NCBI GenBank assembly: GCA_002279765.1 | Contig: NCCR01000017.1 | Location: forward strand, 1-64,000 | Length of the DNA stretch: 64,000 nt | Source of the DNA: Verrucomicrobia bacterium 12-59-8 | GTDB taxonomy: Bacteria; Verrucomicrobiota; Verrucomicrobiae; Verrucomicrobiales; Verrucomicrobiaceae | Direction of reading: 5' to 3' | Part shown: positions 1-64,000 of the stretch, in pieces | Layout of the letters: each line of letters starts with the position of its first letter | Numbering within the stretch: the stretch's first letter is position 1 | Program-made: the position numbers and the translations under genes | The notes under the pieces: generated by a model | What the model saw: the letters and a program-made list of their open reading frames with translations, nothing else | Told to the model about the DNA's origin: nothing | The model's database searches: none

Positions 1-65
1 TGCAACCTGCATTCCGAAGTTGAATGATGGGCTGAACCGGTGGAAACGTGCCGGGTGTTCCGTTT

Positions 66-137
66 GTCTCCGTAGTTCAATGGATAGAACGAGGGTTTCC
101 TAAACTCTAAATACAGGTTCGATTCCTGTCGGGGATA
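66..137 (+). tRNA. tRNA-Arg, anticodon CCT
   Basis: A complete 72-nt cloverleaf can be folded by eye. The acceptor stem GTCTCCG pairs with CGGGGAT using two G-U pairs. The D stem is GTTC/GAAC, the anticodon stem AGGGT/ACTCT closes a TTCCTAA loop, and the T stem ACAGG/CCTGT closes a TTCGATT loop. The discriminator base is A at 137 and CCA is not encoded. The anticodon CCT reads AGG codons. Genes of this kind are frequent integration sites, and a near-copy of the 3' end recurs at 35713-35735. Confidence 0.93.
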
Positions 138-140
138 CGG
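118..140 (+). repeat. att-like direct repeat, tRNA copy
   Basis: The 23 bases covering the T loop, the 3' acceptor strand and three bases beyond the tRNA-Arg match 35713-35735 at 21 of 23 positions, in the same orientation. This is the usual geometry of attL/attR at a tRNA. The span between the copies is about 35.6 kb and holds the EPS and sensor genes. No integrase is visible between them, so the element would be an old or immobilised island if the reading is right. Confidence 0.5.
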
Positions 141-416
141 TGGGCGCGCTGATTGCTTAGGTGGACTTGTCAAATATGGGGCAATCTATCGCGTTTTTCG
201 TGACGTAGGCGTTACGCGGGAGAGGGTGCTAAAATGAAGATTCGGCGGCGGAGGCGGCGCGGGATGACGAAACAAGCTGCGGCAAGCTCAGGGCTCGCGG
301 GTGGGGGATATGGCGGCGCTTTGAGTGGCGAATGTGCAGCACCGCATGGATCAGAAAATCCAGCAGGCCGGGGGCATCCCTGACGCCAACGGCACTAGCA
401 ACGGGCGCAGTTCAGC
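141..416. other. intergenic region after tRNA
   Basis: No convincing gene is present. Two short open frames exist (starting near 234 and 346), but both have compositions typical of chance frames in G+C-rich DNA and no recognisable motif. Nothing resembling an integrase start or a terminator is visible. Confidence 0.5.
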
Positions 417-1208
417 TCATCTGGTCAAATACCAGGCGGCCAGGCGTGAGCGATGCAGGCTTTTTGCAGAATGGCGGAGGTAAAGATCTCGAAGCCAGGC
501 TTTGAGGCTGTCTTTTACTCCGAGCCAGGTCACCTTGAGCCGATTCAGCTTGGACAAGCTGAAGACCATTTGGGCGAATTCGAAGTCACGATTGGTGCTG
601 CTGCGCTGGTAGCTGAACGTGCAATTCAGCCGGTGACAGATGTATCCCGACTTCAGTTGGGTAATGGCCCAGGCGTAGTCTTCGGCGGTGCTGAGAGATT
701 CATCGAAGGGGGTGTGTTCCCAGAGGGAGCGGCGGATCATGCCCATGCTGTTGCTGTAAATGGAGCCAAATTTGAGGCCCTTTGTGTGGAGCTCGGGCCA
801 GCCGATGGCATCGCTGTAAAAGGGATCGTCGTCCCATTTGAGGCTCACGCAGGCGCTGCTGGCGTGATGCATGACCTCCACCATGCGGGTGAGGGTAGCG
901 GGGTCTTCGAGAACCGTGTGGGAACTGAGCACGAGCACGAGGTCTGTCTGGAGGTGTTTCAGTCCAAAGTTGAGCACCTTGGAGTGTTCGTAGCGATGGT
1001 GCCAGGAGACGACCTGCCCGCCTGCCTTGCGGATGAGTGTTTCGGAGCCATCGCTGCTGCCGGAATCGACGCCGAGGATGACATCGGGTTGCAAGGTCTG
1101 AGCCTGGAGTGCTGCGAGGACGTCCGGCAATGTTTTGGCGGAGTTTGAGAAGCGAATGAGAACGCCCAGCTTAGCTACTGTTGGGCGATGGTCGGATGAT
1201 GCAGGCAT
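417..1208 (-). CDS. GT2 family glycosyltransferase
   Basis: The 263-residue protein has the GT-A fold signatures of family 2 glycosyltransferases. An N-terminal strand (GVLIRFSN) leads into the nucleotide-binding acidic motif DSGSSDGS near residue 47, and a catalytic-base-like acidic pair lies in STAEDYAW near residue 175. It probably adds a sugar from an NDP donor to the lipid-linked EPS unit on the cytoplasmic side of the inner membrane. No transmembrane segment is seen. It is the last gene of an operon with the exosortase and its substrate. Its ATG at 1208 lies 34 nt inside the end of the exosortase gene, which implies translational coupling; I see no later plausible start. Donor and acceptor cannot be deduced. 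Confidence 0.85.
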   Translation of the reverse strand: MPASSDHRPTVAKLGVLIRFSNSAKTLPDVLAALQAQTLQPDVILGVDSGSSDGSETLIRKAGGQVVSWHHRYEHSKVLNFGLKHLQTDLVLVLSSHTVLEDPATLTRMVEVMHHASSACVSLKWDDDPFYSDAIGWPELHTKGLKFGSIYSNSMGMIRRSLWEHTPFDESLSTAEDYAWAITQLKSGYICHRLNCTFSYQRSSTNRDFEFAQMVFSLSKLNRLKVTWLGVKDSLKAWLRDLYLRHSAKSLHRSRLAAWYLTR

Positions 1209-2584
1209 TGCTGGTGGAATTGATGGGCGAGTTGTTCGCAGGCGGCGCTGAATTCGGAGGCGGACTGCTTTTCACGCAGGGAGACAAAGATGAGATGCAC
1301 GCCGGGATCCGACCAGGGACGGAAGGTGCGCTGCACATACGCGGAGTAGTCGGGCAGCAAGGCTTGATCTTGGAGGAAGAATTCACGGAACCAATGACGC
1401 CCAGCGGTGAAAACCAGCGGGCAATTCTCGACGCTGACGACCTCGATACCGCGGTATTTGAGACAGACCTTGACGGTGTGATGGCGGTCACGACTGGCCG
1501 CCACGTAGCAGGCGAGGCCGATGTGGTCCGGCTGGCCATGAAGGCGGATTTCGTAGCCATTTTGGTTCATCGAACGAGCTTCGACGCTGACGGGTGGTTT
1601 CCAGCTTTCCTGGCCCAAAGAGAGCAATGTGGAAGCGAGAAATGGCAGAGCCAGCGCAGCGAAGAAGGCCCCCTGCTCTGTAAGAGACGGGTATTGCAGG
1701 CTTTCGTGACGGGCGTCCCTATTGGTGGGTGTAACGCCACGACCCGAGAGCCAGGCTGTGGCCAAACCGGCTGTGGCAAGCCACCATGCCCAGGGCTGCA
1801 TGGCGATCAGTGAATGCGCACAGGCCAAGCAGATGATGGCAGGCACTCTCAGTTGCCGCCAATTGACGAGCAGTGGACACAGCAGGAGCCAGGGCAGCCA
1901 AAACGACTCCATGGAAACGATGGCGACTCCAATGCCGGACGCAATCCACGCAAGCAGCAGCCACGCCGAGGTCTCACGCACGCGGCAGCGCGAGAGCCAA
2001 GTCACCGCTGCCAGCGTCACTAGTTCGGCGTTTGGCGTTCCGGACATCGGAGCGAGCAAAGACACCACAGCAGCGGCCTGAAGTGTTTCCATGATGCCGG
2101 CAGAGCGTGGGCGATGATCTTTAGGCGTGATCAGGGCGACGAAGGGTACCAGCCATAGAAATCCGATGAAGTAATGCGTCTGCGGGCTTTCGATGCCAGG
2201 ATAGGCCAGCATTCGGTAGGCGATCAAAGACAGCACTCGCAGCACGTTCGCAGCAAGCGCGGCAGGCACCATGCTGACGATGCGGAGCCAGAAGCTGCGG
2301 GAACTGCGCTCTTGTCGGTTCACCCATACGGTCAGCGCGAGCAAGATCAGCAGGAGATTGATCCCCGCGCAGTCGCGTGTCCAAGGAACATGCAGATGGC
2401 CCACCACCATCACCTCGCCTCGATCAATCGCGTTGATGCCGAGCCATCGCAGACTGGCCATCACCACGGGACGGGTGAAATCCACCAGCAAATCACGAGA
2501 CTGGGCCAAGTGCAGCGCCAGGGTGATGAAAGCAGCCGCTAGGGCGGTGCGACGGATTTCGGGATTCATGAAGCGGGTGGGCAT
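1175..2584 (-). CDS. exosortase with fused C-terminal EpsI-like domain
   Basis: This is a 469-residue polytopic membrane protein of the exosortase family, which cleaves PEP-CTERM-type C-terminal signals at the inner membrane and is thought to pass the protein onward. The three family catalytic residues are visible: Cys in WTRDCAGINLL (near residue 72), Arg in ANVLRVLSL (near 116) and His in THYFIGFLW (near 137). About eight hydrophobic segments follow in total. After residue 320 a soluble, periplasmic-looking tail resembles the EpsI/DUF3485 family that accompanies exosortases. The gene starts 3 nt after the stop of the likely substrate gene and overlaps the next glycosyltransferase. The second Met (residue 6) is an equally good start. 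The exosortase subfamily cannot be assigned by eye. Confidence 0.9.
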   Translation of the reverse strand: MPTRFMNPEIRRTALAAAFITLALHLAQSRDLLVDFTRPVVMASLRWLGINAIDRGEVMVVGHLHVPWTRDCAGINLLLILLALTVWVNRQERSSRSFWLRIVSMVPAALAANVLRVLSLIAYRMLAYPGIESPQTHYFIGFLWLVPFVALITPKDHRPRSAGIMETLQAAAVVSLLAPMSGTPNAELVTLAAVTWLSRCRVRETSAWLLLAWIASGIGVAIVSMESFWLPWLLLCPLLVNWRQLRVPAIICLACAHSLIAMQPWAWWLATAGLATAWLSGRGVTPTNRDARHESLQYPSLTEQGAFFAALALPFLASTLLSLGQESWKPPVSVEARSMNQNGYEIRLHGQPDHIGLACYVAASRDRHHTVKVCLKYRGIEVVSVENCPLVFTAGRHWFREFFLQDQALLPDYSAYVQRTFRPWSDPGVHLIFVSLREKQSASEFSAACEQLAHQFHQQCLHHPTIAQQ

Positions 2585-2587
2585 TAC

Positions 2588-3418
2588 TCAGGCGGTCAGC
2601 TTCATGGATTTCTCACCGCGCGTGATAAAAATGGTAGCAAAGACCACGAGCAACCACCACGGAGGTGCTGGCGCACCGGGAATCGCGGCCACGGAGGTGG
2701 CATCGAGACTCCATCGCGTGCCGGCGATCATTTTCTCCGTCACTGCAGTCGTCGTTTTGCCTTCCACAATGGCCACAGGCACGCCGGGCAGGGCACCATC
2801 CACAAGAGGATCCCACGCAGCCACGCGCGTCGTGTAATTGTCGGACTCAAAACCTGAACTGCCATCGTTGGTCAGCACAATGCGGTTCCATGCGGTTGTC
2901 TCGTCGGCAAAGAAGTTGATGAATCCATAGGGCTCACCGCTGTTGATCTTGCGGTTGAGCGGGTTTCCATCGTAGCTCGCAGGCAACGGATCCATAAGAC
3001 TGGAAGTGGTGAATCTGCCCAGGAGCGTGTCACCATTGTAAAACTCGAGTACGTTCTTTGCATCCCCCGCCGACCACCACATGCCAAAGTAGGATGAAGG
3101 AGTGTCCAGCTTGAGCGTGCTGCTCAAGACGGGGGTGCCGGCACCTTGCAGGGAATAAAGAGAACCTTTCGGGTTCAGGGCATCTGCGGCACCTCCGTAG
3201 GCGTCTGCGCTCTTGATGAAAAGCTGATTGAAGGTGCCTACTCCATCCCAGACCACATTCTTGTTAGTGCCGCCAGAGAGCGAGTTGAAGTTGAAGACCT
3301 GTGTACTTTTTAGAGATGAGAGAGTCGAATTCGGATCTTCGGCATAGGTGATTATCACGCTGGCCTGTGTGGCGAGCGGGACCGTGAGGAGTGCAAAGCA
3401 GCAAAGGAGATTTTTCAT
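2588..3418 (-). CDS. secreted protein with PEP-CTERM-like sorting tail, probable exosortase substrate
   Basis: The 276-residue protein begins with a Sec signal peptide (MKNLLCCFALLTVPLATQAS). It has a Ser/Gly/Asn-rich, lectin-like beta-sandwich middle and ends with a tripartite sorting signal: a Pro-rich motif (IPGAPAPPWW, near residue 243), a hydrophobic helix (LLVVFATIFI) and a short basic tail (RGEKSMK). That order is diagnostic for exosortase substrates, but the motif is PGAPAPP rather than the usual VPEP or VPDSG. It is the first gene of the operon, directly before the exosortase, which suggests a dedicated enzyme/substrate pair. A copy of the EPS-locus motif lies 38 nt upstream of the ATG. 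The function of the mature domain is unknown. Confidence 0.8.
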   Translation of the reverse strand: MKNLLCCFALLTVPLATQASVIITYAEDPNSTLSSLKSTQVFNFNSLSGGTNKNVVWDGVGTFNQLFIKSADAYGGAADALNPKGSLYSLQGAGTPVLSSTLKLDTPSSYFGMWWSAGDAKNVLEFYNGDTLLGRFTTSSLMDPLPASYDGNPLNRKINSGEPYGFINFFADETTAWNRIVLTNDGSSGFESDNYTTRVAAWDPLVDGALPGVPVAIVEGKTTTAVTEKMIAGTRWSLDATSVAAIPGAPAPPWWLLVVFATIFITRGEKSMKLTA

Positions 3419-3455
3419 GTGGTGCCATGGTGGTCCACGCTGCCGCCTACAGCCA

Positions 3456-3473
3456 TCCCCACAGATGGGGGGA
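3456..3473 (-). promoter_or_regulatory. EPS regulon motif, copy 1
   Basis: The coding-strand sequence is TCCCCCCATCTGTGGGGA, an imperfect inverted repeat with C-run and G-run arms. Its conserved central A lies 45 nt from the start of the exosortase-substrate gene, the same distance as in three other copies. Its plus-strand G run also sits 9 nt before the preferred ATG of the divergent polymerase gene, where it could serve as a ribosome binding site. Confidence 0.65.
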
Positions 3474-3481
3474 ATGCCTTG

Positions 3482-4900
3482 ATGCCTGGCATCGAGCAGA
3501 CTGCAGGCCTTGTGAAGGATGTCCTAAAATTCATCATCGCCCTCGCGCTTTATGGTGGCCTCGCGCCGCTGCTGGGCACGATTCTGGCCACGCGTCGCTC
3601 GTGGCAACGGGTGTTGTTTGGGCTCATGATCTTCATGCCAACGCTGCAACCGGGGCGCTTCACCCTGATGCTTGGCAGCATCGACACCTACCGGGGGCAC
3701 ACCAAGGGCTTCGAAGTTTCGCTCATCGAGGTGTTCGCCATCGCTCTCATCTTCGCTGTGTGCTGCGGCCCTCGCGAGCCCTCGATGCCGCGCCGCGCCA
3801 AACTGCCCCCCGGAACACTTGTCTATCTCGGCTGGGCATTCATTGGTCTGCTTTCCATCGTGAATGCCTGGGAGCCGTCGTATGTTCTCATGACATTCGT
3901 CCGTGTCTTCAAGAGCACGCTCATCTTCGCCGCAGCCGCGCTCTTCCTGCGCGATGAAAAAGACCTGCGAGCCGCCATCACCGGACTCGCGCTCAGTTTG
4001 ATCGTGCAGGGCTGGATCTGCCTGAAAATGCGCTATCTCGATGGCTACTTTCAAATCAAGGGATGGTTCGAGCATCAGAACCCGATGTCGATGTGGGCCT
4101 ATATGAGCGCCTGTGTCGTCTTCGCAGCCGCCATGCACAAGGACGTCAAAGGAAGGCTGCTTTGGCTGTGTCTTGCTGCGTTTGGGGCGGCTGGTTTGTG
4201 CGTGCTGCTGTCAGTGTCACGTGCTGCATTGGCCGCGTATGCCAGCGGTGCTGCCGTGGTACTGCTCATGGCCTGGATACGAGGTCCGGGAATGCGGACA
4301 ACGCTTTCCACGCTCATGGGCATCGTTGGCGCGATCATGGTGATGATGTTCGCGATGGACTCGCTGAATTCGCGCCTGAAGGAAGTGAAGGCGAGCAAGG
4401 AGCAGAATGCGGAAGATCTCCGCCCCGTGCTCAACCGGCAGTCCAAGGCCATGCTTCATGACTATCCGCTGCTCGGGATCGGCTGGAACAACTACGGTGT
4501 CGCGAACAGCCGTCCGTATGGCTTCAAATACAGCGAGGTGCTCGAAGAATGGGATCGCGAGCGCGGTTTCACCATCATCGACGAGAACTACTGGGCGAAT
4601 CCGCTCACCGAAAGCCTCTACTGGCTGCTGCTGTCCGAAAACGGCTGGCTTGGCTGGAGTGCGTTCCTTTTATTCGAAGCACTGACCCTTTGGTATGGCC
4701 TGCGTGCCATTCGCCATGGTGGCAAGAGCTTGTCCGGGTATGTTGCGTTCGGAATCTTCGTCGCCCTCGCGATCTGTTATCCACACGGCATGGTCGAGCG
4801 CATCCTGACTCAGACCAAGAACTTGGCTCACTGGTTGATGCTCGCGGGCATGCTTTCCGGCATGGAGATGAACTACCGGACGAGGAACAGGCTTTCATAG
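3482..4900 (+). CDS. O-antigen polymerase/ligase family protein (Wzy/WaaL-like)
   Basis: A polytopic inner-membrane protein of 472 residues with about ten hydrophobic segments and a large periplasmic loop. The loop holds the family signature region (LLGIGWNNYGVANS near 340), as in Wzy polymerases and WaaL ligases and in exosortase-associated O-antigen polymerases. It probably polymerises or transfers the lipid-linked EPS repeat in the periplasm. The open frame reaches back to a GTG at 3419. I prefer the ATG at 3482 because a G-rich ribosome-binding sequence precedes it and the earlier start would abut the divergent gene head to head. It is the only plus-strand gene of the EPS block. Polymerase versus ligase cannot be decided from sequence. 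Confidence 0.82.
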   Translation: MPGIEQTAGLVKDVLKFIIALALYGGLAPLLGTILATRRSWQRVLFGLMIFMPTLQPGRFTLMLGSIDTYRGHTKGFEVSLIEVFAIALIFAVCCGPREPSMPRRAKLPPGTLVYLGWAFIGLLSIVNAWEPSYVLMTFVRVFKSTLIFAAAALFLRDEKDLRAAITGLALSLIVQGWICLKMRYLDGYFQIKGWFEHQNPMSMWAYMSACVVFAAAMHKDVKGRLLWLCLAAFGAAGLCVLLSVSRAALAAYASGAAVVLLMAWIRGPGMRTTLSTLMGIVGAIMVMMFAMDSLNSRLKEVKASKEQNAEDLRPVLNRQSKAMLHDYPLLGIGWNNYGVANSRPYGFKYSEVLEEWDRERGFTIIDENYWANPLTESLYWLLLSENGWLGWSAFLLFEALTLWYGLRAIRHGGKSLSGYVAFGIFVALAICYPHGMVERILTQTKNLAHWLMLAGMLSGMEMNYRTRNRLS

Positions 4901-5011
4901 CCTGGTCTCCTCAGCCGGATTGCAGGTCTCCCGATCCACTTCGAGCCCCTTGGCCTCTTTCTAAATCCAGGATACATCGCCCTCTGCATTTGCTGCGAAG
5001 TGAACGGGAAG

Positions 5012-6091
5012 CTACTTCGACGCGAAGCGCTTCTTCAGATGTGCGCAGGGCTTTTCGACCAGAACGTGCATCGCCCAGGCGAGAACGACAGCCGCCACAA
5101 AGGCCACCGCGCCCTGCCACAATTTCGAAAGCGGCAGGTGAGTTTTGACCAGCGCGATCACCAGTGAGTGCACGAGGTAAAACGCATACGAAAGCACGCC
5201 AAACTTCCGCACCCAGGCCCAGTTCAGAAAGCGAAATGGCATCCAGTCAGAATAGCGAATCACGGCGATAAAAACCGGAATCAGCGCGAGACCTTGGATC
5301 GTGTAGCGCCATGTCTCGCGGAAGGCCACGTCACGCAGCAGGAAGCTCGCGACGAGCGCCGCCACGCTCAAAGGCAGCGCGATCCACAAAAGCACGCGAC
5401 GGCTGTGTTTGCACGCGTCCATGGCAGGATTTCCAAACACCGCCAGAGCACAACCAAAAAGCAAACCGTCAAGCCGTGTGTCGGTGCCGTGGCAGGTGCG
5501 GGGATGATGTACACTGCCGTTGTGGAGGTCGATCATCCCCCAGCCATGCACAAGAAACATGCGCCATGCGAGTACGAGGCCGCAGAGACCGAGGAGCGCC
5601 ATGAACTGATGACGCGGGTTTGGCAGCCCACGACGCAGCGCAAGATAGAAGAGCGGAAACAGCAGGTAAAAATGCTCCTCAACCGCCAGCGACCACATCA
5701 CCTCCGTGCCCGCCGGCTGCAGCCCACCGTGGATTTCCCAGTAGTTCGAGGCAAACCCTGCCTGCGCCGCCATCGCCGTCCATGAAAAGCCACCTTCAAC
5801 CGCCCCTGAAAACCCTAGCAACGTGATGCCAACAAGCACCAGGTAGAACGGAGGAAAGATGCGCAAAGCCCTCCGAAAATAGAAATTCCGCAAGTTAACG
5901 GCACCCGTGCGTTCGCACTCCAGACGCATGAGCGTGGTGATGAGATAGCCGCTGAGGAAAAAGAATATCGTCACGCCAAACAACCCCGGCACGATATGGG
6001 AAAGCCCCGCGTGGCTGAGAAAAACGATCAGGATCGCGACCGCACGCAAGCCATCGAGAGATGGAATAAGAAAGGGTTTATGAGTCGTCAT
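5012..6091 (-). CDS. acyltransferase 3 family protein (OafA/YrhL-like)
   Basis: The 359-residue integral membrane protein has the family N-terminus LDGLRAVAIL followed by the functionally important His in VFLSHAG. It also has FFFLSGYLI and the conserved MWSLAVEEHFYL motif near residue 135, within about ten transmembrane helices. Family members O-acylate (often acetylate) extracellular polysaccharides from cytoplasmic acyl-CoA. The frame extends to a TTG at 6109, but the ATG at 6091 starts the typical N-terminus and leaves 20 nt after the preceding stop. It is the third gene of an operon with a Wza-like lipoprotein and a glycosyltransferase, so it most likely decorates the same EPS. Confidence 0.87.
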   Translation of the reverse strand: MTTHKPFLIPSLDGLRAVAILIVFLSHAGLSHIVPGLFGVTIFFFLSGYLITTLMRLECERTGAVNLRNFYFRRALRIFPPFYLVLVGITLLGFSGAVEGGFSWTAMAAQAGFASNYWEIHGGLQPAGTEVMWSLAVEEHFYLLFPLFYLALRRGLPNPRHQFMALLGLCGLVLAWRMFLVHGWGMIDLHNGSVHHPRTCHGTDTRLDGLLFGCALAVFGNPAMDACKHSRRVLLWIALPLSVAALVASFLLRDVAFRETWRYTIQGLALIPVFIAVIRYSDWMPFRFLNWAWVRKFGVLSYAFYLVHSLVIALVKTHLPLSKLWQGAVAFVAAVVLAWAMHVLVEKPCAHLKKRFASK

Positions 6092-6111
6092 GACAGGGGG
6101 TGAACACAACG

Positions 6112-7548
6112 CTATTTCGACCCCATGGGAGTGCCCCAGTCGGGTTTGGTTTCGCGGCGGCCGAGCAACCAGTCATAGACTTGCGCGATTTGCCTGGCCT
6201 TTGCCTGCCAAGTGTAGAACTGGCGCACGTGCTCCTGCGCACGCTTTCCTGCTTCGACGAGGACATCGCGCTGTGCAGAAACATTGATGAGCAGATCCCT
6301 CAGACGGTTGACGATGTCATCACGCGAGCTCATTGGCAGCACAAAGCCAGTCCCAGGTGGCACGAGTTCGGGGGGGCCGCCGTGATCGAGAACAACGGGC
6401 GGGATGCCGAGGGCCATGGCTTCAAGGACAGCGCCGCCGCCGAATTCGCGAATGCTCGGGAAGACGAAGAGATCGCTTTCACGCAGCCGGTCGCCGAGTT
6501 TCGTGTGGTCGATCCAGCCATCCATGCGCACTGAGGCCGTGAGATTCATGGAGTCGATCATGGCCTGCAAACGAGCGCGTTCCGGCCCGTCGCCGATGAT
6601 GTCAAGAGTGGCTCCACTGGTGCGCAACAGGGGCGCGGCGGCCTCAATCAGCATGTCGATGCCTTTCAGCGCGACGAGCCTGCCGACAAAGGAAAGTCGC
6701 AATGGCTGCGCGGCATCCACAGGTGCTGATTCTCGTGGTGTGAGGGGGAATTTCGCCAAATCGATCGCATTTTCGGGGATGAAGACGCAGCGATTTTGAA
6801 GCGCTTTAGGGATCTCATTCAGCGTGGTGCGCGAGGCGGACAAAATCGCACTGGAGCACTCGCGGGTGGATTTCAGCCCGGGGGTGAACTTGTAGAGAGC
6901 CCGAAGCTTTCCTGCGAGATCGCGCTCATTGCGACGAAGGTCTGCGAAACCCTTCGGCCATGGCACACCACCATTCAGCGGACCGAGTACAAATGGAATG
7001 CCCATCTTTTTCAGCTTCGGCGCGATCCAGCTCGGAGTCGTTGGTGACAAAGGCAGGATGCGTTGTACCACGTCAAACTCGCCCGCTTTCAAGCGCGGTC
7101 CAAACTCGCGCCAGAGTACACGCTCGAAAAACGGATACACCAGGTTGGAAAGCATGGCATAGAGGCTCCAACTGAAGTTGCCTTTGCCGCTGAGTTTGTT
7201 CGTCAGGCTCCATGAGAGGTGCTGCAGGCGGCGATTGTTGATGGCGGTGAAGTCCTTGCCTTCGATGAGTCCGGCTCGAAGGAAGTCATCGCGATTGCGC
7301 CATTCGGTGACGATGTGAGCATCCGTCTCCGCCGCGATGGCTCTAGCACAGGACCAGCCAACAAGCGCTGCGCTGGTGAGCACCGGATTCGCTGCTTCGG
7401 CGATGATGAGGACTCGTACTTTTCGAGCAGCCTGGCTCTCAAGCGCTGAGTCATGCGGTGATTCGAGACGCGGAGTTCTTTTGGTGAGCCGGGTGGCTCC
7501 GTTGTTGGCCTTAAAAAGCCGAGCCACTGAAAGAGCGAACGCGATCAT
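6112..7548 (-). CDS. GT4 family glycosyltransferase
   Basis: A 478-residue GT-B fold enzyme. The C-terminal nucleotide-sugar domain shows LSFVGRLVALKGIDMLIEAA (Arg and Lys that contact the donor phosphates), IIGDGPER, and the family EX7E-type motif in SIREFGGGAVLEAMALGIP. About 40 extra residues precede the first strand (VRVLIIAEAAN), and a Met nearer that strand is not obvious, so the ATG that overlaps the upstream stop by 4 nt (ATGA) is kept. The overlap couples it to the Wza-like gene. It acts in the cytoplasm on lipid-linked intermediates; donor and acceptor are unknown. Confidence 0.88.
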   Translation of the reverse strand: MIAFALSVARLFKANNGATRLTKRTPRLESPHDSALESQAARKVRVLIIAEAANPVLTSAALVGWSCARAIAAETDAHIVTEWRNRDDFLRAGLIEGKDFTAINNRRLQHLSWSLTNKLSGKGNFSWSLYAMLSNLVYPFFERVLWREFGPRLKAGEFDVVQRILPLSPTTPSWIAPKLKKMGIPFVLGPLNGGVPWPKGFADLRRNERDLAGKLRALYKFTPGLKSTRECSSAILSASRTTLNEIPKALQNRCVFIPENAIDLAKFPLTPRESAPVDAAQPLRLSFVGRLVALKGIDMLIEAAAPLLRTSGATLDIIGDGPERARLQAMIDSMNLTASVRMDGWIDHTKLGDRLRESDLFVFPSIREFGGGAVLEAMALGIPPVVLDHGGPPELVPPGTGFVLPMSSRDDIVNRLRDLLINVSAQRDVLVEAGKRAQEHVRQFYTWQAKARQIAQVYDWLLGRRETKPDWGTPMGSK

Positions 7549-8615
7549 CGAGTTGGACCTCCGATGTTGATGTTCACGCCTACACCGGCTGCGCCCGGCG
7601 CACCAGCGCGGCTGCCTTCATTGGCAGCGACGAGGCGGACGAAAGTGCTCATGGCTGCGCGGGCGAAACCGCCGAGGGAGATGGAGTCCGCACCTGGCAC
7701 ATAGACGATGTCGCCTGGCTCCAAGCGCACGTTGGTTGCCTTGCCGCTCATGATTTCCAGCGCATTGACGGTGGCGATCTTCGGATTGGTGAGGGAGCCA
7801 CGGATGATCGAGACATGCTTCAAATCGGAGTCGGGCCGCAGCCCAAGACCGCGACCGAGGGCGGACATGAGGTTCATCTCATTCATGAAGCCGATCGGCC
7901 GGGGCTGAGTCACGGCGCCGAGGACATACACTTCGTTTGTCAGCGCTGATGGCAGATAGAGATAGTCGTCCGGCTCCAGGTAAATGTTTTGAGACATGTC
8001 ACCGTCGCGAATGAGTTTTTCAAAATCCACCGGAAGGGTGCGGCCTTTTCGAATCATGAAGCTGTGCTTCAAATCGGCAAGTTCCTCAGTGGTGCCGGTG
8101 AAGCGGGAGGTGAAGAGGCCGCCAGCCTTAGAAATCGCGTCCAGCACGCGCAGGGGCTGCGTCATCGGGTAGATACCGGGTGCATTCAGCCGCCCGAGCA
8201 CCCACACGCGCTGACTTACCGCTTCACGCAGCGTCACGGCAACCTGAGGCTGCTTGTAATACTTGATGAGCTGGCTCTCGAGCTCGGTTTGCAGCTGAGG
8301 GGTGGTTTTGCCAGCGACGTTAATGCCCGGAAGCAAATCAAAATACACCTTGGAGTCGGGGGTGACGAAGGTCTCTGTGCGAGTGTCTGTCTCACCGAGG
8401 ATTTCGAGCTCGATCTTGTCTCCGGGGCCAAGTGTGTAGGCCTTGGCGGGCTTTTGAAGCCATTGCGGATTGATCGGCTCCTTCGGGGCGGCGGATTCAA
8501 AGTTCGGCGAAGAGACGGCTGCGGGTGTGCCACCCCGCGCATCAAAGGTCGGACCTTTCGTGACGGAAGAGCAGGCGGTGAGGAGCAAGAGTGGAAGTAA
8601 AAGCAGGCATTTCAT
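7545..8615 (-). CDS. polysaccharide export lipoprotein (Wza/GfcE family)
   Basis: The 356-residue protein starts with a lipoprotein signal (MKCLLLLPLLLLTACSS, lipobox LTAC). The poly-export domain follows from about residue 60 (LGPGDKIELEILGETD), then two SLBB beta-grasp domains (WVLGRLNAPGIYP near 150 and YVLGAVTQPRP near 232). This is the order in outer-membrane EPS channels of the Wza class, with a C-terminal amphipathic helix (FARAAMSTFVRLV) that could cross the outer membrane. A Gly/Ala-rich tail ends the protein. It heads an operon with a GT4 and an acyltransferase and carries motif copy 2 upstream. A second Wza-like module is fused into the protein at 9437-12502. Confidence 0.92.
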   Translation of the reverse strand: MKCLLLLPLLLLTACSSVTKGPTFDARGGTPAAVSSPNFESAAPKEPINPQWLQKPAKAYTLGPGDKIELEILGETDTRTETFVTPDSKVYFDLLPGINVAGKTTPQLQTELESQLIKYYKQPQVAVTLREAVSQRVWVLGRLNAPGIYPMTQPLRVLDAISKAGGLFTSRFTGTTEELADLKHSFMIRKGRTLPVDFEKLIRDGDMSQNIYLEPDDYLYLPSALTNEVYVLGAVTQPRPIGFMNEMNLMSALGRGLGLRPDSDLKHVSIIRGSLTNPKIATVNALEIMSGKATNVRLEPGDIVYVPGADSISLGGFARAAMSTFVRLVAANEGSRAGAPGAAGVGVNINIGGPTR

Positions 8616-8652
8616 GACGCAGAACGTTCGGCGTCATCTGGTGCTGCAACAA

Positions 8653-8669
8653 TCCCCCCAGCTGGGTGG
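8653..8669 (-). promoter_or_regulatory. EPS regulon motif, copy 2
   Basis: Coding-strand core CACCCAGCTGGGGGGAT. It contains the perfect palindrome CCCAGCTGGG. The conserved position lies 45 nt from the start of the Wza-like lipoprotein gene, and the motif begins 12 nt after the stop of the response-regulator gene. Confidence 0.7.
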
Positions 8670-8681
8670 TGGTTGAACCAG

Positions 8682-9353
8682 CTACTGCTGATGCTCCAGA
8701 TACTTGATCACGGCCTCGGTGCGGGAGCGGACATGCAGCTTTGAATAAACTGCTTTCAGGTAGTCGCGCACGGTCTCGTAGCTGATGCCGAGGTCGTGGG
8801 CGACTTCTTTGGGCACCATGCCTTGAGCGAGACGTTCGAGGATCTGGCCCTCGCGAGGTGTCAGTCCGGGGATTTCCTTTTTTTGCGGTGTGAGGGGCTC
8901 TTGGAAGGACTTGATGAGCAGTCGTGCGATCTCCTGGCTTAGCGGCGCGCCGCCTTCGCTGGCCTGGCGGATGCCGGCGGCGATTTCGTTCGGTTTGGCG
9001 GTCTTGAGAAGGTAACCATTGGCTCCAGCGCGAAGAGCCGCGAAAACCTTTTCCGGATCATCGTGGATAGTAAGCACGACGAAGGCCGTGGTCGGCATGC
9101 GCGGTGACATTTGGCGGATTAACTCCATGCCGGAGACCTTGGGCAGTTCGAGATCGACAACGACGACGTGCGGTTGCGAATCAAGTATCGGCTTCGCCGC
9201 TTCCTCAGCGCTTTCCCAAGCTCCGATGAATTCAAAGCCGTTGGCGGGCTTTTGGATCAGCTTCTTCATGAAGAGCCGCAGCGTAGGATCGTCTTCGACC
9301 ACAGCTACACGGAGGGTTTTCAAAGCGGGGATTTCGCTGGATGTCTCGGACAT
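8682..9353 (-). CDS. NarL/FixJ (LuxR-type) response regulator
   Basis: The protein has a receiver domain at about residues 12-130, with the acidic pair in VVEDDPT, the phospho-acceptor Asp in VVVDLELP, Thr in VVLTIHDD and Lys in YLLKTA. A LuxR-type helix-turn-helix follows (LTPREGQILERLAQG to ISYETVRDYLKAVYSKL). The frame is open for 70 more codons upstream, but that part is a shadow of the preceding gene. I take the ATG at 9353 (another ATG at 9371 is possible). It is the only DNA-binding protein in the EPS locus and shares an operon with the chain-length/export fusion. It is therefore the best local candidate for the factor that reads the eight-copy motif, which is an inference. Confidence 0.9.
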   Translation of the reverse strand: MSETSSEIPALKTLRVAVVEDDPTLRLFMKKLIQKPANGFEFIGAWESAEEAAKPILDSQPHVVVVDLELPKVSGMELIRQMSPRMPTTAFVVLTIHDDPEKVFAALRAGANGYLLKTAKPNEIAAGIRQASEGGAPLSQEIARLLIKSFQEPLTPQKKEIPGLTPREGQILERLAQGMVPKEVAHDLGISYETVRDYLKAVYSKLHVRSRTEAVIKYLEHQQ

Positions 9354-9436
9354 GCGGCAAATTAACGGCATGGGCAGCGATTTGGAAGAGGCATTTTTGC
9401 CGCTTGGCTCGCCTGAGCCGAGCCACCAACGAGGCT

Positions 9437-12400
9437 TTAACGGATTTGTGGGAGGAGCGGATCTTTGATGAAAGGGCCGACGTTGGCGCGCGTCCAGCTC
9501 GAGACGGCGCCTTGGAGGAAGGCGTTGATCGCAATATTCACGAGTTCCTCTGCCCGTGCCCACGGACGGTCAGCGACATAGACGATGTCCTTCGGTTCCA
9601 GCCGAAAACCGGTGCTGCGGGCGGTCAAAATATCATTCATATCGACAACGATGCGTTCAGGCTTCTCAAGTGAGCCTCGGATGACGAGTATGCGCTGTGT
9701 GTAGGCCTTCGGCGTGAATCCCCCGGCAAGGGCGATGGCGCTGTGGACGCTGCTGTGAGAGAGCAGGCCCTGCGTGCCCTGCATCTTCACATCGCCCAGG
9801 ACGTAGATTTCGTTCGAGTTGGCAGAGGGGAAGTAAAGGTAGTCGCCAGGCTCTACGCGGAGGTTTTGAGTCATGTCGCCGCGCATGAAGAGCGCCTCCA
9901 TGTTCAGGGGCACCCGCTGCTGGCCGCGCATGAGGAAGCTGTGGCCGAGATCGGCTAGTTCGACGGTGTTTTGTTGAAAAAGGCCGGTTTCCAGGCCACC
10001 CGCCTCAGCCACGACTTCGAGTACGGACATAGGACGGTCGAGATTGATGGCACCTTTTTTCACGATTTTTCCGAGAACATAGACCTTGCGACTTTGAAAG
10101 GTGAAAGGTGTGACAACGACTTTTGCACTACGATAGTAACGGCGCAGTTCGGTGGTGAGCCGGGCGCGCAATTGATCCACGGAAAGACCGGAGGCTTCGA
10201 TGTCGCGTGCCTGCAAGTAGGTGAGACGACCGTCTGGGCCGATGGACACCGCCTCGCGCTCGTGGCCTGGGAAGCCGGGCATGTCGATGTTTACGGCATC
10301 GCCGGGACCGAGGAGGAGTGTTGGATGGCTTTCTTTCGCAGGCGATAAGACCTCGTTCACGGCTTTGGAGAGCGGAGCTACAGGTTCGGCAGCGCCCACG
10401 TTCGCTGAAAGGACCAGCAGGGCGGCGAACTTCGCCAAGGCCAGCGGACGCAAAGCGGGGGCTCTATCGAGCACGGATGCAACAAGGCGGCAGCCAGCAT
10501 CGCGATACATGCGCAGGGTGCTGCTCACGCGCTCCACGCGAGTGCTGCCACTGGAGCCATACCACAGGAGATTCGGCAGCCTCTCGGCAATGAGCAATGA
10601 CTCCGGCTGCTCCACGGAGGGCAGTGTGATGAGGATGACGACTTCCGGGGTGGACCGCCATTTCGACATGGCCGCCCACCACTGCTGGCGATTCTCGGGT
10701 GTCCAGGACCAGGATTCATCGACGTGCAGCACGCAGACTTCATCGCTATGCTCGCGCAAATGCGTGGAGACGAGATCCGGCTCGATCATGGCGTCTCGCA
10801 GGCTCACAGTGGCCTCGCCTTGCTGCGAGGTGATGGCGATGCAACGCAGACCGCGACGTGCGGCCGCAGAGGCGAGACGCAGGGTCATGCGTGCGGCGGA
10901 GTCGGACTCGCCATCATGCATAACGCCGCAGACGGTCGCCTCACCACGTGTCGGGATTAAAAGCATGGGCTGGAGGCGCGTCCAAGTACGGAAAGCCCAC
11001 GCAGCCTCGCTTTCGTTTAAATGGCGTTGATCCAACGGCATGATGCCGACCACAGGCACACCGGTGGCGCGTTTCAGATCGCCACCACTGTGAATGCGCG
11101 CATCGAGCAAAGTAAGCATGATGACCGCAAAACCCACGAGCCCGGCACCTGCAGCAAAACCACCGCCGGTGGCCATGGCGAGCTTTTGAGTCGGCGGCAC
11201 CGTGCTGACGTCCTGCGGCCGATCCATGGAGAAGAGCTTGAAAAAGCCCTGCGCGTTTTCTTCAAAGAGCACGGCTTCGCGCTGGCGACTCGCGAGCAGC
11301 GCACGGGAGGCCTCCAGCGTCTGCTGCTTCGATTTGATGCTGGCGTATTCCATCGCCTTGCGCGGGAGCTGGGCCAGGCGATCGTTCAAACCGTCTCGAA
11401 CGATGTTGAGTTTGGCGAGCTGCTCGGACATGACCTGCTTTTCGGAACGAAGGCGCACGAGATCCAGATACAGACTCTCCGCCACGCTGCTCTCGCCGGG
11501 CTTTGGCGGAGCATCCACACTCGGGCCACGTGCCTGACCCTGCCGTTCCATCGCGTTGAGCTTTTCACGAGCCTCGATCATGGCCGGGTGCTCATCGGTG
11601 TAGCGCACGGCGAGTTCGGCGATTTGGCTGCGCACGGAGTCGAGGCGGGCGGCGTTCGTGTCCACCTTGGCGAGTTCCTTCTCCACCGCCTGAATGCGCA
11701 GGTCGAGCGTTTCGTGATCGAGCTTCACTGTTTCGTATTTGAGGGTGAAATTGCCGAGTTCACCGAGCCAGGCGTCCATCTGCTTGCCGGCATCGATCAA
11801 GTGCTCTCGACGTCCGTAGTCAAGGAGCTCCTCGTTCGCTTTCACAAGGTCGTTGTCCGTCCGCTCGATCTGGTGCTGAAGGAATGTGCGCATCTCGGTG
11901 GCAGATCCGCGTTGGAGATCGCGAGCCAGGGACAGCACCTCGGAAGTATAGGCCTTGAGCATCTCCAGCGAGGCTTCAGGGGTCTCATTGGAGGTCATGC
12001 TGATTGAAACGATGTCCGTGTTTCGCACCGGGGCGACGACGAGGCCGGCACGCAGCACATATTCGGGGAACCGGTTGTTGAGGCGCTTGCTTGTGGCCTC
12101 GATCATCGCGTTGGAGTGCATGAGGCTGACAAAGGTGGGAATAGTGAAGTCATGCGGCTTGTAGCTCTCTCCCGTGTCAGACTGGCGGAAGGCTGAGGCG
12201 GCTTCCTGCTTGATGACCTGCGCCTCGGCGGAGTGCAGGGTTTCAAAGCGCTGCAGGCCGACATAATAAAGCGCGCCACCGCAGGCCGCGCCGCCGATCG
12301 CCATAAGCCACCAGCGGCGTACGAGGGCGTCGAGGAGGCGCAGCGGGTCGAAGGGAAGCTTGATGGAGGCAGGAAGCTGTTCCGGTTCGGAGAGCGAATC

Positions 12401-12502
12401 GACATCCACGATTTTCGCACGCCGCCTGACCAACGGGCGGCGGTTTAGTGCGCGCGGCGGGATGGAAGCCGGAAGAGATGTTGAGACAGTGAGATCAGTC
12501 AT
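9437..12502 (-). CDS. fusion of Wzz/GumC-type chain-length regulator, decayed BY-kinase domain and Wza-type export domain
   Basis: One uninterrupted 1021-residue frame carries parts that are normally separate. Residues 64-83 and 445-466 are the two transmembrane helices of a polysaccharide co-polymerase, with a long coiled-coil periplasmic region between them (Wzz/GNVR type). Residues 515-680 occupy the place of the cytoplasmic tyrosine kinase, but the Walker A Gly-Lys-Ser/Thr is absent (the strand runs into VMHDGESDSAARM) and no Tyr-rich tail follows. Residues 684-705 form a third hydrophobic segment that looks like a Sec signal peptide (LAKFAALLVLSANVGAAE). Residues 728-1000 are a poly-export plus SLBB module (LLGPGDAVNID, VYVLGKIVKKGAI, IYVLGDVKMQG) similar to the 7545-8615 protein. 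It probably links inner-membrane chain-length control to the outer-membrane channel. It heads an operon with the response regulator. Confidence 0.88.
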   Translation of the reverse strand: MTDLTVSTSLPASIPPRALNRRPLVRRRAKIVDVDSLSEPEQLPASIKLPFDPLRLLDALVRRWWLMAIGGAACGGALYYVGLQRFETLHSAEAQVIKQEAASAFRQSDTGESYKPHDFTIPTFVSLMHSNAMIEATSKRLNNRFPEYVLRAGLVVAPVRNTDIVSISMTSNETPEASLEMLKAYTSEVLSLARDLQRGSATEMRTFLQHQIERTDNDLVKANEELLDYGRREHLIDAGKQMDAWLGELGNFTLKYETVKLDHETLDLRIQAVEKELAKVDTNAARLDSVRSQIAELAVRYTDEHPAMIEAREKLNAMERQGQARGPSVDAPPKPGESSVAESLYLDLVRLRSEKQVMSEQLAKLNIVRDGLNDRLAQLPRKAMEYASIKSKQQTLEASRALLASRQREAVLFEENAQGFFKLFSMDRPQDVSTVPPTQKLAMATGGGFAAGAGLVGFAVIMLTLLDARIHSGGDLKRATGVPVVGIMPLDQRHLNESEAAWAFRTWTRLQPMLLIPTRGEATVCGVMHDGESDSAARMTLRLASAAARRGLRCIAITSQQGEATVSLRDAMIEPDLVSTHLREHSDEVCVLHVDESWSWTPENRQQWWAAMSKWRSTPEVVILITLPSVEQPESLLIAERLPNLLWYGSSGSTRVERVSSTLRMYRDAGCRLVASVLDRAPALRPLALAKFAALLVLSANVGAAEPVAPLSKAVNEVLSPAKESHPTLLLGPGDAVNIDMPGFPGHEREAVSIGPDGRLTYLQARDIEASGLSVDQLRARLTTELRRYYRSAKVVVTPFTFQSRKVYVLGKIVKKGAINLDRPMSVLEVVAEAGGLETGLFQQNTVELADLGHSFLMRGQQRVPLNMEALFMRGDMTQNLRVEPGDYLYFPSANSNEIYVLGDVKMQGTQGLLSHSSVHSAIALAGGFTPKAYTQRILVIRGSLEKPERIVVDMNDILTARSTGFRLEPKDIVYVADRPWARAEELVNIAINAFLQGAVSSWTRANVGPFIKDPLLPQIR

Positions 12503-12538
12503 GATGACAAATGATGCCTCCGCAGGGGCAGCGGGACA

Positions 12539-12555
12539 ATCCCCCCAGCTGGGTG
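12539..12555 (-). promoter_or_regulatory. EPS regulon motif, copy 3
   Basis: Coding-strand core CACCCAGCTGGGGGGATT, almost identical to copy 2. The conserved position is 45 nt from the ATG of the chain-length/export fusion gene. Confidence 0.7.
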
Positions 12556-12570
12556 TAGGAGGTGCGAAAT

Positions 12571-12600
12571 GTAGCTGGGCGCTCCAGAGCTCCGAGCTAC
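12571..12600. repeat. REP-like imperfect palindrome
   Basis: A 30-bp near-palindrome with ends GTAGCT and AGCTAC and centre GCTCCAGAGC. It overlaps the end of the glycosyltransferase gene, and its CTA (12597-12599) is that gene's TAG stop. Related elements occur at 15854-15879, 19138-19167, 19222-19246 and 28489-28513, with more degenerate traces near 27103-27181. Confidence 0.6.
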
Positions 12601-13676
12601 GACAGATATGCAGCCATCACTTGTTCAGCGTTCTTAGCCCAGTCGAAGCGTTGGGCGTTCTCCAAGCCTGAGTGAATCAAATGAGCCCGGCGACCTTCGT
12701 TGGTGGCGAGGAGTTGCATTGCTTCTGCAATGTCGGGAACATGCTCGGGATTCACTATTTGGGCGGCATTGCCGACGACTTCATCCAGTGATCCCGCGTT
12801 TGAGCTGATGACGGGCGTGCCACAAGCCATGGCTTCGATGGGCGGGAGGCCGAAACCCTCAAAAAGAGACGGATAGACCATGCAGGATGCGGCACGGTAA
12901 AGATCCGGCAGCACTGCGTCCTCGACGAAGCCGAGTGTGCGGATATCGCCAAAATAGGGCGATGCTTTGACGGCAGTGTGGATGTGCTCGGCACCGTGCC
13001 AGTCGCTACCAGCGAGCACGAGCTGCCAGTCGCTGCCGGTGTGCATCTTGACCAGCCGCGAAACATAGAGGAAAAAGGGCTTTGTGAGGCCCCAGCGCTG
13101 ACCGGCAAAGGCTTTGGCAGCTTGCGCATCTCCGGGGTGAAATCGCAAGTGGTCGATTCCGTTGAGAATCACCTTCTGCCGTCCCGCTGGGATGCCAAAG
13201 AAGCGCTGGACGTCGCGTGCGGTGTTGGTGCTGACGGCGATGATTTGATCCTGTTGCCGGGCGAGATGTTTCACGACCACCTTCCCATAAAACATCCTCG
13301 CGAGGTCATACTTCCCACTCAGATGAAAGGGGGCCAGATCGTGGATGGTGGAAATGAGCCGGCATGGGGCGTTGTGCAACATGCGGCGGTAGCTGGGCAC
13401 ATGCAGCACATCGATGTGATTGGCGGTGATCCAGCGCGGGAGCACTGTTTGATGCCAGAGGATGTTTTTCACGGCAGGACGCCATTTCTCCGACACCGGC
13501 ACGATATGCATTTTCTCACGGGCGAAGTCGAAGAGCGGCACGTCCTCCTCCAAAACAAGGAGATGAAACTTCACCTCGTCGGCATGATTGAGCAGAGCGC
13601 GTGTGAGGGCTAAAATGTACTGGCCGACGCCGCTCTTGCCGCGCTGCATGACACTGGTGGAAAGGGCGACATTCAT
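12597..13676 (-). CDS. GT4 family glycosyltransferase with internal deletion
   Basis: A mannosyltransferase-like GT4 of 359 residues. N-terminal GKSGVGQYILAL and later STIHDLAPFHL are typical of the WbdA/MtfB-like branch. The C-terminal domain shows LVLAGSDWHGAEHIH, SLFEGFGLPPIEAMACG (EX7E) and GTPVISSNAGSLDEVVG. Between FFLYVSRL and KMHTGSDWQL about 18-20 residues usual in the family are missing, including the conserved Lys-Asn that follows the Arg and contacts the donor phosphate. The frame is kept, so the enzyme may be impaired or altered. The ATG at 13676 overlaps the upstream stop by 4 nt; 85 upstream codons of open frame are a shadow of the preceding gene. Confidence 0.85.
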   Translation of the reverse strand: MNVALSTSVMQRGKSGVGQYILALTRALLNHADEVKFHLLVLEEDVPLFDFAREKMHIVPVSEKWRPAVKNILWHQTVLPRWITANHIDVLHVPSYRRMLHNAPCRLISTIHDLAPFHLSGKYDLARMFYGKVVVKHLARQQDQIIAVSTNTARDVQRFFGIPAGRQKVILNGIDHLRFHPGDAQAAKAFAGQRWGLTKPFFLYVSRLVKMHTGSDWQLVLAGSDWHGAEHIHTAVKASPYFGDIRTLGFVEDAVLPDLYRAASCMVYPSLFEGFGLPPIEAMACGTPVISSNAGSLDEVVGNAAQIVNPEHVPDIAEAMQLLATNEGRRAHLIHSGLENAQRFDWAKNAEQVMAAYLS

Positions 13677-15652
13677 GCGCGCTGAGGAGCTTTGGATGTG
13701 AGGAATGAAAGAGCGATCTCGCGAATCGAGCCGATGCCGAAAACCAGGAGATCGGTTGAATAGCGCTTCAGCAGCCGGCGCGGCTCCTGAGCGAGGCGGA
13801 AGACCCACTCCATGCCTGCGACCTGCATCCAGCGCGGCGCCCGTCTGACAGTTCCGGCCAGGAAATCGACGGTGGCACCGACGCCAATGCAGACCGGTAC
13901 TCCTAGCGCAGCGTAGTTCCGGGCGATCCACTTTTCCTGCTTCGGACAGCCAAAGGAGACAAGCAGCACTTCGGGTTTGGCCTCCCGCACACGTTCACAT
14001 ATGCCTTCGTGATCCATCCTGTCGAGCGGAGCGAAGGGAGGTGAATACGAACCAGCGATCTGGATGTTCGGATGCTTTGATTCGATATTGCGAACGGCCT
14101 GCTTGAGCGTGCGGGGCTCGCCGCCAAGGAAAAAGACACGCCAGCCTTCGCGCTCGGCACGTGCGAGCAGTTGCGGGACGAGATCGGAGCCTGCAACGCG
14201 CTCTGGCAGGGGGCGGCGCAGCAGTTTCGAGAGCCAGACAAGCGGGGTGCCGTCGCAGACAACGAGATGGGCGTCATTCAGGATGCGGCGAAGCTCGGTG
14301 TCCCGGCGTGATTGCACTAGAAAATCGACGTTGGCGGTAGCGATGTAGTGAGGCTGCTTGGAATCGATCATGCCGCCGATTCGTTCGAGTGTTTGCGGCA
14401 TTGTGACGACATCGAAAGGCACATTCATGAGTCGCACCTGTTTCCGCTGTTCGGGTTTAAAGCGGCGATACCCGGCGCTGAGGTCCGCGCCGATGCGACG
14501 CCAGCCGAAGCGTTCTTTGGCGATGCGGATACCATTCTTGCGAAGATGTTCGCGCAGCGGCGAACTTTGCAGGGCATTGACGACCTGGTCAGCGAAAGTC
14601 TCGGGCGTGTCGGCAAGCAGGATGTTAGTGCCGTGCGTTAATCCGAGGCCCTGGGCACCAATGCTGGTGGAAATAACTGGGGTGCCAATGGCGAGGCTTT
14701 CGACGATTTTCAAACGAGTGCCGCCGCCGATGCGGAGCGGGACCATTTGCAGCCAGGCTCTGCGATAATACGGCCGAACGTCAGGTACGCCGCCGGTGAC
14801 GGTGACGCCGGGAAGCTGCGCGTAGGCCAGCACTTCAGCGATGGGCGATTTGCCGACGATGAGCACCTGCAGGGATGGCACACGCTGGAGGAGGCGGTGG
14901 TGTATTTCGGCGAAGAACCAGCGCAAGGCATCGACGTTCGGCGTGTAGTCCATCGCACCGCAAAAGAGGACGGTGGGCTTGGCGCTGCGTGGCTCGGGTT
15001 CGACAGCCGCTCGGAAGTATTCGAGATCGACTCCGTTGGCGACGACCTTGACCGGCGCAGTGGTGCTGATGTGTTTGCGAACAAATTCTTCGTCATCGGG
15101 GCCGCAGAGAATCTGAAGCTGACAGCGTTTGGCTACCCGCTTTTCAAAGCCGTGCATTTTGACAAGGCTTTCCCAGGCGAGGAGCTTGTCCTTCAGCGTG
15201 CGGGCATTGAAGGTGGCCTGCTGCTGTTGGAATTGAAGGTCCACACGACTGCGGTCAACGCTCAGAGGGATGTCCTGGTGTTCGTCGAGAAAGTATTGCG
15301 CCAAGACAATGTCACAGACGTGAACGAGGTCATAAGGGGTGCGCTTGAGCTGGTCGCGAATGGCTTTGGCAATGTGCGGCAAATTCCAGTGCTCGATGGA
15401 TGAAGGCGTGCGGTTGAAGAGACGATGAGGGAAGAGCTTCGGCCACTCAGGATGCTGAAACGGTACGAAGTGTACGTCGCGGCAGAAGGATTCGAAGACA
15501 TGGCGGTTCTCGAGGCGCTCACCCTTTTCGCTTAATGCGATGAGATCTACGGTGTGTTCCCGGGCAAGCTCACGCAGAAGGTGAAAAGTGCGCTGATAGG
15601 TGCCGCGGTCGATGGGGTAAGGGATGTAGGGGTAGATGACGAGGATGTTCAT
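13673..15652 (-). CDS. fusion of GT4 glycosyltransferase and WecG/TagA/CpsF (GT26) glycosyltransferase
   Basis: A 659-residue two-domain enzyme. Residues 1-400 are a GT4 of the kind found with PEP-CTERM/exosortase EPS clusters (MNILVIYPYIPYPIDRGTY, VLFCGAMDYTPNVDAL, RIGGGTRLKIVESLAIGTP). Residues 405-650 are a GT26 domain (TANVDFLVQSRRD, VVCDGTPLVWLSKLL, FFLGGEPRTLKQAV, LLVSFGCPKQEKWIARN). GT26 enzymes add the second sugar to undecaprenyl-linked intermediates, so the fusion may carry out two consecutive transfers. It heads a two-gene operon and has motif copy 4 upstream. No frameshift separates the parts. Confidence 0.9.
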   Translation of the reverse strand: MNILVIYPYIPYPIDRGTYQRTFHLLRELAREHTVDLIALSEKGERLENRHVFESFCRDVHFVPFQHPEWPKLFPHRLFNRTPSSIEHWNLPHIAKAIRDQLKRTPYDLVHVCDIVLAQYFLDEHQDIPLSVDRSRVDLQFQQQQATFNARTLKDKLLAWESLVKMHGFEKRVAKRCQLQILCGPDDEEFVRKHISTTAPVKVVANGVDLEYFRAAVEPEPRSAKPTVLFCGAMDYTPNVDALRWFFAEIHHRLLQRVPSLQVLIVGKSPIAEVLAYAQLPGVTVTGGVPDVRPYYRRAWLQMVPLRIGGGTRLKIVESLAIGTPVISTSIGAQGLGLTHGTNILLADTPETFADQVVNALQSSPLREHLRKNGIRIAKERFGWRRIGADLSAGYRRFKPEQRKQVRLMNVPFDVVTMPQTLERIGGMIDSKQPHYIATANVDFLVQSRRDTELRRILNDAHLVVCDGTPLVWLSKLLRRPLPERVAGSDLVPQLLARAEREGWRVFFLGGEPRTLKQAVRNIESKHPNIQIAGSYSPPFAPLDRMDHEGICERVREAKPEVLLVSFGCPKQEKWIARNYAALGVPVCIGVGATVDFLAGTVRRAPRWMQVAGMEWVFRLAQEPRRLLKRYSTDLLVFGIGSIREIALSFLTSKAPQRA

Positions 15653-15689
15653 GACGTCGCTATTGAAGCGGCATGTCCGAGAATGCGCA

Positions 15690-15708
15690 TCGCCCGCAAG
15701 TGAGGGGG
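15690..15708 (-). promoter_or_regulatory. EPS regulon motif, copy 4
   Basis: Coding strand CCCCCTCACTTGCGGGCGA. This is the most divergent class A copy (CTTG for CCTG and one interrupted G run), yet its distance to the ATG (46 nt) matches the others. Confidence 0.6.
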
Positions 15709-15853
15709 CTTTGCCAAACTTTTATGGCGAGTCTTGTGGCCGGCGAGGAGACGCGAAATGCAGCTTGGCTTTCGCATCGCAGCCAGTGCCGCGTCGAGTG
15801 CGCGATGGCACACCTCCACGAGGTGGATTTTCTCTGAACTCCAGGTGCGCGCG

Positions 15854-15879
15854 TTCTTGGCTTTGACAAGCCGATCTAC
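15854..15879. repeat. REP-like imperfect palindrome
   Basis: TTCTTGGCTTTGACAAGCCG followed by ATCTAC lies 15 bp beyond the stop of the nucleotidyltransferase gene. The centre CTTGGCTTTGACAAGCC is an imperfect hairpin, and the GCCGANCTAC end matches the copies at 12571 and 28489. Confidence 0.5.
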
Positions 15880-15893
15880 GAGTGGCGAGAACC

Positions 15894-16958
15894 TCAGTTA
15901 CAGCGATGCCAGAGTGTCTGGTAGGCTTGAATATGCTCGCGATTTATCGGCAAGCAGTCCCATAGCATCATGGCTAGAGCGTGCAGCAACGCCTCGCGGG
16001 GATGGCGTTTGACAGGCTGTGGTACGCCCAATGCAAGGCGTGGCGTGCGAAGATAACGCAGCAGATTCTTCCAAGCAGGTTGCTCGGGGCATTTGTTGAG
16101 TTTGCTTTGCGCGTAGTCAGCGGCTGTGGAGTAAGCTTGGCCGAGACGTTGGGACTCGAACTTCAAAAAGAGGTCTTTAGCGAGTTGAGTGACGTCGGCG
16201 TGAAGTTGGAAGAGCTCATTGCGTGTCAGGGTGCTGCGATATGGATGCAGCTTGAACTCGACGCCGGAAGTGTGATGCCGACGTATGGCTTCATCGGTTT
16301 CGAGCCGCTGTTGGCGTGTGATGCAGCTCCAGTGGTAGCGTCCTTCAGAGGCGAGAAGGGCATCGCCGAGGGCGAGTTGAGCTTTGGCGATGTTCCGTGC
16401 GACGAAGTCAGCGTCATCAGGTGAGAAGTCGGAGCGCTGGAGGCGTTCTTTGGCGAAAAGGAGACCCGAGCAGCGGTTGAAGAGCAGGCGTGTGACTTCG
16501 TGCAGCGGGATGCGCGAGGCGTCACGATGATGATCCGTAGCAGCCAAAAGCGTATCGTCGCCGACGAGCCAGCGATGGCCCATGACAAGGTCATAGTAGA
16601 ACATGCTGGTTGGCGAACGGCGCAGGGCTGACTTGGAGATGATTTTGAATTCGACCTCGATGCCAGCCTCGGGCGTGAGACGCTCGCCAAGTTCATGCAG
16701 AGCCGCTTTGTAACGGCGATCGTTGAGAAATGTACTGCCGCGGATGAGAACAAAAAATTCCAAATCGTTGTAGGGACAGTCGCCTTGATCTGTACGGAGC
16801 ACGCCGCCCTCTCCACGACCGTAACCGCCTGCGAGTGCGATTCCTTCGAGTTTTTCCTCGGGAACGATAGCCTGGATGCCTTCACGTACCCATTTGCATA
16901 CCTCGGCGAGGTGCTGTTCGAGCGCAGGGCTACCGTCGCGGGTGAATCGCGTGCTCAT
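15894..16958 (-). CDS. nucleotidyltransferase-fold protein of unknown target
   Basis: The 354-residue protein carries the DNA polymerase beta-like nucleotidyltransferase signature: LAGGYGRGEGGV near residue 43, the metal-binding acidic strand NDLEFFVL near residue 65, and a third acidic strand IEVEFKII near residue 100. The remainder is helical (a four-helix bundle is likely) and has no recognised domain. Such enzymes transfer NMP to proteins, RNA or small molecules. In this place, 4 nt overlapping the GT4 gene upstream, a role in EPS assembly or in modifying an EPS enzyme is possible but not shown. No signal peptide or membrane segment is seen. Confidence 0.7.
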   Translation of the reverse strand: MSTRFTRDGSPALEQHLAEVCKWVREGIQAIVPEEKLEGIALAGGYGRGEGGVLRTDQGDCPYNDLEFFVLIRGSTFLNDRRYKAALHELGERLTPEAGIEVEFKIISKSALRRSPTSMFYYDLVMGHRWLVGDDTLLAATDHHRDASRIPLHEVTRLLFNRCSGLLFAKERLQRSDFSPDDADFVARNIAKAQLALGDALLASEGRYHWSCITRQQRLETDEAIRRHHTSGVEFKLHPYRSTLTRNELFQLHADVTQLAKDLFLKFESQRLGQAYSTAADYAQSKLNKCPEQPAWKNLLRYLRTPRLALGVPQPVKRHPREALLHALAMMLWDCLPINREHIQAYQTLWHRCN

Positions 16959-18169
16959 GCGCAGAGAAACTCCTCCACTTGATCGACGATGGGTTTCATG
17001 GCGAAGCGCTCACGTACCTCGTGGTGACCCTTTTCGGTGATGCTGTGGCGCAACTTGGCATCGTGCTGTAGGAGAAGGATCTGCTCGGCGAGGTGGGCGG
17101 CATCCCCTGCGGTATAAGTGAGGGCGTTTTCACCGTGTCGGAAGAGTTCGCGGCTGCCGCCGGTGAGCGTGCCAATGACGGGCAGCCCGCAACTCATGGC
17201 TTCCAACGGTGTGAGCGCGAAAGGTTCCTCCCATTCGGAGGTGAAGAGCAGTGCGTCGTGCGCGCGATAGACATCAGGCATCTGATCCGGTGTGGCGCAG
17301 TGCCAGGTGACGGGAAGAGCGTTGTCTTGGGCGAACTGTTTCAGCATGGCGACATAACCGGCGTCGCCCTTGCCATAGACGTGCAGTTCTCCCAGAAAAC
17401 GCTCTTTGAGCAAAGTGAGAGCACGGAGCGCGGTGAGGATGCCCTTGTCTTCGGCAAGGCGGCCGACCCAGAGCCAATTTTTTGGCATACGTGTCACGGG
17501 ACTCCCGCTGAAGTGACCGGTATCGACCGGGCAGTGGATGACGCTGCCGTGTTTGACATCATAGCCCTGCTCGGCGGTGAGTTCGCGGAGCCGGGCGCTG
17601 GTGAAGTAGAGGCGCGGGAAACGGAGGTCGCTGACGGGATTCGTCGGTGCGATGCGGTGAAGCGCTTTGCGGCGACCAGAGATCGACCAGAGTGCGCGCT
17701 GGGTCTTGGAAGCGAGCGAGCCTTCTTGTCGATTCCACCAGTCGAGCCAGACATCGGCTTTAAGGCTGCGCAGGATCCAGTGATCGCTCACATCATAAAC
17801 GGTGGGGATACCGATTTGCTGCAGGGTGAGGCAGAGCGACTTCGAGAGGCCGTTCATGCACCAGACATGGACGACATCAGGCTGAAACTCAGCGATGGCG
17901 GCACGCAGGGTGTTGTTGTTGTGCGCTTCGAGATGCTGGAGTTGACCAAGGCCGAGCCAGGGATGGCCATAGTAACCGTGAATGCGCAACTGACGCCGGA
18001 CGTGTGACTGATTCGGCGGTGATGGTTCAGATTCGAGGCCGTGGTCACTGGTGAGGACACAAATGTCGTGACCTCGATCTCGGAGGGCCTCGGTGATGGC
18101 GGCGCAGCGGAGTTCGTATCCGCCAACGTAAAAGGGCGGGTACAGGTTGGTGAGCGTGAGTATCTTCAT
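16955..18169 (-). CDS. GT4 family glycosyltransferase
   Basis: A 404-residue GT-B enzyme that begins with the typical strand MKILTLTNLYPPFYVGGYE. The donor domain shows NWLWVGRLAEDKGILTALRAL, LHVYGKGD and the EX7E segment SEWEEPFALTPLEAMSCGLP. A TTG five codons upstream (18184) is in frame, but the ATG at 18169 starts the canonical N-terminus. It heads a two-gene operon with the nucleotidyltransferase. Motif copy 5 lies 51 nt upstream (conserved position), in the 62-nt gap after the preceding gene. Sugar specificity is unknown. Confidence 0.9.
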   Translation of the reverse strand: MKILTLTNLYPPFYVGGYELRCAAITEALRDRGHDICVLTSDHGLESEPSPPNQSHVRRQLRIHGYYGHPWLGLGQLQHLEAHNNNTLRAAIAEFQPDVVHVWCMNGLSKSLCLTLQQIGIPTVYDVSDHWILRSLKADVWLDWWNRQEGSLASKTQRALWSISGRRKALHRIAPTNPVSDLRFPRLYFTSARLRELTAEQGYDVKHGSVIHCPVDTGHFSGSPVTRMPKNWLWVGRLAEDKGILTALRALTLLKERFLGELHVYGKGDAGYVAMLKQFAQDNALPVTWHCATPDQMPDVYRAHDALLFTSEWEEPFALTPLEAMSCGLPVIGTLTGGSRELFRHGENALTYTAGDAAHLAEQILLLQHDAKLRHSITEKGHHEVRERFAMKPIVDQVEEFLCA

Positions 18170-18212
18170 TTTTGGTATGAGCAAGCATAGGCCAAGGAAT
18201 GAGAGGAGTCAG

Positions 18213-18230
18213 TCCCCGCAGGTGAGGGGA
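18213..18230 (-). promoter_or_regulatory. EPS regulon motif, copy 5
   Basis: Coding strand TCCCCTCACCTGCGGGGA, with perfect 5-bp arms TCCCC/GGGGA around an 8-nt centre. It begins 1 bp after the stop codon of the GT2 gene and lies upstream of the GT4 gene at 16955-18169, so this intergenic gap probably holds a promoter. Confidence 0.7.
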
Positions 18231-18231
18231 G

Positions 18232-19080
18232 TTATGCCTGCACAAACCCGCTGTGTTTGCCCAGGCGTTGGTTCCAGCGGATGCATAGGGCGTGAGGGAA
18301 CTCAGTGAGGTGCTTGTTTGAGGCGAGCCATTGGAGGTCGTGACGGGCATCGTTGATCACGCCCAAGACGACGGTCTTGAACCAGCTTCTATCGCGATGG
18401 CTCACGCTGCCGGCTTGTGCCAGTGCCCGGGCGTCGCCGAAGGCGCGTTTGCGGGCCTGCTGCGGAGTGTAGTTGTGGCTGTGCATGGCGACGGACTCGG
18501 GGACGTAGTGAATTTCGTATCCGCGTGCTTTGCACCAGCGGGTGTATTCGTCGTCCTCGGCGTATTGCAGGTCCTCGCGGAAACAACGTTGCTGCCAGAT
18601 GTCTTTGCGCAGTCCGCTGCTGACCATGCTGAAAAAATGCCCCCACTTTGCGGACTCGCGCTGCATTCCGAAACAGCGGTCGTAATCGCAGGCGAAGACG
18701 GCCCGACAATCCAGACGCGGTATCTGCCGGCCGAAGCAGGCGGCCACTTTGTCATCAAGGAGAGCGTCTGCAAGCGGGCGGAGCCAGTTGACACCCTGTG
18801 GCGTGGCGTCGGCATTGAGAAAGAGCACGCGGTCGGAGCTGGCGAGTCTCATGCCTTGGTTCATGACACGGCCGGGGTTGTATTCCTGCGGTGTGATCTG
18901 AATGAAATGTGCTGGCTTGGCGGCGCGGATGATTTCCTGTGAGCCGTCAGTGCTGCCGCTGTCGATGACGATGAGTTCAACATTCGGGCAATCCTGCGCT
19001 GCAAGTGCCGGCAGAGTTTCCTTGAGCGCCCAGGCTTCGTTGAAGGAGCGCATGACGATGCTGACATGCGGCGTGCTCAT
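18232..19080 (-). CDS. GT2 family glycosyltransferase
   Basis: The 282-residue enzyme has the family 2 hallmarks: VSIVMRSFNEAWAL at the N-terminus, VIDSGSTDGSQEII near 37, a DXD-like VLFLNADATP near 88, and the acidic catalytic motif QYAEDDEYTRWCKARGY near 173. It is cytoplasmic or membrane-associated. Its ATG overlaps the stop of the GT4 gene upstream by 4 nt (ATGA). It is the last gene of the flippase operon, and the next operon's motif follows directly. It probably extends the EPS repeat unit; the sugar is unknown. Confidence 0.9.
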   Translation of the reverse strand: MSTPHVSIVMRSFNEAWALKETLPALAAQDCPNVELIVIDSGSTDGSQEIIRAAKPAHFIQITPQEYNPGRVMNQGMRLASSDRVLFLNADATPQGVNWLRPLADALLDDKVAACFGRQIPRLDCRAVFACDYDRCFGMQRESAKWGHFFSMVSSGLRKDIWQQRCFREDLQYAEDDEYTRWCKARGYEIHYVPESVAMHSHNYTPQQARKRAFGDARALAQAGSVSHRDRSWFKTVVLGVINDARHDLQWLASNKHLTEFPHALCIRWNQRLGKHSGFVQA

Positions 19081-20489
19081 GCTGTGAAGTAGTTGACCTC
19101 TTCAGAGGCGGGGTTGGATTGGGAGCTTGCACGTTTCGCAGCTTTGCTCTCCAGAGCCGAGCCGAGCGTCTTTGGCCTTGCATCGGCACGCTGGGTTTTC
19201 TTCGTAAACCAGGAGACTGCGTTCCCGGCATTCGAAAGCCGGGCTACGGGGCGGGAGGCTTCTTCACGCAATTCGCCATATACTTTGGCGACGCGTGCGG
19301 CGATGCTCGGGACATCGAAGTCAGCCAGGACGCGGGCGCGGGCGTTTGCGCAAAGATCGCGGTGCAGCATGACATCGTTGAACATGGCATCGATGGCCAG
19401 GTGGAAGGTGTTAGGCTTTTCGAGATCGAAGAGGAGTCCAGTTTCGCCGTGTGTGATCAGGGATGATGCTCCCGAAGTGCGAGAGGATACGACGGGTGTG
19501 CCGGCGGCCCAGGCTTCGAGAATGACGATGCCAAAGGGCTCGGCAGTGCTGCTGAGGGCAAAGACACGCGCATGCTGGATCAGACCGATGAGTTGCGGCG
19601 AACCCGAGGGGAGACCGCCTGTGAGAAGCACGTCATTCTGCAAACCGAGCCGCACGATCTCGCGATTCAGATCTTCAACGACGTGCTGCGTGGTTCCCGC
19701 ACCGATGAGCACGAGCATGGCGCGCGGATGGCGGCGTTTGATCTCGGGAAGCTGTCGCACGAGCCAGGGCAAGTTCTTGGCGGGGTCAAGACGGGCGACT
19801 GTGACAATGAGATCACGGCCAGCTATCTGCGGGTACGCCTTGAGCGCTGCTGCGCGATGATCGACGGCATACTGCGCGGCGGGAACGCTGTGTGGCTGCA
19901 CGATGATGCGCTGGCCCGGATACTTCTGTTGGAGCAGCTCGGCTTCACGCGGATTGCAGGTGAAGATGGCGTCCGTGAGTTCCAAAACCTGGCGGCTTTT
20001 GACGACTGCACCTAGCGCCTTGCCCCACTCAAAGCCGCCCTGCAGCGGTGCGATGAGCTTTGTATTCACCTCGGACGGAACATCGAGCGCACCTCCATGC
20101 AGGGTGATGACATGCGGGATCTTCTTCCAGCGAGCAACGCGAAGGCCGATTCCGGCGAGGCGGTTCAGCGCGTGACTGTGAATGACGTCAGCATTATCGC
20201 GAAGGAGGTGGGTGATGAGGTCGAAGGAGAAGAGATTGCCACCCCAGGAGACGAGCTCCTCGCGCTGACGGGAGGAGATGCCGATCACGGGCGCGAAAGC
20301 ATGATAGGGATGTACGTGGATGCCTGAATCACTCATGGGATCACGGTCAAAGGGTTGCGAATGCCTCGGTGCATGGATGGCGGACTCGACACCGTGAGTT
20401 TGCAGCCCCTGGATGAGGCGCAGCACTGCGGTCTCGGTGCCGCCCCATTGTGCAGGCTCGTATTTGCGGAGGATGTGAGCGATTTGCAT
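19077..20489 (-). CDS. GT4 family glycosyltransferase with low-complexity C-terminal tail
   Basis: The 470-residue GT-B enzyme starts MQIAHILRKYEPAQWGGTE, a typical GT4 N-terminus. The donor domain shows LIVTVARLDPAKNLPWLVRQL, LVLIGAGTTQ and SSTAEPFGIVILEAWAAGTP (EX7E), then RTSGASSLITHGETGLLF. After about residue 405 a basic, Ser/Ala-rich tail with no GT homology is encoded across two REP-like palindromes (19138-19167 and 19222-19246). The tail may therefore have arisen by read-in through repeat insertions. The frame upstream of 20489 is a shadow of the flippase gene. It lies 5 nt after the flippase stop. Confidence 0.88.
   Translation of the reverse strand: MQIAHILRKYEPAQWGGTETAVLRLIQGLQTHGVESAIHAPRHSQPFDRDPMSDSGIHVHPYHAFAPVIGISSRQREELVSWGGNLFSFDLITHLLRDNADVIHSHALNRLAGIGLRVARWKKIPHVITLHGGALDVPSEVNTKLIAPLQGGFEWGKALGAVVKSRQVLELTDAIFTCNPREAELLQQKYPGQRIIVQPHSVPAAQYAVDHRAAALKAYPQIAGRDLIVTVARLDPAKNLPWLVRQLPEIKRRHPRAMLVLIGAGTTQHVVEDLNREIVRLGLQNDVLLTGGLPSGSPQLIGLIQHARVFALSSTAEPFGIVILEAWAAGTPVVSSRTSGASSLITHGETGLLFDLEKPNTFHLAIDAMFNDVMLHRDLCANARARVLADFDVPSIAARVAKVYGELREEASRPVARLSNAGNAVSWFTKKTQRADARPKTLGSALESKAAKRASSQSNPASEEVNYFTA
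19138..19167. repeat. REP-like palindrome inside coding sequence
   Basis: A GCTTTGCTCTCCAGAGCCGA-centred copy with an inner CTCTCCAGAG hairpin lies inside the C-terminal codons of the GT4 gene. It encodes the peptide SALESKA, and a similar peptide (SALESQA) appears near the N-terminus of the GT4 at 6112-7548. Confidence 0.45.
19222..19246. repeat. REP-like palindrome inside coding sequence
   Basis: CCCGGCATTCGAAAGCCGGG is an imperfect hairpin followed by CTAC. It resembles the copy at 28489-28513 and lies within the non-conserved tail of the GT4 gene. Confidence 0.5.
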
Positions 20490-20494
20490 GAGGG

Positions 20495-22060
20495 TTAGGC
20501 AGGTTGCAGGAGAGCGACCGTTTTGGACTTGAAAAATGGCAGGCGAGCAAGAATGGCGGAGCGTTCTTCTGACTTCAAAGCGCCCTGCCACAACGCCCAG
20601 GCCGTCACAATGGTGGCAATGGCTCCGGGAAGGAGAGTGGAAAGCAGGAGATCGCCTTGAATCGGAGGAAAGAGGGGTGCTGTGCTGAAGATGAGCACGG
20701 CAGGCAATGAGCAGAGCACGGGAGCGAGGACGGACTCGCGCAGAAGACGTTGAGGTGAAATGCCGATGTCACGAGCCATCCAGGGCCAGAGTTTGAACCA
20801 TCCAAAGAAGAGCGTCGGTATCAGTGACCCGACGGCAACGCTGACGACGCTGTGGAAGATCAGCACGAGAGTGATGCTTAACGCGAGGTTGGCTACGGCT
20901 TCGCCAATGCCGAGCCACATGAGGTGCCGTTCGTGGCCGGTCATCATGTAGATGCGTTTGCTGACGCTGTGCGTGAGCGTGGTGGTGTAAAACCAGAACA
21001 GCAGGACCTGCGCGACGAGAACCGTCTCGCTGGCGATCTGAGCATCTCCGGTGAGCAGGCGCAGCAGAGGCTTCAACTCAAAGGCGCAGAAGACGTAAAG
21101 CGGCGTAGCGATGAGTGCGCTCCAGCGCGTGCTGCGGCGGAGAAGATCGCGCACAGAGGCCTGGTCGCCACAGGCATGCAGGTGAGCGGCGGCAGGTGAA
21201 AGCGTGTCTTGAAGCTGCTTGGTGAACTGGGAGAAAACTTCAGCGACTTTCGCTCCTGCCTGATAAAGAGCGATGGCACTGACGGATAGCGTGGCACCGA
21301 GCACGAGCTGATCTGTTTTACCGAGCACGATGTTGGTGGCAGTGCTGATGTAGGCGAACAAGGAGAAGGCCATGGTTTCGCGCATGACGGACCGTGAGAA
21401 AAGCCGCGGACGCAGCCGCACCTCGGGCATGTGCTTGAGCGCGAAGGCGGCGCAAATGAGGTCGGGCATGAGCGCGAAGAACAGCGCGGTTACCATGATG
21501 TTCGTAAAGCTCCAACCGGCATGCACCGCCCAGGCGATGACACCGAGACGCAGCAGCATGGCGGCGGTGATGATGTTGTTTGCCAAACTGATGCGCTGCT
21601 GACCACGCAGGATCTCAGGAAAAATGCCGAGGGGAAACGCAAGCCCGATGGCGGCAAAGAACACGATCATGGCGATCCGGAACTCGTCGTGGTTTGCGGG
21701 CGAGACATCGAACAGCCGAATGATCTGATGCGAACCGAGAGTGACCACAGATGCGAGCACCAGAGCGATGCCAAGGTAGAAGTAGAGGATCGTGCTGAGA
21801 ACCCGGCTGAGCTGCGACCAGTCCTTCGACACTGAAAGCTCCGCGACGCGTTTCTGCGCGGCGAAACCAAAGCCGAAGTCGAGCAGGATGCCGTAACCAA
21901 AGACGCTCCACAGCAGCGACCAAAAGCCGAAAGACTCCTTGGGCAATGATTGATAGAGCAGCCTGAAAGTGACCAGCCCGACCACGATGCCGACGATGGT
22001 GCGGAGGTAGTTTGAGAGAGCGTTGCTCCAGATGCGGTGTTGGACGTCTGTGTATGTCAT
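20495..22060 (-). CDS. Wzx-type oligosaccharide flippase
   Basis: A 521-residue inner-membrane protein with about 12-14 hydrophobic helices and the N-terminal pattern of the polysaccharide synthesis/flippase (MOP/MATE-like) superfamily (NYLRTIVGIVVGLVTFRLLYQSLPKESFGFWSLLWSVFGYGI). These proteins move undecaprenyl-linked repeat units to the periplasm. With the polymerase, the chain-length regulator and Wza-like channels it completes a Wzx/Wzy-dependent pathway. It heads an operon of three genes, with motif copy 6 upstream and a strong terminator of the previous operon just beyond that. Confidence 0.9.
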   Translation of the reverse strand: MTYTDVQHRIWSNALSNYLRTIVGIVVGLVTFRLLYQSLPKESFGFWSLLWSVFGYGILLDFGFGFAAQKRVAELSVSKDWSQLSRVLSTILYFYLGIALVLASVVTLGSHQIIRLFDVSPANHDEFRIAMIVFFAAIGLAFPLGIFPEILRGQQRISLANNIITAAMLLRLGVIAWAVHAGWSFTNIMVTALFFALMPDLICAAFALKHMPEVRLRPRLFSRSVMRETMAFSLFAYISTATNIVLGKTDQLVLGATLSVSAIALYQAGAKVAEVFSQFTKQLQDTLSPAAAHLHACGDQASVRDLLRRSTRWSALIATPLYVFCAFELKPLLRLLTGDAQIASETVLVAQVLLFWFYTTTLTHSVSKRIYMMTGHERHLMWLGIGEAVANLALSITLVLIFHSVVSVAVGSLIPTLFFGWFKLWPWMARDIGISPQRLLRESVLAPVLCSLPAVLIFSTAPLFPPIQGDLLLSTLLPGAIATIVTAWALWQGALKSEERSAILARLPFFKSKTVALLQPA

Positions 22061-22100
22061 GCGTGTGGATTAATATTCCAGCAGAGCGATGGAGGGACAA

Positions 22101-22116
22101 TCCCCCCAGGTGGGTG
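22101..22116 (-). promoter_or_regulatory. EPS regulon motif, copy 6
   Basis: Coding-strand core CACCCACCTGGGGGGA. The conserved position is 48 nt from the flippase ATG. The motif lies between the terminator of the upstream operon (22134-22174) and the flippase gene, which supports a promoter or operator role rather than a terminator role. Confidence 0.7.
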
Positions 22117-22133
22117 GTGGTGAGGGAAAGATC

Positions 22134-22174
22134 AAAAAACAACCGGGGCCGGAAGACACACATCTTCCGGCCCC
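22134..22174 (-). terminator. rho-independent terminator
   Basis: A perfect 12-bp inverted repeat (GGGGCCGGAAGA / TCTTCCGGCCCC) encloses a 6-nt loop. On the minus strand it is followed by GGTTGTTTTTT. It lies 31 bp past the stop of the FkbM methyltransferase and ends the long operon that starts at 27046. Confidence 0.88.
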
Positions 22175-22204
22175 CAGGCCACTCCCCCACAAAAGATTGT
22201 TGCG

Positions 22205-22924
22205 TCAGCGAGCGAAGAGCCAGGTATTCTCCTCGACGCCTTGAGTCTCGAAACCACAGGCTCGGAGCTGGGCGATGACGCGCTCATTGGCTTCTTCGCC
22301 GACGATGCTCGGATGAAGCTCGATGATGATGCGGGTGACGGATTGCGGGAGCTGGGTAAAGTCGAGGAAGGTTTCGGCACCTTCGATGTCGCAGATGAGG
22401 ACGGTGGGAGGTTCTGACATCATCTTCACCAGGCTGGGGAGGCTCATGGAGGGGACGGTAATCTGCGTGGCGGAGCCGTGCGCGGTGATGATGCTGTTTT
22501 CCCAAAATTCGCCGCCGATATTGAGGCTGAGTTCACCGTCTTCGCACGATGCTGCCGCCTGGACCACCTGGGGTGCGAGGCCGTTGAGGGCGTAGTTATG
22601 GCGCAGCATGGACAGCGTGTTGGGATTCGGCTCCACGGTGAGGTGGTGCTTCACGCCGATGACAATGCGGCAAAAGAGACCGATGAAACCGATGGCACCA
22701 CCGAGTTCGAGGATGACGTCGTTTTTGGTCAGGCACTGCTGAGCTAAGCGACGCTCCTGAAACTCATAGCGGCCTTGCAGGATGTGATTTTTCATCAGCG
22801 ATGAGAGTCTGCTGATGTCGAGCTGCACGCCGTGAAGCGTCGCACGCTGTTTGGCAGGCAGGGTGAACTTGAAGTGCCAGCGGGTAAGGAAGTCCTGGAC
22901 GAAGTTGGGATAGGTGAGGGTCAT
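22205..22924 (-). CDS. FkbM family methyltransferase
   Basis: The 239-residue protein has the SAM-binding glycine motif VILELGGAIGFIG near residue 70, the acidic VEPNPNTL strand near 97, a VLICDIEGAETFLDF segment and an ELHPSIVG strand, as in FkbM-type O-methyltransferases. Such enzymes often methylate sugars in O-antigen and EPS loci. It is the last gene of the operon, 4 nt after the phosphatase-fold gene, and is followed by a strong terminator. Confidence 0.86.
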   Translation of the reverse strand: MTLTYPNFVQDFLTRWHFKFTLPAKQRATLHGVQLDISRLSSLMKNHILQGRYEFQERRLAQQCLTKNDVILELGGAIGFIGLFCRIVIGVKHHLTVEPNPNTLSMLRHNYALNGLAPQVVQAAASCEDGELSLNIGGEFWENSIITAHGSATQITVPSMSLPSLVKMMSEPPTVLICDIEGAETFLDFTQLPQSVTRIIIELHPSIVGEEANERVIAQLRACGFETQGVEENTWLFAR

Positions 22925-22928
22925 AAGA

Positions 22929-24113
22929 TTAGGCGGCGAGGGCGTGTTGATGGGTGATAGCGGCGGCAGGTGCGACTGCTTGTGTCATGAGGCGGTGAAT
23001 GTGGGGTATGTGCGTGATGTCAGCGGGAACGTCCGGCGTACTGCTGAAGAGCGTGGCGTAGCTCTGCGGATCGTGCGGGTGGTAGCCGTGCATGGCACGG
23101 ATGGGGCGCTCGCCCATATGGCTGGGGACGATCAGAGTGCCTTCACGGACGAGAAAAATGAGCTCGCCAAAGCGACCGTCTTCAAAGTAGGCGCGCATGG
23201 ACTTGAGTTCGTCATCGGGAACTATGCGGCCTTCGATGACGGTTTTCAGGGTGTCGGTGATGAGTCGGCGGGCATCTTCATTGAAGAACCAATAGCGGGC
23301 CATGGTGCTGTCATAGACGACGTTGTAGTCCGTGCCGATGCGGAGGCCGAGGGCTTCAATTTCCTTCACGAGATCCAGGTGGACATCACAATTCGCCATG
23401 CCGTGATCGCTGAAGACATGCAGCGAGACGTTGCTGTAGTGCTGATGGGCGAGTTTGAGCGTTTGAGTGATCCAGGTTTCGTATTCGGCGAGTTTGGTGT
23501 CGATCGTTGGCGACTGATTGCCGACGCGGTGGAGAAGGCCGTCGAGACCGGCCCAGTATTGAAAGGCGAAAGTGATGCGCTGGGCGGCGATGTCAGCGTT
23601 TAGGCGGTCCCGGTTGGATTCCTCGCTCAAATCGGGATTCGTGACGAAGTAGGGCACGTTTCTCGCCTCGAGCTGGTCGAAGATGTTTTCGCCACGGTTC
23701 ATGCCGCAGGGCTTCAGCGGGCTCTTTTTCTCGGTGAAGTCGTAGAGATGGATCTGCTGAAATGGGATATTGTACAGGTCAAAGTAGCCCTTAAAGCCAA
23801 GGAAGTGCTTCACGAGCTTGGTGAGGTAACGGCGGACGATGCGGCGGCTGGTGAAGGCCTTTGGCAGCCAGCGCAACCAGGTCAGCGGGGCGAATGGAGA
23901 GTTCTCCGGGTCGTGGATGAAATAGCACCAGTTTTTATGTTCGTCAGGCCAGCGTCCGCTGAGGATGCTCGGAACGCAGGTGCTGCTGTAGCCGAAGACG
24001 CTCTCAAGCTTGCGGCGATGCGGTGCGGCGGACTGAAGGAACTGCGGTCGCGTTTTGATGATCTCCCACCCGCAGGCGTCGATCATGATGAAGAGGTCGA
24101 GATGGTCTTTCAT
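22929..24113 (-). CDS. alkaline-phosphatase superfamily protein (type I phosphodiesterase/pyrophosphatase-like)
   Basis: The 394-residue protein shows the metal-binding first strand LFIMIDACGWE, the nucleophile region FGYSSTCVPSILSGRWPDEH near residue 41-60, and the metal ligands in HVFSDHGMANCDVHLD near residue 238. This pattern fits phosphodiesterases, phosphoglycerol transferases and nucleotide pyrophosphatases. No signal peptide or membrane helix is present, so it would act in the cytoplasm, perhaps on phosphorylated EPS precursors. It sits within the EPS operon just before the FkbM gene. The substrate is unknown. Confidence 0.8.
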   Translation of the reverse strand: MKDHLDLFIMIDACGWEIIKTRPQFLQSAAPHRRKLESVFGYSSTCVPSILSGRWPDEHKNWCYFIHDPENSPFAPLTWLRWLPKAFTSRRIVRRYLTKLVKHFLGFKGYFDLYNIPFQQIHLYDFTEKKSPLKPCGMNRGENIFDQLEARNVPYFVTNPDLSEESNRDRLNADIAAQRITFAFQYWAGLDGLLHRVGNQSPTIDTKLAEYETWITQTLKLAHQHYSNVSLHVFSDHGMANCDVHLDLVKEIEALGLRIGTDYNVVYDSTMARYWFFNEDARRLITDTLKTVIEGRIVPDDELKSMRAYFEDGRFGELIFLVREGTLIVPSHMGERPIRAMHGYHPHDPQSYATLFSSTPDVPADITHIPHIHRLMTQAVAPAAAITHQHALAA

Positions 24114-24179
24114 TGGGGTGGATTGAAGATGCCAGGTTTTTTTGCTTCGTGGCTTTGCAGCCAGAGCGGGGACATGGGG

Positions 24180-24353
24180 TCAGGCTGCGAGGGAGGCAGG
24201 CGTGATGAGTCGTTCGATTTCTTTTCGCAGCAGCGTGGGAATGAAAGGCTTGGCGACCAATACGGTGGCCTCCTCAAAACCGAGGCGATGTCCGACAGCG
24301 AGCTGGCCGCAGGCACTGAGAATGACGACGGGGATGGGGCTATCGGTGTTCAT
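24180..24353 (-). pseudogene. receiver-domain fragment
   Basis: Only the C-terminal half of a CheY-like receiver is readable. It contains PVVILSACGQ (conserved Thr/Ser strand), a Gly-Phe turn and VLVAKPFIPTLL (conserved Lys-Pro). The N-terminal half with the phospho-acceptor Asp is absent in this frame, and no good match is seen upstream in the other frames. It lies between the STAS gene and the phosphatase-fold gene. It may be the remnant of a response regulator or a very short stand-alone protein. Confidence 0.5.
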
Positions 24354-24730
24354 GGGTGAGAGAGCATATTTTGGTTTGAACGAGCATTGCGGCGGCGCGC
24401 ACGAAAACGACAAAGGTGGCGGCTTCGTTGGAAGGATCGTTCCTTTCAACCAGGCGGTGCATGTGAGGCAAGCTATCGCGCCAGCACCATACGTCGATCC
24501 CCTCAACTGAGGTGGATCGCAGGCAGTTGTTGAGCAGCTTGTGTCCCATGCTGCGGCCGCATTTGCAGCGTTGGACTCTGGGACAGCTCGCGTTTGATCA
24601 GGAGGGCGTTATTCTCTGCGCCACGACGACGAAGACGGATCAGCAGGTTGCCCGAGGTAATTTTTGAGACTGCGCAAGACATTGAGCTCGCAGGCCTTTG
24701 ACGGGCCAGCGGGTAAAGTCCGTATGCAGA
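24354..24730. other. degenerate region within EPS operon
   Basis: These 377 bp between the STAS gene and the receiver fragment contain only short broken frames on the minus strand. The location suggests the lost front half of the receiver protein or another partner-switching gene, but I cannot align it confidently to any family. No terminator is seen, so transcription may pass through. Confidence 0.45.
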
Positions 24731-25015
24731 TCAGGCATGAACGATTTCAAATACGCGATGCAGGCGGGTCAGCTCGATGAGTTGCGCGACTGCGGAGGAG
24801 GGATTCAGCAGTTTCATGACACCGCCTCTGGCACGGATCGACTTGTTCAATGAGAGCAGCACTCCGAGGCCCGAGCTGTCGATGAAGCGCGTGTTGGAGA
24901 GGTCAATGCTGGTTCCCAGTGGATCGCTGGTGATGTTTTTGACGACCCGATCTTTCCAGAGTCGGGCGTTGGCGGAGCTCAGTTCGGCGGGTGCTGTTTG
25001 GGTGGTGGCGTTCAT
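24731..25015 (-). CDS. STAS-domain anti-sigma-factor antagonist-like protein
   Basis: A 94-residue single-domain protein with the SpoIIAA/RsbV signature IDLSNTRFIDSSGLGVLLSL, which includes the phosphorylatable Ser. Such proteins bind anti-sigma kinases in partner switching. No RsbW-like kinase or phosphatase gene is seen intact nearby. In EPS loci, STAS proteins can instead regulate sugar transferases or stand-alone switches. The frame extends upstream to 25066, but the ATG at 25015 lies 4 nt after the preceding stop and fits operon spacing. Confidence 0.82.
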   Translation of the reverse strand: MNATTQTAPAELSSANARLWKDRVVKNITSDPLGTSIDLSNTRFIDSSGLGVLLSLNKSIRARGGVMKLLNPSSAVAQLIELTRLHRVFEIVHA

Positions 25016-25019
25016 CGTA

Positions 25020-26286
25020 TTAGGCGTGACAGGCATTGTGGGTTTTGATGGCGGTGGATGCGACACTGCCGTCGTGTTCCGGCCGTAGCGTCAAAAATCG
25101 TGGGAGGCAGCGCATAAGGATGCGTAGGTTCATCCAGAAGGAGCGCTGAACGCTGTAGTAGGCGGCATGGGCGAGAGCGGCCTCATGGTCCTGCAGGCCG
25201 TCGTTTGCCACATCTGCGAGCGAAAAGACACCGGCAGAACAGCCGAGCCAGAGCTGCTCAAACTCATCGCCGAGCAATGCAGCGCGTGCGGGTGTAAGCG
25301 GGCGATTCCCGACGAGATGCATTTCACCGCGCCACACGCGCCATAGCTCCGGCCAGCGGGAAAACAAGCCGCGCATGCCATTCAACGCATGCAGTGGGGC
25401 AGTGCGCGTGTAGCGATCCTGTGTGCCCGGAGGTGGCAGAATGACCAGTGTGCGGGTGAAGGCCGCTCTCTGTCGAGCAAGACGCGACCACGCCATGCTC
25501 ATGAGGGCGAGCGGTGTGGTGACGACCATCAGAACCAGTGCTAGCAAACGCGTGGCCGGCCCGCAGCGGGCTCCGCCAAAGGGCTGCTGCTTCAAGCTGG
25601 CGAGCAGGAAGTCATCCGTGACCTCGATGAATGAGGCGAGCCGCCAGTTCTCCAAACCGGCGCCCCAGGCAAAGGAGTGCGAGACCTCGGTCATCGCGCC
25701 GACGTAGGTCTTTGGACCGACCCAGCTCCCGCGCACAGTAGCCATACGGTCGATGTAAGCCGCTTCCTCGATGATGGAGCCGGGCATGATATGCGCAATC
25801 TTCAACGATGGCGGTCGGTGCGATGCGCGCCCGAGTGCTGACATACACATCCGGTGCGATGCAGCGCATCGTGAGACGCGATTTGAGATCCACAGAAGCG
25901 AACTGCTTCATCATGTCGTCAAAGAGACCCTCGGTGCTGTCCCAAAGAGGATTTAGGGGCGAGTCGGGCAGTGAGTCCATTTTCACGACTCGCGTTCGAG
26001 CGTCCGTGGCAAAGACTGCGCGTGCTTGTTCGATGTCCGGCTCAGCAGAGACGGGAACAACCGTGATCTTAATGCCCCAGCGACCGCCATTGCCGACGTC
26101 ACGGCGTATTTGGTCAGGCCGATCTGCAACGATCAACGTGATCTCCCTCACGCCTTCGCCAGCAAACTTTTCCAGCCACAGATCGAGCAGGGAGCGTCCC
26201 ATGATTGGCAGCAGCGCAAGGGGCTTCATGCGACGGGCGAAACCGGCAGCTTCGCGATTGTCTGGACAGATGAGGATGACGTTCAT
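25020..26286 (-). pseudogene. frameshifted NDP-sugar nucleotidyltransferase-like / beta-helix / sugar transferase-like gene
   Basis: Two overlapping minus frames together form one protein. Frame 1 (from 26286) begins like an NTP-transferase (MNVILICPDNREAAGF, LLPIMGRSLLDLWLEKF) and reaches a hexapeptide-like strand (IAPDVYVSTRARIAPTAIVE) at about 25800. Frame 2 continues that beta-helix (IMPGSIIEEAAYIDRMATV, WVGPKTYVGAMTE), followed by a hydrophobic helix and a bacterial sugar-transferase-like end (WRVWRGEMHLVGNRPLTP). One base appears to be missing around 25791-25797. The ends fit operon spacing on both sides (4 nt). The gene is either broken or the base is a sequencing error. Both catalytic parts look degenerate. 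Confidence 0.75.
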
Positions 26287-26290
26287 AGGG

Positions 26291-27046
26291 TTACATTCCT
26301 TTGCCCAACACGATGGCGGGGACTGTTTTCAACAGGATCCAGAGGTCGCGCACCAGGGACTGGCTCTCGATGTAGCGGACATCGAGCGTGACCTGCTCGT
26401 CGAAGTCGATGGCATTGCGGTCGCCGATTTCCCAAACGCCTCCGCGACGTTCGCCGACCTGCCAGAGACAGGTGATGCCGGGACGTGCATGGAGACGGCG
26501 GCGGTCATCGGCGGAGTAGAGAGCCACTTCACGCGGCAGCGGCGGACGTGGGCCGACAATGGACATGTCACCGCACAGGACGTTGATGAACTGCGGCAGC
26601 TCGTCAATGGAGGTCTTGCGGATGAAGCGGCCGATGCGGGTGATGCGCGGATCGTCCTTCATCTTGAAGGTGATACCCTGAGCCTTCTCGTTCTTTGCCA
26701 GCAACCCAGCGAGCTTTGACTCGGCATCGACGCACATGGAGCGAAACTTGAGCATCTCAAATTCGCGCCCATGCAGACCCACACGCTTCTGCTTGAAGAA
26801 CACCGACCCACCATCGCGGCGGACGAGTAGCGAGATGATGATGAACAAGGGCGATGCCATGAGCAGGCAAATGAGGCTGATGACGATGTCAAAGAGGCGT
26901 TTGGCAGCATGCGTGCCATTCACAACCGAGAGCCAGCTGCAGCGCTTCAAGTGAAGGCCAATGCGCATCTGCATGCGACCGATACGCCTCTGCGCCTTGA
27001 TGAGGCGGAGGGCTTGTTGTTCGGCTATATAGAGTGGATGTGTCAT
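26291..27046 (-). CDS. undecaprenyl-phosphate sugar phosphotransferase (WcaJ/WbaP-type, short form)
   Basis: A 251-residue polyisoprenyl-phosphate hexose-1-phosphate transferase, the usual first enzyme of Wzx/Wzy EPS synthesis. It has AAKRLFDIVISL and one membrane helix (about residues 52-74). The catalytic core includes VFFKQKRVGLHGREFEMLKFRSM, a DDPRITRIGRFIRKTSIDELPQ region (split across residues 130-155), MSIVGPRPPLP and ARPGITCLWQV. The long multi-helix N-terminal domain of WcaJ is absent, so it belongs to the minimal class. Open frame continues to 27157, but the ATG at 27046 is preferred because motif copy 7 lies 42 nt upstream. It heads the long operon down to 22205. Confidence 0.92.
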   Translation of the reverse strand: MTHPLYIAEQQALRLIKAQRRIGRMQMRIGLHLKRCSWLSVVNGTHAAKRLFDIVISLICLLMASPLFIIISLLVRRDGGSVFFKQKRVGLHGREFEMLKFRSMCVDAESKLAGLLAKNEKAQGITFKMKDDPRITRIGRFIRKTSIDELPQFINVLCGDMSIVGPRPPLPREVALYSADDRRRLHARPGITCLWQVGERRGGVWEIGDRNAIDFDEQVTLDVRYIESQSLVRDLWILLKTVPAIVLGKGM

Positions 27047-27080
27047 GCCAGGAATGTGATGCTTTTGCTGGGTTTGTAAC

Positions 27081-27098
27081 TCCCCGCAGGTGTGGGGA
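27081..27098 (-). promoter_or_regulatory. EPS regulon motif, copy 7
   Basis: Coding strand TCCCCACACCTGCGGGGA, with perfect 5-bp arms. The conserved position is 42 nt from the ATG of the initiating sugar transferase gene. The motif starts 15 bp after the stop of the preceding GT4 gene. Confidence 0.7.
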
Positions 27099-27113
27099 AC
27101 TTCCAAAGCCGAG

Positions 27114-28352
27114 TCAGGCGTGGACAAGGGTGGGTTTCGAATGCCTTGAAACTGCATTCTTTTCTCTGGAGAGCCGGGATATGGAGACGTTTGCGAACAT
27201 CTGTTCGAGATCGGAGATGTAGTCGTCGAAGTCGTAGCGCTCGGAAACGAGCTGGAGGCCTTTTTGGCCGAATTTGCGGGCTTTTGTTTTGTTTTGGAGG
27301 AGATCGTCGATTCCTGCAGCGAAAGCAGTGCGGTTCATCCAGGGGATGAGATGGCCGTTGTGGCCGTCGATGAGCCAATCTTTGATGCCGCCGGCGTCGA
27401 AGGCTACGACAGGAAGGGCGTATCGCATGACTTCGAGGCCGATGGTGGCGATCGGCTCCGGCCACACGCTACTCAAAGCGACGACGCTGCATTCACGGTA
27501 GTAGGCCTTCAATTCTTCCTGCGGTATGAAGCCTTTGAAGTGAACTCGATCCGCGAGGCCGAGTTCACGGCTGAGCTCCTCGCAGGAGGCTTTGTGATTG
27601 CCATCGCCGAGAATGATGCACTCGAAGTTGCTCTTCACCTTGGCCAGCGATTCAAGGAGCACGTCCACGCCTTTGCCGCGAATGATCTGGCCGGCGTAGA
27701 GGATCAAATTGCGATCGCTGAAGCTGCTGCGAAGTGTGGGATCTCCCATGCGGGGCACTGGCGCGTGGATTTCGATGCGGTTCTTGTCGAAACCGTTGTT
27801 CAGCAACTCGTCGCGCATGTATTCAGTGACGACGACCATGCGGTCGAAGCAGCGATTGAGCGCGATCTCGCGCTTCTTGTCACGGTAGCTCACGTATTTA
27901 AGCGGAAAGCCGCCTGCATTGTTTTTCACCACGCAGGCACCACAGCCGACGGCGCAATAGAGGCTGGCGGCACGCGTGCAGATCTTCCGGGTGAAGTAGT
28001 CATACTTGTAGCTGCGCATGCAGTAGATGTCATGATCGTGCACCATGCGCACGAGCGGCACGCCGCTTTCCACGAGGGCCTGGATGACCTTCAGGTCGGC
28101 CATTTTGTGGACATAGACTGCGTCTGGTTTGAAAGCAGCGAGAGCGGATCGGGTGCGAGCGGCGGAATCACCTTCGAGGCCAAAACGTTGTGGAAAGACC
28201 TGCTCCCAGCCGTCTTCGTTTTTGCCGGTGCCAGGTCCGTGCAGGATGCCGATGGCGTGACCGCGCTGACCAAGCTGCTCAGCAGTGATGAAGGCATTGG
28301 CTTCTGCCCCGGCAAGGGCTCCGAAGCGTTCGTGGACGTAAAGGAGTTTCAT
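27114..28352 (-). CDS. GT4 family glycosyltransferase with cysteine cluster
   Basis: The 412-residue GT-B enzyme starts MKLLYVHERFGALAGAEANAF. The donor domain shows LILYAGQIIRGKGVDVLLESL, CIILGDGNHK, and SSVWPEPIATIGLEVMRYALP, a variant EX7E. A Cys-rich insertion (CTRAASLYCAVGCGACV, near residue 125-142) after the HDHDIYCMRS strand is known from some GT4 enzymes and could bind a metal. The last residues overlap degenerate REP-like sequence, and the stop lies in GCCGAGTCA. It is a single-gene operon with motif copy 8. Confidence 0.88.
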   Translation of the reverse strand: MKLLYVHERFGALAGAEANAFITAEQLGQRGHAIGILHGPGTGKNEDGWEQVFPQRFGLEGDSAARTRSALAAFKPDAVYVHKMADLKVIQALVESGVPLVRMVHDHDIYCMRSYKYDYFTRKICTRAASLYCAVGCGACVVKNNAGGFPLKYVSYRDKKREIALNRCFDRMVVVTEYMRDELLNNGFDKNRIEIHAPVPRMGDPTLRSSFSDRNLILYAGQIIRGKGVDVLLESLAKVKSNFECIILGDGNHKASCEELSRELGLADRVHFKGFIPQEELKAYYRECSVVALSSVWPEPIATIGLEVMRYALPVVAFDAGGIKDWLIDGHNGHLIPWMNRTAFAAGIDDLLQNKTKARKFGQKGLQLVSERYDFDDYISDLEQMFANVSISRLSREKNAVSRHSKPTLVHA

Positions 28353-28389
28353 AAGGTGATGAAACTCGCGTGGAAATAGATAGGCGAAA

Positions 28390-28407
28390 TCCCCGCAGGT
28401 GGGTGGG
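28390..28407 (-). promoter_or_regulatory. EPS regulon motif, copy 8
   Basis: Coding-strand core CCCACCCACCTGCGGGGA. The conserved position is 45 nt from the ATG of the GT4 gene. It marks the upstream border of the EPS block. Confidence 0.7.
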
Positions 28408-28488
28408 CATGGTGTGGCTCTGCTCTCACGAGCCGGGTGCTCCTTGGCTCACTTACCGCGCACCCCCATAGGAGCAAGGAGGCTTCGG

Positions 28489-28513
28489 TATCGGCTTTGG
28501 AAAGCCGAGCTAC
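28489..28513. repeat. REP-like palindrome supplying a stop codon
   Basis: TCGGCTTTGGAAAGCCGA is a perfect 8-bp hairpin with a 2-nt loop, followed by GCTAC. The CTA at 28510-28512 is the TAG stop of the hybrid kinase on the minus strand, the same arrangement as at 12571-12600. Confidence 0.6.
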
Positions 28514-31479
28514 TTCAGGCGTGCCATCTGCTCGCGGAGAGCGGGCGCGGCGGATTCGAATGCTTGCTTTAACTGCGCGACGAGCCCTGACTGGTTGGCG
28601 CGAAGGTTGTTTTCGGCAAGCTGTTCGAGTTCGCGACAGAGCGTGTGCAGATAGGTGAGGCCGAAAAGGGAGCTGCTGCCCTTCAGGGAGTGTGCAGTGC
28701 GGCGCAGGCTGGCTTGATCCTCACCGACGACGAGTTTTTCGAGATCCAGAATGCGCTCCGGCGTGTCTTTGAGCCAGTTTTCGATGAGTTCAATGCTGTC
28801 TTCGACACTGAGTTCATCCGCCAACTGCCGGATAGCGTCATGGGCTGCGGTTTCATCGTCCGGCGACCATGTCGGAACGTCGGTGTCATCTTTGCTCTCA
28901 GGGAGGACTTGGATGCGGTTCAGGGCTTCAATAAGCGCCCTGGCACGGAGCGGTTTGGAGACATAGTCATCCATGCCGGCCTCGAGGCAGCGTTCGCGCT
29001 CGCCTGCCATGACATTGGCGGTCATGGCGATGATGCGGCAGCGTGGGCGTTGCCAGGCTGTGCTGGCCTCCATCTTACGGATGGAGCGTGTGGCATCGTA
29101 GCCATCCATGCGCGGCATGTGGCAGTCCATGAGCACGGCGTCATAAACACCGCTGGCAAAGCGATTCACAGCATCTTCGCCATCACGGGCGAATTCGGCG
29201 GGGTAACCGTGCTTTTCGAGCATCATCATGGCCATGCGGGCATTCACCTCGTTGTCTTCAACGACGAGGAGTCGCGGCTTGATCCCATCTGGTGCGCTGG
29301 CGGAAACGCTTTCGCCACGGGAACCCTCTTCTTCCGTCAGCGGGAGTTCTTGGGGCAAAGCCTCGCGCAGAGGGAGGCGCAACCAGAAGCGTGATCCGGC
29401 ATGATGCTCGCTTTCCACGCCGATCTGGCCACCCATGAGTTCGACAAGGTTCTTGCATATGGCGAGGCCGAGTCCCGTACCGCCGAATCGACGTGTGGTG
29501 GAACTGTCCACCTGTGTGAATGCCTGAAAGAGCTGAGTTTGCTGTTCGGGCGACATGCCAATGCCGGTGTCCGTGACGCTCATTTCGATGCTCACGGGAC
29601 CTGCGGGCGGGGATTCGAGGCGCTGGACATCGATGGTGATTTTGCCTTCATCGGTGAACTTGATGCCGTTGCCGACGAGGTTCATCAAAATCTGCCGCAC
29701 GCGACCAGGATCGCCGATGAGCGAGGGGGGCACATCCGGGGCGATGTTCACGACGAGGTCAACCCCGCGCGCGGCGGCCTTGTGATGCAGGAGATCGACG
29801 ACACCACGTATGACAGCGTCGAGACGGAAGGCTTCCTCGACGAGATCGAGCTTGCGGGCCTCAATCTTGGAGAAGTCGAGAATGTCCTCGATAATCGTCA
29901 TGAGTGCATCGCCGCTCTGGCGCACGGCATCCACCATCTCGCGCTGCTTTGGCTGCAATTCGGTGTCCAGCAGGAGGGAGGACATGCCGATGATGCCGTT
30001 CATCGGCGTTCGGATCTCATGGCTCATGGTGGCGAGAAAGTCGCTCTTCGCATGGCTGGCCGCCTCGGCCGCCTCCTTGGCCTTGACCAACTGAAGCTCT
30101 GTCGATTTGCGCTCAATAAACTGCCCCATCTGATTGCCGATGCCGCTTAGGGCTTGAAGCAGGGCTTCTTCGGGATCTGTGAACTCGGTGCTGAAAATCT
30201 CGAAGACGCCGAGGATTTCCCCGCGCGCTATCACGGGAAACGCCAGGGCACTTTTCAGCCGACAGGCTCGCGCGGCCTGAACACGTGGACAGTCCGCACT
30301 TTCGGGCAACTCGCGAAGCCACTGGCTCTGCTGTGTCTGCAGCACCATGCCCGGCAGTCCCTGTCCTGAAGTGAAGCGGCTTTCCTGGCTTATCTGGACG
30401 AAGGATGAGACATCCTTGGTGGGATCATGCCACAGCTCGGCAAGACACAACTCTTGGAGGCCGGGGTCGAGCATCCACATGCTGCCCACAGTCCAACTAA
30501 GCTTTGTGCAGATCATCTGGATCACTTTGGCCACAGCCTCGCGCATCGAGTCGGCATCGGCCAGGATGCGGCTGGCGGAGTATTGCAGGGCGCGCCTTTG
30601 ATCATCCCGCCGCCGCTTCGTCACATCTGTCTCGATGGCCATGAAATTCACCACTTCGCCAGCCGGGTCGAGGATAGGCTGCACTTCGAGCGCGATCCAG
30701 TATTTGTAGCCAGAGCGGTGGTAGTTAACGATTTCGGTGCTGAAGCCTCTCTTCTGCTTAAGCATGGTCGAGATGTAGGCAACGGTGGCAGGGTCTGTCT
30801 CCTGGCCTTGCAGAAAAGAGCCGGGTGTCTTGCCGATGACTTCTTTCATGGGCCATCCGGTGATACGGGTGAAGCCCTCGTTAACCCATTCGATGCGGCC
30901 CACTGCATCGGTTACCACGACCGCATTGTCCGTGCGCGCAGCGACCAGCGCGAGCTTGCGCGAGTGCGTCTCCTGCTCGCGGAGCTGTGTGCGCTGCGCC
31001 TTGAGGCGCTGGTTGAGCTTTTGCAGATCATCGGCGGCGATGCGTTGGGTTTGCAGCACCTGGAGAAAGTCGATGGTCTGGTCATGGACGGCGAAGTCGC
31101 TCATCGTCAGCCCGCAAGCCTCCACCTGATCGGGATCGGTGAGCCAAGGGGAGCCGAGCATGACTCCGCGCGCCGGATCATCCAGGATGATCACCTGTCC
31201 ACGCAGGACACGGTGATTTTGCCGGTCGTCCAGCAGGAAGAGGTGGTCGCGGTGCTCACCAGCGAGCGAATGGCTGAACTGCCCCCGGGGGCGTATCGAG
31301 AAAAAGACATCCTGCAGTCGCGCCCCTGGCACGGCCTTTGGACACAGTTTGGGCAAAGACGGACCGACCTCCAGAATCACATCCTGATCATCCCAGACGA
31401 AGTAGAAGGGGAACGCGCGAAGAAACTCGCGCGTGGGCAGGCTGCTGATGACGCTGGATTTGTCGGGGCGGAGATTCAT
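28510..31479 (-). CDS. HNOBA-PAS-GAF hybrid histidine kinase with receiver and HPt (H-NOX-associated kinase)
   Basis: The 989-residue soluble kinase starts with an HNOBA domain at about residues 20-148 ([46 protein letters not shown]). A short coiled coil follows, then PAS (175-290), GAF (300-455), HisKA with His487 in [11 protein letters not shown], HATPase (NGIKF, DTGIGM, GGTGLGL), a receiver with Asp785 in [11 protein letters not shown] and Lys842, and an HPt domain with His930 in [20 protein letters not shown] domains bind H-NOX proteins, and the H-NOX gene lies directly upstream with an ATGA overlap. The ATG at 31479 fits that overlap; a frame start 18 nt earlier is less likely. It probably relays nitric oxide status by phosphotransfer to an output regulator not encoded next to it. 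Confidence 0.93.
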
Positions 31480-32033
31480 GCGGCAGCGGCACTCCAATGG
31501 ACCTCAAACACATCATGATCCGCTCCCTCAGACTTTGCCGCGACGAGAGTGACCATGGCCGGAGTGGAGTAGAGTTTCCCCAGACCCTGCACGAGACCCA
31601 CCACGAAATCCGTCAGCCCCGAACGATGCGTGAAGTAGTGCAGGGTCAGCGAGCTTTCTCCAACGTCCGAGCACTCAAAACGCGGCGGCTGGAGCTTTGG
31701 ATAGATCATCTGCACGCGGGTGTGGAAGTTCGGCAGATTAATAAGGAAGTCCTTCAGCGAAGCCCCGCCCGCCCGCATCATGGAGCCATAGCTCGTCGAG
31801 GCCGTCTGAAGCACCCAGTGCTCGCCAAACGCGATTAAAATTGAACTGGCTGAAGCCCCCAGCACCTCCGACGCCGCGCTGACGAGATCGTAGGTCATTT
31901 CATCCGGGTAGGCCTCATTGCTGACAAACACTTCGACATCGACACCGGCCTTGAGCTTTATTGCTTCCCATTTGTCCTCCCCGAAACTGGTGACGACGAG
32001 TTCTTCGATGGCTTTGTTGACGAGTCCGTACAT
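31476..32033 (-). CDS. hnoX: H-NOX (heme nitric oxide binding) sensor protein
   Basis: The 185-residue protein spans a complete stand-alone H-NOX domain. The N-terminus [13 protein letters not shown] is typical. His104 in [15 protein letters not shown] is the heme proximal ligand. The heme-propionate YxSxR motif is present as Y133-F-T-H-R137, with Thr for Ser. H-NOX proteins bind NO with high affinity and control a partner kinase or cyclic-di-GMP enzyme. The gene overlaps the HNOBA kinase gene by 4 nt. A TATAAT box lies about 120 nt upstream, and a class B poly-C/poly-G inverted repeat lies in the leader. Oxygen versus NO selectivity is not decidable without a structure; no obvious distal Tyr was identified. 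Confidence 0.93.
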
Positions 32034-32098
32034 GGGGTGGGGCTATTAGAGTATTGAATGTGAACTTCATTGAACAATGACGCACGCCATTTCTCAGT

Positions 32099-32120
32099 CC
32101 CCCCCACATTTGGGGGGGGG
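32099..32120 (-). promoter_or_regulatory. class B C-run/G-run inverted repeat
   Basis: On the plus strand a run of seven C is followed by ACATTT and a run of nine G, a strong inverted repeat in the leader of the H-NOX operon, about 75 nt before the ATG. It resembles 35270-35291 (both C6-AC-ATT-G7) and, more loosely, the class A motif of the EPS operons. Confidence 0.5.
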
Positions 32121-32154
32121 AGCGCGCTTCCACTCCGCCACGCCATGTGGAGGT

Positions 32155-32160
32155 ATTATA
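32155..32160 (-). promoter_or_regulatory. candidate -10 box (TATAAT) of the H-NOX operon
   Basis: A perfect TATAAT lies on the minus strand about 120 nt upstream of the H-NOX start. No good -35 hexamer is found at 16-18 nt, so the site would need an activator or a relaxed sigma factor. Confidence 0.4.
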
Positions 32161-32284
32161 GTTTCGGCTGGAGATGACTGCGGTCATCGAGTTCTTGGCT
32201 GCTACAACTGCGCGATGATGGAGCGTTGGTTGGCGGGGAGATCGTTTTCGGTCCTTTGCTCCATCTCCCTTTAGAGATTGCGAA

Positions 32285-32454
32285 TGGAAGAGAGACCCCA
32301 GAGAGAACTGCTGCCTTGCAAGGTAAGGAGGGTGCGGAGCGACTCAGCGAAATTTGCTCATCGGTGCCTGCGAGCGTTTCGAGTTCAAGAATACGCTGCT
32401 CGTGTCTTTGAACCAGTTTCCGACGATGTCTCTGGTGCCGAGTTCTTCCGCAAG
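32285..32454 (-). pseudogene. decayed HPt domain of the adjacent hybrid kinase
   Basis: Directly after the TAG of the 32455-34503 kinase the same frame reads LAEELGTRDIVGNWFKDT, which aligns with [21 protein letters not shown] in the HPt of the neighbouring kinase. A frameshift follows, and another frame continues with RILELETLAG and LSRSAPSLPCKAAVLSG, matching [16 protein letters not shown] of the paralog. The phospho-acceptor His is replaced by Pro. So a stop codon, at least one frameshift and loss of the active His have removed this domain. Confidence 0.8.
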
Positions 32455-34503
32455 CTACTGGAGGGCATCACCTGCTGGGGATGAGTCTTCAGCGGACTCG
32501 TTGCCTTGTTCGGTTTCAGCGAGGACTTGGATGCGGTTCAGCGCCTCAATGAGCGGCCTTGCTCGGAGCGGTTTAGAGAGGTAGTCGTCCATGCCAACTT
32601 CCAGACAGCGTTCGCGCTCGCCAGCCATGACATTGGCCGTCATGGCGATGATACGGCAGCTCGGTCGTTTCCAGAGCGGGTTGGATTCGATCTCGCGAAT
32701 AGCACGTGTGGCTTCATAGCCATCCATGTTGGGCATGTGGCAGTCCATGAGCAGGCCGTCATACACACCGCTAGTGAAGCGCTCCACGGCCTCCTCGCCG
32801 TCACGGGCGACTTCTGCTGGAAAGCCATGCTTTTGGAGCATCATCATGGCCATGCGGGAATTCACCTCATTGTCCTCGACAACGAGGAGGCGCGGCTTGA
32901 TGCCACCGGAGGGTGTAATGGCTGCTGTTTCATCTGTCGGTCCGGTCTCGCTTACCAAATGCTTCGCCTGGGTTTCTACAACCCGCAACGGCAACCGCAC
33001 CCAGAAGCGCGAACCTACGTGGCGCTTGCTTTCGACCCCGATGGTCCCCCCCATCAGTCCGACAAGGCGTTTGCTGATCGCGAGGCCGAGGCCCGTGCCG
33101 CCAAAACGGCGCGTGGTGGAGCTGTCCACCTGCGTGAAGGCTTGGAAGAGCTGGCTTTGCTGCTCCTCCGTCATGCCGATGCCGGTGTCTGACACGGTGA
33201 TTTCAAGGTTTACTGGGCCTGCAACCATGGGTTTTTGGCAACTCACTTCGAGGCGAATGCTGCCTTCATCGGTGAACTTGATGCCATTGCCAACGAGATT
33301 CATGAGGATCTGCCGCAGTCTTCCTGGATCCCCCATGAAGGAGTCCGGTACATCTGGCGCGATACTGACAATCAGGCCGATGTGACGTGAAGCGGCTTTG
33401 TGCTGCAGCAGATCTATGACACCATTGATGACGGCATTAAGCCGGAAGGCCTCTTCAACAAGCTCGAGCTTGCGAGCTTCGATTTTGGAGAAGTCGAGAA
33501 TGTCCTCAATAATGGTCATGAGGGCGTCACCGCTATGACGAACGGCATCCACCATTTCGCGCTGCGTTGGAGCCAGTTCGGTGCCGAGCAGCAGGGAAGA
33601 CATGCCGATGATTCCATTCATTGGAGTCCGGATCTCATGACTCATAGTGGCAAGGAAGTCACTCTTGGCATGACTGGCGGCTTCAGCCTTTTCTTTCTCG
33701 GCCTTGAGTTCGCTCTGGGTGCGCTTGAGTTCCGTGATGTCGGACTGCACGGCAATAAAGCGCACGATAGAGCCATCTTTGTCCTTGATCGGATTCACAT
33801 GAAACTCCACCCAGTAAGGTTCGCCCGACTTTGTGTAGTTCAGCAATTCCGCCTGAAATGACTCCCCATTGCGCAGTTTTTGGCCGATCATGGCAGCCTT
33901 TTCTCGATCTGTCTCAGGTCCCTGCAGCACCCTGCCAGGCTTGAGCCCAGCCACCTCGTCGAGGCTGTAACCCGTGCGTTTGACAAAGGCATCGTTCACC
34001 CATTCAAAGCAGCCGGAAGCATCGGTGATCACGACCAGATTGTCCGTGAAACTTGCCACCAGGGAGAGCTTTTCCAGCTCCTGCTGATTTCGCCTCTGGT
34101 TGGTGACGTCATGCATCGTCCCGACAACCCCGGGGCCATCCAATGCGGAGATGGAGATTTCCATGGAGACAATCTCGTCATCGGAACGCCGAAAATGGAT
34201 GACAGGCCGGTCCAGGCGGGAAGCCGCCCCTCCGGCGATGAGCTTTGCCAGCAAGGGCTGATCCTCCTCCACCACGTAGTTGCTCAGTCGGCCTCCCGAG
34301 GACGCCGCAACTGCGTATCCCAGAGTGGCCGTCCAGGCTTTGTTCATGAACACCAGTTTTCCGTCCCCATCCGTCTCGAACACCACTTCAGAAAGAAACT
34401 CCACACGCCGCCGCATTCGTTTCTCGGACTCAATCAGAGCCTCGGTGAGGCGATAGGTTGCCTCAACATGGATATCCGTAAGTAATGTTGGATTCTCGTT
34501 CAT
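32455..34503 (-). CDS. PAS-PAS hybrid histidine kinase, HPt lost
   Basis: The 682-residue kinase has two PAS domains (about 35-135 and 145-260), a linker helix, HisKA with His289 in [11 protein letters not shown], HATPase (NGIKF, DTGIGM, GGTGLGL) and a receiver with Asp587 in LMDCHMPNMDG. From HisKA through the receiver it is very similar to the 28510-31479 kinase, so the two are recent paralogs or have exchanged sequence. It ends DALQ and TAG where the paralog continues into its HPt. The sensed signal is unknown. It needs an external HPt, possibly that of the paralog. Confidence 0.92.
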   Translation of the reverse strand: MNENPTLLTDIHVEATYRLTEALIESEKRMRRRVEFLSEVVFETDGDGKLVFMNKAWTATLGYAVAASSGGRLSNYVVEEDQPLLAKLIAGGAASRLDRPVIHFRRSDDEIVSMEISISALDGPGVVGTMHDVTNQRRNQQELEKLSLVASFTDNLVVITDASGCFEWVNDAFVKRTGYSLDEVAGLKPGRVLQGPETDREKAAMIGQKLRNGESFQAELLNYTKSGEPYWVEFHVNPIKDKDGSIVRFIAVQSDITELKRTQSELKAEKEKAEAASHAKSDFLATMSHEIRTPMNGIIGMSSLLLGTELAPTQREMVDAVRHSGDALMTIIEDILDFSKIEARKLELVEEAFRLNAVINGVIDLLQHKAASRHIGLIVSIAPDVPDSFMGDPGRLRQILMNLVGNGIKFTDEGSIRLEVSCQKPMVAGPVNLEITVSDTGIGMTEEQQSQLFQAFTQVDSSTTRRFGGTGLGLAISKRLVGLMGGTIGVESKRHVGSRFWVRLPLRVVETQAKHLVSETGPTDETAAITPSGGIKPRLLVVEDNEVNSRMAMMMLQKHGFPAEVARDGEEAVERFTSGVYDGLLMDCHMPNMDGYEATRAIREIESNPLWKRPSCRIIAMTANVMAGERERCLEVGMDDYLSKPLRARPLIEALNRIQVLAETEQGNESAEDSSPAGDALQ

Positions 34504-34543
34504 GAACCAGCCGCATTCACGACAGACAGAAACGCTGAGTTTC

Positions 34544-35179
34544 CTAGGCTGCCAATGCTCTGGCTGTCAGCCCGGCAATCGGCATTTGTTCTTTCAACTC
34601 TAGGTTGGTCGCCACGTCGCCGTAAAGCGGAAATACATGGCTGCAATAAAAGTCCTGTTCCACCCGGGTGCGCGCTGAAGTGCAGTCAGAGAGGATCGTC
34701 ACTTTATACCCGCGCTCGTACCCAGCGCGCCCGGTCGAGTCAATGCAAAGAGACGTGACCATGCCTGCAACCAGGAGGTTCTTGATCTTTCTCTCTTTGA
34801 GCACCTCCTCCAGGTTCGTCAGTGCAAAAGCGTTAAAACCCACCTTGCCGGAGACATAGGTGATGCGATCAGCAAACGCCAGGAGTTCGGGTATCGTTTC
34901 AGCACCAAAGGTTCCTTCTTTGAAGGCACCGACTTGTTTGATGGTGTCCAGAATGCCCACTGAATTCGCCAAAGCCCGATAATCAGGCTTCAGGATGATT
35001 GGCGTTGAAATGATGGTCAAATCCGAAGGCGCAAAATGCGTGACGAGCTCCATCGTATGGTCGAGCGTGCGGTTGACCCGCTCTGCTTCTTCCACCACAC
35101 CACGAAGTATGCCATTGGCGGCAAAGTAATCATTTTGATAGCCTACAAGAATGAGTGCGGTTGAATTGATGTCGATCAT
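34544..35179 (-). CDS. isochorismatase-family cysteine hydrolase
   Basis: The 211-residue protein has the family's catalytic triad in order: Asp in LILVGYQNDYF near residue 14, Lys in VSGKVGFNAF near 112, and Cys in GMVTSLCIDSTGRAGYERGY near 145. Such enzymes hydrolyse amides or vinyl ethers (nicotinamidase, isochorismatase, ureidoacrylate hydrolase and others). The substrate is not deducible. The open frame upstream of 35179 is not conserved-looking, and the ATG at 35179 starts the usual first strand. A class B inverted repeat lies about 97 nt upstream. The link to EPS or sensing is only positional. Confidence 0.87.
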   Translation of the reverse strand: MIDINSTALILVGYQNDYFAANGILRGVVEEAERVNRTLDHTMELVTHFAPSDLTIISTPIILKPDYRALANSVGILDTIKQVGAFKEGTFGAETIPELLAFADRITYVSGKVGFNAFALTNLEEVLKERKIKNLLVAGMVTSLCIDSTGRAGYERGYKVTILSDCTSARTRVEQDFYCSHVFPLYGDVATNLELKEQMPIAGLTARALAA

Positions 35180-35269
35180 GCGGATTGAATATTTGAGTGG
35201 TGATGGTTCATCGTTCTGAGTTGCGCACGGTGAAGCGCCTGATCCATCGCATCTAGCCACCCATCGTCA

Positions 35270-35291
35270 CCCCCCACGATTGAGGGGGGGG
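35270..35291 (-). promoter_or_regulatory. class B C-run/G-run inverted repeat
   Basis: A plus-strand C6 run, ACGATTGA, and a run of eight G form an inverted repeat upstream of the isochorismatase-family gene. It shares C6-AC and ATT-G with the copy before the H-NOX gene. Confidence 0.5.
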
Positions 35292-35712
35292 CATCGTAGC
35301 AGACCAGAGCGTGAGCAATGTAGCCTAGATCGCGGGGAAGGGGGCCAGCACGGTCCAACGCGTGAACACGGCGCTGGCGGCGTGAAGGAAGCAAAGAGTT
35401 TAGGCTAAAAGCCATAAAGACACCACGGGTGACATCACTACTGGACCAAAGAGGCGACGGATGGACTTTAAAGACAATGGTTTACAATGCAGGGCCTTAA
35501 GGTCCGTGAGGGAAGGTCCGACTTGGCTGGTGTGCTCGTGGTGCCGCTGGAACCATCACAAATTAAATAACTATGGTGCGCCTCTTTCCTGGTCGGCAGT
35601 TCACTTTAAACAGTAAAACATTCAGTTTGCACCATTCAAACCGGGAGGTTCAACGTCACGTACACATTATGCATCGGGCTGTAAGCCTTATAAAACAACG
35701 AATCTATAAAGA

Positions 35713-35735
35713 TTCGATTCCTGACGGGGACACGG
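35713..35735 (+). repeat. att-like direct repeat, tRNA 3'-end copy
   Basis: TTCGATTCCTGACGGGGACA followed by CGG matches 21 of 23 bases of the tRNA-Arg 3' end at 118-140, in the same orientation. The sequence 5' of it cannot fold as a tRNA (the T stem does not pair), so it is a fragment and not a second gene. Confidence 0.55.
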
Positions 35736-36101
35736 CGTGAAAACACGGGCTGAGAGAATGGGAGAGGAAGATATAATAGCAATATTTACCATAAATAATG
35801 GGTTAAATCCGCTTTGCAGGTGATGTCAATTAGGTGGCATACGCGTATTGGGTCGGGTTTAACGGTGGCGATTTAAACTGTTGGAAATCAATGGTTTGTA
35901 TTTTTTTTGAGAAACAACAAAAAATGGTTGTCTGGTAAGGGGTCTCTGTGTTCAAATACAAAGATAATCTTTAGATGCAACCAACCCAGACCTGCAAACA
36001 AGTAAAGAAAGTGGCAGCCTTAAGTCTTTCCAAGAAGACACGTGGCTCCGCATGCCTGCATTTTTGACCGCAGCGACTCGGGATATTTCCAATTTTATTA
36101 T

Positions 36102-38261
36102 ATGAAGACATTACGCCAATATCGCACGCTTCTCGGCTGGTTCATGACGTGCCTCATGACGCTCTGGCTCCCCATGCAGTCCTCTCGCGGGGCGACGTTG
36201 TATTGGGACTTGGACGCGACAGGTTCGAATAACAGCCTCACAGGAACGAGCCTGCTAGGGGGCAGTGGCATCTGGGACAACGGCGTTACGGGCGAATGGT
36301 GGAACGGTTCCTCCATAGTGAACACGACCTGGAACAATTCGAACAATGATACGGCTGTCTTTTGGGGTGCCGCAGGCGTGGTCAATTTGAGTTCGGGCAT
36401 CACCGTTGGCGGCCTGCAGTTTAATACCAGTGGTTACACTCTCTCTGACAGCACGCTGACCTTTGGCGCCACTGGCACCAACAACATCGTGCTGGATGGC
36501 GGTGCTGGTGCGACAGCCATCGGGGCTGCGGTGACCGCAACCATCAACTCGACGCTCGCAAGTGTGTCTGGGGCCAATGTGAATGTGAACGGGGGGGCCT
36601 ATTCCGGCATCATCGCTGGTACGTTGAATCTTGTCGGAAGCGGAGCGGGCTTCATCGGCGGACTTACGATTGGTAACAACATCACGGTTGGACTTTCGGC
36701 TCCGGTCATTACAACCGCTGGCAATCTTCCGTCCACGGCTCTGTCCAACATCTCCTCGCTCACGCTTGGTGGTGGCAGCGCGGCGCTTACGATCACCAAT
36801 ACGGTGACAGACGTGGGTTTGACGAGGATCAATGCGTCGGCGGGGATCACCAGCAACGGCGGGACAATCAACTACACCAACACGGCTGGTGCGATCAATT
36901 ACGCGATGTCGTTGGGTGCGCTCAACGCAGCTTCGGGCCAGACGGTGATCGCCTCAACGAACGCGACCAATTCTGGCAGCACCGAGGTGTTAACCTTTGC
37001 AAGCCTTGGTCATACAGGGACCGGTACGCTGGCATTGGTTGGCGGTGGTGCCTTGAACACCACAACCAATCAGATGAAGGTTACTGGTGCCACCGCAACA
37101 ACGGCGGGACAGATCATCGGGCCGTGGTTGACCGTCGGCACAGCTGCAGGAACTCAAAACGATTATGCGGTTTACAATGCCAGCGGTCAGGTGCTGGGAG
37201 CTGGAACGCTTACCACGCTCCCAGCAACGGGCGCGACCTCCACGACGGCATATCAGCTGGCTGCTGCGCTGACGACCACGGCCACGGAAACCATCAGTGC
37301 ATTGAAATACACCGGTGTTGCGGCATCGCTGACCATCGGCGCAGGCTTAACCCTGAATACTGGCGGCGTGCTCAATGCAGGTACAGGTGTCCTGACGATC
37401 ACCGGCGGTACCGCGCTGAGCACTGGCAGTGGCGGCAATCTTTATCTCAACACTGGAGTTGGGCAGGGTATCACGGTTGCCAGTCCGATCCTTGATGGCG
37501 GCGGCGCTGTGACTCTTGTCATATCGGGGCCAAACACTGTTACCCTGACTGGGGCAAACGCTTTCACCGGCGGTATCGTGCTGAACTCAGGCACCCTGAG
37601 CTACAACTCCGTGGCTGGCCCGGGTCCCTTGGGGGCTGCCAGCAACACGATCACCTTCAATGGCAATGCGACCATGACTGGAACTGTGGCCGGCACCGTC
37701 GCTTCGACGCATGCAATCAACCTTAACAACGGTGCCATCGCCACCTTTGCCAATGCTGCCATCGCTATGAACTATGCTGGCAACATCTCCGGCACGGGCG
37801 GCATCTTGGTGAACAACACCAACGGCACGGCGACCACCTTCAGTGGCACGAATACATTCTCCGGGCCGGTTCAGATCAGCGGCGGCACGCTTGCTGCGCC
37901 AGCTGCGACAGCTCTTCCCAGCAACAGTGCAGTGAACTTCCTTAACACGGCAGGTGTGACGCTCAACTTGAGCAACGCGGGTCCGGTCACCTACACAGTG
38001 GGTTCGATCTCGGGCGGCGGCACCGCTGGCGGCACGATCACCTTGGGGGCCAACACCCTTTCCGTGGGCGGCAATGGTGAAAGCAAACATGGTGACCGGC
38101 ATCGAGCGCCCGGCACCGTTAATATCCGCAATCGTCTTGATGCCCATGCGGTTCGCCAATGCGCCGGCGCACATGAAGAGCGTGATCTTGGCTGTGACTG
38201 TTGCCACTGGCACAACGGTCAACTTCATCGGGAGTTCCTACACCGGCGGCACAACCGTTAG
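36102..38261 (+). CDS. giant autotransporter-repeat surface protein, 5' part
   Basis: The frame opens at a GTG (36042), but the ATG at 36102 starts a clear Sec signal peptide (MKTLRQYRTLLGWFMTCLM, cleavage likely after MQSSRG). The mature N-terminus GATLYWDLDATGSNN with Trp-rich DNGVTGEWWN is typical of large beta-helical proteins with autotransporter-associated beta-strand repeats in Verrucomicrobiota and Planctomycetota. Repeats such as VTLTGANAFTGGIVLNSGTL and TFSGTNTFSGPVQISGGTL (near 37540 and 37840) follow. The reading is authentic to about 38080. There a foreign segment begins, and the last 60 codons in this frame (ESKHGDRHRAPG onward) are out of frame. The weak ribosome binding site may be misjudged. 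Confidence 0.8.
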   Translation: MKTLRQYRTLLGWFMTCLMTLWLPMQSSRGATLYWDLDATGSNNSLTGTSLLGGSGIWDNGVTGEWWNGSSIVNTTWNNSNNDTAVFWGAAGVVNLSSGITVGGLQFNTSGYTLSDSTLTFGATGTNNIVLDGGAGATAIGAAVTATINSTLASVSGANVNVNGGAYSGIIAGTLNLVGSGAGFIGGLTIGNNITVGLSAPVITTAGNLPSTALSNISSLTLGGGSAALTITNTVTDVGLTRINASAGITSNGGTINYTNTAGAINYAMSLGALNAASGQTVIASTNATNSGSTEVLTFASLGHTGTGTLALVGGGALNTTTNQMKVTGATATTAGQIIGPWLTVGTAAGTQNDYAVYNASGQVLGAGTLTTLPATGATSTTAYQLAAALTTTATETISALKYTGVAASLTIGAGLTLNTGGVLNAGTGVLTITGGTALSTGSGGNLYLNTGVGQGITVASPILDGGGAVTLVISGPNTVTLTGANAFTGGIVLNSGTLSYNSVAGPGPLGAASNTITFNGNATMTGTVAGTVASTHAINLNNGAIATFANAAIAMNYAGNISGTGGILVNNTNGTATTFSGTNTFSGPVQISGGTLAAPAATALPSNSAVNFLNTAGVTLNLSNAGPVTYTVGSISGGGTAGGTITLGANTLSVGGNGESKHGDRHRAPGTVNIRNRLDAHAVRQCAGAHEERDLGCDCCHWHNGQLHREFLHRRHNR

Positions 38262-41200
38262 CGGTGGCTTCATCAATGCTGCTAACGTGACTGCCTTTGG
38301 AGTTACGGGGGGAATTACCCTCGACGGTGGCGGCGTCCAGTACGGTCCCAACATCAGCATTGCGTCGCTCGACCTGTCTTCCCGCGCGATCACTTTTGGC
38401 GTTGGCGGAGCCAGCTTCGACACCAATGGCAATTCGGCGATCCTCGCCAATGATATTGGTAATGCAGGTGATGGCGGACTGACCAAGTATGGATATGGCA
38501 CGTTATTCCTCCAGGGAAGCAACACCTACGCTGGAGCGACCATCATCAACGGCGGTGCCTTGAACATCTCCAACGGCAACGCCCTCGGGGTGGGATCTGC
38601 GGGAGTCACCGTGAATGTGGGGGCGCTGGTGCTGCAGGGCGGGAATAACTTTGGCACTCAATCGCTCACCCTGAATGGCTCTGGCTTCTCTGCAGGGCAA
38701 AGCGGTGCATTGGTCAATGCCGGTGGTTCGAATGTTTACGACGGCTTGATCACCCTCGGCTCATCCGCCACCATCACCGTGGATTCGGGCGATCTGAGTC
38801 TCACCAATTCGGGAGTGCTTGGTGGTCTGGGCACACTGACCCTCACTGGCGCGGGAAGTGGAATTCTCGGCGCGAGCATCGGAATCTCGGGCGGTGTAAA
38901 CGTTACCGGCAGCGGCTCCTGGCTCCTTGCTGGAGACAGCAGCACCTACACCGGTGGTACTTTGGTGGGTGCGGGAAGCACCTTGATTTTTCTCGGCGGC
39001 GCACTGGGCAGCACCTCGGGAACGACCCTCGCCGGCGGCACCCTCCAAATGTATGACGGCAGTGGCAGCCAGAACATTGGCAATCTCGGTTTGAGTGCCG
39101 GTGTGAACACCATCATTGTGGGTGCAGGAGATGCCATGTCCTTTGGCAGCACCATCAGCCGCACCGCCGGCTCGACTGTCTTGTTCAACACCTCCTCCGG
39201 AGGAACCATCTCGACGAGTGCCGCAGGTACGGGTGCCAACAAGGTGCTCGGTTACGCCTTGGTAACCAACGGGACGACGTTGGGCCTAGCCTCCATCAAC
39301 GGCCTTGGCAATTTGGTCGCGCTGACCAGCGGCTACACAACTCTTGCCAACAACAGCAACAATGGCACCCTCGATTTCACGACCAATGGCATGCTCTCCA
39401 ACGCGCTGGCTTGGAACAACGGTGTCACAGACGTCAGTGCGGACTCGCTGACCTTTGACACCACAGGTGCCAGCGCAAACCAGTCCGTAGCTCTGAACGG
39501 CATCCTCTCGCTCTCCAGTGGTGCGCTCGTGGTCGGTGCCGCCAACGCAAACACTTCGCTGCTTTCCGGCGGGCAGGTGGGTGCTACGAATTCGGAAGTC
39601 ATCGTCCATCAGTTCGCCGCTTCTGGCAATGCGGCAGCATTTACCATTTCAAGCCTCCTCAGCGGCGGCACCGGCAGTTATTTGCAGGACGGCACCGGCA
39701 CCGTGATCCTTGCGGGTGCAAACAGCTACACGGGTGCCACAACGATTAATGGCGGCACCCTGAAGGCAGGCGTTGCCTCACAGGTCACCTTCGGCACCTT
39801 CAGCAACAACACCTTTCAGGGCTTCCTTCAGTCCAGCGGTGCCTTTGGTCTTGGCTCCGCCGTCAGCATTGCCTCCGGTGCGACGCTTGATCTCAACGGT
39901 TTCAACACCACCATTGGCGCGCTTTCGGGATCTGGAAACTTGATGTTGACCAACGGTGCCACACTCACAGTCGGCGGCTACAACCAGGCGGGCAACATTT
40001 CAGGGGCTCAACTGCACACCACCTTCAGTGGTCTGATCAGCGGCACCGGCAATCTGGTGCTTACCGGCAGTGGCACCCTCGCACTGACCAATGCCAGCAA
40101 CAGCTTCAGCGGCTCGGTCAACATCAATTCCGGCACCCTGGAAATCAGCAGCATGGGCCAGCTCGGTACAGGCACCGGGCAGATTTCAGTGAATGGCAGC
40201 GCCAGCACGGTGGGTCTTCCTGGTGGCACATTGGCTGTGCAGGGCGGTTCTTCAGGCCTGACGTTCAATCGCAACCTGACGATCGCCGGCCGTGGGCCGA
40301 ACACCGTGGGCGCAGCCCTTCTCAGCATTGGAGCCAATACTTTCAGTGGTACTTTCACCGCAGGAGTGGTGGCCACCGGTGAGGCTCGCGTCGCTTTTGA
40401 AGGTGGCAACAACACCCTTTCCGGCTCGGTATTCATCGCCCCAGTGGCCGCTGGGAACAACCTGACAATCTACGGCGACACAAACGTCACCATTTCCGGT
40501 CTGCTCACCGGGGGGGTCTCGGGCCAGACAGGCTTTATTAAAAGCGGCTCAGCTCTGGCAAATTCGGTCACCCTCAGCAACCCCAACAACAATTACCTGG
40601 GCAATTTTCGTCTGGATTCCGGCACGCTGCGCGTCTTCAATGGTGGTGCGTTGGGCGTTGGGACAGATGCAAACACGATCCGCTTCAACAACGGTACTTT
40701 GGAAGTGCGCACTGAGGCTCCCACGAGCTTCAGTACACGCAATGTCAGCCTGCCTGACAACAACGGCACTATTTTTGTTGACCGCGGAATCGGCGGCACC
40801 GGCCTGGGCACTCAGCAGATTTCATCCGCCGGCGTGCTGAGCTTCGCCAGTTCCAGCGGAAATGTCACCTTCCAGAACCTGGCCATGACAGCGGCTGCTG
40901 CCAGAACCTTAACGCTCTCAGGTCGTAATGGTTACGGGGCATCTTTCAGCGCATTGAACGGATCTACGGGTAACGTCACCGTTGGCAATGAAGTCTTCAC
41001 CAATAGCAGCAACGGCCTTCTGATCATCAATTCCTCGGTCAGCTTGGGAGACGGCACCTCCCGCACACTCACGATTAATGGCAACAGCGACACCATTTTG
41101 AATGGGTTTTTCATCAGCGCCGGTGCTGGCGACCACTTTCTTACCAAGTCGGGCCAGGGCTATCTGCTAATGAATGGCACCAATACTACGGCGGTATCCA

Positions 41201-44184
41201 ACAGCTCCTTTAGCGGCGGTACAAACATCACCGGCGGCACTCTGGCGGTGACCAATATTAAGACCTTGCTCAACCAGAACACCACCGCCACCACCGGTAG
41301 CAACAATGCGTTGAACCTCAACGCCGGTGCTCTCAGCTACCTCGGTGCCAACACCACCGGTGCGGGTGAAACAACCCCACTTGTCATCAATCTCACCGGC
41401 ACGACGGGTGTGGGCATCATTCTGGCCAACCAGACCGGCACATCGCCTTCGGCGTTGATCTTCCAAAATGCGATCGGTGCGGGTGGTGCGGGAGCGAAGA
41501 CCTTGTTCCTCGGTGGTTCCACCGCTTCATCGATCATCAACCAGATTCAGGGTGTCATTCAGAACAATTCGGGCACCAACACCACCAGTCTGGCCAAGGT
41601 GGGATCTGACACTTGGCTCTACGCCCCTGCGGCAGGCAGCTACACCTCTGCAAGCTCGGGAGTGACCGTCACGGGTCTCGGAGCGGCCAATACGAACACG
41701 ATCCAGGTCAGCAGTGCGGCAGGATTGGCGATCGGCCAGGTGGTGACCGCAGGTGGTACCAATGTTCCCACGGGTGGTGTCATCACCAACATCAATGGCA
41801 CCACCATCACGTTGAGCAGCAACATTGCGACCGCCATAGCTGCCGGTGCTACGATCACCTTTGGTGCCTCCACCAACTTTACTGGTTCGGTGACCGTCGG
41901 CGGTGGCACCTTGCAGGTGCAGCCAACGGCCACCAGCGGTACCAGCGGGGGCAACCTCTTCACCACGGCGCAGACTTTGATTTTCAACACCGATGCGCTG
42001 ACCCTCAATGGGTATGCGGGCGGCACCTTTGAATTGATGAATCCATCCGCGACACTGACGGCGAATCTCACGCAAACGATGGGGCTGCTGCAGTTGTCCG
42101 CAGGTGCTGGCAGAGTGCAGGTGGATGCAGGCAACAGCACGTTCTCGAACATCCTCAGCTTCAATGGTTACACCACGCGCACCGCAGGTGCGGTGGCAAA
42201 CTTTGCGCCAGCGGCGACCTTGGCGGGCATTCAGTTTGCCACGCTGCCCACGGCCATCTCCAGCGGCGTGTTGAGCGGAGTTTACTTCACCAATCCAACG
42301 ACTGGTGCGATTGATTTTGCGGGCACAGCAGCGATCAACACGAACATCGCCGCCTTGGGTTCGCCTACAGGGGCTTTGCTTGCCACGGGATCCGTTGGTA
42401 CTGGCAATTACAGCGTCAGCGGCGGGGGGACATTTTCGACTACTGGTGCCAATGTTGCTAACACCATTAGGATCAGTGGGGGTTCAAGCCTCAGCCTGGG
42501 TGCCAACCTGACAATTACTTCCACTAGTGCGACGGTTATGGGGGGCATTTTGCAGGACAATGCGGGGGGGGCGTCCACCATCAGTTCGACGGGTGCTTTC
42601 ACCATCGCACCGGTAACTGCCAACCAGGAGTTGTTCATTATTACCGGCGGCACAGGGACAATCGCCGCCACTCCATTGCTGACCACCAAGACGCTAACCA
42701 TCTCTTCGGTTCTTGCGGCGGGTACGGGGCCGGTGACCAAGGCGGGCGATGGCACCCTGGTGCTGAGCGGCCAGAACACCTTTACGGGTGCTTTGACGAT
42801 CGACGAAGGTGTCCTCCGTGCTTCGGGGACAAACACTCAGACTCTGGGCGCACCTGCTGCCGCAACGGTTGATGCTCTGCGTCAGAATGCCTACCTTGAC
42901 GTGAATGGCGCTGGTGCCACCACGGCTCCCTATACTAATGGCACCTCCCTGCGGACACTGATTGCCGCACCCATCAATGGCGCGGGTTTCATCACCTCAA
43001 CGGCGTCCGGAACCCAGGCCATTCAGCTTGGCACCAGTGCCAGTACCGGCAGTGCTGTGTTTTCCGGCATCATTTCGGACGGTTCTGGCACCATGTCGGT
43101 GATTCGTAACGGTGCTTCCGGTTCGCAGGCTCTCAGCGGTCTGAATACCTACACAGGTGCCACCATTCTCAGTGGCGGGGCCACCTTGCAGGTCACCAGT
43201 CTGGCGAATGGCGGCACCGCCAGCTCCATCGGTCAGTCCAGCAACAGCGCCGCCAACCTGGTCTTCAACGGCGGCACCCTGCAATACACCGGTGCGACCG
43301 CTACCATCTATCAGGTGACACAGACACCGAGCGTGAGCATTGACCGACTTTTCACATTGGCTAGCAACGGCACCATTGATTCCTCTGGCACCTACGGCAA
43401 CCAGCAGGTGGGCACTGGGACGCAGAACAACGCGGCACTGATCTTTAATAATACCGGAGCTGTTGTATTCGCCAACAATGGAGCCAAAACGCTCACCCTC
43501 ACCGGCACCTCTGTCGGAGATAATGAGATCGATTTGCTGCTGCAGAACAACACTGACCTCACCACACTTTCTTTGACTAAAGCGGGCGGCAGCCTTTGGA
43601 TTCTCGGCAACACCAACACTTATTCCGGTGCCACTACAATCACCCAGGGCATGCTGCGCGCCCAGGATGGCATCAATCTGCCGAGCACCAGCAACCTTGT
43701 CTTTAACTCTGCCACCTCGGCCAATAACAACGATGGTGTGCTGGAAATGACCGGCACCTTCTCACGTGCCATCGGCGCTTCTGCCGGCCAGGTGCAGTGG
43801 AATCCCAACCTCAGTGGTGGTTTTGCAGCGAGCACGGCAGCGTTGGTGGTCAATTTTGGTGGGGCAGGTGCACAGGTTCGCTTTGGAGCTGGCGGTATTG
43901 GCAATGGCACCGGTACACTGATTCTGAACTCGATCACGGCGCAGTCGGATGTAACGATTTTCAATCCGATTGATCTTAGCGGCGGCGTGCGCACGGTGGA
44001 AGTGCAGGACAACTCAAGCTCCAACTATGACTTTGCCACGCTCGCGGGTGTCATCAGCGGCAGCGCAGGCAGCGGCCTGACCAAAACAGGTGGCGGCACG
44101 CTCTACATCACTGGAGCCAACAGTTATATGGGGAATACGAACCTGACCAACGGCAGCACCTTCGTGTCCAGCATTGGCGGCTGA
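38074..44184 (+). CDS. giant autotransporter-repeat surface protein, middle part
   Basis: The frame begins with an ATG inside the foreign insert, so it is probably not a real start; genuine repeat protein resumes at about 38205 (TVNFIGSSYTGGTTVSGG). The ~2000 residues are Gly/Ser/Thr/Asn-rich and hold about a dozen beta-strand repeats of the PF12951/TIGR02601 type, for example LFLQGSNTYAGATIINGGAL (38510), VILAGANSYTGATTINGGTL (39705), LVLSGQNTFTGALTIDEGVL (42760) and WILGNTNTYSGATTITQGML (43600). One module of the second repeat type is at about 41660-41870. The frame ends in a TGA at 44182-44184 within continuous repeat sequence. Confidence 0.8.
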   Translation: MVKANMVTGIERPAPLISAIVLMPMRFANAPAHMKSVILAVTVATGTTVNFIGSSYTGGTTVSGGFINAANVTAFGVTGGITLDGGGVQYGPNISIASLDLSSRAITFGVGGASFDTNGNSAILANDIGNAGDGGLTKYGYGTLFLQGSNTYAGATIINGGALNISNGNALGVGSAGVTVNVGALVLQGGNNFGTQSLTLNGSGFSAGQSGALVNAGGSNVYDGLITLGSSATITVDSGDLSLTNSGVLGGLGTLTLTGAGSGILGASIGISGGVNVTGSGSWLLAGDSSTYTGGTLVGAGSTLIFLGGALGSTSGTTLAGGTLQMYDGSGSQNIGNLGLSAGVNTIIVGAGDAMSFGSTISRTAGSTVLFNTSSGGTISTSAAGTGANKVLGYALVTNGTTLGLASINGLGNLVALTSGYTTLANNSNNGTLDFTTNGMLSNALAWNNGVTDVSADSLTFDTTGASANQSVALNGILSLSSGALVVGAANANTSLLSGGQVGATNSEVIVHQFAASGNAAAFTISSLLSGGTGSYLQDGTGTVILAGANSYTGATTINGGTLKAGVASQVTFGTFSNNTFQGFLQSSGAFGLGSAVSIASGATLDLNGFNTTIGALSGSGNLMLTNGATLTVGGYNQAGNISGAQLHTTFSGLISGTGNLVLTGSGTLALTNASNSFSGSVNINSGTLEISSMGQLGTGTGQISVNGSASTVGLPGGTLAVQGGSSGLTFNRNLTIAGRGPNTVGAALLSIGANTFSGTFTAGVVATGEARVAFEGGNNTLSGSVFIAPVAAGNNLTIYGDTNVTISGLLTGGVSGQTGFIKSGSALANSVTLSNPNNNYLGNFRLDSGTLRVFNGGALGVGTDANTIRFNNGTLEVRTEAPTSFSTRNVSLPDNNGTIFVDRGIGGTGLGTQQISSAGVLSFASSSGNVTFQNLAMTAAAARTLTLSGRNGYGASFSALNGSTGNVTVGNEVFTNSSNGLLIINSSVSLGDGTSRTLTINGNSDTILNGFFISAGAGDHFLTKSGQGYLLMNGTNTTAVSNSSFSGGTNITGGTLAVTNIKTLLNQNTTATTGSNNALNLNAGALSYLGANTTGAGETTPLVINLTGTTGVGIILANQTGTSPSALIFQNAIGAGGAGAKTLFLGGSTASSIINQIQGVIQNNSGTNTTSLAKVGSDTWLYAPAAGSYTSASSGVTVTGLGAANTNTIQVSSAAGLAIGQVVTAGGTNVPTGGVITNINGTTITLSSNIATAIAAGATITFGASTNFTGSVTVGGGTLQVQPTATSGTSGGNLFTTAQTLIFNTDALTLNGYAGGTFELMNPSATLTANLTQTMGLLQLSAGAGRVQVDAGNSTFSNILSFNGYTTRTAGAVANFAPAATLAGIQFATLPTAISSGVLSGVYFTNPTTGAIDFAGTAAINTNIAALGSPTGALLATGSVGTGNYSVSGGGTFSTTGANVANTIRISGGSSLSLGANLTITSTSATVMGGILQDNAGGASTISSTGAFTIAPVTANQELFIITGGTGTIAATPLLTTKTLTISSVLAAGTGPVTKAGDGTLVLSGQNTFTGALTIDEGVLRASGTNTQTLGAPAAATVDALRQNAYLDVNGAGATTAPYTNGTSLRTLIAAPINGAGFITSTASGTQAIQLGTSASTGSAVFSGIISDGSGTMSVIRNGASGSQALSGLNTYTGATILSGGATLQVTSLANGGTASSIGQSSNSAANLVFNGGTLQYTGATATIYQVTQTPSVSIDRLFTLASNGTIDSSGTYGNQQVGTGTQNNAALIFNNTGAVVFANNGAKTLTLTGTSVGDNEIDLLLQNNTDLTTLSLTKAGGSLWILGNTNTYSGATTITQGMLRAQDGINLPSTSNLVFNSATSANNNDGVLEMTGTFSRAIGASAGQVQWNPNLSGGFAASTAALVVNFGGAGAQVRFGAGGIGNGTGTLILNSITAQSDVTIFNPIDLSGGVRTVEVQDNSSSNYDFATLAGVISGSAGSGLTKTGGGTLYITGANSYMGNTNLTNGSTFVSSIGG
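38076..38200 (-). mobile_element. antisense fragment of a cation/proton antiporter or NADH-quinone oxidoreductase-like gene
   Basis: Read on the minus strand, 38192 down to about 38076 encodes AKITLFMCAGALANRMGIKT followed by IADINGAGRSMPVTMFAFTI. This is the conserved segment of proton-conducting antiporter-like subunits (MrpD/NuoM/NuoN: K-x-LF-x-CAGA, then G-x-GR-x-MP-x-T). The repeat protein on the plus strand loses its character and changes frame exactly over this stretch. No inverted repeats or target duplication are evident. It may be an illegitimate insertion or an assembly chimera; the type label is for want of a better one. Confidence 0.7.
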
Positions 44185-47100
44185 TCAACATCTACGAGTG
44201 CTTTTGGTGCAGGCAATGGCACTCTCAACCTCGGCAGCGGCGGCAATACCGTGGCGCTGTTTTACACCGGCTCTGGTGAGACCTCCAACCGCCAGATCAA
44301 TATTAACGGGACGGCGCAGACGGTGAGGATCGCGGCCGAAGGCAGCGGTGCCCTCGTCCTGACCAACTTGACCAACGTCTCCACCGGACGTGCCGTGCTG
44401 GATCTGCGCGGCTTTAGCAACGATGCCAACATGATCACCTCGACGATCAACGACAGTGGCGGTGCGCTTCAGATTTCCAAAAACGACGGTGGCACCTGGC
44501 TGCTGACTGGCAATAACACCTACTCAGGTGGTACGCAGATCAACAGTGGTTTCCTCGGCTTGGCCAATACGGCAGGGGCCTCCGGAACCTCTTCATCCAT
44601 TGGTGTGACGGGTCCCACTGGCCTGGCGGGCGGTGCCAATAACCTCACCACCATCACGCTCGGTTCCGGCACAACGGCCGGTTTGAACGTGGGCATGAAT
44701 GTAAGCGGCGCTGGCTTGTCTTATGGAGACAGGGTGGCCTCCATTATTGATGCAACGCATTTCACGATTGTTGACGCAAACAATACCGCTACCGCGCGCA
44801 CCACGCCAAATGCAGGATCGACCTACACGAGTCTCTACTTTGGCTCCCTGCTGTTCAGCAATGGCGGCATCTATTCGACCAATGGTCCGCTGACTATTAA
44901 TCAGCCAATGGGCATCCAAGCCAACGCTGCTGCGGTATTCGCTGGCCCTAGCGACATCACGCTTAATGGCATCATCAACGGCTTCACGAGCAACCCGTGG
45001 AACATCACCAACACCATTGGCTCCGACACCGCACCTGGAACACTGACCATCAACAGTCAGTTGCAGAGCTTTGAAACCACTACTGCGCGCAATTACAGCC
45101 TTTTGGGCACAGGCAACACCATTTTCAATGGCTCAGTCACCAGCGCCAACGCAGCGACTGGTATCACTGTAAACCTGCTCAACAATCTGACCTGGAACCC
45201 CACCACGAATACGAGCAGTCTGAGCAGCACGGTTTCCGGCGGCACAACAGTGACTGTTTCGAGCACTGCCGGTCTCTACCAGGGCATGCTGGTGACGGGT
45301 ACGGGCATCCCGGCCAACACGACTATCTCCGCCATCACCAGCGGGACGACCTTCACGCTTTCTCAGGCGGCGACCAATGGTACCAACTCCCTGAGCTACC
45401 AGCAGAACTTCACCAATGGCTTCCTTTTGAATGCAGGTAATGTTACGAACACACGGCAGTCATCGGTTACCTTCGGAACCGGCGCGCTGACCTTCCCGGC
45501 TGGCACGCTGCAGTCCACCGTTGACCTGAGCAGTGCTTCCGGCAATGCATTGCTGTCCGGTCTGCAGCTCAGCAGCGTCTATGGAGTCTTTTCAGGGACG
45601 AGTTCGTTTGAGTTCAGAGGCAACGCAACGCTGGGCTACAGCCTGCAGAACAATGGCGGCAACCGCGCCGTTTATAACAACCTCAGCGGCGGTGCCGCAC
45701 TGACATTCAGCACGCAGCCAGTGAACCTGTCTGAAAGCGCTAGCACGCTGCGTGTCCTGACTTTGGAAGGGCCCGGGACCACGAACATCAGCAGCGTCAT
45801 CCAAAACTTCAACACCACGGGCGGCAACAGCGGCTTCACCTACAGTGGTACGGGGGCATTGAACCTGACAGCGAACAACACTTTCACCGGTGCCGCCACT
45901 CTCAATGGAGGGACGACCACGCTGAGTGGGGCGAATGGCGCGTTTGGTTACATCACGACGCTCACCACCACTGCTGCCAACACCAATACGACCACGCTTA
46001 ATATTCCCACCGGGACTATAACCCAGACGGGATTTGCGGTCACTGGTCCTGGCATCGGGCCTGGTATCACCATTTCAACGCTGGGCGGAGGCACCGCGAC
46101 GCTCTCCGCAGCGGCAACTGTGGCCAGCGGTGTCACAGTTTATGTCGGTGGTGCGAGCAGTATCGTGGTGGGCAACAACGCCACTCTGACACTGAACAAC
46201 ACTGCTGCGGCAGGTGGCAACTTCACTGGCGGCGGTGGCGGTCGTCTTGGCAACCATCCGGTGACCTTGAACGGCGGCACTTTGAACCTGCAGGGCAACG
46301 CTAGCACGGCCACCACAGAAGGCTCCGCAGGCCAGGCCGGTTCGCTGACACTGAACGGCGGCCAGAGTGTGATCAATCTTGTGAACAATGGTGCCAACGT
46401 GGCGCTGAACTTCAATACACTGACTCTGAATGGCGGCAGCACGTTGAACCTGACGGGCGGCGTGGGTGTTTCCTCCAACCAATTGAACATTGGCGTGGCC
46501 AAAGCCACCACGGCGGCGACGACAACCACGACGGTGACCGTTGCCAGCACTGCGGGCCTGGTGGCTGGGCAGGCAGTGATCGGTGCGAATCTTGCCCCGA
46601 ACACGACGATTGCGAGCATCACCAACGGGACGCAGCTCGTCCTGAGCACGACACCGCTCGGCGCTGGCATCACCAGTGGCCAGTCCATCACCTTCGGCCT
46701 GCCGGAGACCAACAACCTCTCGATTCTTCCGCGCGTCACAGTGGGTGGTACAGACTTTGCCACCACAGGTGCAAACGGCCTCCAAGCCTTTACCGGCTAT
46801 GTGGGTTCTGGAGCGGACCTGAACTCGACTGTCACCGGCCTCACGGTCACGGGCATCACCACCACAGCCAGCACCACTGTGACCGGGGTCAGCACGACGA
46901 ATATGGTGGTCGGTCAGACCGTTGTGGGCACCAACATCCCCCAGGGTGCCACCGTCGCCTCCATCACAGGCCCGACGACTTTTGTGCTCTCCTCGGCGGC
47001 AACGGCCGGCAGCGGCACGATTGGGCTGGGTTTTGCCACGGCCAACACACTGCTCGCCGACAACACGACCACCACTTCAAACTTCCTCAACACGACCAGC

Positions 47101-50100
47101 ACAATCAATGCGCTGAAGATCACTGACAACGGCACCACGGCCGTCACGGTGGGCGGGTTGTCCAACAGTTACCAGCAGCTTGTCGTAGCCAGTGGTGGCA
47201 TCTTGGTGACAGGGACAGCCGCTTCAGGCGATACTCTGAGCGTGCCGCGCCTGTCGTTCGGCACCGCAGCGACTGAAGGTATCATTCAGGTCAACACTGG
47301 CAGCACCTTGAATCTGAACAGCATCATCCTCTCCTCGCAGACAGGTGGAGTGACGAAGGGCCTCGGCGGCAACCTGAACATCAACAAATCGCAGTATTAT
47401 ACTGGCAATACCACCCTCAACGGCGGAACGACCACGCTCAACGGCAACATCCTACTGCCTGGGACCAGCACGGTGCTGAACACACTCTTTCAAAACCAGG
47501 GGTTGATTGTGAACAATGGTGCAACACTCGACCTTAATGGCAGCACGCAGTGGGTCAGTGCATTGCAGAGCACTGGTCAGACTTTGCCCGGACAAGGTGG
47601 TACGGTGACTTCAACCGTCAGTGGTGCCAACCTCATTGCAGGTACCAATGCGGCCTTTGCAGGGACCATCAGTGGCACTGGACTGAATTTCACCAAGATC
47701 GGCAACACGACGATGACCTTTGAGCAGGCGCAGACTTACACCGGAGCGACGAACATCCTCGGCGGCACATTCACCCTGCGTGACAGTGCGACGCTGCTGA
47801 ACACCTCCGCCATCAACATCAATTATGCCACGCTGACGATTGATAATAATGCCAATCTGGCAACGGATATGGGAGATCGTGTCAGCGACACCGCTACGAT
47901 CACCTTGAACGGCGGTTTCCTCAACTTCAACGGACGGACCAATTCCAACAGCTCGGAAACCGTGGGTGCGGTCATCGCGGCACAGGGTGCGAACAGCATT
48001 CAGACGGCCTACAACAATATCGGCAACTACGCCTTGGGCTACCTGACTCTCAGTAGTTTATCCCGGAATAATGGCGCGACAGTTAACTTCATCTCCGGCA
48101 ACAACGCCACGAACAGCCTGCTGGGCAATGTGGGTGGAATTGCGGGAGACATCTTTGTCACCGGTGGCCTAGCCAACAACAGCACCGGCGCGCTCGGCGC
48201 GTGGGCGATTGTGGACAGCAATGACTACGCTGGCTACAATGTATCGCAGGGGGTGGGAGCGGTAGGCACAGCCGGCTATCAGGGCTACGCTGCCGGTTAC
48301 AGTTCTGGTGGTACACTCTTTGGCTTCGGCACTGACCAAATCACCAATGTACAGGCTCCAATCAATCAGGCGCTGACGCTGTCTTCCGGTGGTGCCAGCA
48401 CCGGCATGCTGCGCCTGAGCGGCAACACCGGAGTGCAGAATGACATCCTCTTTGCAGGTGCCAATGATGTGCTGAACTTGGTCAATGGCGGCCTGCTGCG
48501 TAACAACATCTCTGCCGGCTCCTTGATAGGCAACCAGACCAACGCGGGCATTCTGACCGCTGGCACCGGTGCCGGTGCACCGAGCACAACGGAACTGGTC
48601 ATCTACAACGCCAACACCACCACAGCGAGCGGCATTGGCACCAGCACGGGTGCCGTAAACGGCTCCACGACGCTGACTCTGAGTGCCGTCACCGCGACGG
48701 TAACTCCTGGCATGATTGTGACAGGCACGGGCATTGCCGCCGGCACTTATGTCACTGCGGTGAGCAATGGGACCACCACAGCCACCATCACGTTGAGCAA
48801 TGGTGCCACCGCCAACGCTAGCGGAGCGACCTATACCTTCACTCCTGGAATTGTGGTAAATTCCTCGATTCGGAATGCCAATACTGCAGGGGGTTATCTC
48901 ACGGAGTTGGTCAAATCCGGCGCTGGAGCGCTGACCCTGACCAACACCAATACCTACACTGGTGGCACGGTCGTCAATCAGGGCACCCTGAACCTGGCAA
49001 GTCTGGGAACGGCGGGTGTGGCGAACAATGTGGTGATTCCCTACTCGATCACGAATCCAAGCATCACACTGAATAACGCCTCCCTGGTGGAACTTCTCAA
49101 CCAAGGGCAGATCAACAGCTCGAACAGTGTGACCTTGAATGGTAGTTCGAACTTGACGCTTGTTGGCAACAACACGCTCAACAGCCTGACCTTTAATAAC
49201 AACGGCGGTGTTGCTGCTCCAACCGTGACTCCGGCGGGCGTGCTGACTCTGACTTCCTCCACGCCAGTGACCGTGACCTCCAACAATGCTGCGGTGACAC
49301 CGATCATCAGCGCCGGCACTGTGGCGCTGGCCGCCGGTGTGGATACCTTTAACATTGGTGCCATCGTGACGCCTGACGGGGCAGCCGCACAGTATACGAC
49401 GATCTCTCCTTCGCTCAACATCACCTCCGTCATTCAGGACGGCAGCAGTGCCTCGACCCTGCTCAAAACGGGTGCGGGTCTGCTGCAGCTCAGCGGCCAG
49501 AATCTCTTCACCGGTGGGGTCAATCTCAACCAGGGCGGCCTTATGATCGGTGCAAACAGCACTCCGATCACCTTCCTGGGCAATGTGGCCAATGCAGTGG
49601 TGTCCGGCCCGCTGGGATCCGGCACCTTGAACATCGCTGCGGGCACATACCTCGCCGCGAGCGCTGCTTCCACGCTGAACAACACCTACCAGTTGAACAA
49701 CGGAGTCAATGGCCTGAATTTCAAGGGGACGTTCAATCTGACGCTCAATGGAACCACCACTCTGAATACCGGAATCACGACAGTCAATGTAGAAGCCCCG
49801 CAGATGGTGGCGACTCTCGGCGGTGTGATCAGTGATGGCGGTGGCGCGGGCTCCAGCATCACCAAGACCGGCAACGGCACCCTCGCGTTGACGAATAACA
49901 ACACGATCACCGGCGGTGCCATTCTGAACGAGGGAACCTTGCTCCTCGGTGGTTTTACCGGCTCCAATGTCTCGCCTCTCGGCACCATCGCCGGTGGCAG
50001 CACGCCTACCGTGACGATCAACGGTGGTCTGCTTTCGCTGCAGAACAACGGCGCAGGCAACGGCGGTCTCATCACCTACACCGACCTCACCATCAACATC

Positions 50101-53100
50101 AATCCATCACTCGCTGTGGCGGGTATTTTCGTGGGGAATAACGGCGCCAATCTCAGCAACACCATCGAGGTGCCAAATCTCACCATCGCTGGCGGGCAGA
50201 TTCTCAACGTCTCCAATGGCAACAACTACCAGTTGCGTCTGGATTCGGTCAATGATGGCATCGTCGGCTCAGGTGCACCCGTCTTCAATCCGGCCGCCGG
50301 CACCACGATTCTTGTGCTTACCTGGACCGGTGACAAGCCGGTCAAGGCGGCCAATGCGGCAGGCTCTCTCATCTTCCCTGACATTGTGACACGGGCCACC
50401 AGCACCGCTCTTAACAGCGGGGACACCATCCAGCTCGACAACGGAACTCTCTATCCTGGCGGCTACTATCCGTTGGTCGTGCAGGCTAAGACGATCGCAG
50501 CCACTTCTTCGACAACCTATGGTCTGAACTCCGGCGGACTCTCGGGCGCATTCACCAGCCTGGCGGCTTCTACAACCTCAGTTAACAGCACCTCGGTCTC
50601 GGGAATCGGCTTCTCCGGTTCCGGTTTCAGGGTGGCGCAGCTGAACGACACGGCTGACGCCAACCGCCCAGCGGCGACATCGGCCTCGTTCGCCAGTTCC
50701 ATCGGAGCCATTTCTGGTTTCATCAACATCACATCTGCTGGCAACTACACCTTCCGCACAGCGGCTGATGATGGCTCGGTCCTCTACATCGACGGAGTGC
50801 CCGTTGTGGGAGATGCCGCCGGTGCCCACGCCCTGACCGAGGCCACCCCCGGCATCATCAACTTGGCCGTCGGCCTGCACTCCATCGTTTACAAGCCGAA
50901 CAATCAGGCGACTAGCGGTGGTTATCGCGTGGTGTATTCGGGTGCTGACACTGGCAACAGCTTCCAGCCGATCAACAGCAGCAACCTTTATTACGCCAAC
51001 TCGACACCAACAGCAGGCAATGCCTACAGTGCCGCTGCGATCATCAACAATCCTTACGCTCTTGCCGCCAGCAGCTCGGCGACGATCGACACTTTTGGCA
51101 CGCAGATCGGTGCGGTGGCCAACAGCCTGAACTTGGGCAACAGCTCGGCGCTCACGGTTGTCAACGGTCCATCTGGCAGCTTCGGCCCAGGTTATTTCGG
51201 CATCGCCGGCACCACGACACTCGGCACAGGCGTGGTGGTGAATCCGGGCAACACCGCCACCTCCGCCGCAGGCGTTTTGAATCTGATCGGCAATGTGAGT
51301 GACAGCGCCAACGGCTTGATCAAAACCGGCTCCGGCATGCTCATCCTCGGCGGCAGCAACACCAGCACCTTCACCGGTCAGCTCAAAGTTTTGAGCGGTT
51401 TTGTGCAGATCAGCAGCATCTGGAATGGCAGCGCTCTGGTCAACAATCCTAATGCCCTCCCAGCCGGAGGCACGATCATCAACAATGGGAACGCCAACTC
51501 CACCACTGCTCCCACAGGGGCTTCGGGTGGCACCACGCTCACTCTTGCTGGATCCGACACAACCACCACGCTGAAAATCCAGGTCGGCACCATGGTGTCC
51601 GGCACCGGCATTGCCACAGGCACCTATGTTTCGTCGATCTCTGGGGGCGTGCTCACGCTCTCGCAAGCACTGACTGCTGCGGCTTCGGGCACCTATAATT
51701 TCTCATCCTCCGGCTCGCTTGACCTCAATGGCCAGACCGGCGTTCTCGGCAATGTGACCATCAATGGCGTGGGTGTTACCGTGCCTTCCTCGGCCCCTGC
51801 CGGCCTGCTTGCTGCAGGCTCCAGTGGAGCGCTTTGGAACAGCAGTCCGAATGCTGCCAGCCTCGCAGGGATACTTACCCTGGGTTCCAGCGCTTCGGTG
51901 GGCGGTTATGGAGACCTGACCTTGAACGGCATCGCGGTGTCCAGTGGCACGCCCACCCTCACCAAGCAGGGCACGGACACTTTGATCCTCAACGCGGCGA
52001 ACACCTCCACGTTCAACACCGTAGTGAGTCTTGGCACGCTAAAACTCAACAGCGCGACCGCACTTGGTGCCGCTGCTGACACGCTGACGATCTCCAGTGG
52101 CGCTGTGCTTGATCTCAACGGCCAGACTCTTGCCAACACCTATCCGATCACTGTCAGTGGTGCTGGCTATGGTGGCGCGGGTACGATTTCGGGTGTCGGT
52201 ACGGTCAGTTCGCTGGGAGCCATCATCAACACCTCAAATACCGCAGTTTCAGTGGCGGGTACGATCACGCTGGGGGCGGCCACCAGCATTGGCTCGAATT
52301 ACGTCAATTCGCTGAGCGGTGGCACTGTGGGCGGCAACATCACCCTCAGCAATGTCATCAGCGGTGCCTTTGCGCTGACCAAGGTGGGTTCGAACACCTT
52401 GACGCTTCAAGGCAATGAAACCTTCACCGGCGGCCTGACGATTGCTCAGGGTACGGTCATCGTCAGCGGTGCAAGCGGTCAGTTCCTGAACGCCAGCGGC
52501 GGCGGTCAGACGATCAATGCCGGAGCAGTGGTCAGCGGTATCCCGCAAAACACACTGACGCTGGACAACACCAGCAACGCGCTCAGTACGCGCCTCGGTT
52601 CGCACACCCTGACTCTGAATGGTGGGTCGTTTAACGTCATCGGCAATGCCTCGACAGCAGTGACTGATACTTTCGGCACTGCGAACCTGAGCTTCGGTGC
52701 TGGCTACAATATCATTACGCTCACCAACAACGGTGCCAGTGTGAATATTGGCCTGGGGGCGGCACTTACCCGCACAGCCGGTGCCACGGCATTGATTCGT
52801 GGCACGAACTTTGGTGCCACAGTGGGAGCCACTTCCACCAATTTGTCGGGCTGGACGACAGCACCCACAGCCGTGGGTACCACAGGTGATACCTTTGTCG
52901 GTGTGGCGACGAATGCAGCAGGCATCATTCCATACCTGATCATTGACACCACTGCGACCGGCTCTGGCACCAGCTTTGCCACTTACAACGCCACGGCGGG
53001 AACCACCAACACGAATGGTTTGCAGGCACTTTCCGCCACCAACTATGCTCAAGCCCTCCCTACGGTGGGTACGGCCAACGGTACGAGTGACGTGAACCTG

Positions 53101-56100
53101 GGCAACTTCACCGGCGGCTTCACCACTCTGACGCTGACGAACGCAGTCGGAGCCCTTCAGTCCACTGGGATCAACTCACTGACCCTCAATGCGGCTCCGG
53201 CTAGCGGCAATGCAATCACGATTGCTGGCAACGCAACGCTTTCTATCGACAGCGGCGGCATTCTGGCCACGACCAGTGACACCATTGGTGTGACAGGGAG
53301 CGGCAGATTGGGATCCATCAGCAACACGGCCACCCAGGCACGTGAATTTGTGATCTGGACGGCAGGTTCAGGCACCACGCTGACCCTCAATGCGGCCCTC
53401 GGGGGGGCCATGACACCGTTCACAGGCGGCCTTACCAAGAGCGGTGCGGGCACCCTGGTTCTCAGTGCGGCGCAGAACAGCTACACCGGCAACACGATCA
53501 TTGATCTGGGAACGGTGAAACTGGCACCTTCCTCCACGACGACGAATGACATTTTCTACAGGGCTTCCACGGCACCGACGGTTAACACCGCCACCACGAC
53601 GGTCAACGCCAGCAGTCTGACCGTGAATGCCAGCGCCACGTTGGATCTCAATGGTAACAATCAGGTGTTTGGCAACTTCACCAGTGCTGGCAATCTGCCG
53701 GGCACCGGCGGCATCATCACCAATAGCTCGACCACCACCTCTAATTTCACGGTTATCAGTACTGCCACCTCGGACTGGGCGGGACAGATCAACGGCAGCA
53801 ACACCAACCTGATCAACTTCACCAAGTCTGGCAGCAACATACTGAGCTTCCGTGACCAGAATGGCTACTACGGCACTACCACCGTGCAGGGCAGTGTGCT
53901 GAGTCTCATTGACCAGGGCACCGTCGCCAACAGTTCGGAAATCGATGTCTTCAACTCTGTATTGCGCTGGGATGACTCGGGCATCCAGGCCATGACCGGC
54001 CGCGTCAACAGCAGCGCAAGCATCGTTCTCGATGGCGGCGCCTTCACCTTCATCAGCCGCAGTGGCACCAATGCTGCGATCTCGCTGGGCAACCTCTACG
54101 TGCTTGGCGGTTCCGCGATGGTCAACGTCAACATCGGCAACACCGGGCTGGGCACTGCTTCAGCAACCTTCAACAGCCTGGCACCCATAGCGTTTGGTTC
54201 GACATTGACATTTGGCACCTCTGGAACCGCAATCGGTGCTGCCGGGAACGGCAGCCTGGGCGACAATCCGAACGTCTTCTTCACCTCAGGAGCGACGAAC
54301 ACCAATGGCATCCTGGGCGGAGCCTTCACGGTGGTCGGGAATGATGCGAACACGGCGTCCTTCAATGCGGAATTCGCCACTTATGATGGTGCTTCGGCGG
54401 GTGGTACCGGGGTGCGCGCCCTGGCTCCCTTCCAGCAGACGACGTCATTCGCGTCCTCGACTGCCAACAGCAATCTGCGCCTTGGTGCCAATGCCTTCGT
54501 GAACAGCGGGGGGCAGGAGATCAATTCGCTGACGCTGAATGGTGGCTACGTCAACGTGTTCTTCCAAGGTGCGAATGACACGCTCACCCTTCAGAGCGGC
54601 GGTTTGCTGGCCGGCATCGACAACGCCGGACGCAATATCGGGGTGGCGCTGAGCGGCACACTGAACCGTGGCAAACTGACGGCAGATGCCTCGCAGTCGC
54701 AGTTGTACATTCACAATGGAGCCAACTTCCTCACCATCCAGTCTGCGATCATTGACAACGGCAATAATATGAGCCTCGTGCTTGATTCCATGAGTCAGAG
54801 CGGGCCGACCGTCGTGCTGGCGAATGCAAACACCTACCTTGGGGCGACGTTTGTCAACGGGGTCAATCTCAATCTGGCCAACACCACCGGAGCGGGCAGC
54901 GCGATCCTCGGTGATGTCATTCTGACCGGCGGCACGAACAACGGTTTCGACTCGCTGGCACAGTCCGGCGCGACGATGGCCTTGCTGGCGGCCCAGCAGC
55001 TTGCGACGACCTCCAACGTCACCGTGCGCAATGGTGCGGCCTGGAACCTCAACGGGTTCAATAGCACGGTCGCCAACCTCACCTTCAACAGCCAGGGTGG
55101 TGACAACGGCGGCAACGGCCCGCTGGTCTATACCGGTACGGGTGTGCTCTCGCTCACAGGAGGAATCACCTCGACCAATCTGAGCGATCTGCGTGAAATC
55201 CCAGCCATCCTCGGTTTCTTGAATCTGGCTGCCGCAACCACAGTGAGCGTGGACGCCATCTCCACTGGCAATGTCGGTGCCAACAGCCAGATCGGCCTGA
55301 CCATCAATTCAAACATCCTCAGCTCCGGCACGATCACCATCACTGGTGCCGGTGTGCTTGGGCTGGGTGGTGTGAGCTACGTGGCCAATACGGTGAACTT
55401 CGACACCTCCGGAGCAACTCTGGTGCTCGGCCCAAGCTCGAACTACGGGCTGACCAGCATCAACACGACCAATGGCACGCTCGACATGCGCGGCCTGTCC
55501 AACCTGCAGGTCCAGAAAGTCACGGGCACAGGCACCATCAAGAATTTCAACACGGCTGCTGCCGGAACGCTGACAGTCGGCGGCTTTGGCACCAACAGCG
55601 CGTCGTTTGCCTTCAATGGGGCGCTCACCAGTGACTACAGCTCGGGTGCGCTCAACATCACCAAGATCGGCACTGGCACCATGACGTTAGGCAGCGTCGA
55701 TAACAGTGGCAACATTCTAGGCACGCTGCTCGTGGGTCAGGGGACCGTGCAGCTTAACGATGCTACCGCGCGTGAAGGTTTTGCGGCTTACACACTCAAT
55801 GTGGGCGGCACTCTGCTTCTCGACAGCAGCACCAACGTTCTGAGCAACCGTTTGGGAGGGAATGTGAATGCGACATTCGCTCAAACGGGTGCCACACGTT
55901 CTCTGACGATGCAGGGTGGTACGCTGGTGTTCACTGGTGGTGCCAGCGCGGTCACCGAAAACATTGGGGTTCTCACCATTCAAAACGGCGGTGGTGTCAT
56001 TCAGCTCAATGGCGGAATCGGCGGGGTGAATTTGAGCATCACGGCTCTCACCACCACGGGAACCGCAACCAGTGCGTTTTCAAATCAGAACAGCACGGGT

Positions 56101-59100
56101 ACTCTGCTTATTCAGGGGGCGGCCTCTTCGGTGGCGGCCGGCAATGGAACTGTCGGTATCCCGACTGGGAATTTCAACGTTCCCGGCACACAGGGCGGCG
56201 GGGCCAACGGCACTTTCACGATGTCGGTGCGTCCAGACATCTTGGTGGACGCCTCTGCTACTGGGACTGGCACCGGCTTTGCCGTGCTGGATTCGGTAAG
56301 CAGGGTCATCCGACCGCTCCAGACTGCTGAACTTCTGGGCAGCACGGCACTGAATTCTGCGGCCATCACCGGCAGCACGACCAATGTGGGACTCAGTACG
56401 AACACCACTGCGCTTGAAAGTGCCTTGTTCGGCAACGTGACGGCGAATTCCCTGACACTGCTTTCTGGCAGTGGCTTCAGCAACCTGTTCACGACCACCG
56501 GCGGCAACTATGGTGCTGGTGGTCTGCTGACGGTGACGCTGAACTCCGGTGGTCTCCTTGCTCTCGGCGGTTCGTTTGGCAGCGGAGTTTCGCTGACGAG
56601 CGCGGCTGTCAGCATGGACCTCCATGTGACGCTGGGCAACACGCTGACTCTGACCAATGCAATCGTCAACACCACCGCAGGCATTATTAAGGCAGATGAC
56701 GGCACGCTGATCTTCGGCGCCCAGCAGTACTTCATCGGTGGTATCGTGATCAACGGTGGCACGCTGGCGGTCGCCACCGGCACTGGTGCCAACACCATCC
56801 TGGTCAATCCGACTGGCACCGTGCCGACCGTCAATGCACTGGCCATGAACGGTGCTTCGGGCGTTTTTGAACTCAATGGCAACAATCAGGCTGTGGGCTC
56901 GATCAGCAGCATCAATCAACTGCCCAACCTGGGTGGCACCATTCAGAACAGCGGCAGCCTCGCGACTCTGACGACTGTCGGCGCCTCCTCGACATTCGGC
57001 GGCCAGATCAATGGTGCGATCAATTTGATCCAGGCCGGAACGGCCGCTGCGTCCACACTGACACTCACCGGCACCAGCGCCTACTCAGGCAGCACGCTCA
57101 TCATGAGCGGGCTTATCCTCAAGGACGCTGGCCAGCTCAGCGGCACCAGCGGTGTGACAGTCAACTACTCCGCACTGACGCAGGACAACACTGGTCTGGC
57201 GGTTCTCTCCAGCCGCATCCCGGGTGGTGCGACGCTCAACGGCGGCTCCCTGATTTTCAAATCCTTGCAGGGGAATGACAGCTTCACGGTCGGTGCGATC
57301 ACGCCGAGCTTCAGTGCGAACACCATCACGGTAACCCCGATCAACAACAGCGCCACCGGCACGGGCAGCACACAGCTGACCATCGCCAGCCTCGGTGCCG
57401 CCACCAACAACGCCACGATCAACTTCAGCGTCGGCTCCGGCACGCTCGGCGCACCGCTTACGGGCATTACCGGCATTACCGGGGCTAGTTCCGGCTCCAA
57501 CACTCAGATGTACCTCACGTCGGCTCCGACACTGACGAACGGCATCATCGGACCATGGGCCATTGTCAACGGCGCAGATTTCGCGACCTACCTCGCTCCT
57601 GGCTCCACTGCAGCTCTGGCCTCAGGTGCAGCGGGCATCGGTGCATTGGGATTGACTGTGAACTCGGTCGTCGCGCAGCAGACCAATGGCAGCAATGTCA
57701 TCAATGTGCTTTCGACCGCGCCTTTCTACATCGGCGAAATCATCAATGGCCTCAGCGGCCTGACGAATCCGACGATCATCGCCATCAATTCGGCGGCCAA
57801 CACCATCACGGTCAGTGGCAACTCCACCGCATCCGGCTCGGTCACCATTACCTCCAGCCCCTTCGGCAACTATTCGGCCAATGCGCTGACTGCAGGTGTG
57901 CTGGCCGATAACATCACCGTTGCCGCCAGCGTTGGCGCAGTGACCAGCCGGACCATCAATTCCCTGAGGATCAACACCGCTGCTGCAACCACGACGATGA
58001 ACACTCTGGGAGACACTCTCACCATCGGTTCTGGTGGCCTGCTGCAAAATTTCGCGGGTGTTGTCAACACTGGTGGTCTTCTTTCGGCTGGCACGACACT
58101 CAATACTGCCGCCACTCTCTACGACTACGCCAACGCCACGGCAACGATCAGCAGTTCCATCACCAACAACAGCTTGAATGGTGTGCTGACCTTTGTGAAG
58201 TCCGGCAGCAGCACCACAACGCTCAACGTCCTGCCCACGGTATGGACCACTTCGACCACGTCGGCTTCCAACACAGTCACCGTTTCCAGCACTGCCGGGC
58301 TGGCAATCGGCCAGATCGTCAGCGCCGGCCTCGGCCAGACGTCGGGAGCGATCATCACGGGCATCACCGATGCGACCCGCTATACCATCAGCGCCAATGT
58401 AGGAACCGGTAGCGCCACCGCTGCGGGCACCACATTTGGCCTGCCGACCTCGCAGGTGCTCAACCTTACCACCACTTCTGCCAGCAATACCATCACGGTT
58501 CCAGCAGGCACCATCCTCTATCCAGGCATGACGGTCACTGTGCCGGCTGGCAACTCGGCGGTTATCCCGGCGAACACTACCGTCTTGAGTGTTTCCGGAA
58601 ACACCGTCACGCTTTCCGCCGCAGTCACCACCGGAGCGGCGGGCCCGCTGCTCTTCTCGGCCGTTGGCGCGCAGACCGTCGCGGTGACCAACACCTCGGG
58701 CACGAATACACTGACGCTGGCAACGGCGACAGGTTTGAATGTCGGCCAGCTGGTGACGGGCACCGGCGTGGCGGCGAACACCTTCATCACGGGCATTGCT
58801 GGCAATAGCGTGACTCTTTCGGCCAACACAACGGCCGGTGTGACCAGCGCTGTCTTCAGTGCCATCGGCAACGTCTCACAGATCACCAGCCTGACCAGTG
58901 GCAGCAGCACGGCCGTAGTGCCGACCAGCCTGGGCCTTGTCGTCGGTCAGCCGGTGCAGGGGGCGGGCATCCCGCAGGGGACGACGGTCGCATCCATCAT
59001 TGATGCCACTCACATCACGCTTTCCACGAATGCCACCGCCACCACGACCGGCAATGCCTATTACGGCCTGCAACCTCTGGGCGTGACTGTCTCTGGTACT

Positions 59101-62100
59101 GCATTGACTGCTACCAGCACCACGGTGACTGTGCCCAGCACGGTCGGTCTGGCCGCCGGTCAGAGCGTGAATGGCGTGGGTATCGCCCCCGGGACGACGA
59201 TTGCCAGCATCACGGACAGCACACACTTCGTGCTCTCCACTGCTGCCGGAAATACGGTGAGCTCCGCTCCGATCACCATCGGTGCAGCACTCAACCCAAC
59301 CGCAGACACCATCATCGGTCTGGCTGCCACCACCACCGCCAATTCCGCGACCGTCACGGTCGCCAGCACGAATGGTCTTTATGTCGGCATGCCCGTCACC
59401 GGCAATTCCAAGATTCCTGCCAACGAGTTCATTACCGCAATCACCAGTGCCACGACCTTTACGATTACCACAGGAACGGGAGTGACTGCTGGAACCAGCC
59501 TCGCCACCAACATCGGCGCACCAGCAATCGGAGGTTATTCCAACCAATACACCGGCCAGACGGTGGTTGATCAGGGCACGCTCACCCTCGGCGGCGCACT
59601 CGGCAGCATTCAGGTGCCCGGTGACCTGCTGCTCAACGGTGGCAACGTGACCGAAACCACCAATGCCGGCCAGATCGCCTCGACGAGCAATGTGACCATC
59701 AACGGCTTTGGCACCCTGACCTTGGTGGGCAGCAACACCCTGGCAACGCTGACCTTCAACGGCACCGGTGGATCTGCGACTCCGACCGTCACTGGTGCGG
59801 CAGGCAATGTGCTGGTGCTTACCGGCACGACCAACGCCATCACCTCCACCAACGACAATCTGGGCTTCACCCCGACGATCTCGACGCTCACATTGGAGCT
59901 TAACGGCGCGAACCGCACGATCACCACATCCGGCGCCTCTCCGGATGATCTCATCATCAGTGCACCGATCGTGAACACCATGGGTGGCACCACGCTTGGC
60001 GGACTCATCAAGGAAGGCAGCGGCTCGCTCATCCTCTCTAACACGACGAGCACCTTCAACGGCGGCCTCCAATTGAACAATGGCTCCCTCATTTTCGCTG
60101 TAGCCAGCACGCAGGCAAATGGGGTGGTGACAGCAGGCCCGATGGGTATCGGCACCCTCACCATTGGCGATGGCACCACACTGCTGACGGACGGCACGAC
60201 GCGCATCGTCGCCAACGCAGTAACAGTGAACGGCAACTTCACGTTCGGTGGCGGTGTGTCCGGCAACAACCTGGCCTTGGGTGGTTCCGTCATTCTGGGC
60301 AGCACCACACGCAGTGTGACCGTGGCTAATCCAGCAGTGACCGGCACGCTCGGCGGCACGCTTGGCGGTGTCACAGCCACAGGCGGTGCAGGTCTGACCA
60401 AGCTCGGTGCAGGCATCCTGAGCCTTGGCAGCGCAGGGAACAACTGGACCGGAGCGACCACCGTCAGCGCCGGTGTGCTTCAATTCGGGGCCACTCAGGT
60501 GCTCGCCAGTTCTGCCTTCATTGTGGCGGCAGGTGCTGAACTCAACATCAACGCCGTCGCAGGAAACATCATCGGTTCGCTTGCTGGTGACACCACCATG
60601 ACGGGTGGTCTGGTGACCAACAGTGGCGCGGCACAGACCCTCACCCTAGGGGCGGATGGCAGCAGCACCACCTTTGCGGGTGCTTTCACAGCAGCGACGG
60701 CGGTGAACCTAGCCCTTACGAAGATCGGTGCAGGCACCATGACGCTGACGGGTGGCCTGAGCAATGCCACGGGTGCCCTGATCCTCAACCAGGGTGCAAT
60801 CACCCTCAGCGGCAATGGCGCAGTGCTCTTTGGCAGCGCTACGGCAGACACACTCAATTCGGGCGGAACGCTGAACCTCGACAACAGCGGGACGGCTTTG
60901 AACAACCGCCTCAGCACGGGTGGCGGCGGCGCTACGGTGGCCCGCGGCATGACGATCAACGGCGGCACGTTGACCCTTAACGGTGGCAGCACGGCGGTCA
61001 CTGAAACGCTCTCAGGCACGTTCACCGTTGGCAATGGCGGCGGCACCATCAAGCTCACTGGCACTGGTGGTCAGGGCACCACTCTCAGCATCGGCATCTT
61101 GGCGGCGCAGGCGCAGGGAGGTGGCCTCCTCCTTGCTGGCGACAACCTCGCTACTGCCGCTGGTGCTGGCAATGCCACAGTGTCGGTCACTACATTCAAT
61201 ACGCTCACTGGTCAGGGCACAGGGGCCAACGGTACCACCACGATGGCCATCCGTTCGGACATTATTGCAGACAACAGCGCCACAGGCACTGGCACGGGCT
61301 TCCTCGTCAAGGATTCCGTCAACACCAACACCCTGCGTCCGATGACCACCGCAGAGCTTGCCACCACGCTCAGCAGCAGTCTGACCACCAACTTTGGCAA
61401 CTTCAGTGCGGCGCAGACTTATAGCAGCGCCACTTCGCTGAACAGCCTCACGCTCAACACCACTTCCGGCATCAATGCCACCGGTGGCGGCCAGGCCATC
61501 CAGGGCTCGACCGTGCAGCGTTACACCAGCGGTGCCATCCTTGACGCCTTGACCATCAATACCGGTGGTATCCTGGCGACGGCCAACAGCACACTGAACG
61601 TGGGGTCCATCGCCACCACAGGCAATGCTCAGTTTGAAATCCACGTCACCGGCACTTCCACGCTGAACGTCAATGGCTTCCTGCTGGGTACCACCGGTGG
61701 GCTGACCAAGAACGATGGTGGCACACTGAGCCTCAACAATGCGGAATACTACACCGGCACCACCACTGTGAATGCCGGCACCCTGTTCCTGAACAGCGGA
61801 CTGGCCAATACCATTGTCGTCACTCCGACGGCCACGATCCCGACAGTGCAGGCTCTCGTGGTCAACGGTGGCACGCTTGATCTGAACGGACAGAACCAGG
61901 CGGTTGGCACGCTGAGCAACAATGACACTGTCGGCGGCACCGGTGGCACCGTCACCAGCAGCATCACGGCAAACTTCATTAGCAGCACCGGCACCAGCTC
62001 GACGTTTGGTGGCATCATCGGTGGTTCCTTGAATTTCTACAAGGAAGGCACAGGCACCCTCACTCTCACCAGTGCAAACAACTATAGCGGCACGACGAAC

Positions 62101-64000
62101 ATCCTCGGCGGTGCAGTGACCCTGCAGGACAGCGGCACCCTGGCCAGCACGACGATCAACCTCGGCGGCGCGACGCTGAACCTGACCAACAACGTTCTGG
62201 CGAACAACAACAGCCGCATCTCCAGCAGCGCGCTGATCAACCTGAACAACGGCACGTTCGTGCTGACCGGAGCGAACTATGTCTCCACGAACGTCACCAT
62301 CGGTTCCTCCGGCGCAGGAGTCACTCTTGCCACTGGCGCGAACGCCTTCACTGTCACTGCTCCAGCTCTTGCCACTGGCAATATGGCGGTGCTCAACATT
62401 GGCAATCTGACACGCACAAACGGCGCAACCGTGGTCTTCACTGGCACGGGTCTTGGTTCCAGCGTCGCTGGCAGCGCCCAGCAGTTTGTGACGAGCATCA
62501 ACAGCCTTGCTCCGACCCTTGTTGGCGGTCCGTTTACAGTCGCAGGCACCGGTGCGATCCTTGGCGGCTGGGCCACGGCGGGAGCCACAGCAGCCACGGC
62601 GGACAACTGGGCCACCCTCGCCTCTGCGCAGACGCTCAACACCACCACCGTTCAGGGCAATACCACGGTGACGCTGGCCTCCGGCAACACATCGCAGATG
62701 GTCGTGGGGCAGTCGGTCACCGGCACGAACTTCGCACCAGGAACGACGATCGCCACCATTACTGGCCCGACAACGTTCACGGTTTCGATCGCCCCGCTCG
62801 CCACCTCGGCGTCCTTCAGCACGGCTTTCGGCGACTCCGGCATCGTAGCTCTCAATGCGCAGGATTACATCAACATCACGGCGGCAGGAACACTCGCTGC
62901 CACGACCACCGCCACTGGCAACTATAGCATCAACGCCATCACGGCTGCTGCCACCATCACGCTCAAATCGGGCGGCAACACCATCAACTCGCTGCAAATC
63001 GCTCCGGGTGCAGCAGGCGTGCCGACGCTCGACCTGAACGGGGGTGCGTTGGTGATTACCTCTGGCGGTATTCTGCGCGCCAGCACCAACTCCGGCGTCT
63101 CCACGATCCAGAACGGCACTCTCACAGCCGGCACCGGAGCGGTGGCTGCGGAACTGTTCTTCAACCTGAACAACACCACCAGCGCCATGACGGTCTCTGC
63201 GGTGATCACAGACAACAACAGCAAAGCCGTTTCTCTTGTTAAAACGGGCGCTCCTGGCGTCAACAGCCTCTTGATCCTCACGGGCAACAACTCCTACTCG
63301 GGTGGCACTTATGTTGACTCTGGTACACTCACCCTGAGCACCGCCAGCGCCAACGGCACTTCGATCGTCTCGGTGCCAGGCAATCTGACGATCAACAATG
63401 GTGCGGCTGTGAACTTTGGCATCACCACGGCGAATCAGCAGATCGCGACGTCCAGCAATGTCACGATCAATGGTGGTGGTTCGCTGACCCTGCCAAACTA
63501 CTCAGTGGCCAACACCAACACGCTGGCCAGCCTCACGTTCAACAATAGTCTGGGCGGCACGGCAACACCCACGGTGGCTTTTGGCACGCCGACAGCCCTG
63601 AGCACCTTGATCCTGACCGCAGCGAATGCCATCACTTCGAGCAACGACAACTTCGCAACGACTCCCTCCATCCTGGCCGCAGCCACTGCTGCGAACAGCG
63701 CTCTGCAATTGTCCAATGTCGCGCCTGTCATCACCGTCAGCGGCCTCTCGGCAGATGACCTGATCATCACGGCCCCGATCACCAGCGCGGGTGGCAATGT
63801 CAAGGTCACCGGCGGTGGTTCGGTCGTCCTGAGTGGCGCAAGCACCTTCACGACGGGCGTCACGGTTGACACCAGCACCTCCGTCATTTTCGGCGCTAAT
63901 TCCGCAGGAACACCGCCGACAGTCACCTCGGGCCCAGTCGGTACAGGAGCGCTGACGCTGAACAATGGCTCCACCATTCTTTCCGATGGCACCATTCGCA
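44185..64000 (+). CDS. giant autotransporter-repeat surface protein, 3' part (runs off the window)
   Basis: After the TGA at 44182-44184 the identical frame stays open to the window end, at all points I sampled (45001, 50041, 55021, 60001, 63961), giving at least 6605 further codons. More than 20 beta-strand repeats can be read, such as WLLTGNNTYSGGTQINSGFL (44500), LQLSGQNLFTGGVNLNQGGL (49480), LTLTNTNTYTGGTVVNQGTL (48930), LSLNNAEYYTGTTTVNAGTL (61730) and LILTGNNSYSGGTYVDSGTL (63270). It also holds a PA14-like domain (50518-50990) and many copies of a second ~65-residue module. No translocator domain is inside the window. It is expected to be a surface or matrix adhesin; whether it is still expressed past the TGA is open. 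Confidence 0.78.
50518..50990 (+). other. PA14-like domain in the giant protein
   Basis: Within the repeat protein a segment of about 150 residues departs from the repeat pattern and reads like a PA14 domain. It contains ISGFINITSAGNYTFRTAAD followed by DGSVLYIDG, a loop VVGDAAGAH, INLAVGLHSIVYKP and GGYRVVYSGAD. PA14 domains bind carbohydrates in adhesins and glycosidases. The Asp-Asp-Gly before the LYIDG strand is the usual calcium/ligand site. This would give the protein a sugar-binding function. Confidence 0.7.
58240..59525 (+). repeat. tandem array of six non-PATR modules
   Basis: Six consecutive segments of about 60-80 residues share the pattern T-V-T-V-x-S-x-x-G-L-x-x-G-Q/M-x-V-x-G-x-G-I-x-x-x-T-x-I-x-x-I-x-x-x-T-x-x-T-L-S. 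Examples are STAGLAIGQIVSAGLG (58290), ATGLNVGQLVTGTGVAANTF (58730), TSLGLVVGQPVQGAGIPQGT (58920), STVGLAAGQSVNGVGIAPGT (59140) and STNGLYVGMPVTG (59360). Single copies are scattered elsewhere: about 41660, 44650, 45215, 46500, 46840, 48650, 51525, 57670 and 62640. The pattern differs from the beta-strand repeat and is not one I can name. Confidence 0.7.

Follow-up and report, generated by a model that had tools for sequence, protein, structure and literature searches.

Why should one short motif stand at nearly the same distance before the start codons of so many genes in a single exopolysaccharide (EPS) locus, and which protein would read it? The window analyzed here is a 64,000-nucleotide stretch of contig NCCR01000017.1 from the Prosthecobacter-like Verrucomicrobia bacterium 12-59-8, and its motif island recurs at the orthologous EPS genes of relatives. 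On comparative grounds, we consider it likely that each copy is the 5′ half of an activator-dependent promoter read by the NarL-type response regulator encoded at 8682-9353 (Table 1).

Eight copies of a motif before EPS genes

The existence of an eight-copy motif before the EPS genes is confirmed. A scan of the window with the core CYCANCTGSGGGGA returned five exact matches (8653, 12540, 18213, 22101, and 28390) and two one-mismatch copies (3456 and 27081), against chance expectations of 0.005 and 0.44, and none of 200 dinucleotide shuffles yielded seven such matches. The eighth copy, at 15690, is diverged (CTCACTTGCGGGCG); with three mismatches to the core by hand count, it falls outside the two-mismatch list, and its diverged form is kept at the orthologous genes of relatives. 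Taken alone, the two-mismatch scan is weak: it found 14 matches where 7.8 were expected, and 4 of 100 shuffles did at least as well. The near-palindromic form of the site is part of the reason.

The first-pass annotation of this DNA had described eight copies with a common core, all on the minus strand, 5′ of EPS genes, and with none noticed inside an operon. All eight are present and so placed; the literal core is missing from the copy at 15690, and the coordinate given as 12539 should read 12540. One near-match, at 24498-24511, does lie within an operon and is kept in two relatives. It was rejected as a further promoter because it belongs to a conserved coding stretch (TSVxGxDxW...), and it is probably not a site. 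No published account of such a motif was found among the 8 to 10 top-ranked matches of each of our literature searches.

Table 1. Proposed operator sites, −10 elements, and associated genes in the window
Position	Strand	Feature	Details
1175..2584	−	Exosortase Z (XrtZ) gene	NF050190; directly 3′ of gene 2588-3418
2588..3418	−	Exosortase-dependent surface protein with PGAP-CTERM	NF050191, NF050189
3427..3432	−	−10 element	Promoter of 2588-3418
3453..3476	both	Two-way operator	A36/T40 in each direction
3497..3502	+	−10 element	Promoter of 3512-4900
3512..4900	+	O-antigen ligase (Wzy_C) gene	PF04932; start re-assigned to GTG 3512
8624..8629	−	−10 element of 8650..8669	A36/T40
8650..8669	−	Operator and −35	5′ of polysaccharide export gene 7545-8615; ATG at 49 nt
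8682..9353	−	NarL/FixJ-type response regulator, receiver and LuxR-type (GerE) HTH	PF00072, PF00196; proposed reader
12511..12516	−	−10 element of 12537..12556	A36/T40
12537..12556	−	Operator and −35	5′ of 1021-aa chain-length/export gene 9437-12502; ATG at 49 nt (12502 taken as start; the analysis gene caller had chosen a later one)
15688..15707	−	Diverged operator CTCACTTGCGGGCGATG	5′ of GT4-WecG fusion gene 13673-15652; ATG at 50 nt; no −10 at the standard place
18184..18189	−	−10 element of 18210..18229	A36/T40
18210..18229	−	Operator and −35	5′ of GT4 gene 16955-18169; ATG at 55 nt
22072..22077	−	−10 element of 22098..22117	A36/T40
22098..22117	−	Operator and −35	5′ of flippase-type gene 20495-22060; ATG at 52 nt; terminator-like hairpin and T-run directly 5′ (by eye)
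27053..27058	−	−10 element of 27078..27097	A35/T39, 16-bp spacing
27078..27097	−	Operator and −35	5′ of sugar transferase gene 26291-27046; ATG at 46 nt
28362..28367	−	−10 element of 28387..28406	A35/T39, 16-bp spacing
28387..28406	−	7-2-7 operator and −35 region	5′ of GT4 gene 27114-28352; ATG 49 nt from core
28510..31479	−	Hybrid histidine kinase (HNOBA, PAS, GAF, HisKA, receiver, Hpt)	Proposed upstream kinase
31476..32033	−	H-NOX haem NO/O2 sensor	PF07700
32098..32117	−	Looser palindromic site CCCCCCCCCAAATGTGGGGGGG	79 nt 5′ of H-NOX gene 31476-32033; departs from standard spacing

Anatomy of the proposed promoters and the placement of start codons

The motif consists of inverted heptamers 2 bp apart, CCMCNCA-NN-TGNGGGG (a 7-2-7 arrangement), followed by A-TTG at the −35 position, and several relatives carry a perfect 16-bp dyad, CCCCGCAGCTGCGGGG. 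A column profile of 45 sites revealed strong conservation from −5 to +14 and again at A36/T40. In an ungapped alignment, this second block is a −10 box made of an A and a T four bases apart, 16 to 17 bp after the TTG, and in the column profile it lacks T-12. The first-pass description did not include this box.

Near-identical contexts were removed before this and the other site counts. A36/T40 was present in 20 of 33 non-redundant sites, a count reached by none of 20,000 permutations. Among 71 sites with a called start 25 to 90 nt away, the A/T pair occupies offset 35/36 in 60, versus 1 to 9 at twelve control offsets. For loci outside the matrix, the corresponding figures are 21 of 24 and 0 to 5, many of these 24 sites being orthologous to matrix sites and so not fully independent. 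The standard −10 is often missing from wecG-type sites. Judged by their sequence, both core elements of these promoters, the −35 and the −10, are poor.

Because the −10 lies 3′ of the motif, the motif should stay outside the transcript of its own promoter. This argues against the leader hairpin that had been offered as a second use of the dyad, in which, moreover, the arms are C-rich and G-rich, yet by column profile the −1/6 columns are often noncomplementary, and one site in three pairs an A at position −3 with G8. Rfam gave no match at the sites and, for window positions 1 to 36000, only a tRNA at 66-137.

The position of the −10 also bears on an element of the ops type. Where RfaH or another NusG paralogue acts on polysaccharide operons, a short oriented element precedes them, and the motif here is likewise oriented, G-rich, and placed before EPS operons; two NusG-family proteins occur in all 11 genomes tested, one of each pair being diverged. 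A transcribed motif that loads an RfaH/LoaP-type paralogue on long EPS operons was nonetheless set aside once the conserved −10 appeared downstream, and we regard it as extremely improbable. At each upstream offset, the A/T pair is found in at most 7 of 46 sites, and the 3456 site fits both directions. A terminator-like hairpin also precedes the motif in the flippase-gene group; it ends about 18 to 27 nt before the motif, as counted by eye, and leaves little room for a promoter.

Could the motif instead be the −35-type core for an alternative (ECF-like) sigma factor acting with no activator? The fixed spacing to a T-12-less −10 and the overlap of the motif with the −35 position would fit. The A-11/T-7 pair, however, matches the housekeeping signature, and the perfect dyad and two-way use suit a dimeric protein better, so that we consider this reading quite improbable. 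A sigma54 promoter was also rejected: the GG-N10-GC present at the 8653 site is not conserved, and the column profile has no such columns at −24/−12.

Within the activator-dependent promoter that we favor, the predicted transcription start lies 46 to 47 nt from the core. In the window, start codons are found 46 to 55 nt from the C of CAnnTG, upholding the near-constant distance noted at first (as 42 to 51 nt, counted from another base). At the 71 sites, called starts lie at least 46 nt away in 68, 46 to 70 nt away in 65, and exactly 46 nt away in 12; those below 46 nt (39 in L069, 29 in L072, and 36 in L077) were moved by script to in-frame starts at 54, 62, and 45. At most sites, the predicted +1 would coincide with the start codon or fall just ahead of it, and leaderless or short-leader messages would be the likely reason for the near-constant distance.

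Leaders are not always short, because a group of related sites (e.g., L146:3214, L148:3931, and L151:15437) has a good −10 and no start within 90 nt. Sites before H-NOX genes lie 70 to 117 nt from the start. Across 94 distinct strong sites (score >18), a start is near in 59 and further off in 8, two of the latter being late calls of the analysis gene finder; 17 have no called start on that strand, 9 lie inside called genes, and 1 lies at an edge. The absence of Shine-Dalgarno (SD) sequences was dismissed as a sign of a special translation element: among 553 non-motif genes, with starts taken from the analysis gene caller, only about 10% have an SD-like 4-mer before them. Some Verrucomicrobia are reported to be SD-scarce (PMC10783764).

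The 3456 site, with matching promoters both ways, is a good internal check of this promoter model. In the minus direction, it faces the exosortase-substrate gene, with the ATG at 49 nt; in the plus direction, it faces the O-antigen-ligase gene, with a GTG 50 nt from the core, and the promoter geometry corrects that start codon to 3512 from 3482. The first-pass description did not include the two-way use of this site, which fits the divergent plus-strand gene too. Among two-way candidates, 8 of 12 have the −10 pair (offset 35 to 37) in both directions.

The candidate reader and its likely signal

The motif, its dyad, the −10 box, the distances, their conservation, and the co-occurrence described below are properties of the compared DNA itself; we infer the identity of the reader, its acting as an activator and not a repressor, the transcription start points, and the NO/O2 input. 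The regulator at 8682-9353 has NarL (1a04) as its best solved relative, and its VVVVDLELP aligns with LILLDLNMP of NarL, placing a phospho-acceptor aspartate, although at 135.3 bits it does not reach the NCBIfam NarL cut-off of 250. The first-pass proposals that the motif is an operator or activator site and that this LuxR-type regulator may read it are each indirectly supported by the 7-2-7 geometry, the −10 box at a fixed distance, and the co-occurrence and linkage of regulator and motif.

Within the family, the strict motif is present in 14 of 18 regulator-positive versus 3 of 50 regulator-negative genomes (Fisher 1e-8) and, within the order, in 17 of 30 versus 9 of 258 (Fisher 2e-13); the two genome sets overlap, and the P values are too optimistic because regulator-bearing loci supplied the strict pattern and the scores were already known when the 195-bit orthologue cut was chosen. 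Screening of the strict matches in the 17 regulator-positive genomes was not uniform: no start is called within range of the match in G048, and the called start for the match in G086 is 112 nt away. All nine regulator-negative genomes with the strict motif were kept in the counts. In seven of them (G015, G073, G111, G155, G249, G250, and G271), the match lies inside a called gene; those of G056, with clear EPS sites in an assembly without a regulator orthologue, and G047, with one plausible site and no regulator, look real. Conversely, 13 regulator-positive genomes lack the strict motif. Eight of their regulator loci were checked, and 2 have a regulator-adjacent site, 3 have a site elsewhere in the locus, and 3 have none above threshold. 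Of the remaining five genomes, G010 and G070 do carry sites, G008 and G009 have one weak variant near the regulator, and G031 has no site in the 20 kb around it.

A different DNA-binding protein, with its gene elsewhere in the genome, could be the reader of the same promoter architecture. Because the regulator is linked to the EPS locus, co-occurrence is no proof, and no regulator orthologue was detected in G056 or G047, both of which carry sites. We nevertheless judge another reader unlikely: 7-2-7 is the geometry of the regulator's own family, and among 28 window ORFs scanned with Pfam, a subset of the whole, the response regulator is the only DNA-binding family above cut-off. A site also lies within about 20 bp after the regulator gene in G104, G086, and G197, where regulator identity is 52 to 55%, and more weakly in G153. 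A repressor operator for the same NarL-type regulator is a further reading, as NarL-family proteins are capable of repression. It appears very improbable, since the site abuts the −35 from upstream, leaves the −10 and +1 uncovered, and serves two poor core elements; by its position, with a fixed −10 spacing and a predicted start point, the site would be an activating one.

For activation by the NarL-type regulator, we propose that a phosphorylation-activated dimer binds the 7-2-7 site, centered at about −44.5, abuts the poor −35 (TTG), and assists the housekeeping RNA polymerase in using a minimal −10, in which only A-11 and T-7 are conserved. One regulator would then switch on the EPS/exosortase-Z locus and, via the shared 3456 site, the divergent O-antigen ligase. 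It would probably switch on its own operon too; the 12537..12556 site is possibly also its driver, the regulator gene being next on the same strand. The likely input would be the H-NOX/hybrid-kinase pair at 28510-32033. In a relative, L006, an H-NOX gene, two hybrid kinases, and the regulator share one cluster, which suggests an NO/O2 input. The full scheme, a gas-gated H-NOX phosphorelay that controls an EPS/exosortase-Z program through one NarL-type activator, with fused operator and −35, mostly leaderless messages, and a site that can act both ways, is offered tentatively, as possible rather than probable.

Known systems and meaning

The E. coli NarL heptamer is TACYYMT, not the TGNGKGG found here. 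In the arrangement of sites, the likeness is close: E. coli NarL acts from 7-2-7 sites that abut the −35, centered at −44.5 in ogt and as a single site in yeaR (PMC7419079). The promoters of ogt and yeaR-yoaG differ from those described here, which precede EPS rather than nitrate genes and have short- or no-leader geometry.

The final regulator of the Vibrio fischeri syp system, SypG, is a sigma54 activator, in contrast to the NarL-type regulator with sigma70-like promoters proposed here. The proposed input resembles that system, in which H-NOX and the kinase HahK act via SypF, and through an Hpt domain, on the syp exopolysaccharide regulon (PMC8738867). The proposed co-regulation of an exosortase-linked surface protein with matrix functions also recalls proteobacterial PEP-CTERM/exosortase systems, which are controlled by RpoN and PrsK/PrsR at a sigma54 −24/−12 promoter (PMC9850573). 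Here, the column profile reveals no conserved GG-N10-GC element.

The regulon looks new, and its kind, a NarL-type response regulator with operator promoters, looks familiar. If the model is true, free-living Verrucomicrobiota would have here, to our knowledge, one of their first regulons for which an operator is defined. The activator site itself would place the start codon, and the geometry predicts leaderless or short-leader translation for many EPS genes in SD-scarce genomes. The model gives these bacteria an operator with a candidate reader, and adds a likely signal and a grammar for the promoters; each of these can be tested in a relative that is in culture.

The shared element and its conservation

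The first-pass annotation had placed one short motif ahead of all eight EPS operons, and all eight copies are present. Five carry the exact core and two have one mismatch, and seven such matches occurred in none of 200 shuffles. The claim of a common core holds for these seven, while the copy at 15690 has diverged and keeps its own form in relatives. Using the NarL/FixJ-type response regulator encoded within the locus as a query retrieved 14 loci from other genomes; in several, a matrix built from the window copies found the same element ahead of EPS genes. In seven orthologous upstream groups of three to six sequences each, the motif is a conservation island amid poorly conserved intergenic DNA. 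When 300 genes with upstream regions were scanned, the strong matches recognizable by protein were mostly EPS-locus genes, with some before an H-NOX gene. No description of this motif was found among the top literature matches listed.

The contig is from a Prosthecobacter-like member of the Verrucomicrobiaceae, and the closest relatives of the regulator also sit in Verrucomicrobiaceae records. Two hybrid kinases lie beyond the EPS locus, the first with an HNOBA domain, and an H-NOX sensor is encoded between them.

Features of the window and of related loci
Feature	Position	Remarks
EPS locus	417-28352	Glycosyltransferases, export and chain-length proteins, flippase-type protein, sugar transferases; also exosortase Z and an exosortase-dependent PGAP-CTERM protein
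Regulator	8682-9353 (-)	
Terminator-like hairpin and T-run	22118-22205	Directly upstream of the flippase-gene site, also in L068, L070, L072, and L086; hairpin in 5/6 aligned sequences (by eye)
Remnant region	24113-24731	Only remnants of the two genes below from the relative L068; receiver core seemingly absent (by eye)
STAS ORF	24731-25015	Upstream of the remnant region
SpoIIE/GAF/HATPase gene	L068:5880-7643	
Receiver-only gene	L068:5507-5893	
Isochorismatase-family hydrolase	34544-35260; L006:6824-7459	Retained near H-NOX and hybrid-kinase genes
Long ORFs	36042-44184 (+)	Adjoin the sensory genes; the smaller has one PATR match, just below cut-off
Larger long ORF	38074-44184 (+)	Passenger-associated-transport (PATR) repeats

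A putative -10 element and the distance to the start

In 45 sites aligned without gaps on the motif and numbered from the C of the CAnnTG core, conservation extends from -5 to +14, gives way to a nearly featureless spacer, and returns at A36 (71%) and T40 (80%). A -10 box has an A at -11 and a T at -7, four positions apart as here. The pair lies 17 bp downstream of the motif's terminal TTG, which takes the -35 position. It is present in 20 of 33 non-redundant sites, a count reached by none of 20,000 permutations, and in 28 of 33 when spacings of 16 to 18 are allowed (control offsets, 2 to 4). Later-fetched loci outside the matrix set have it at 21 of 24 sites (control offsets, 0 to 5), many of which are orthologues of matrix sites and so not fully independent; over all loci, the count is 60 of 71 (control offsets, 1 to 9). 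Five window copies have A36/T40 and two have A35/T39, with neither pair at 15690.

A rival model holds that the motif is transcribed, like ops, and loads a NusG paralogue of the RfaH/LoaP type on EPS operons. A second NusG-family protein in each of 11 genomes is consistent with such loading, but the putative promoter sits downstream of the motif. These 11 Verrucomicrobiales genomes (L056 to L066) each encode two NusG-family proteins, the second being diverged and, in complete copies, about 180 amino acids long (AWYVVHxRPKCEHIAA...YCPRI); an EPS operon was not seen next to it within the short loci at hand.

If T40 is -7, +1 would fall at about 46 to 47 nt, at or just before the called starts, which would explain the near-constant motif-to-start distance. 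Among the 71 sites with a called start codon 25 to 90 nt away, the start lies at least 46 nt away in 68 and 46 to 70 nt away in 65 (exactly 46 in 12 and 49 in 12), although these starts come from our own gene caller and some are misplaced. For the three shorter distances (29, 36, and 39 nt), downstream in-frame starts agree with orthologues. Given this +1 and these distances, messages from the 71 sites should be leaderless or have leaders of at most about 25 nt. In a set of 94 distinct strong sites, the nearest start on the matched strand is within 90 nt for 59 and further off for 8, and 17 have no called start; 9 others fall inside called genes, and 1 sits at an edge. Two of the 8, one of them the window's 12540, have an ATG at 47 to 49. 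Some leaders may be long, because in a related site group (L146:3214, L148:3931, L151:15437, and others) a good -10 is present but no start lies near.

The site at 3456 is compatible with promoters on both strands. On the minus strand, A36/T40 is followed by an ATG at 49 that begins the exosortase-substrate gene, and on the plus strand, by a GTG at 50 (position 3512), which, and not ATG 3482 upstream of it, is probably the start of the O-antigen ligase gene. A lenient rule, accepting any open frame that shows coding signal and begins 44 to 74 nt away, gives 12 candidate two-way sites. Eight have the -10 pair in both directions, six of them flanked on one side by a ligase-type gene (the window, L075, L077, L155, L194, and L012); in the other two, L067 and L069, one gene begins 70 to 71 nt away. 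The pair is one-directional in L073, L084, and L146 and in neither direction in L072.

The candidate reader

The suggestion of an operator or activator site read by the local regulator is favored by the 7-2-7 dyad, the fixed -10, and co-occurrence, with binding predicted. The dyad, CCMCNCA-NN-TGNGGGG, consists of inverted heptamers with a 2-bp gap and is perfect in several relatives (CCCCGCAGCTGCGGGG). NarL is the regulator's best solved relative and also its best NCBIfam match, under the cut-off. The expected DNA-reading helix, which we assign by position in the HTH, is largely conserved among aligned orthologues. E. coli NarL binds 7-2-7 sites, with the ogt site centered at -44.5 and abutting the -35, and yeaR requires a single such site just upstream of the -35 (PMC7419079). 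The window dyad would likewise be centered at -44.5, provided that +1 is 47.

The strict motif, a pattern for genome scans, occurs in 14 of 18 family genomes that encode a regulator orthologue (scoring 195 bits or more, a threshold chosen after the scores were seen) versus 3 of 50 without (Fisher P, 1e-8), and in 17 of 30 order genomes with the regulator (E up to 1e-54) versus 9 of 258 without (Fisher P, 2e-13); these P values are too optimistic because the sets overlap, the genomes share ancestry, and the pattern was derived from regulator-bearing loci. Seven of the nine matches in regulator-negative genomes fall within called genes. A reverse test covered the regulator's surroundings in eight genomes that carry the regulator but lack the strict motif. 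A site directly follows the regulator gene in two (G104 and, more weakly, G153), as it also does in G086 and G197, and lies elsewhere in the locus in three (G126, G129, and G132); no above-threshold site was found in these surroundings in G223, G241, and G288. A different reader protein or sigma factor is possible; G056 has EPS sites (L160 and L161), and a search of its assembly found neither a regulator orthologue nor the 1021-aa gene, reflecting either loss or incomplete assembly.

A possible signal input and the regulon

Locus L006 clusters H-NOX, a hybrid kinase (HNOBA and Hpt), isochorismatase, a second hybrid kinase (Hpt), and the regulator, which suggests a kinase-regulator partnership. 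Genes of these kinds are present in the window too, but there the regulator sits within the EPS locus; a domain search of the window's second hybrid kinase found no Hpt match. H-NOX genes often have a looser palindrome 70 to 117 nt upstream.

At L194:6328 in G001, the same operator precedes a second secreted-looking protein of about 319 amino acids with a C-terminal anchor-like tail and no match in Pfam or NCBIfam. Proteins beyond the main EPS genes may therefore belong to the regulon. The motif-bearing genes are a real, conserved regulon. Their site is best read, from its sequence, as the 7-2-7 operator of a NarL-type activator fused to a minimal promoter of mostly leaderless or short-leader geometry, at which the candidate activator, abutting the -35 position, would drive transcription.
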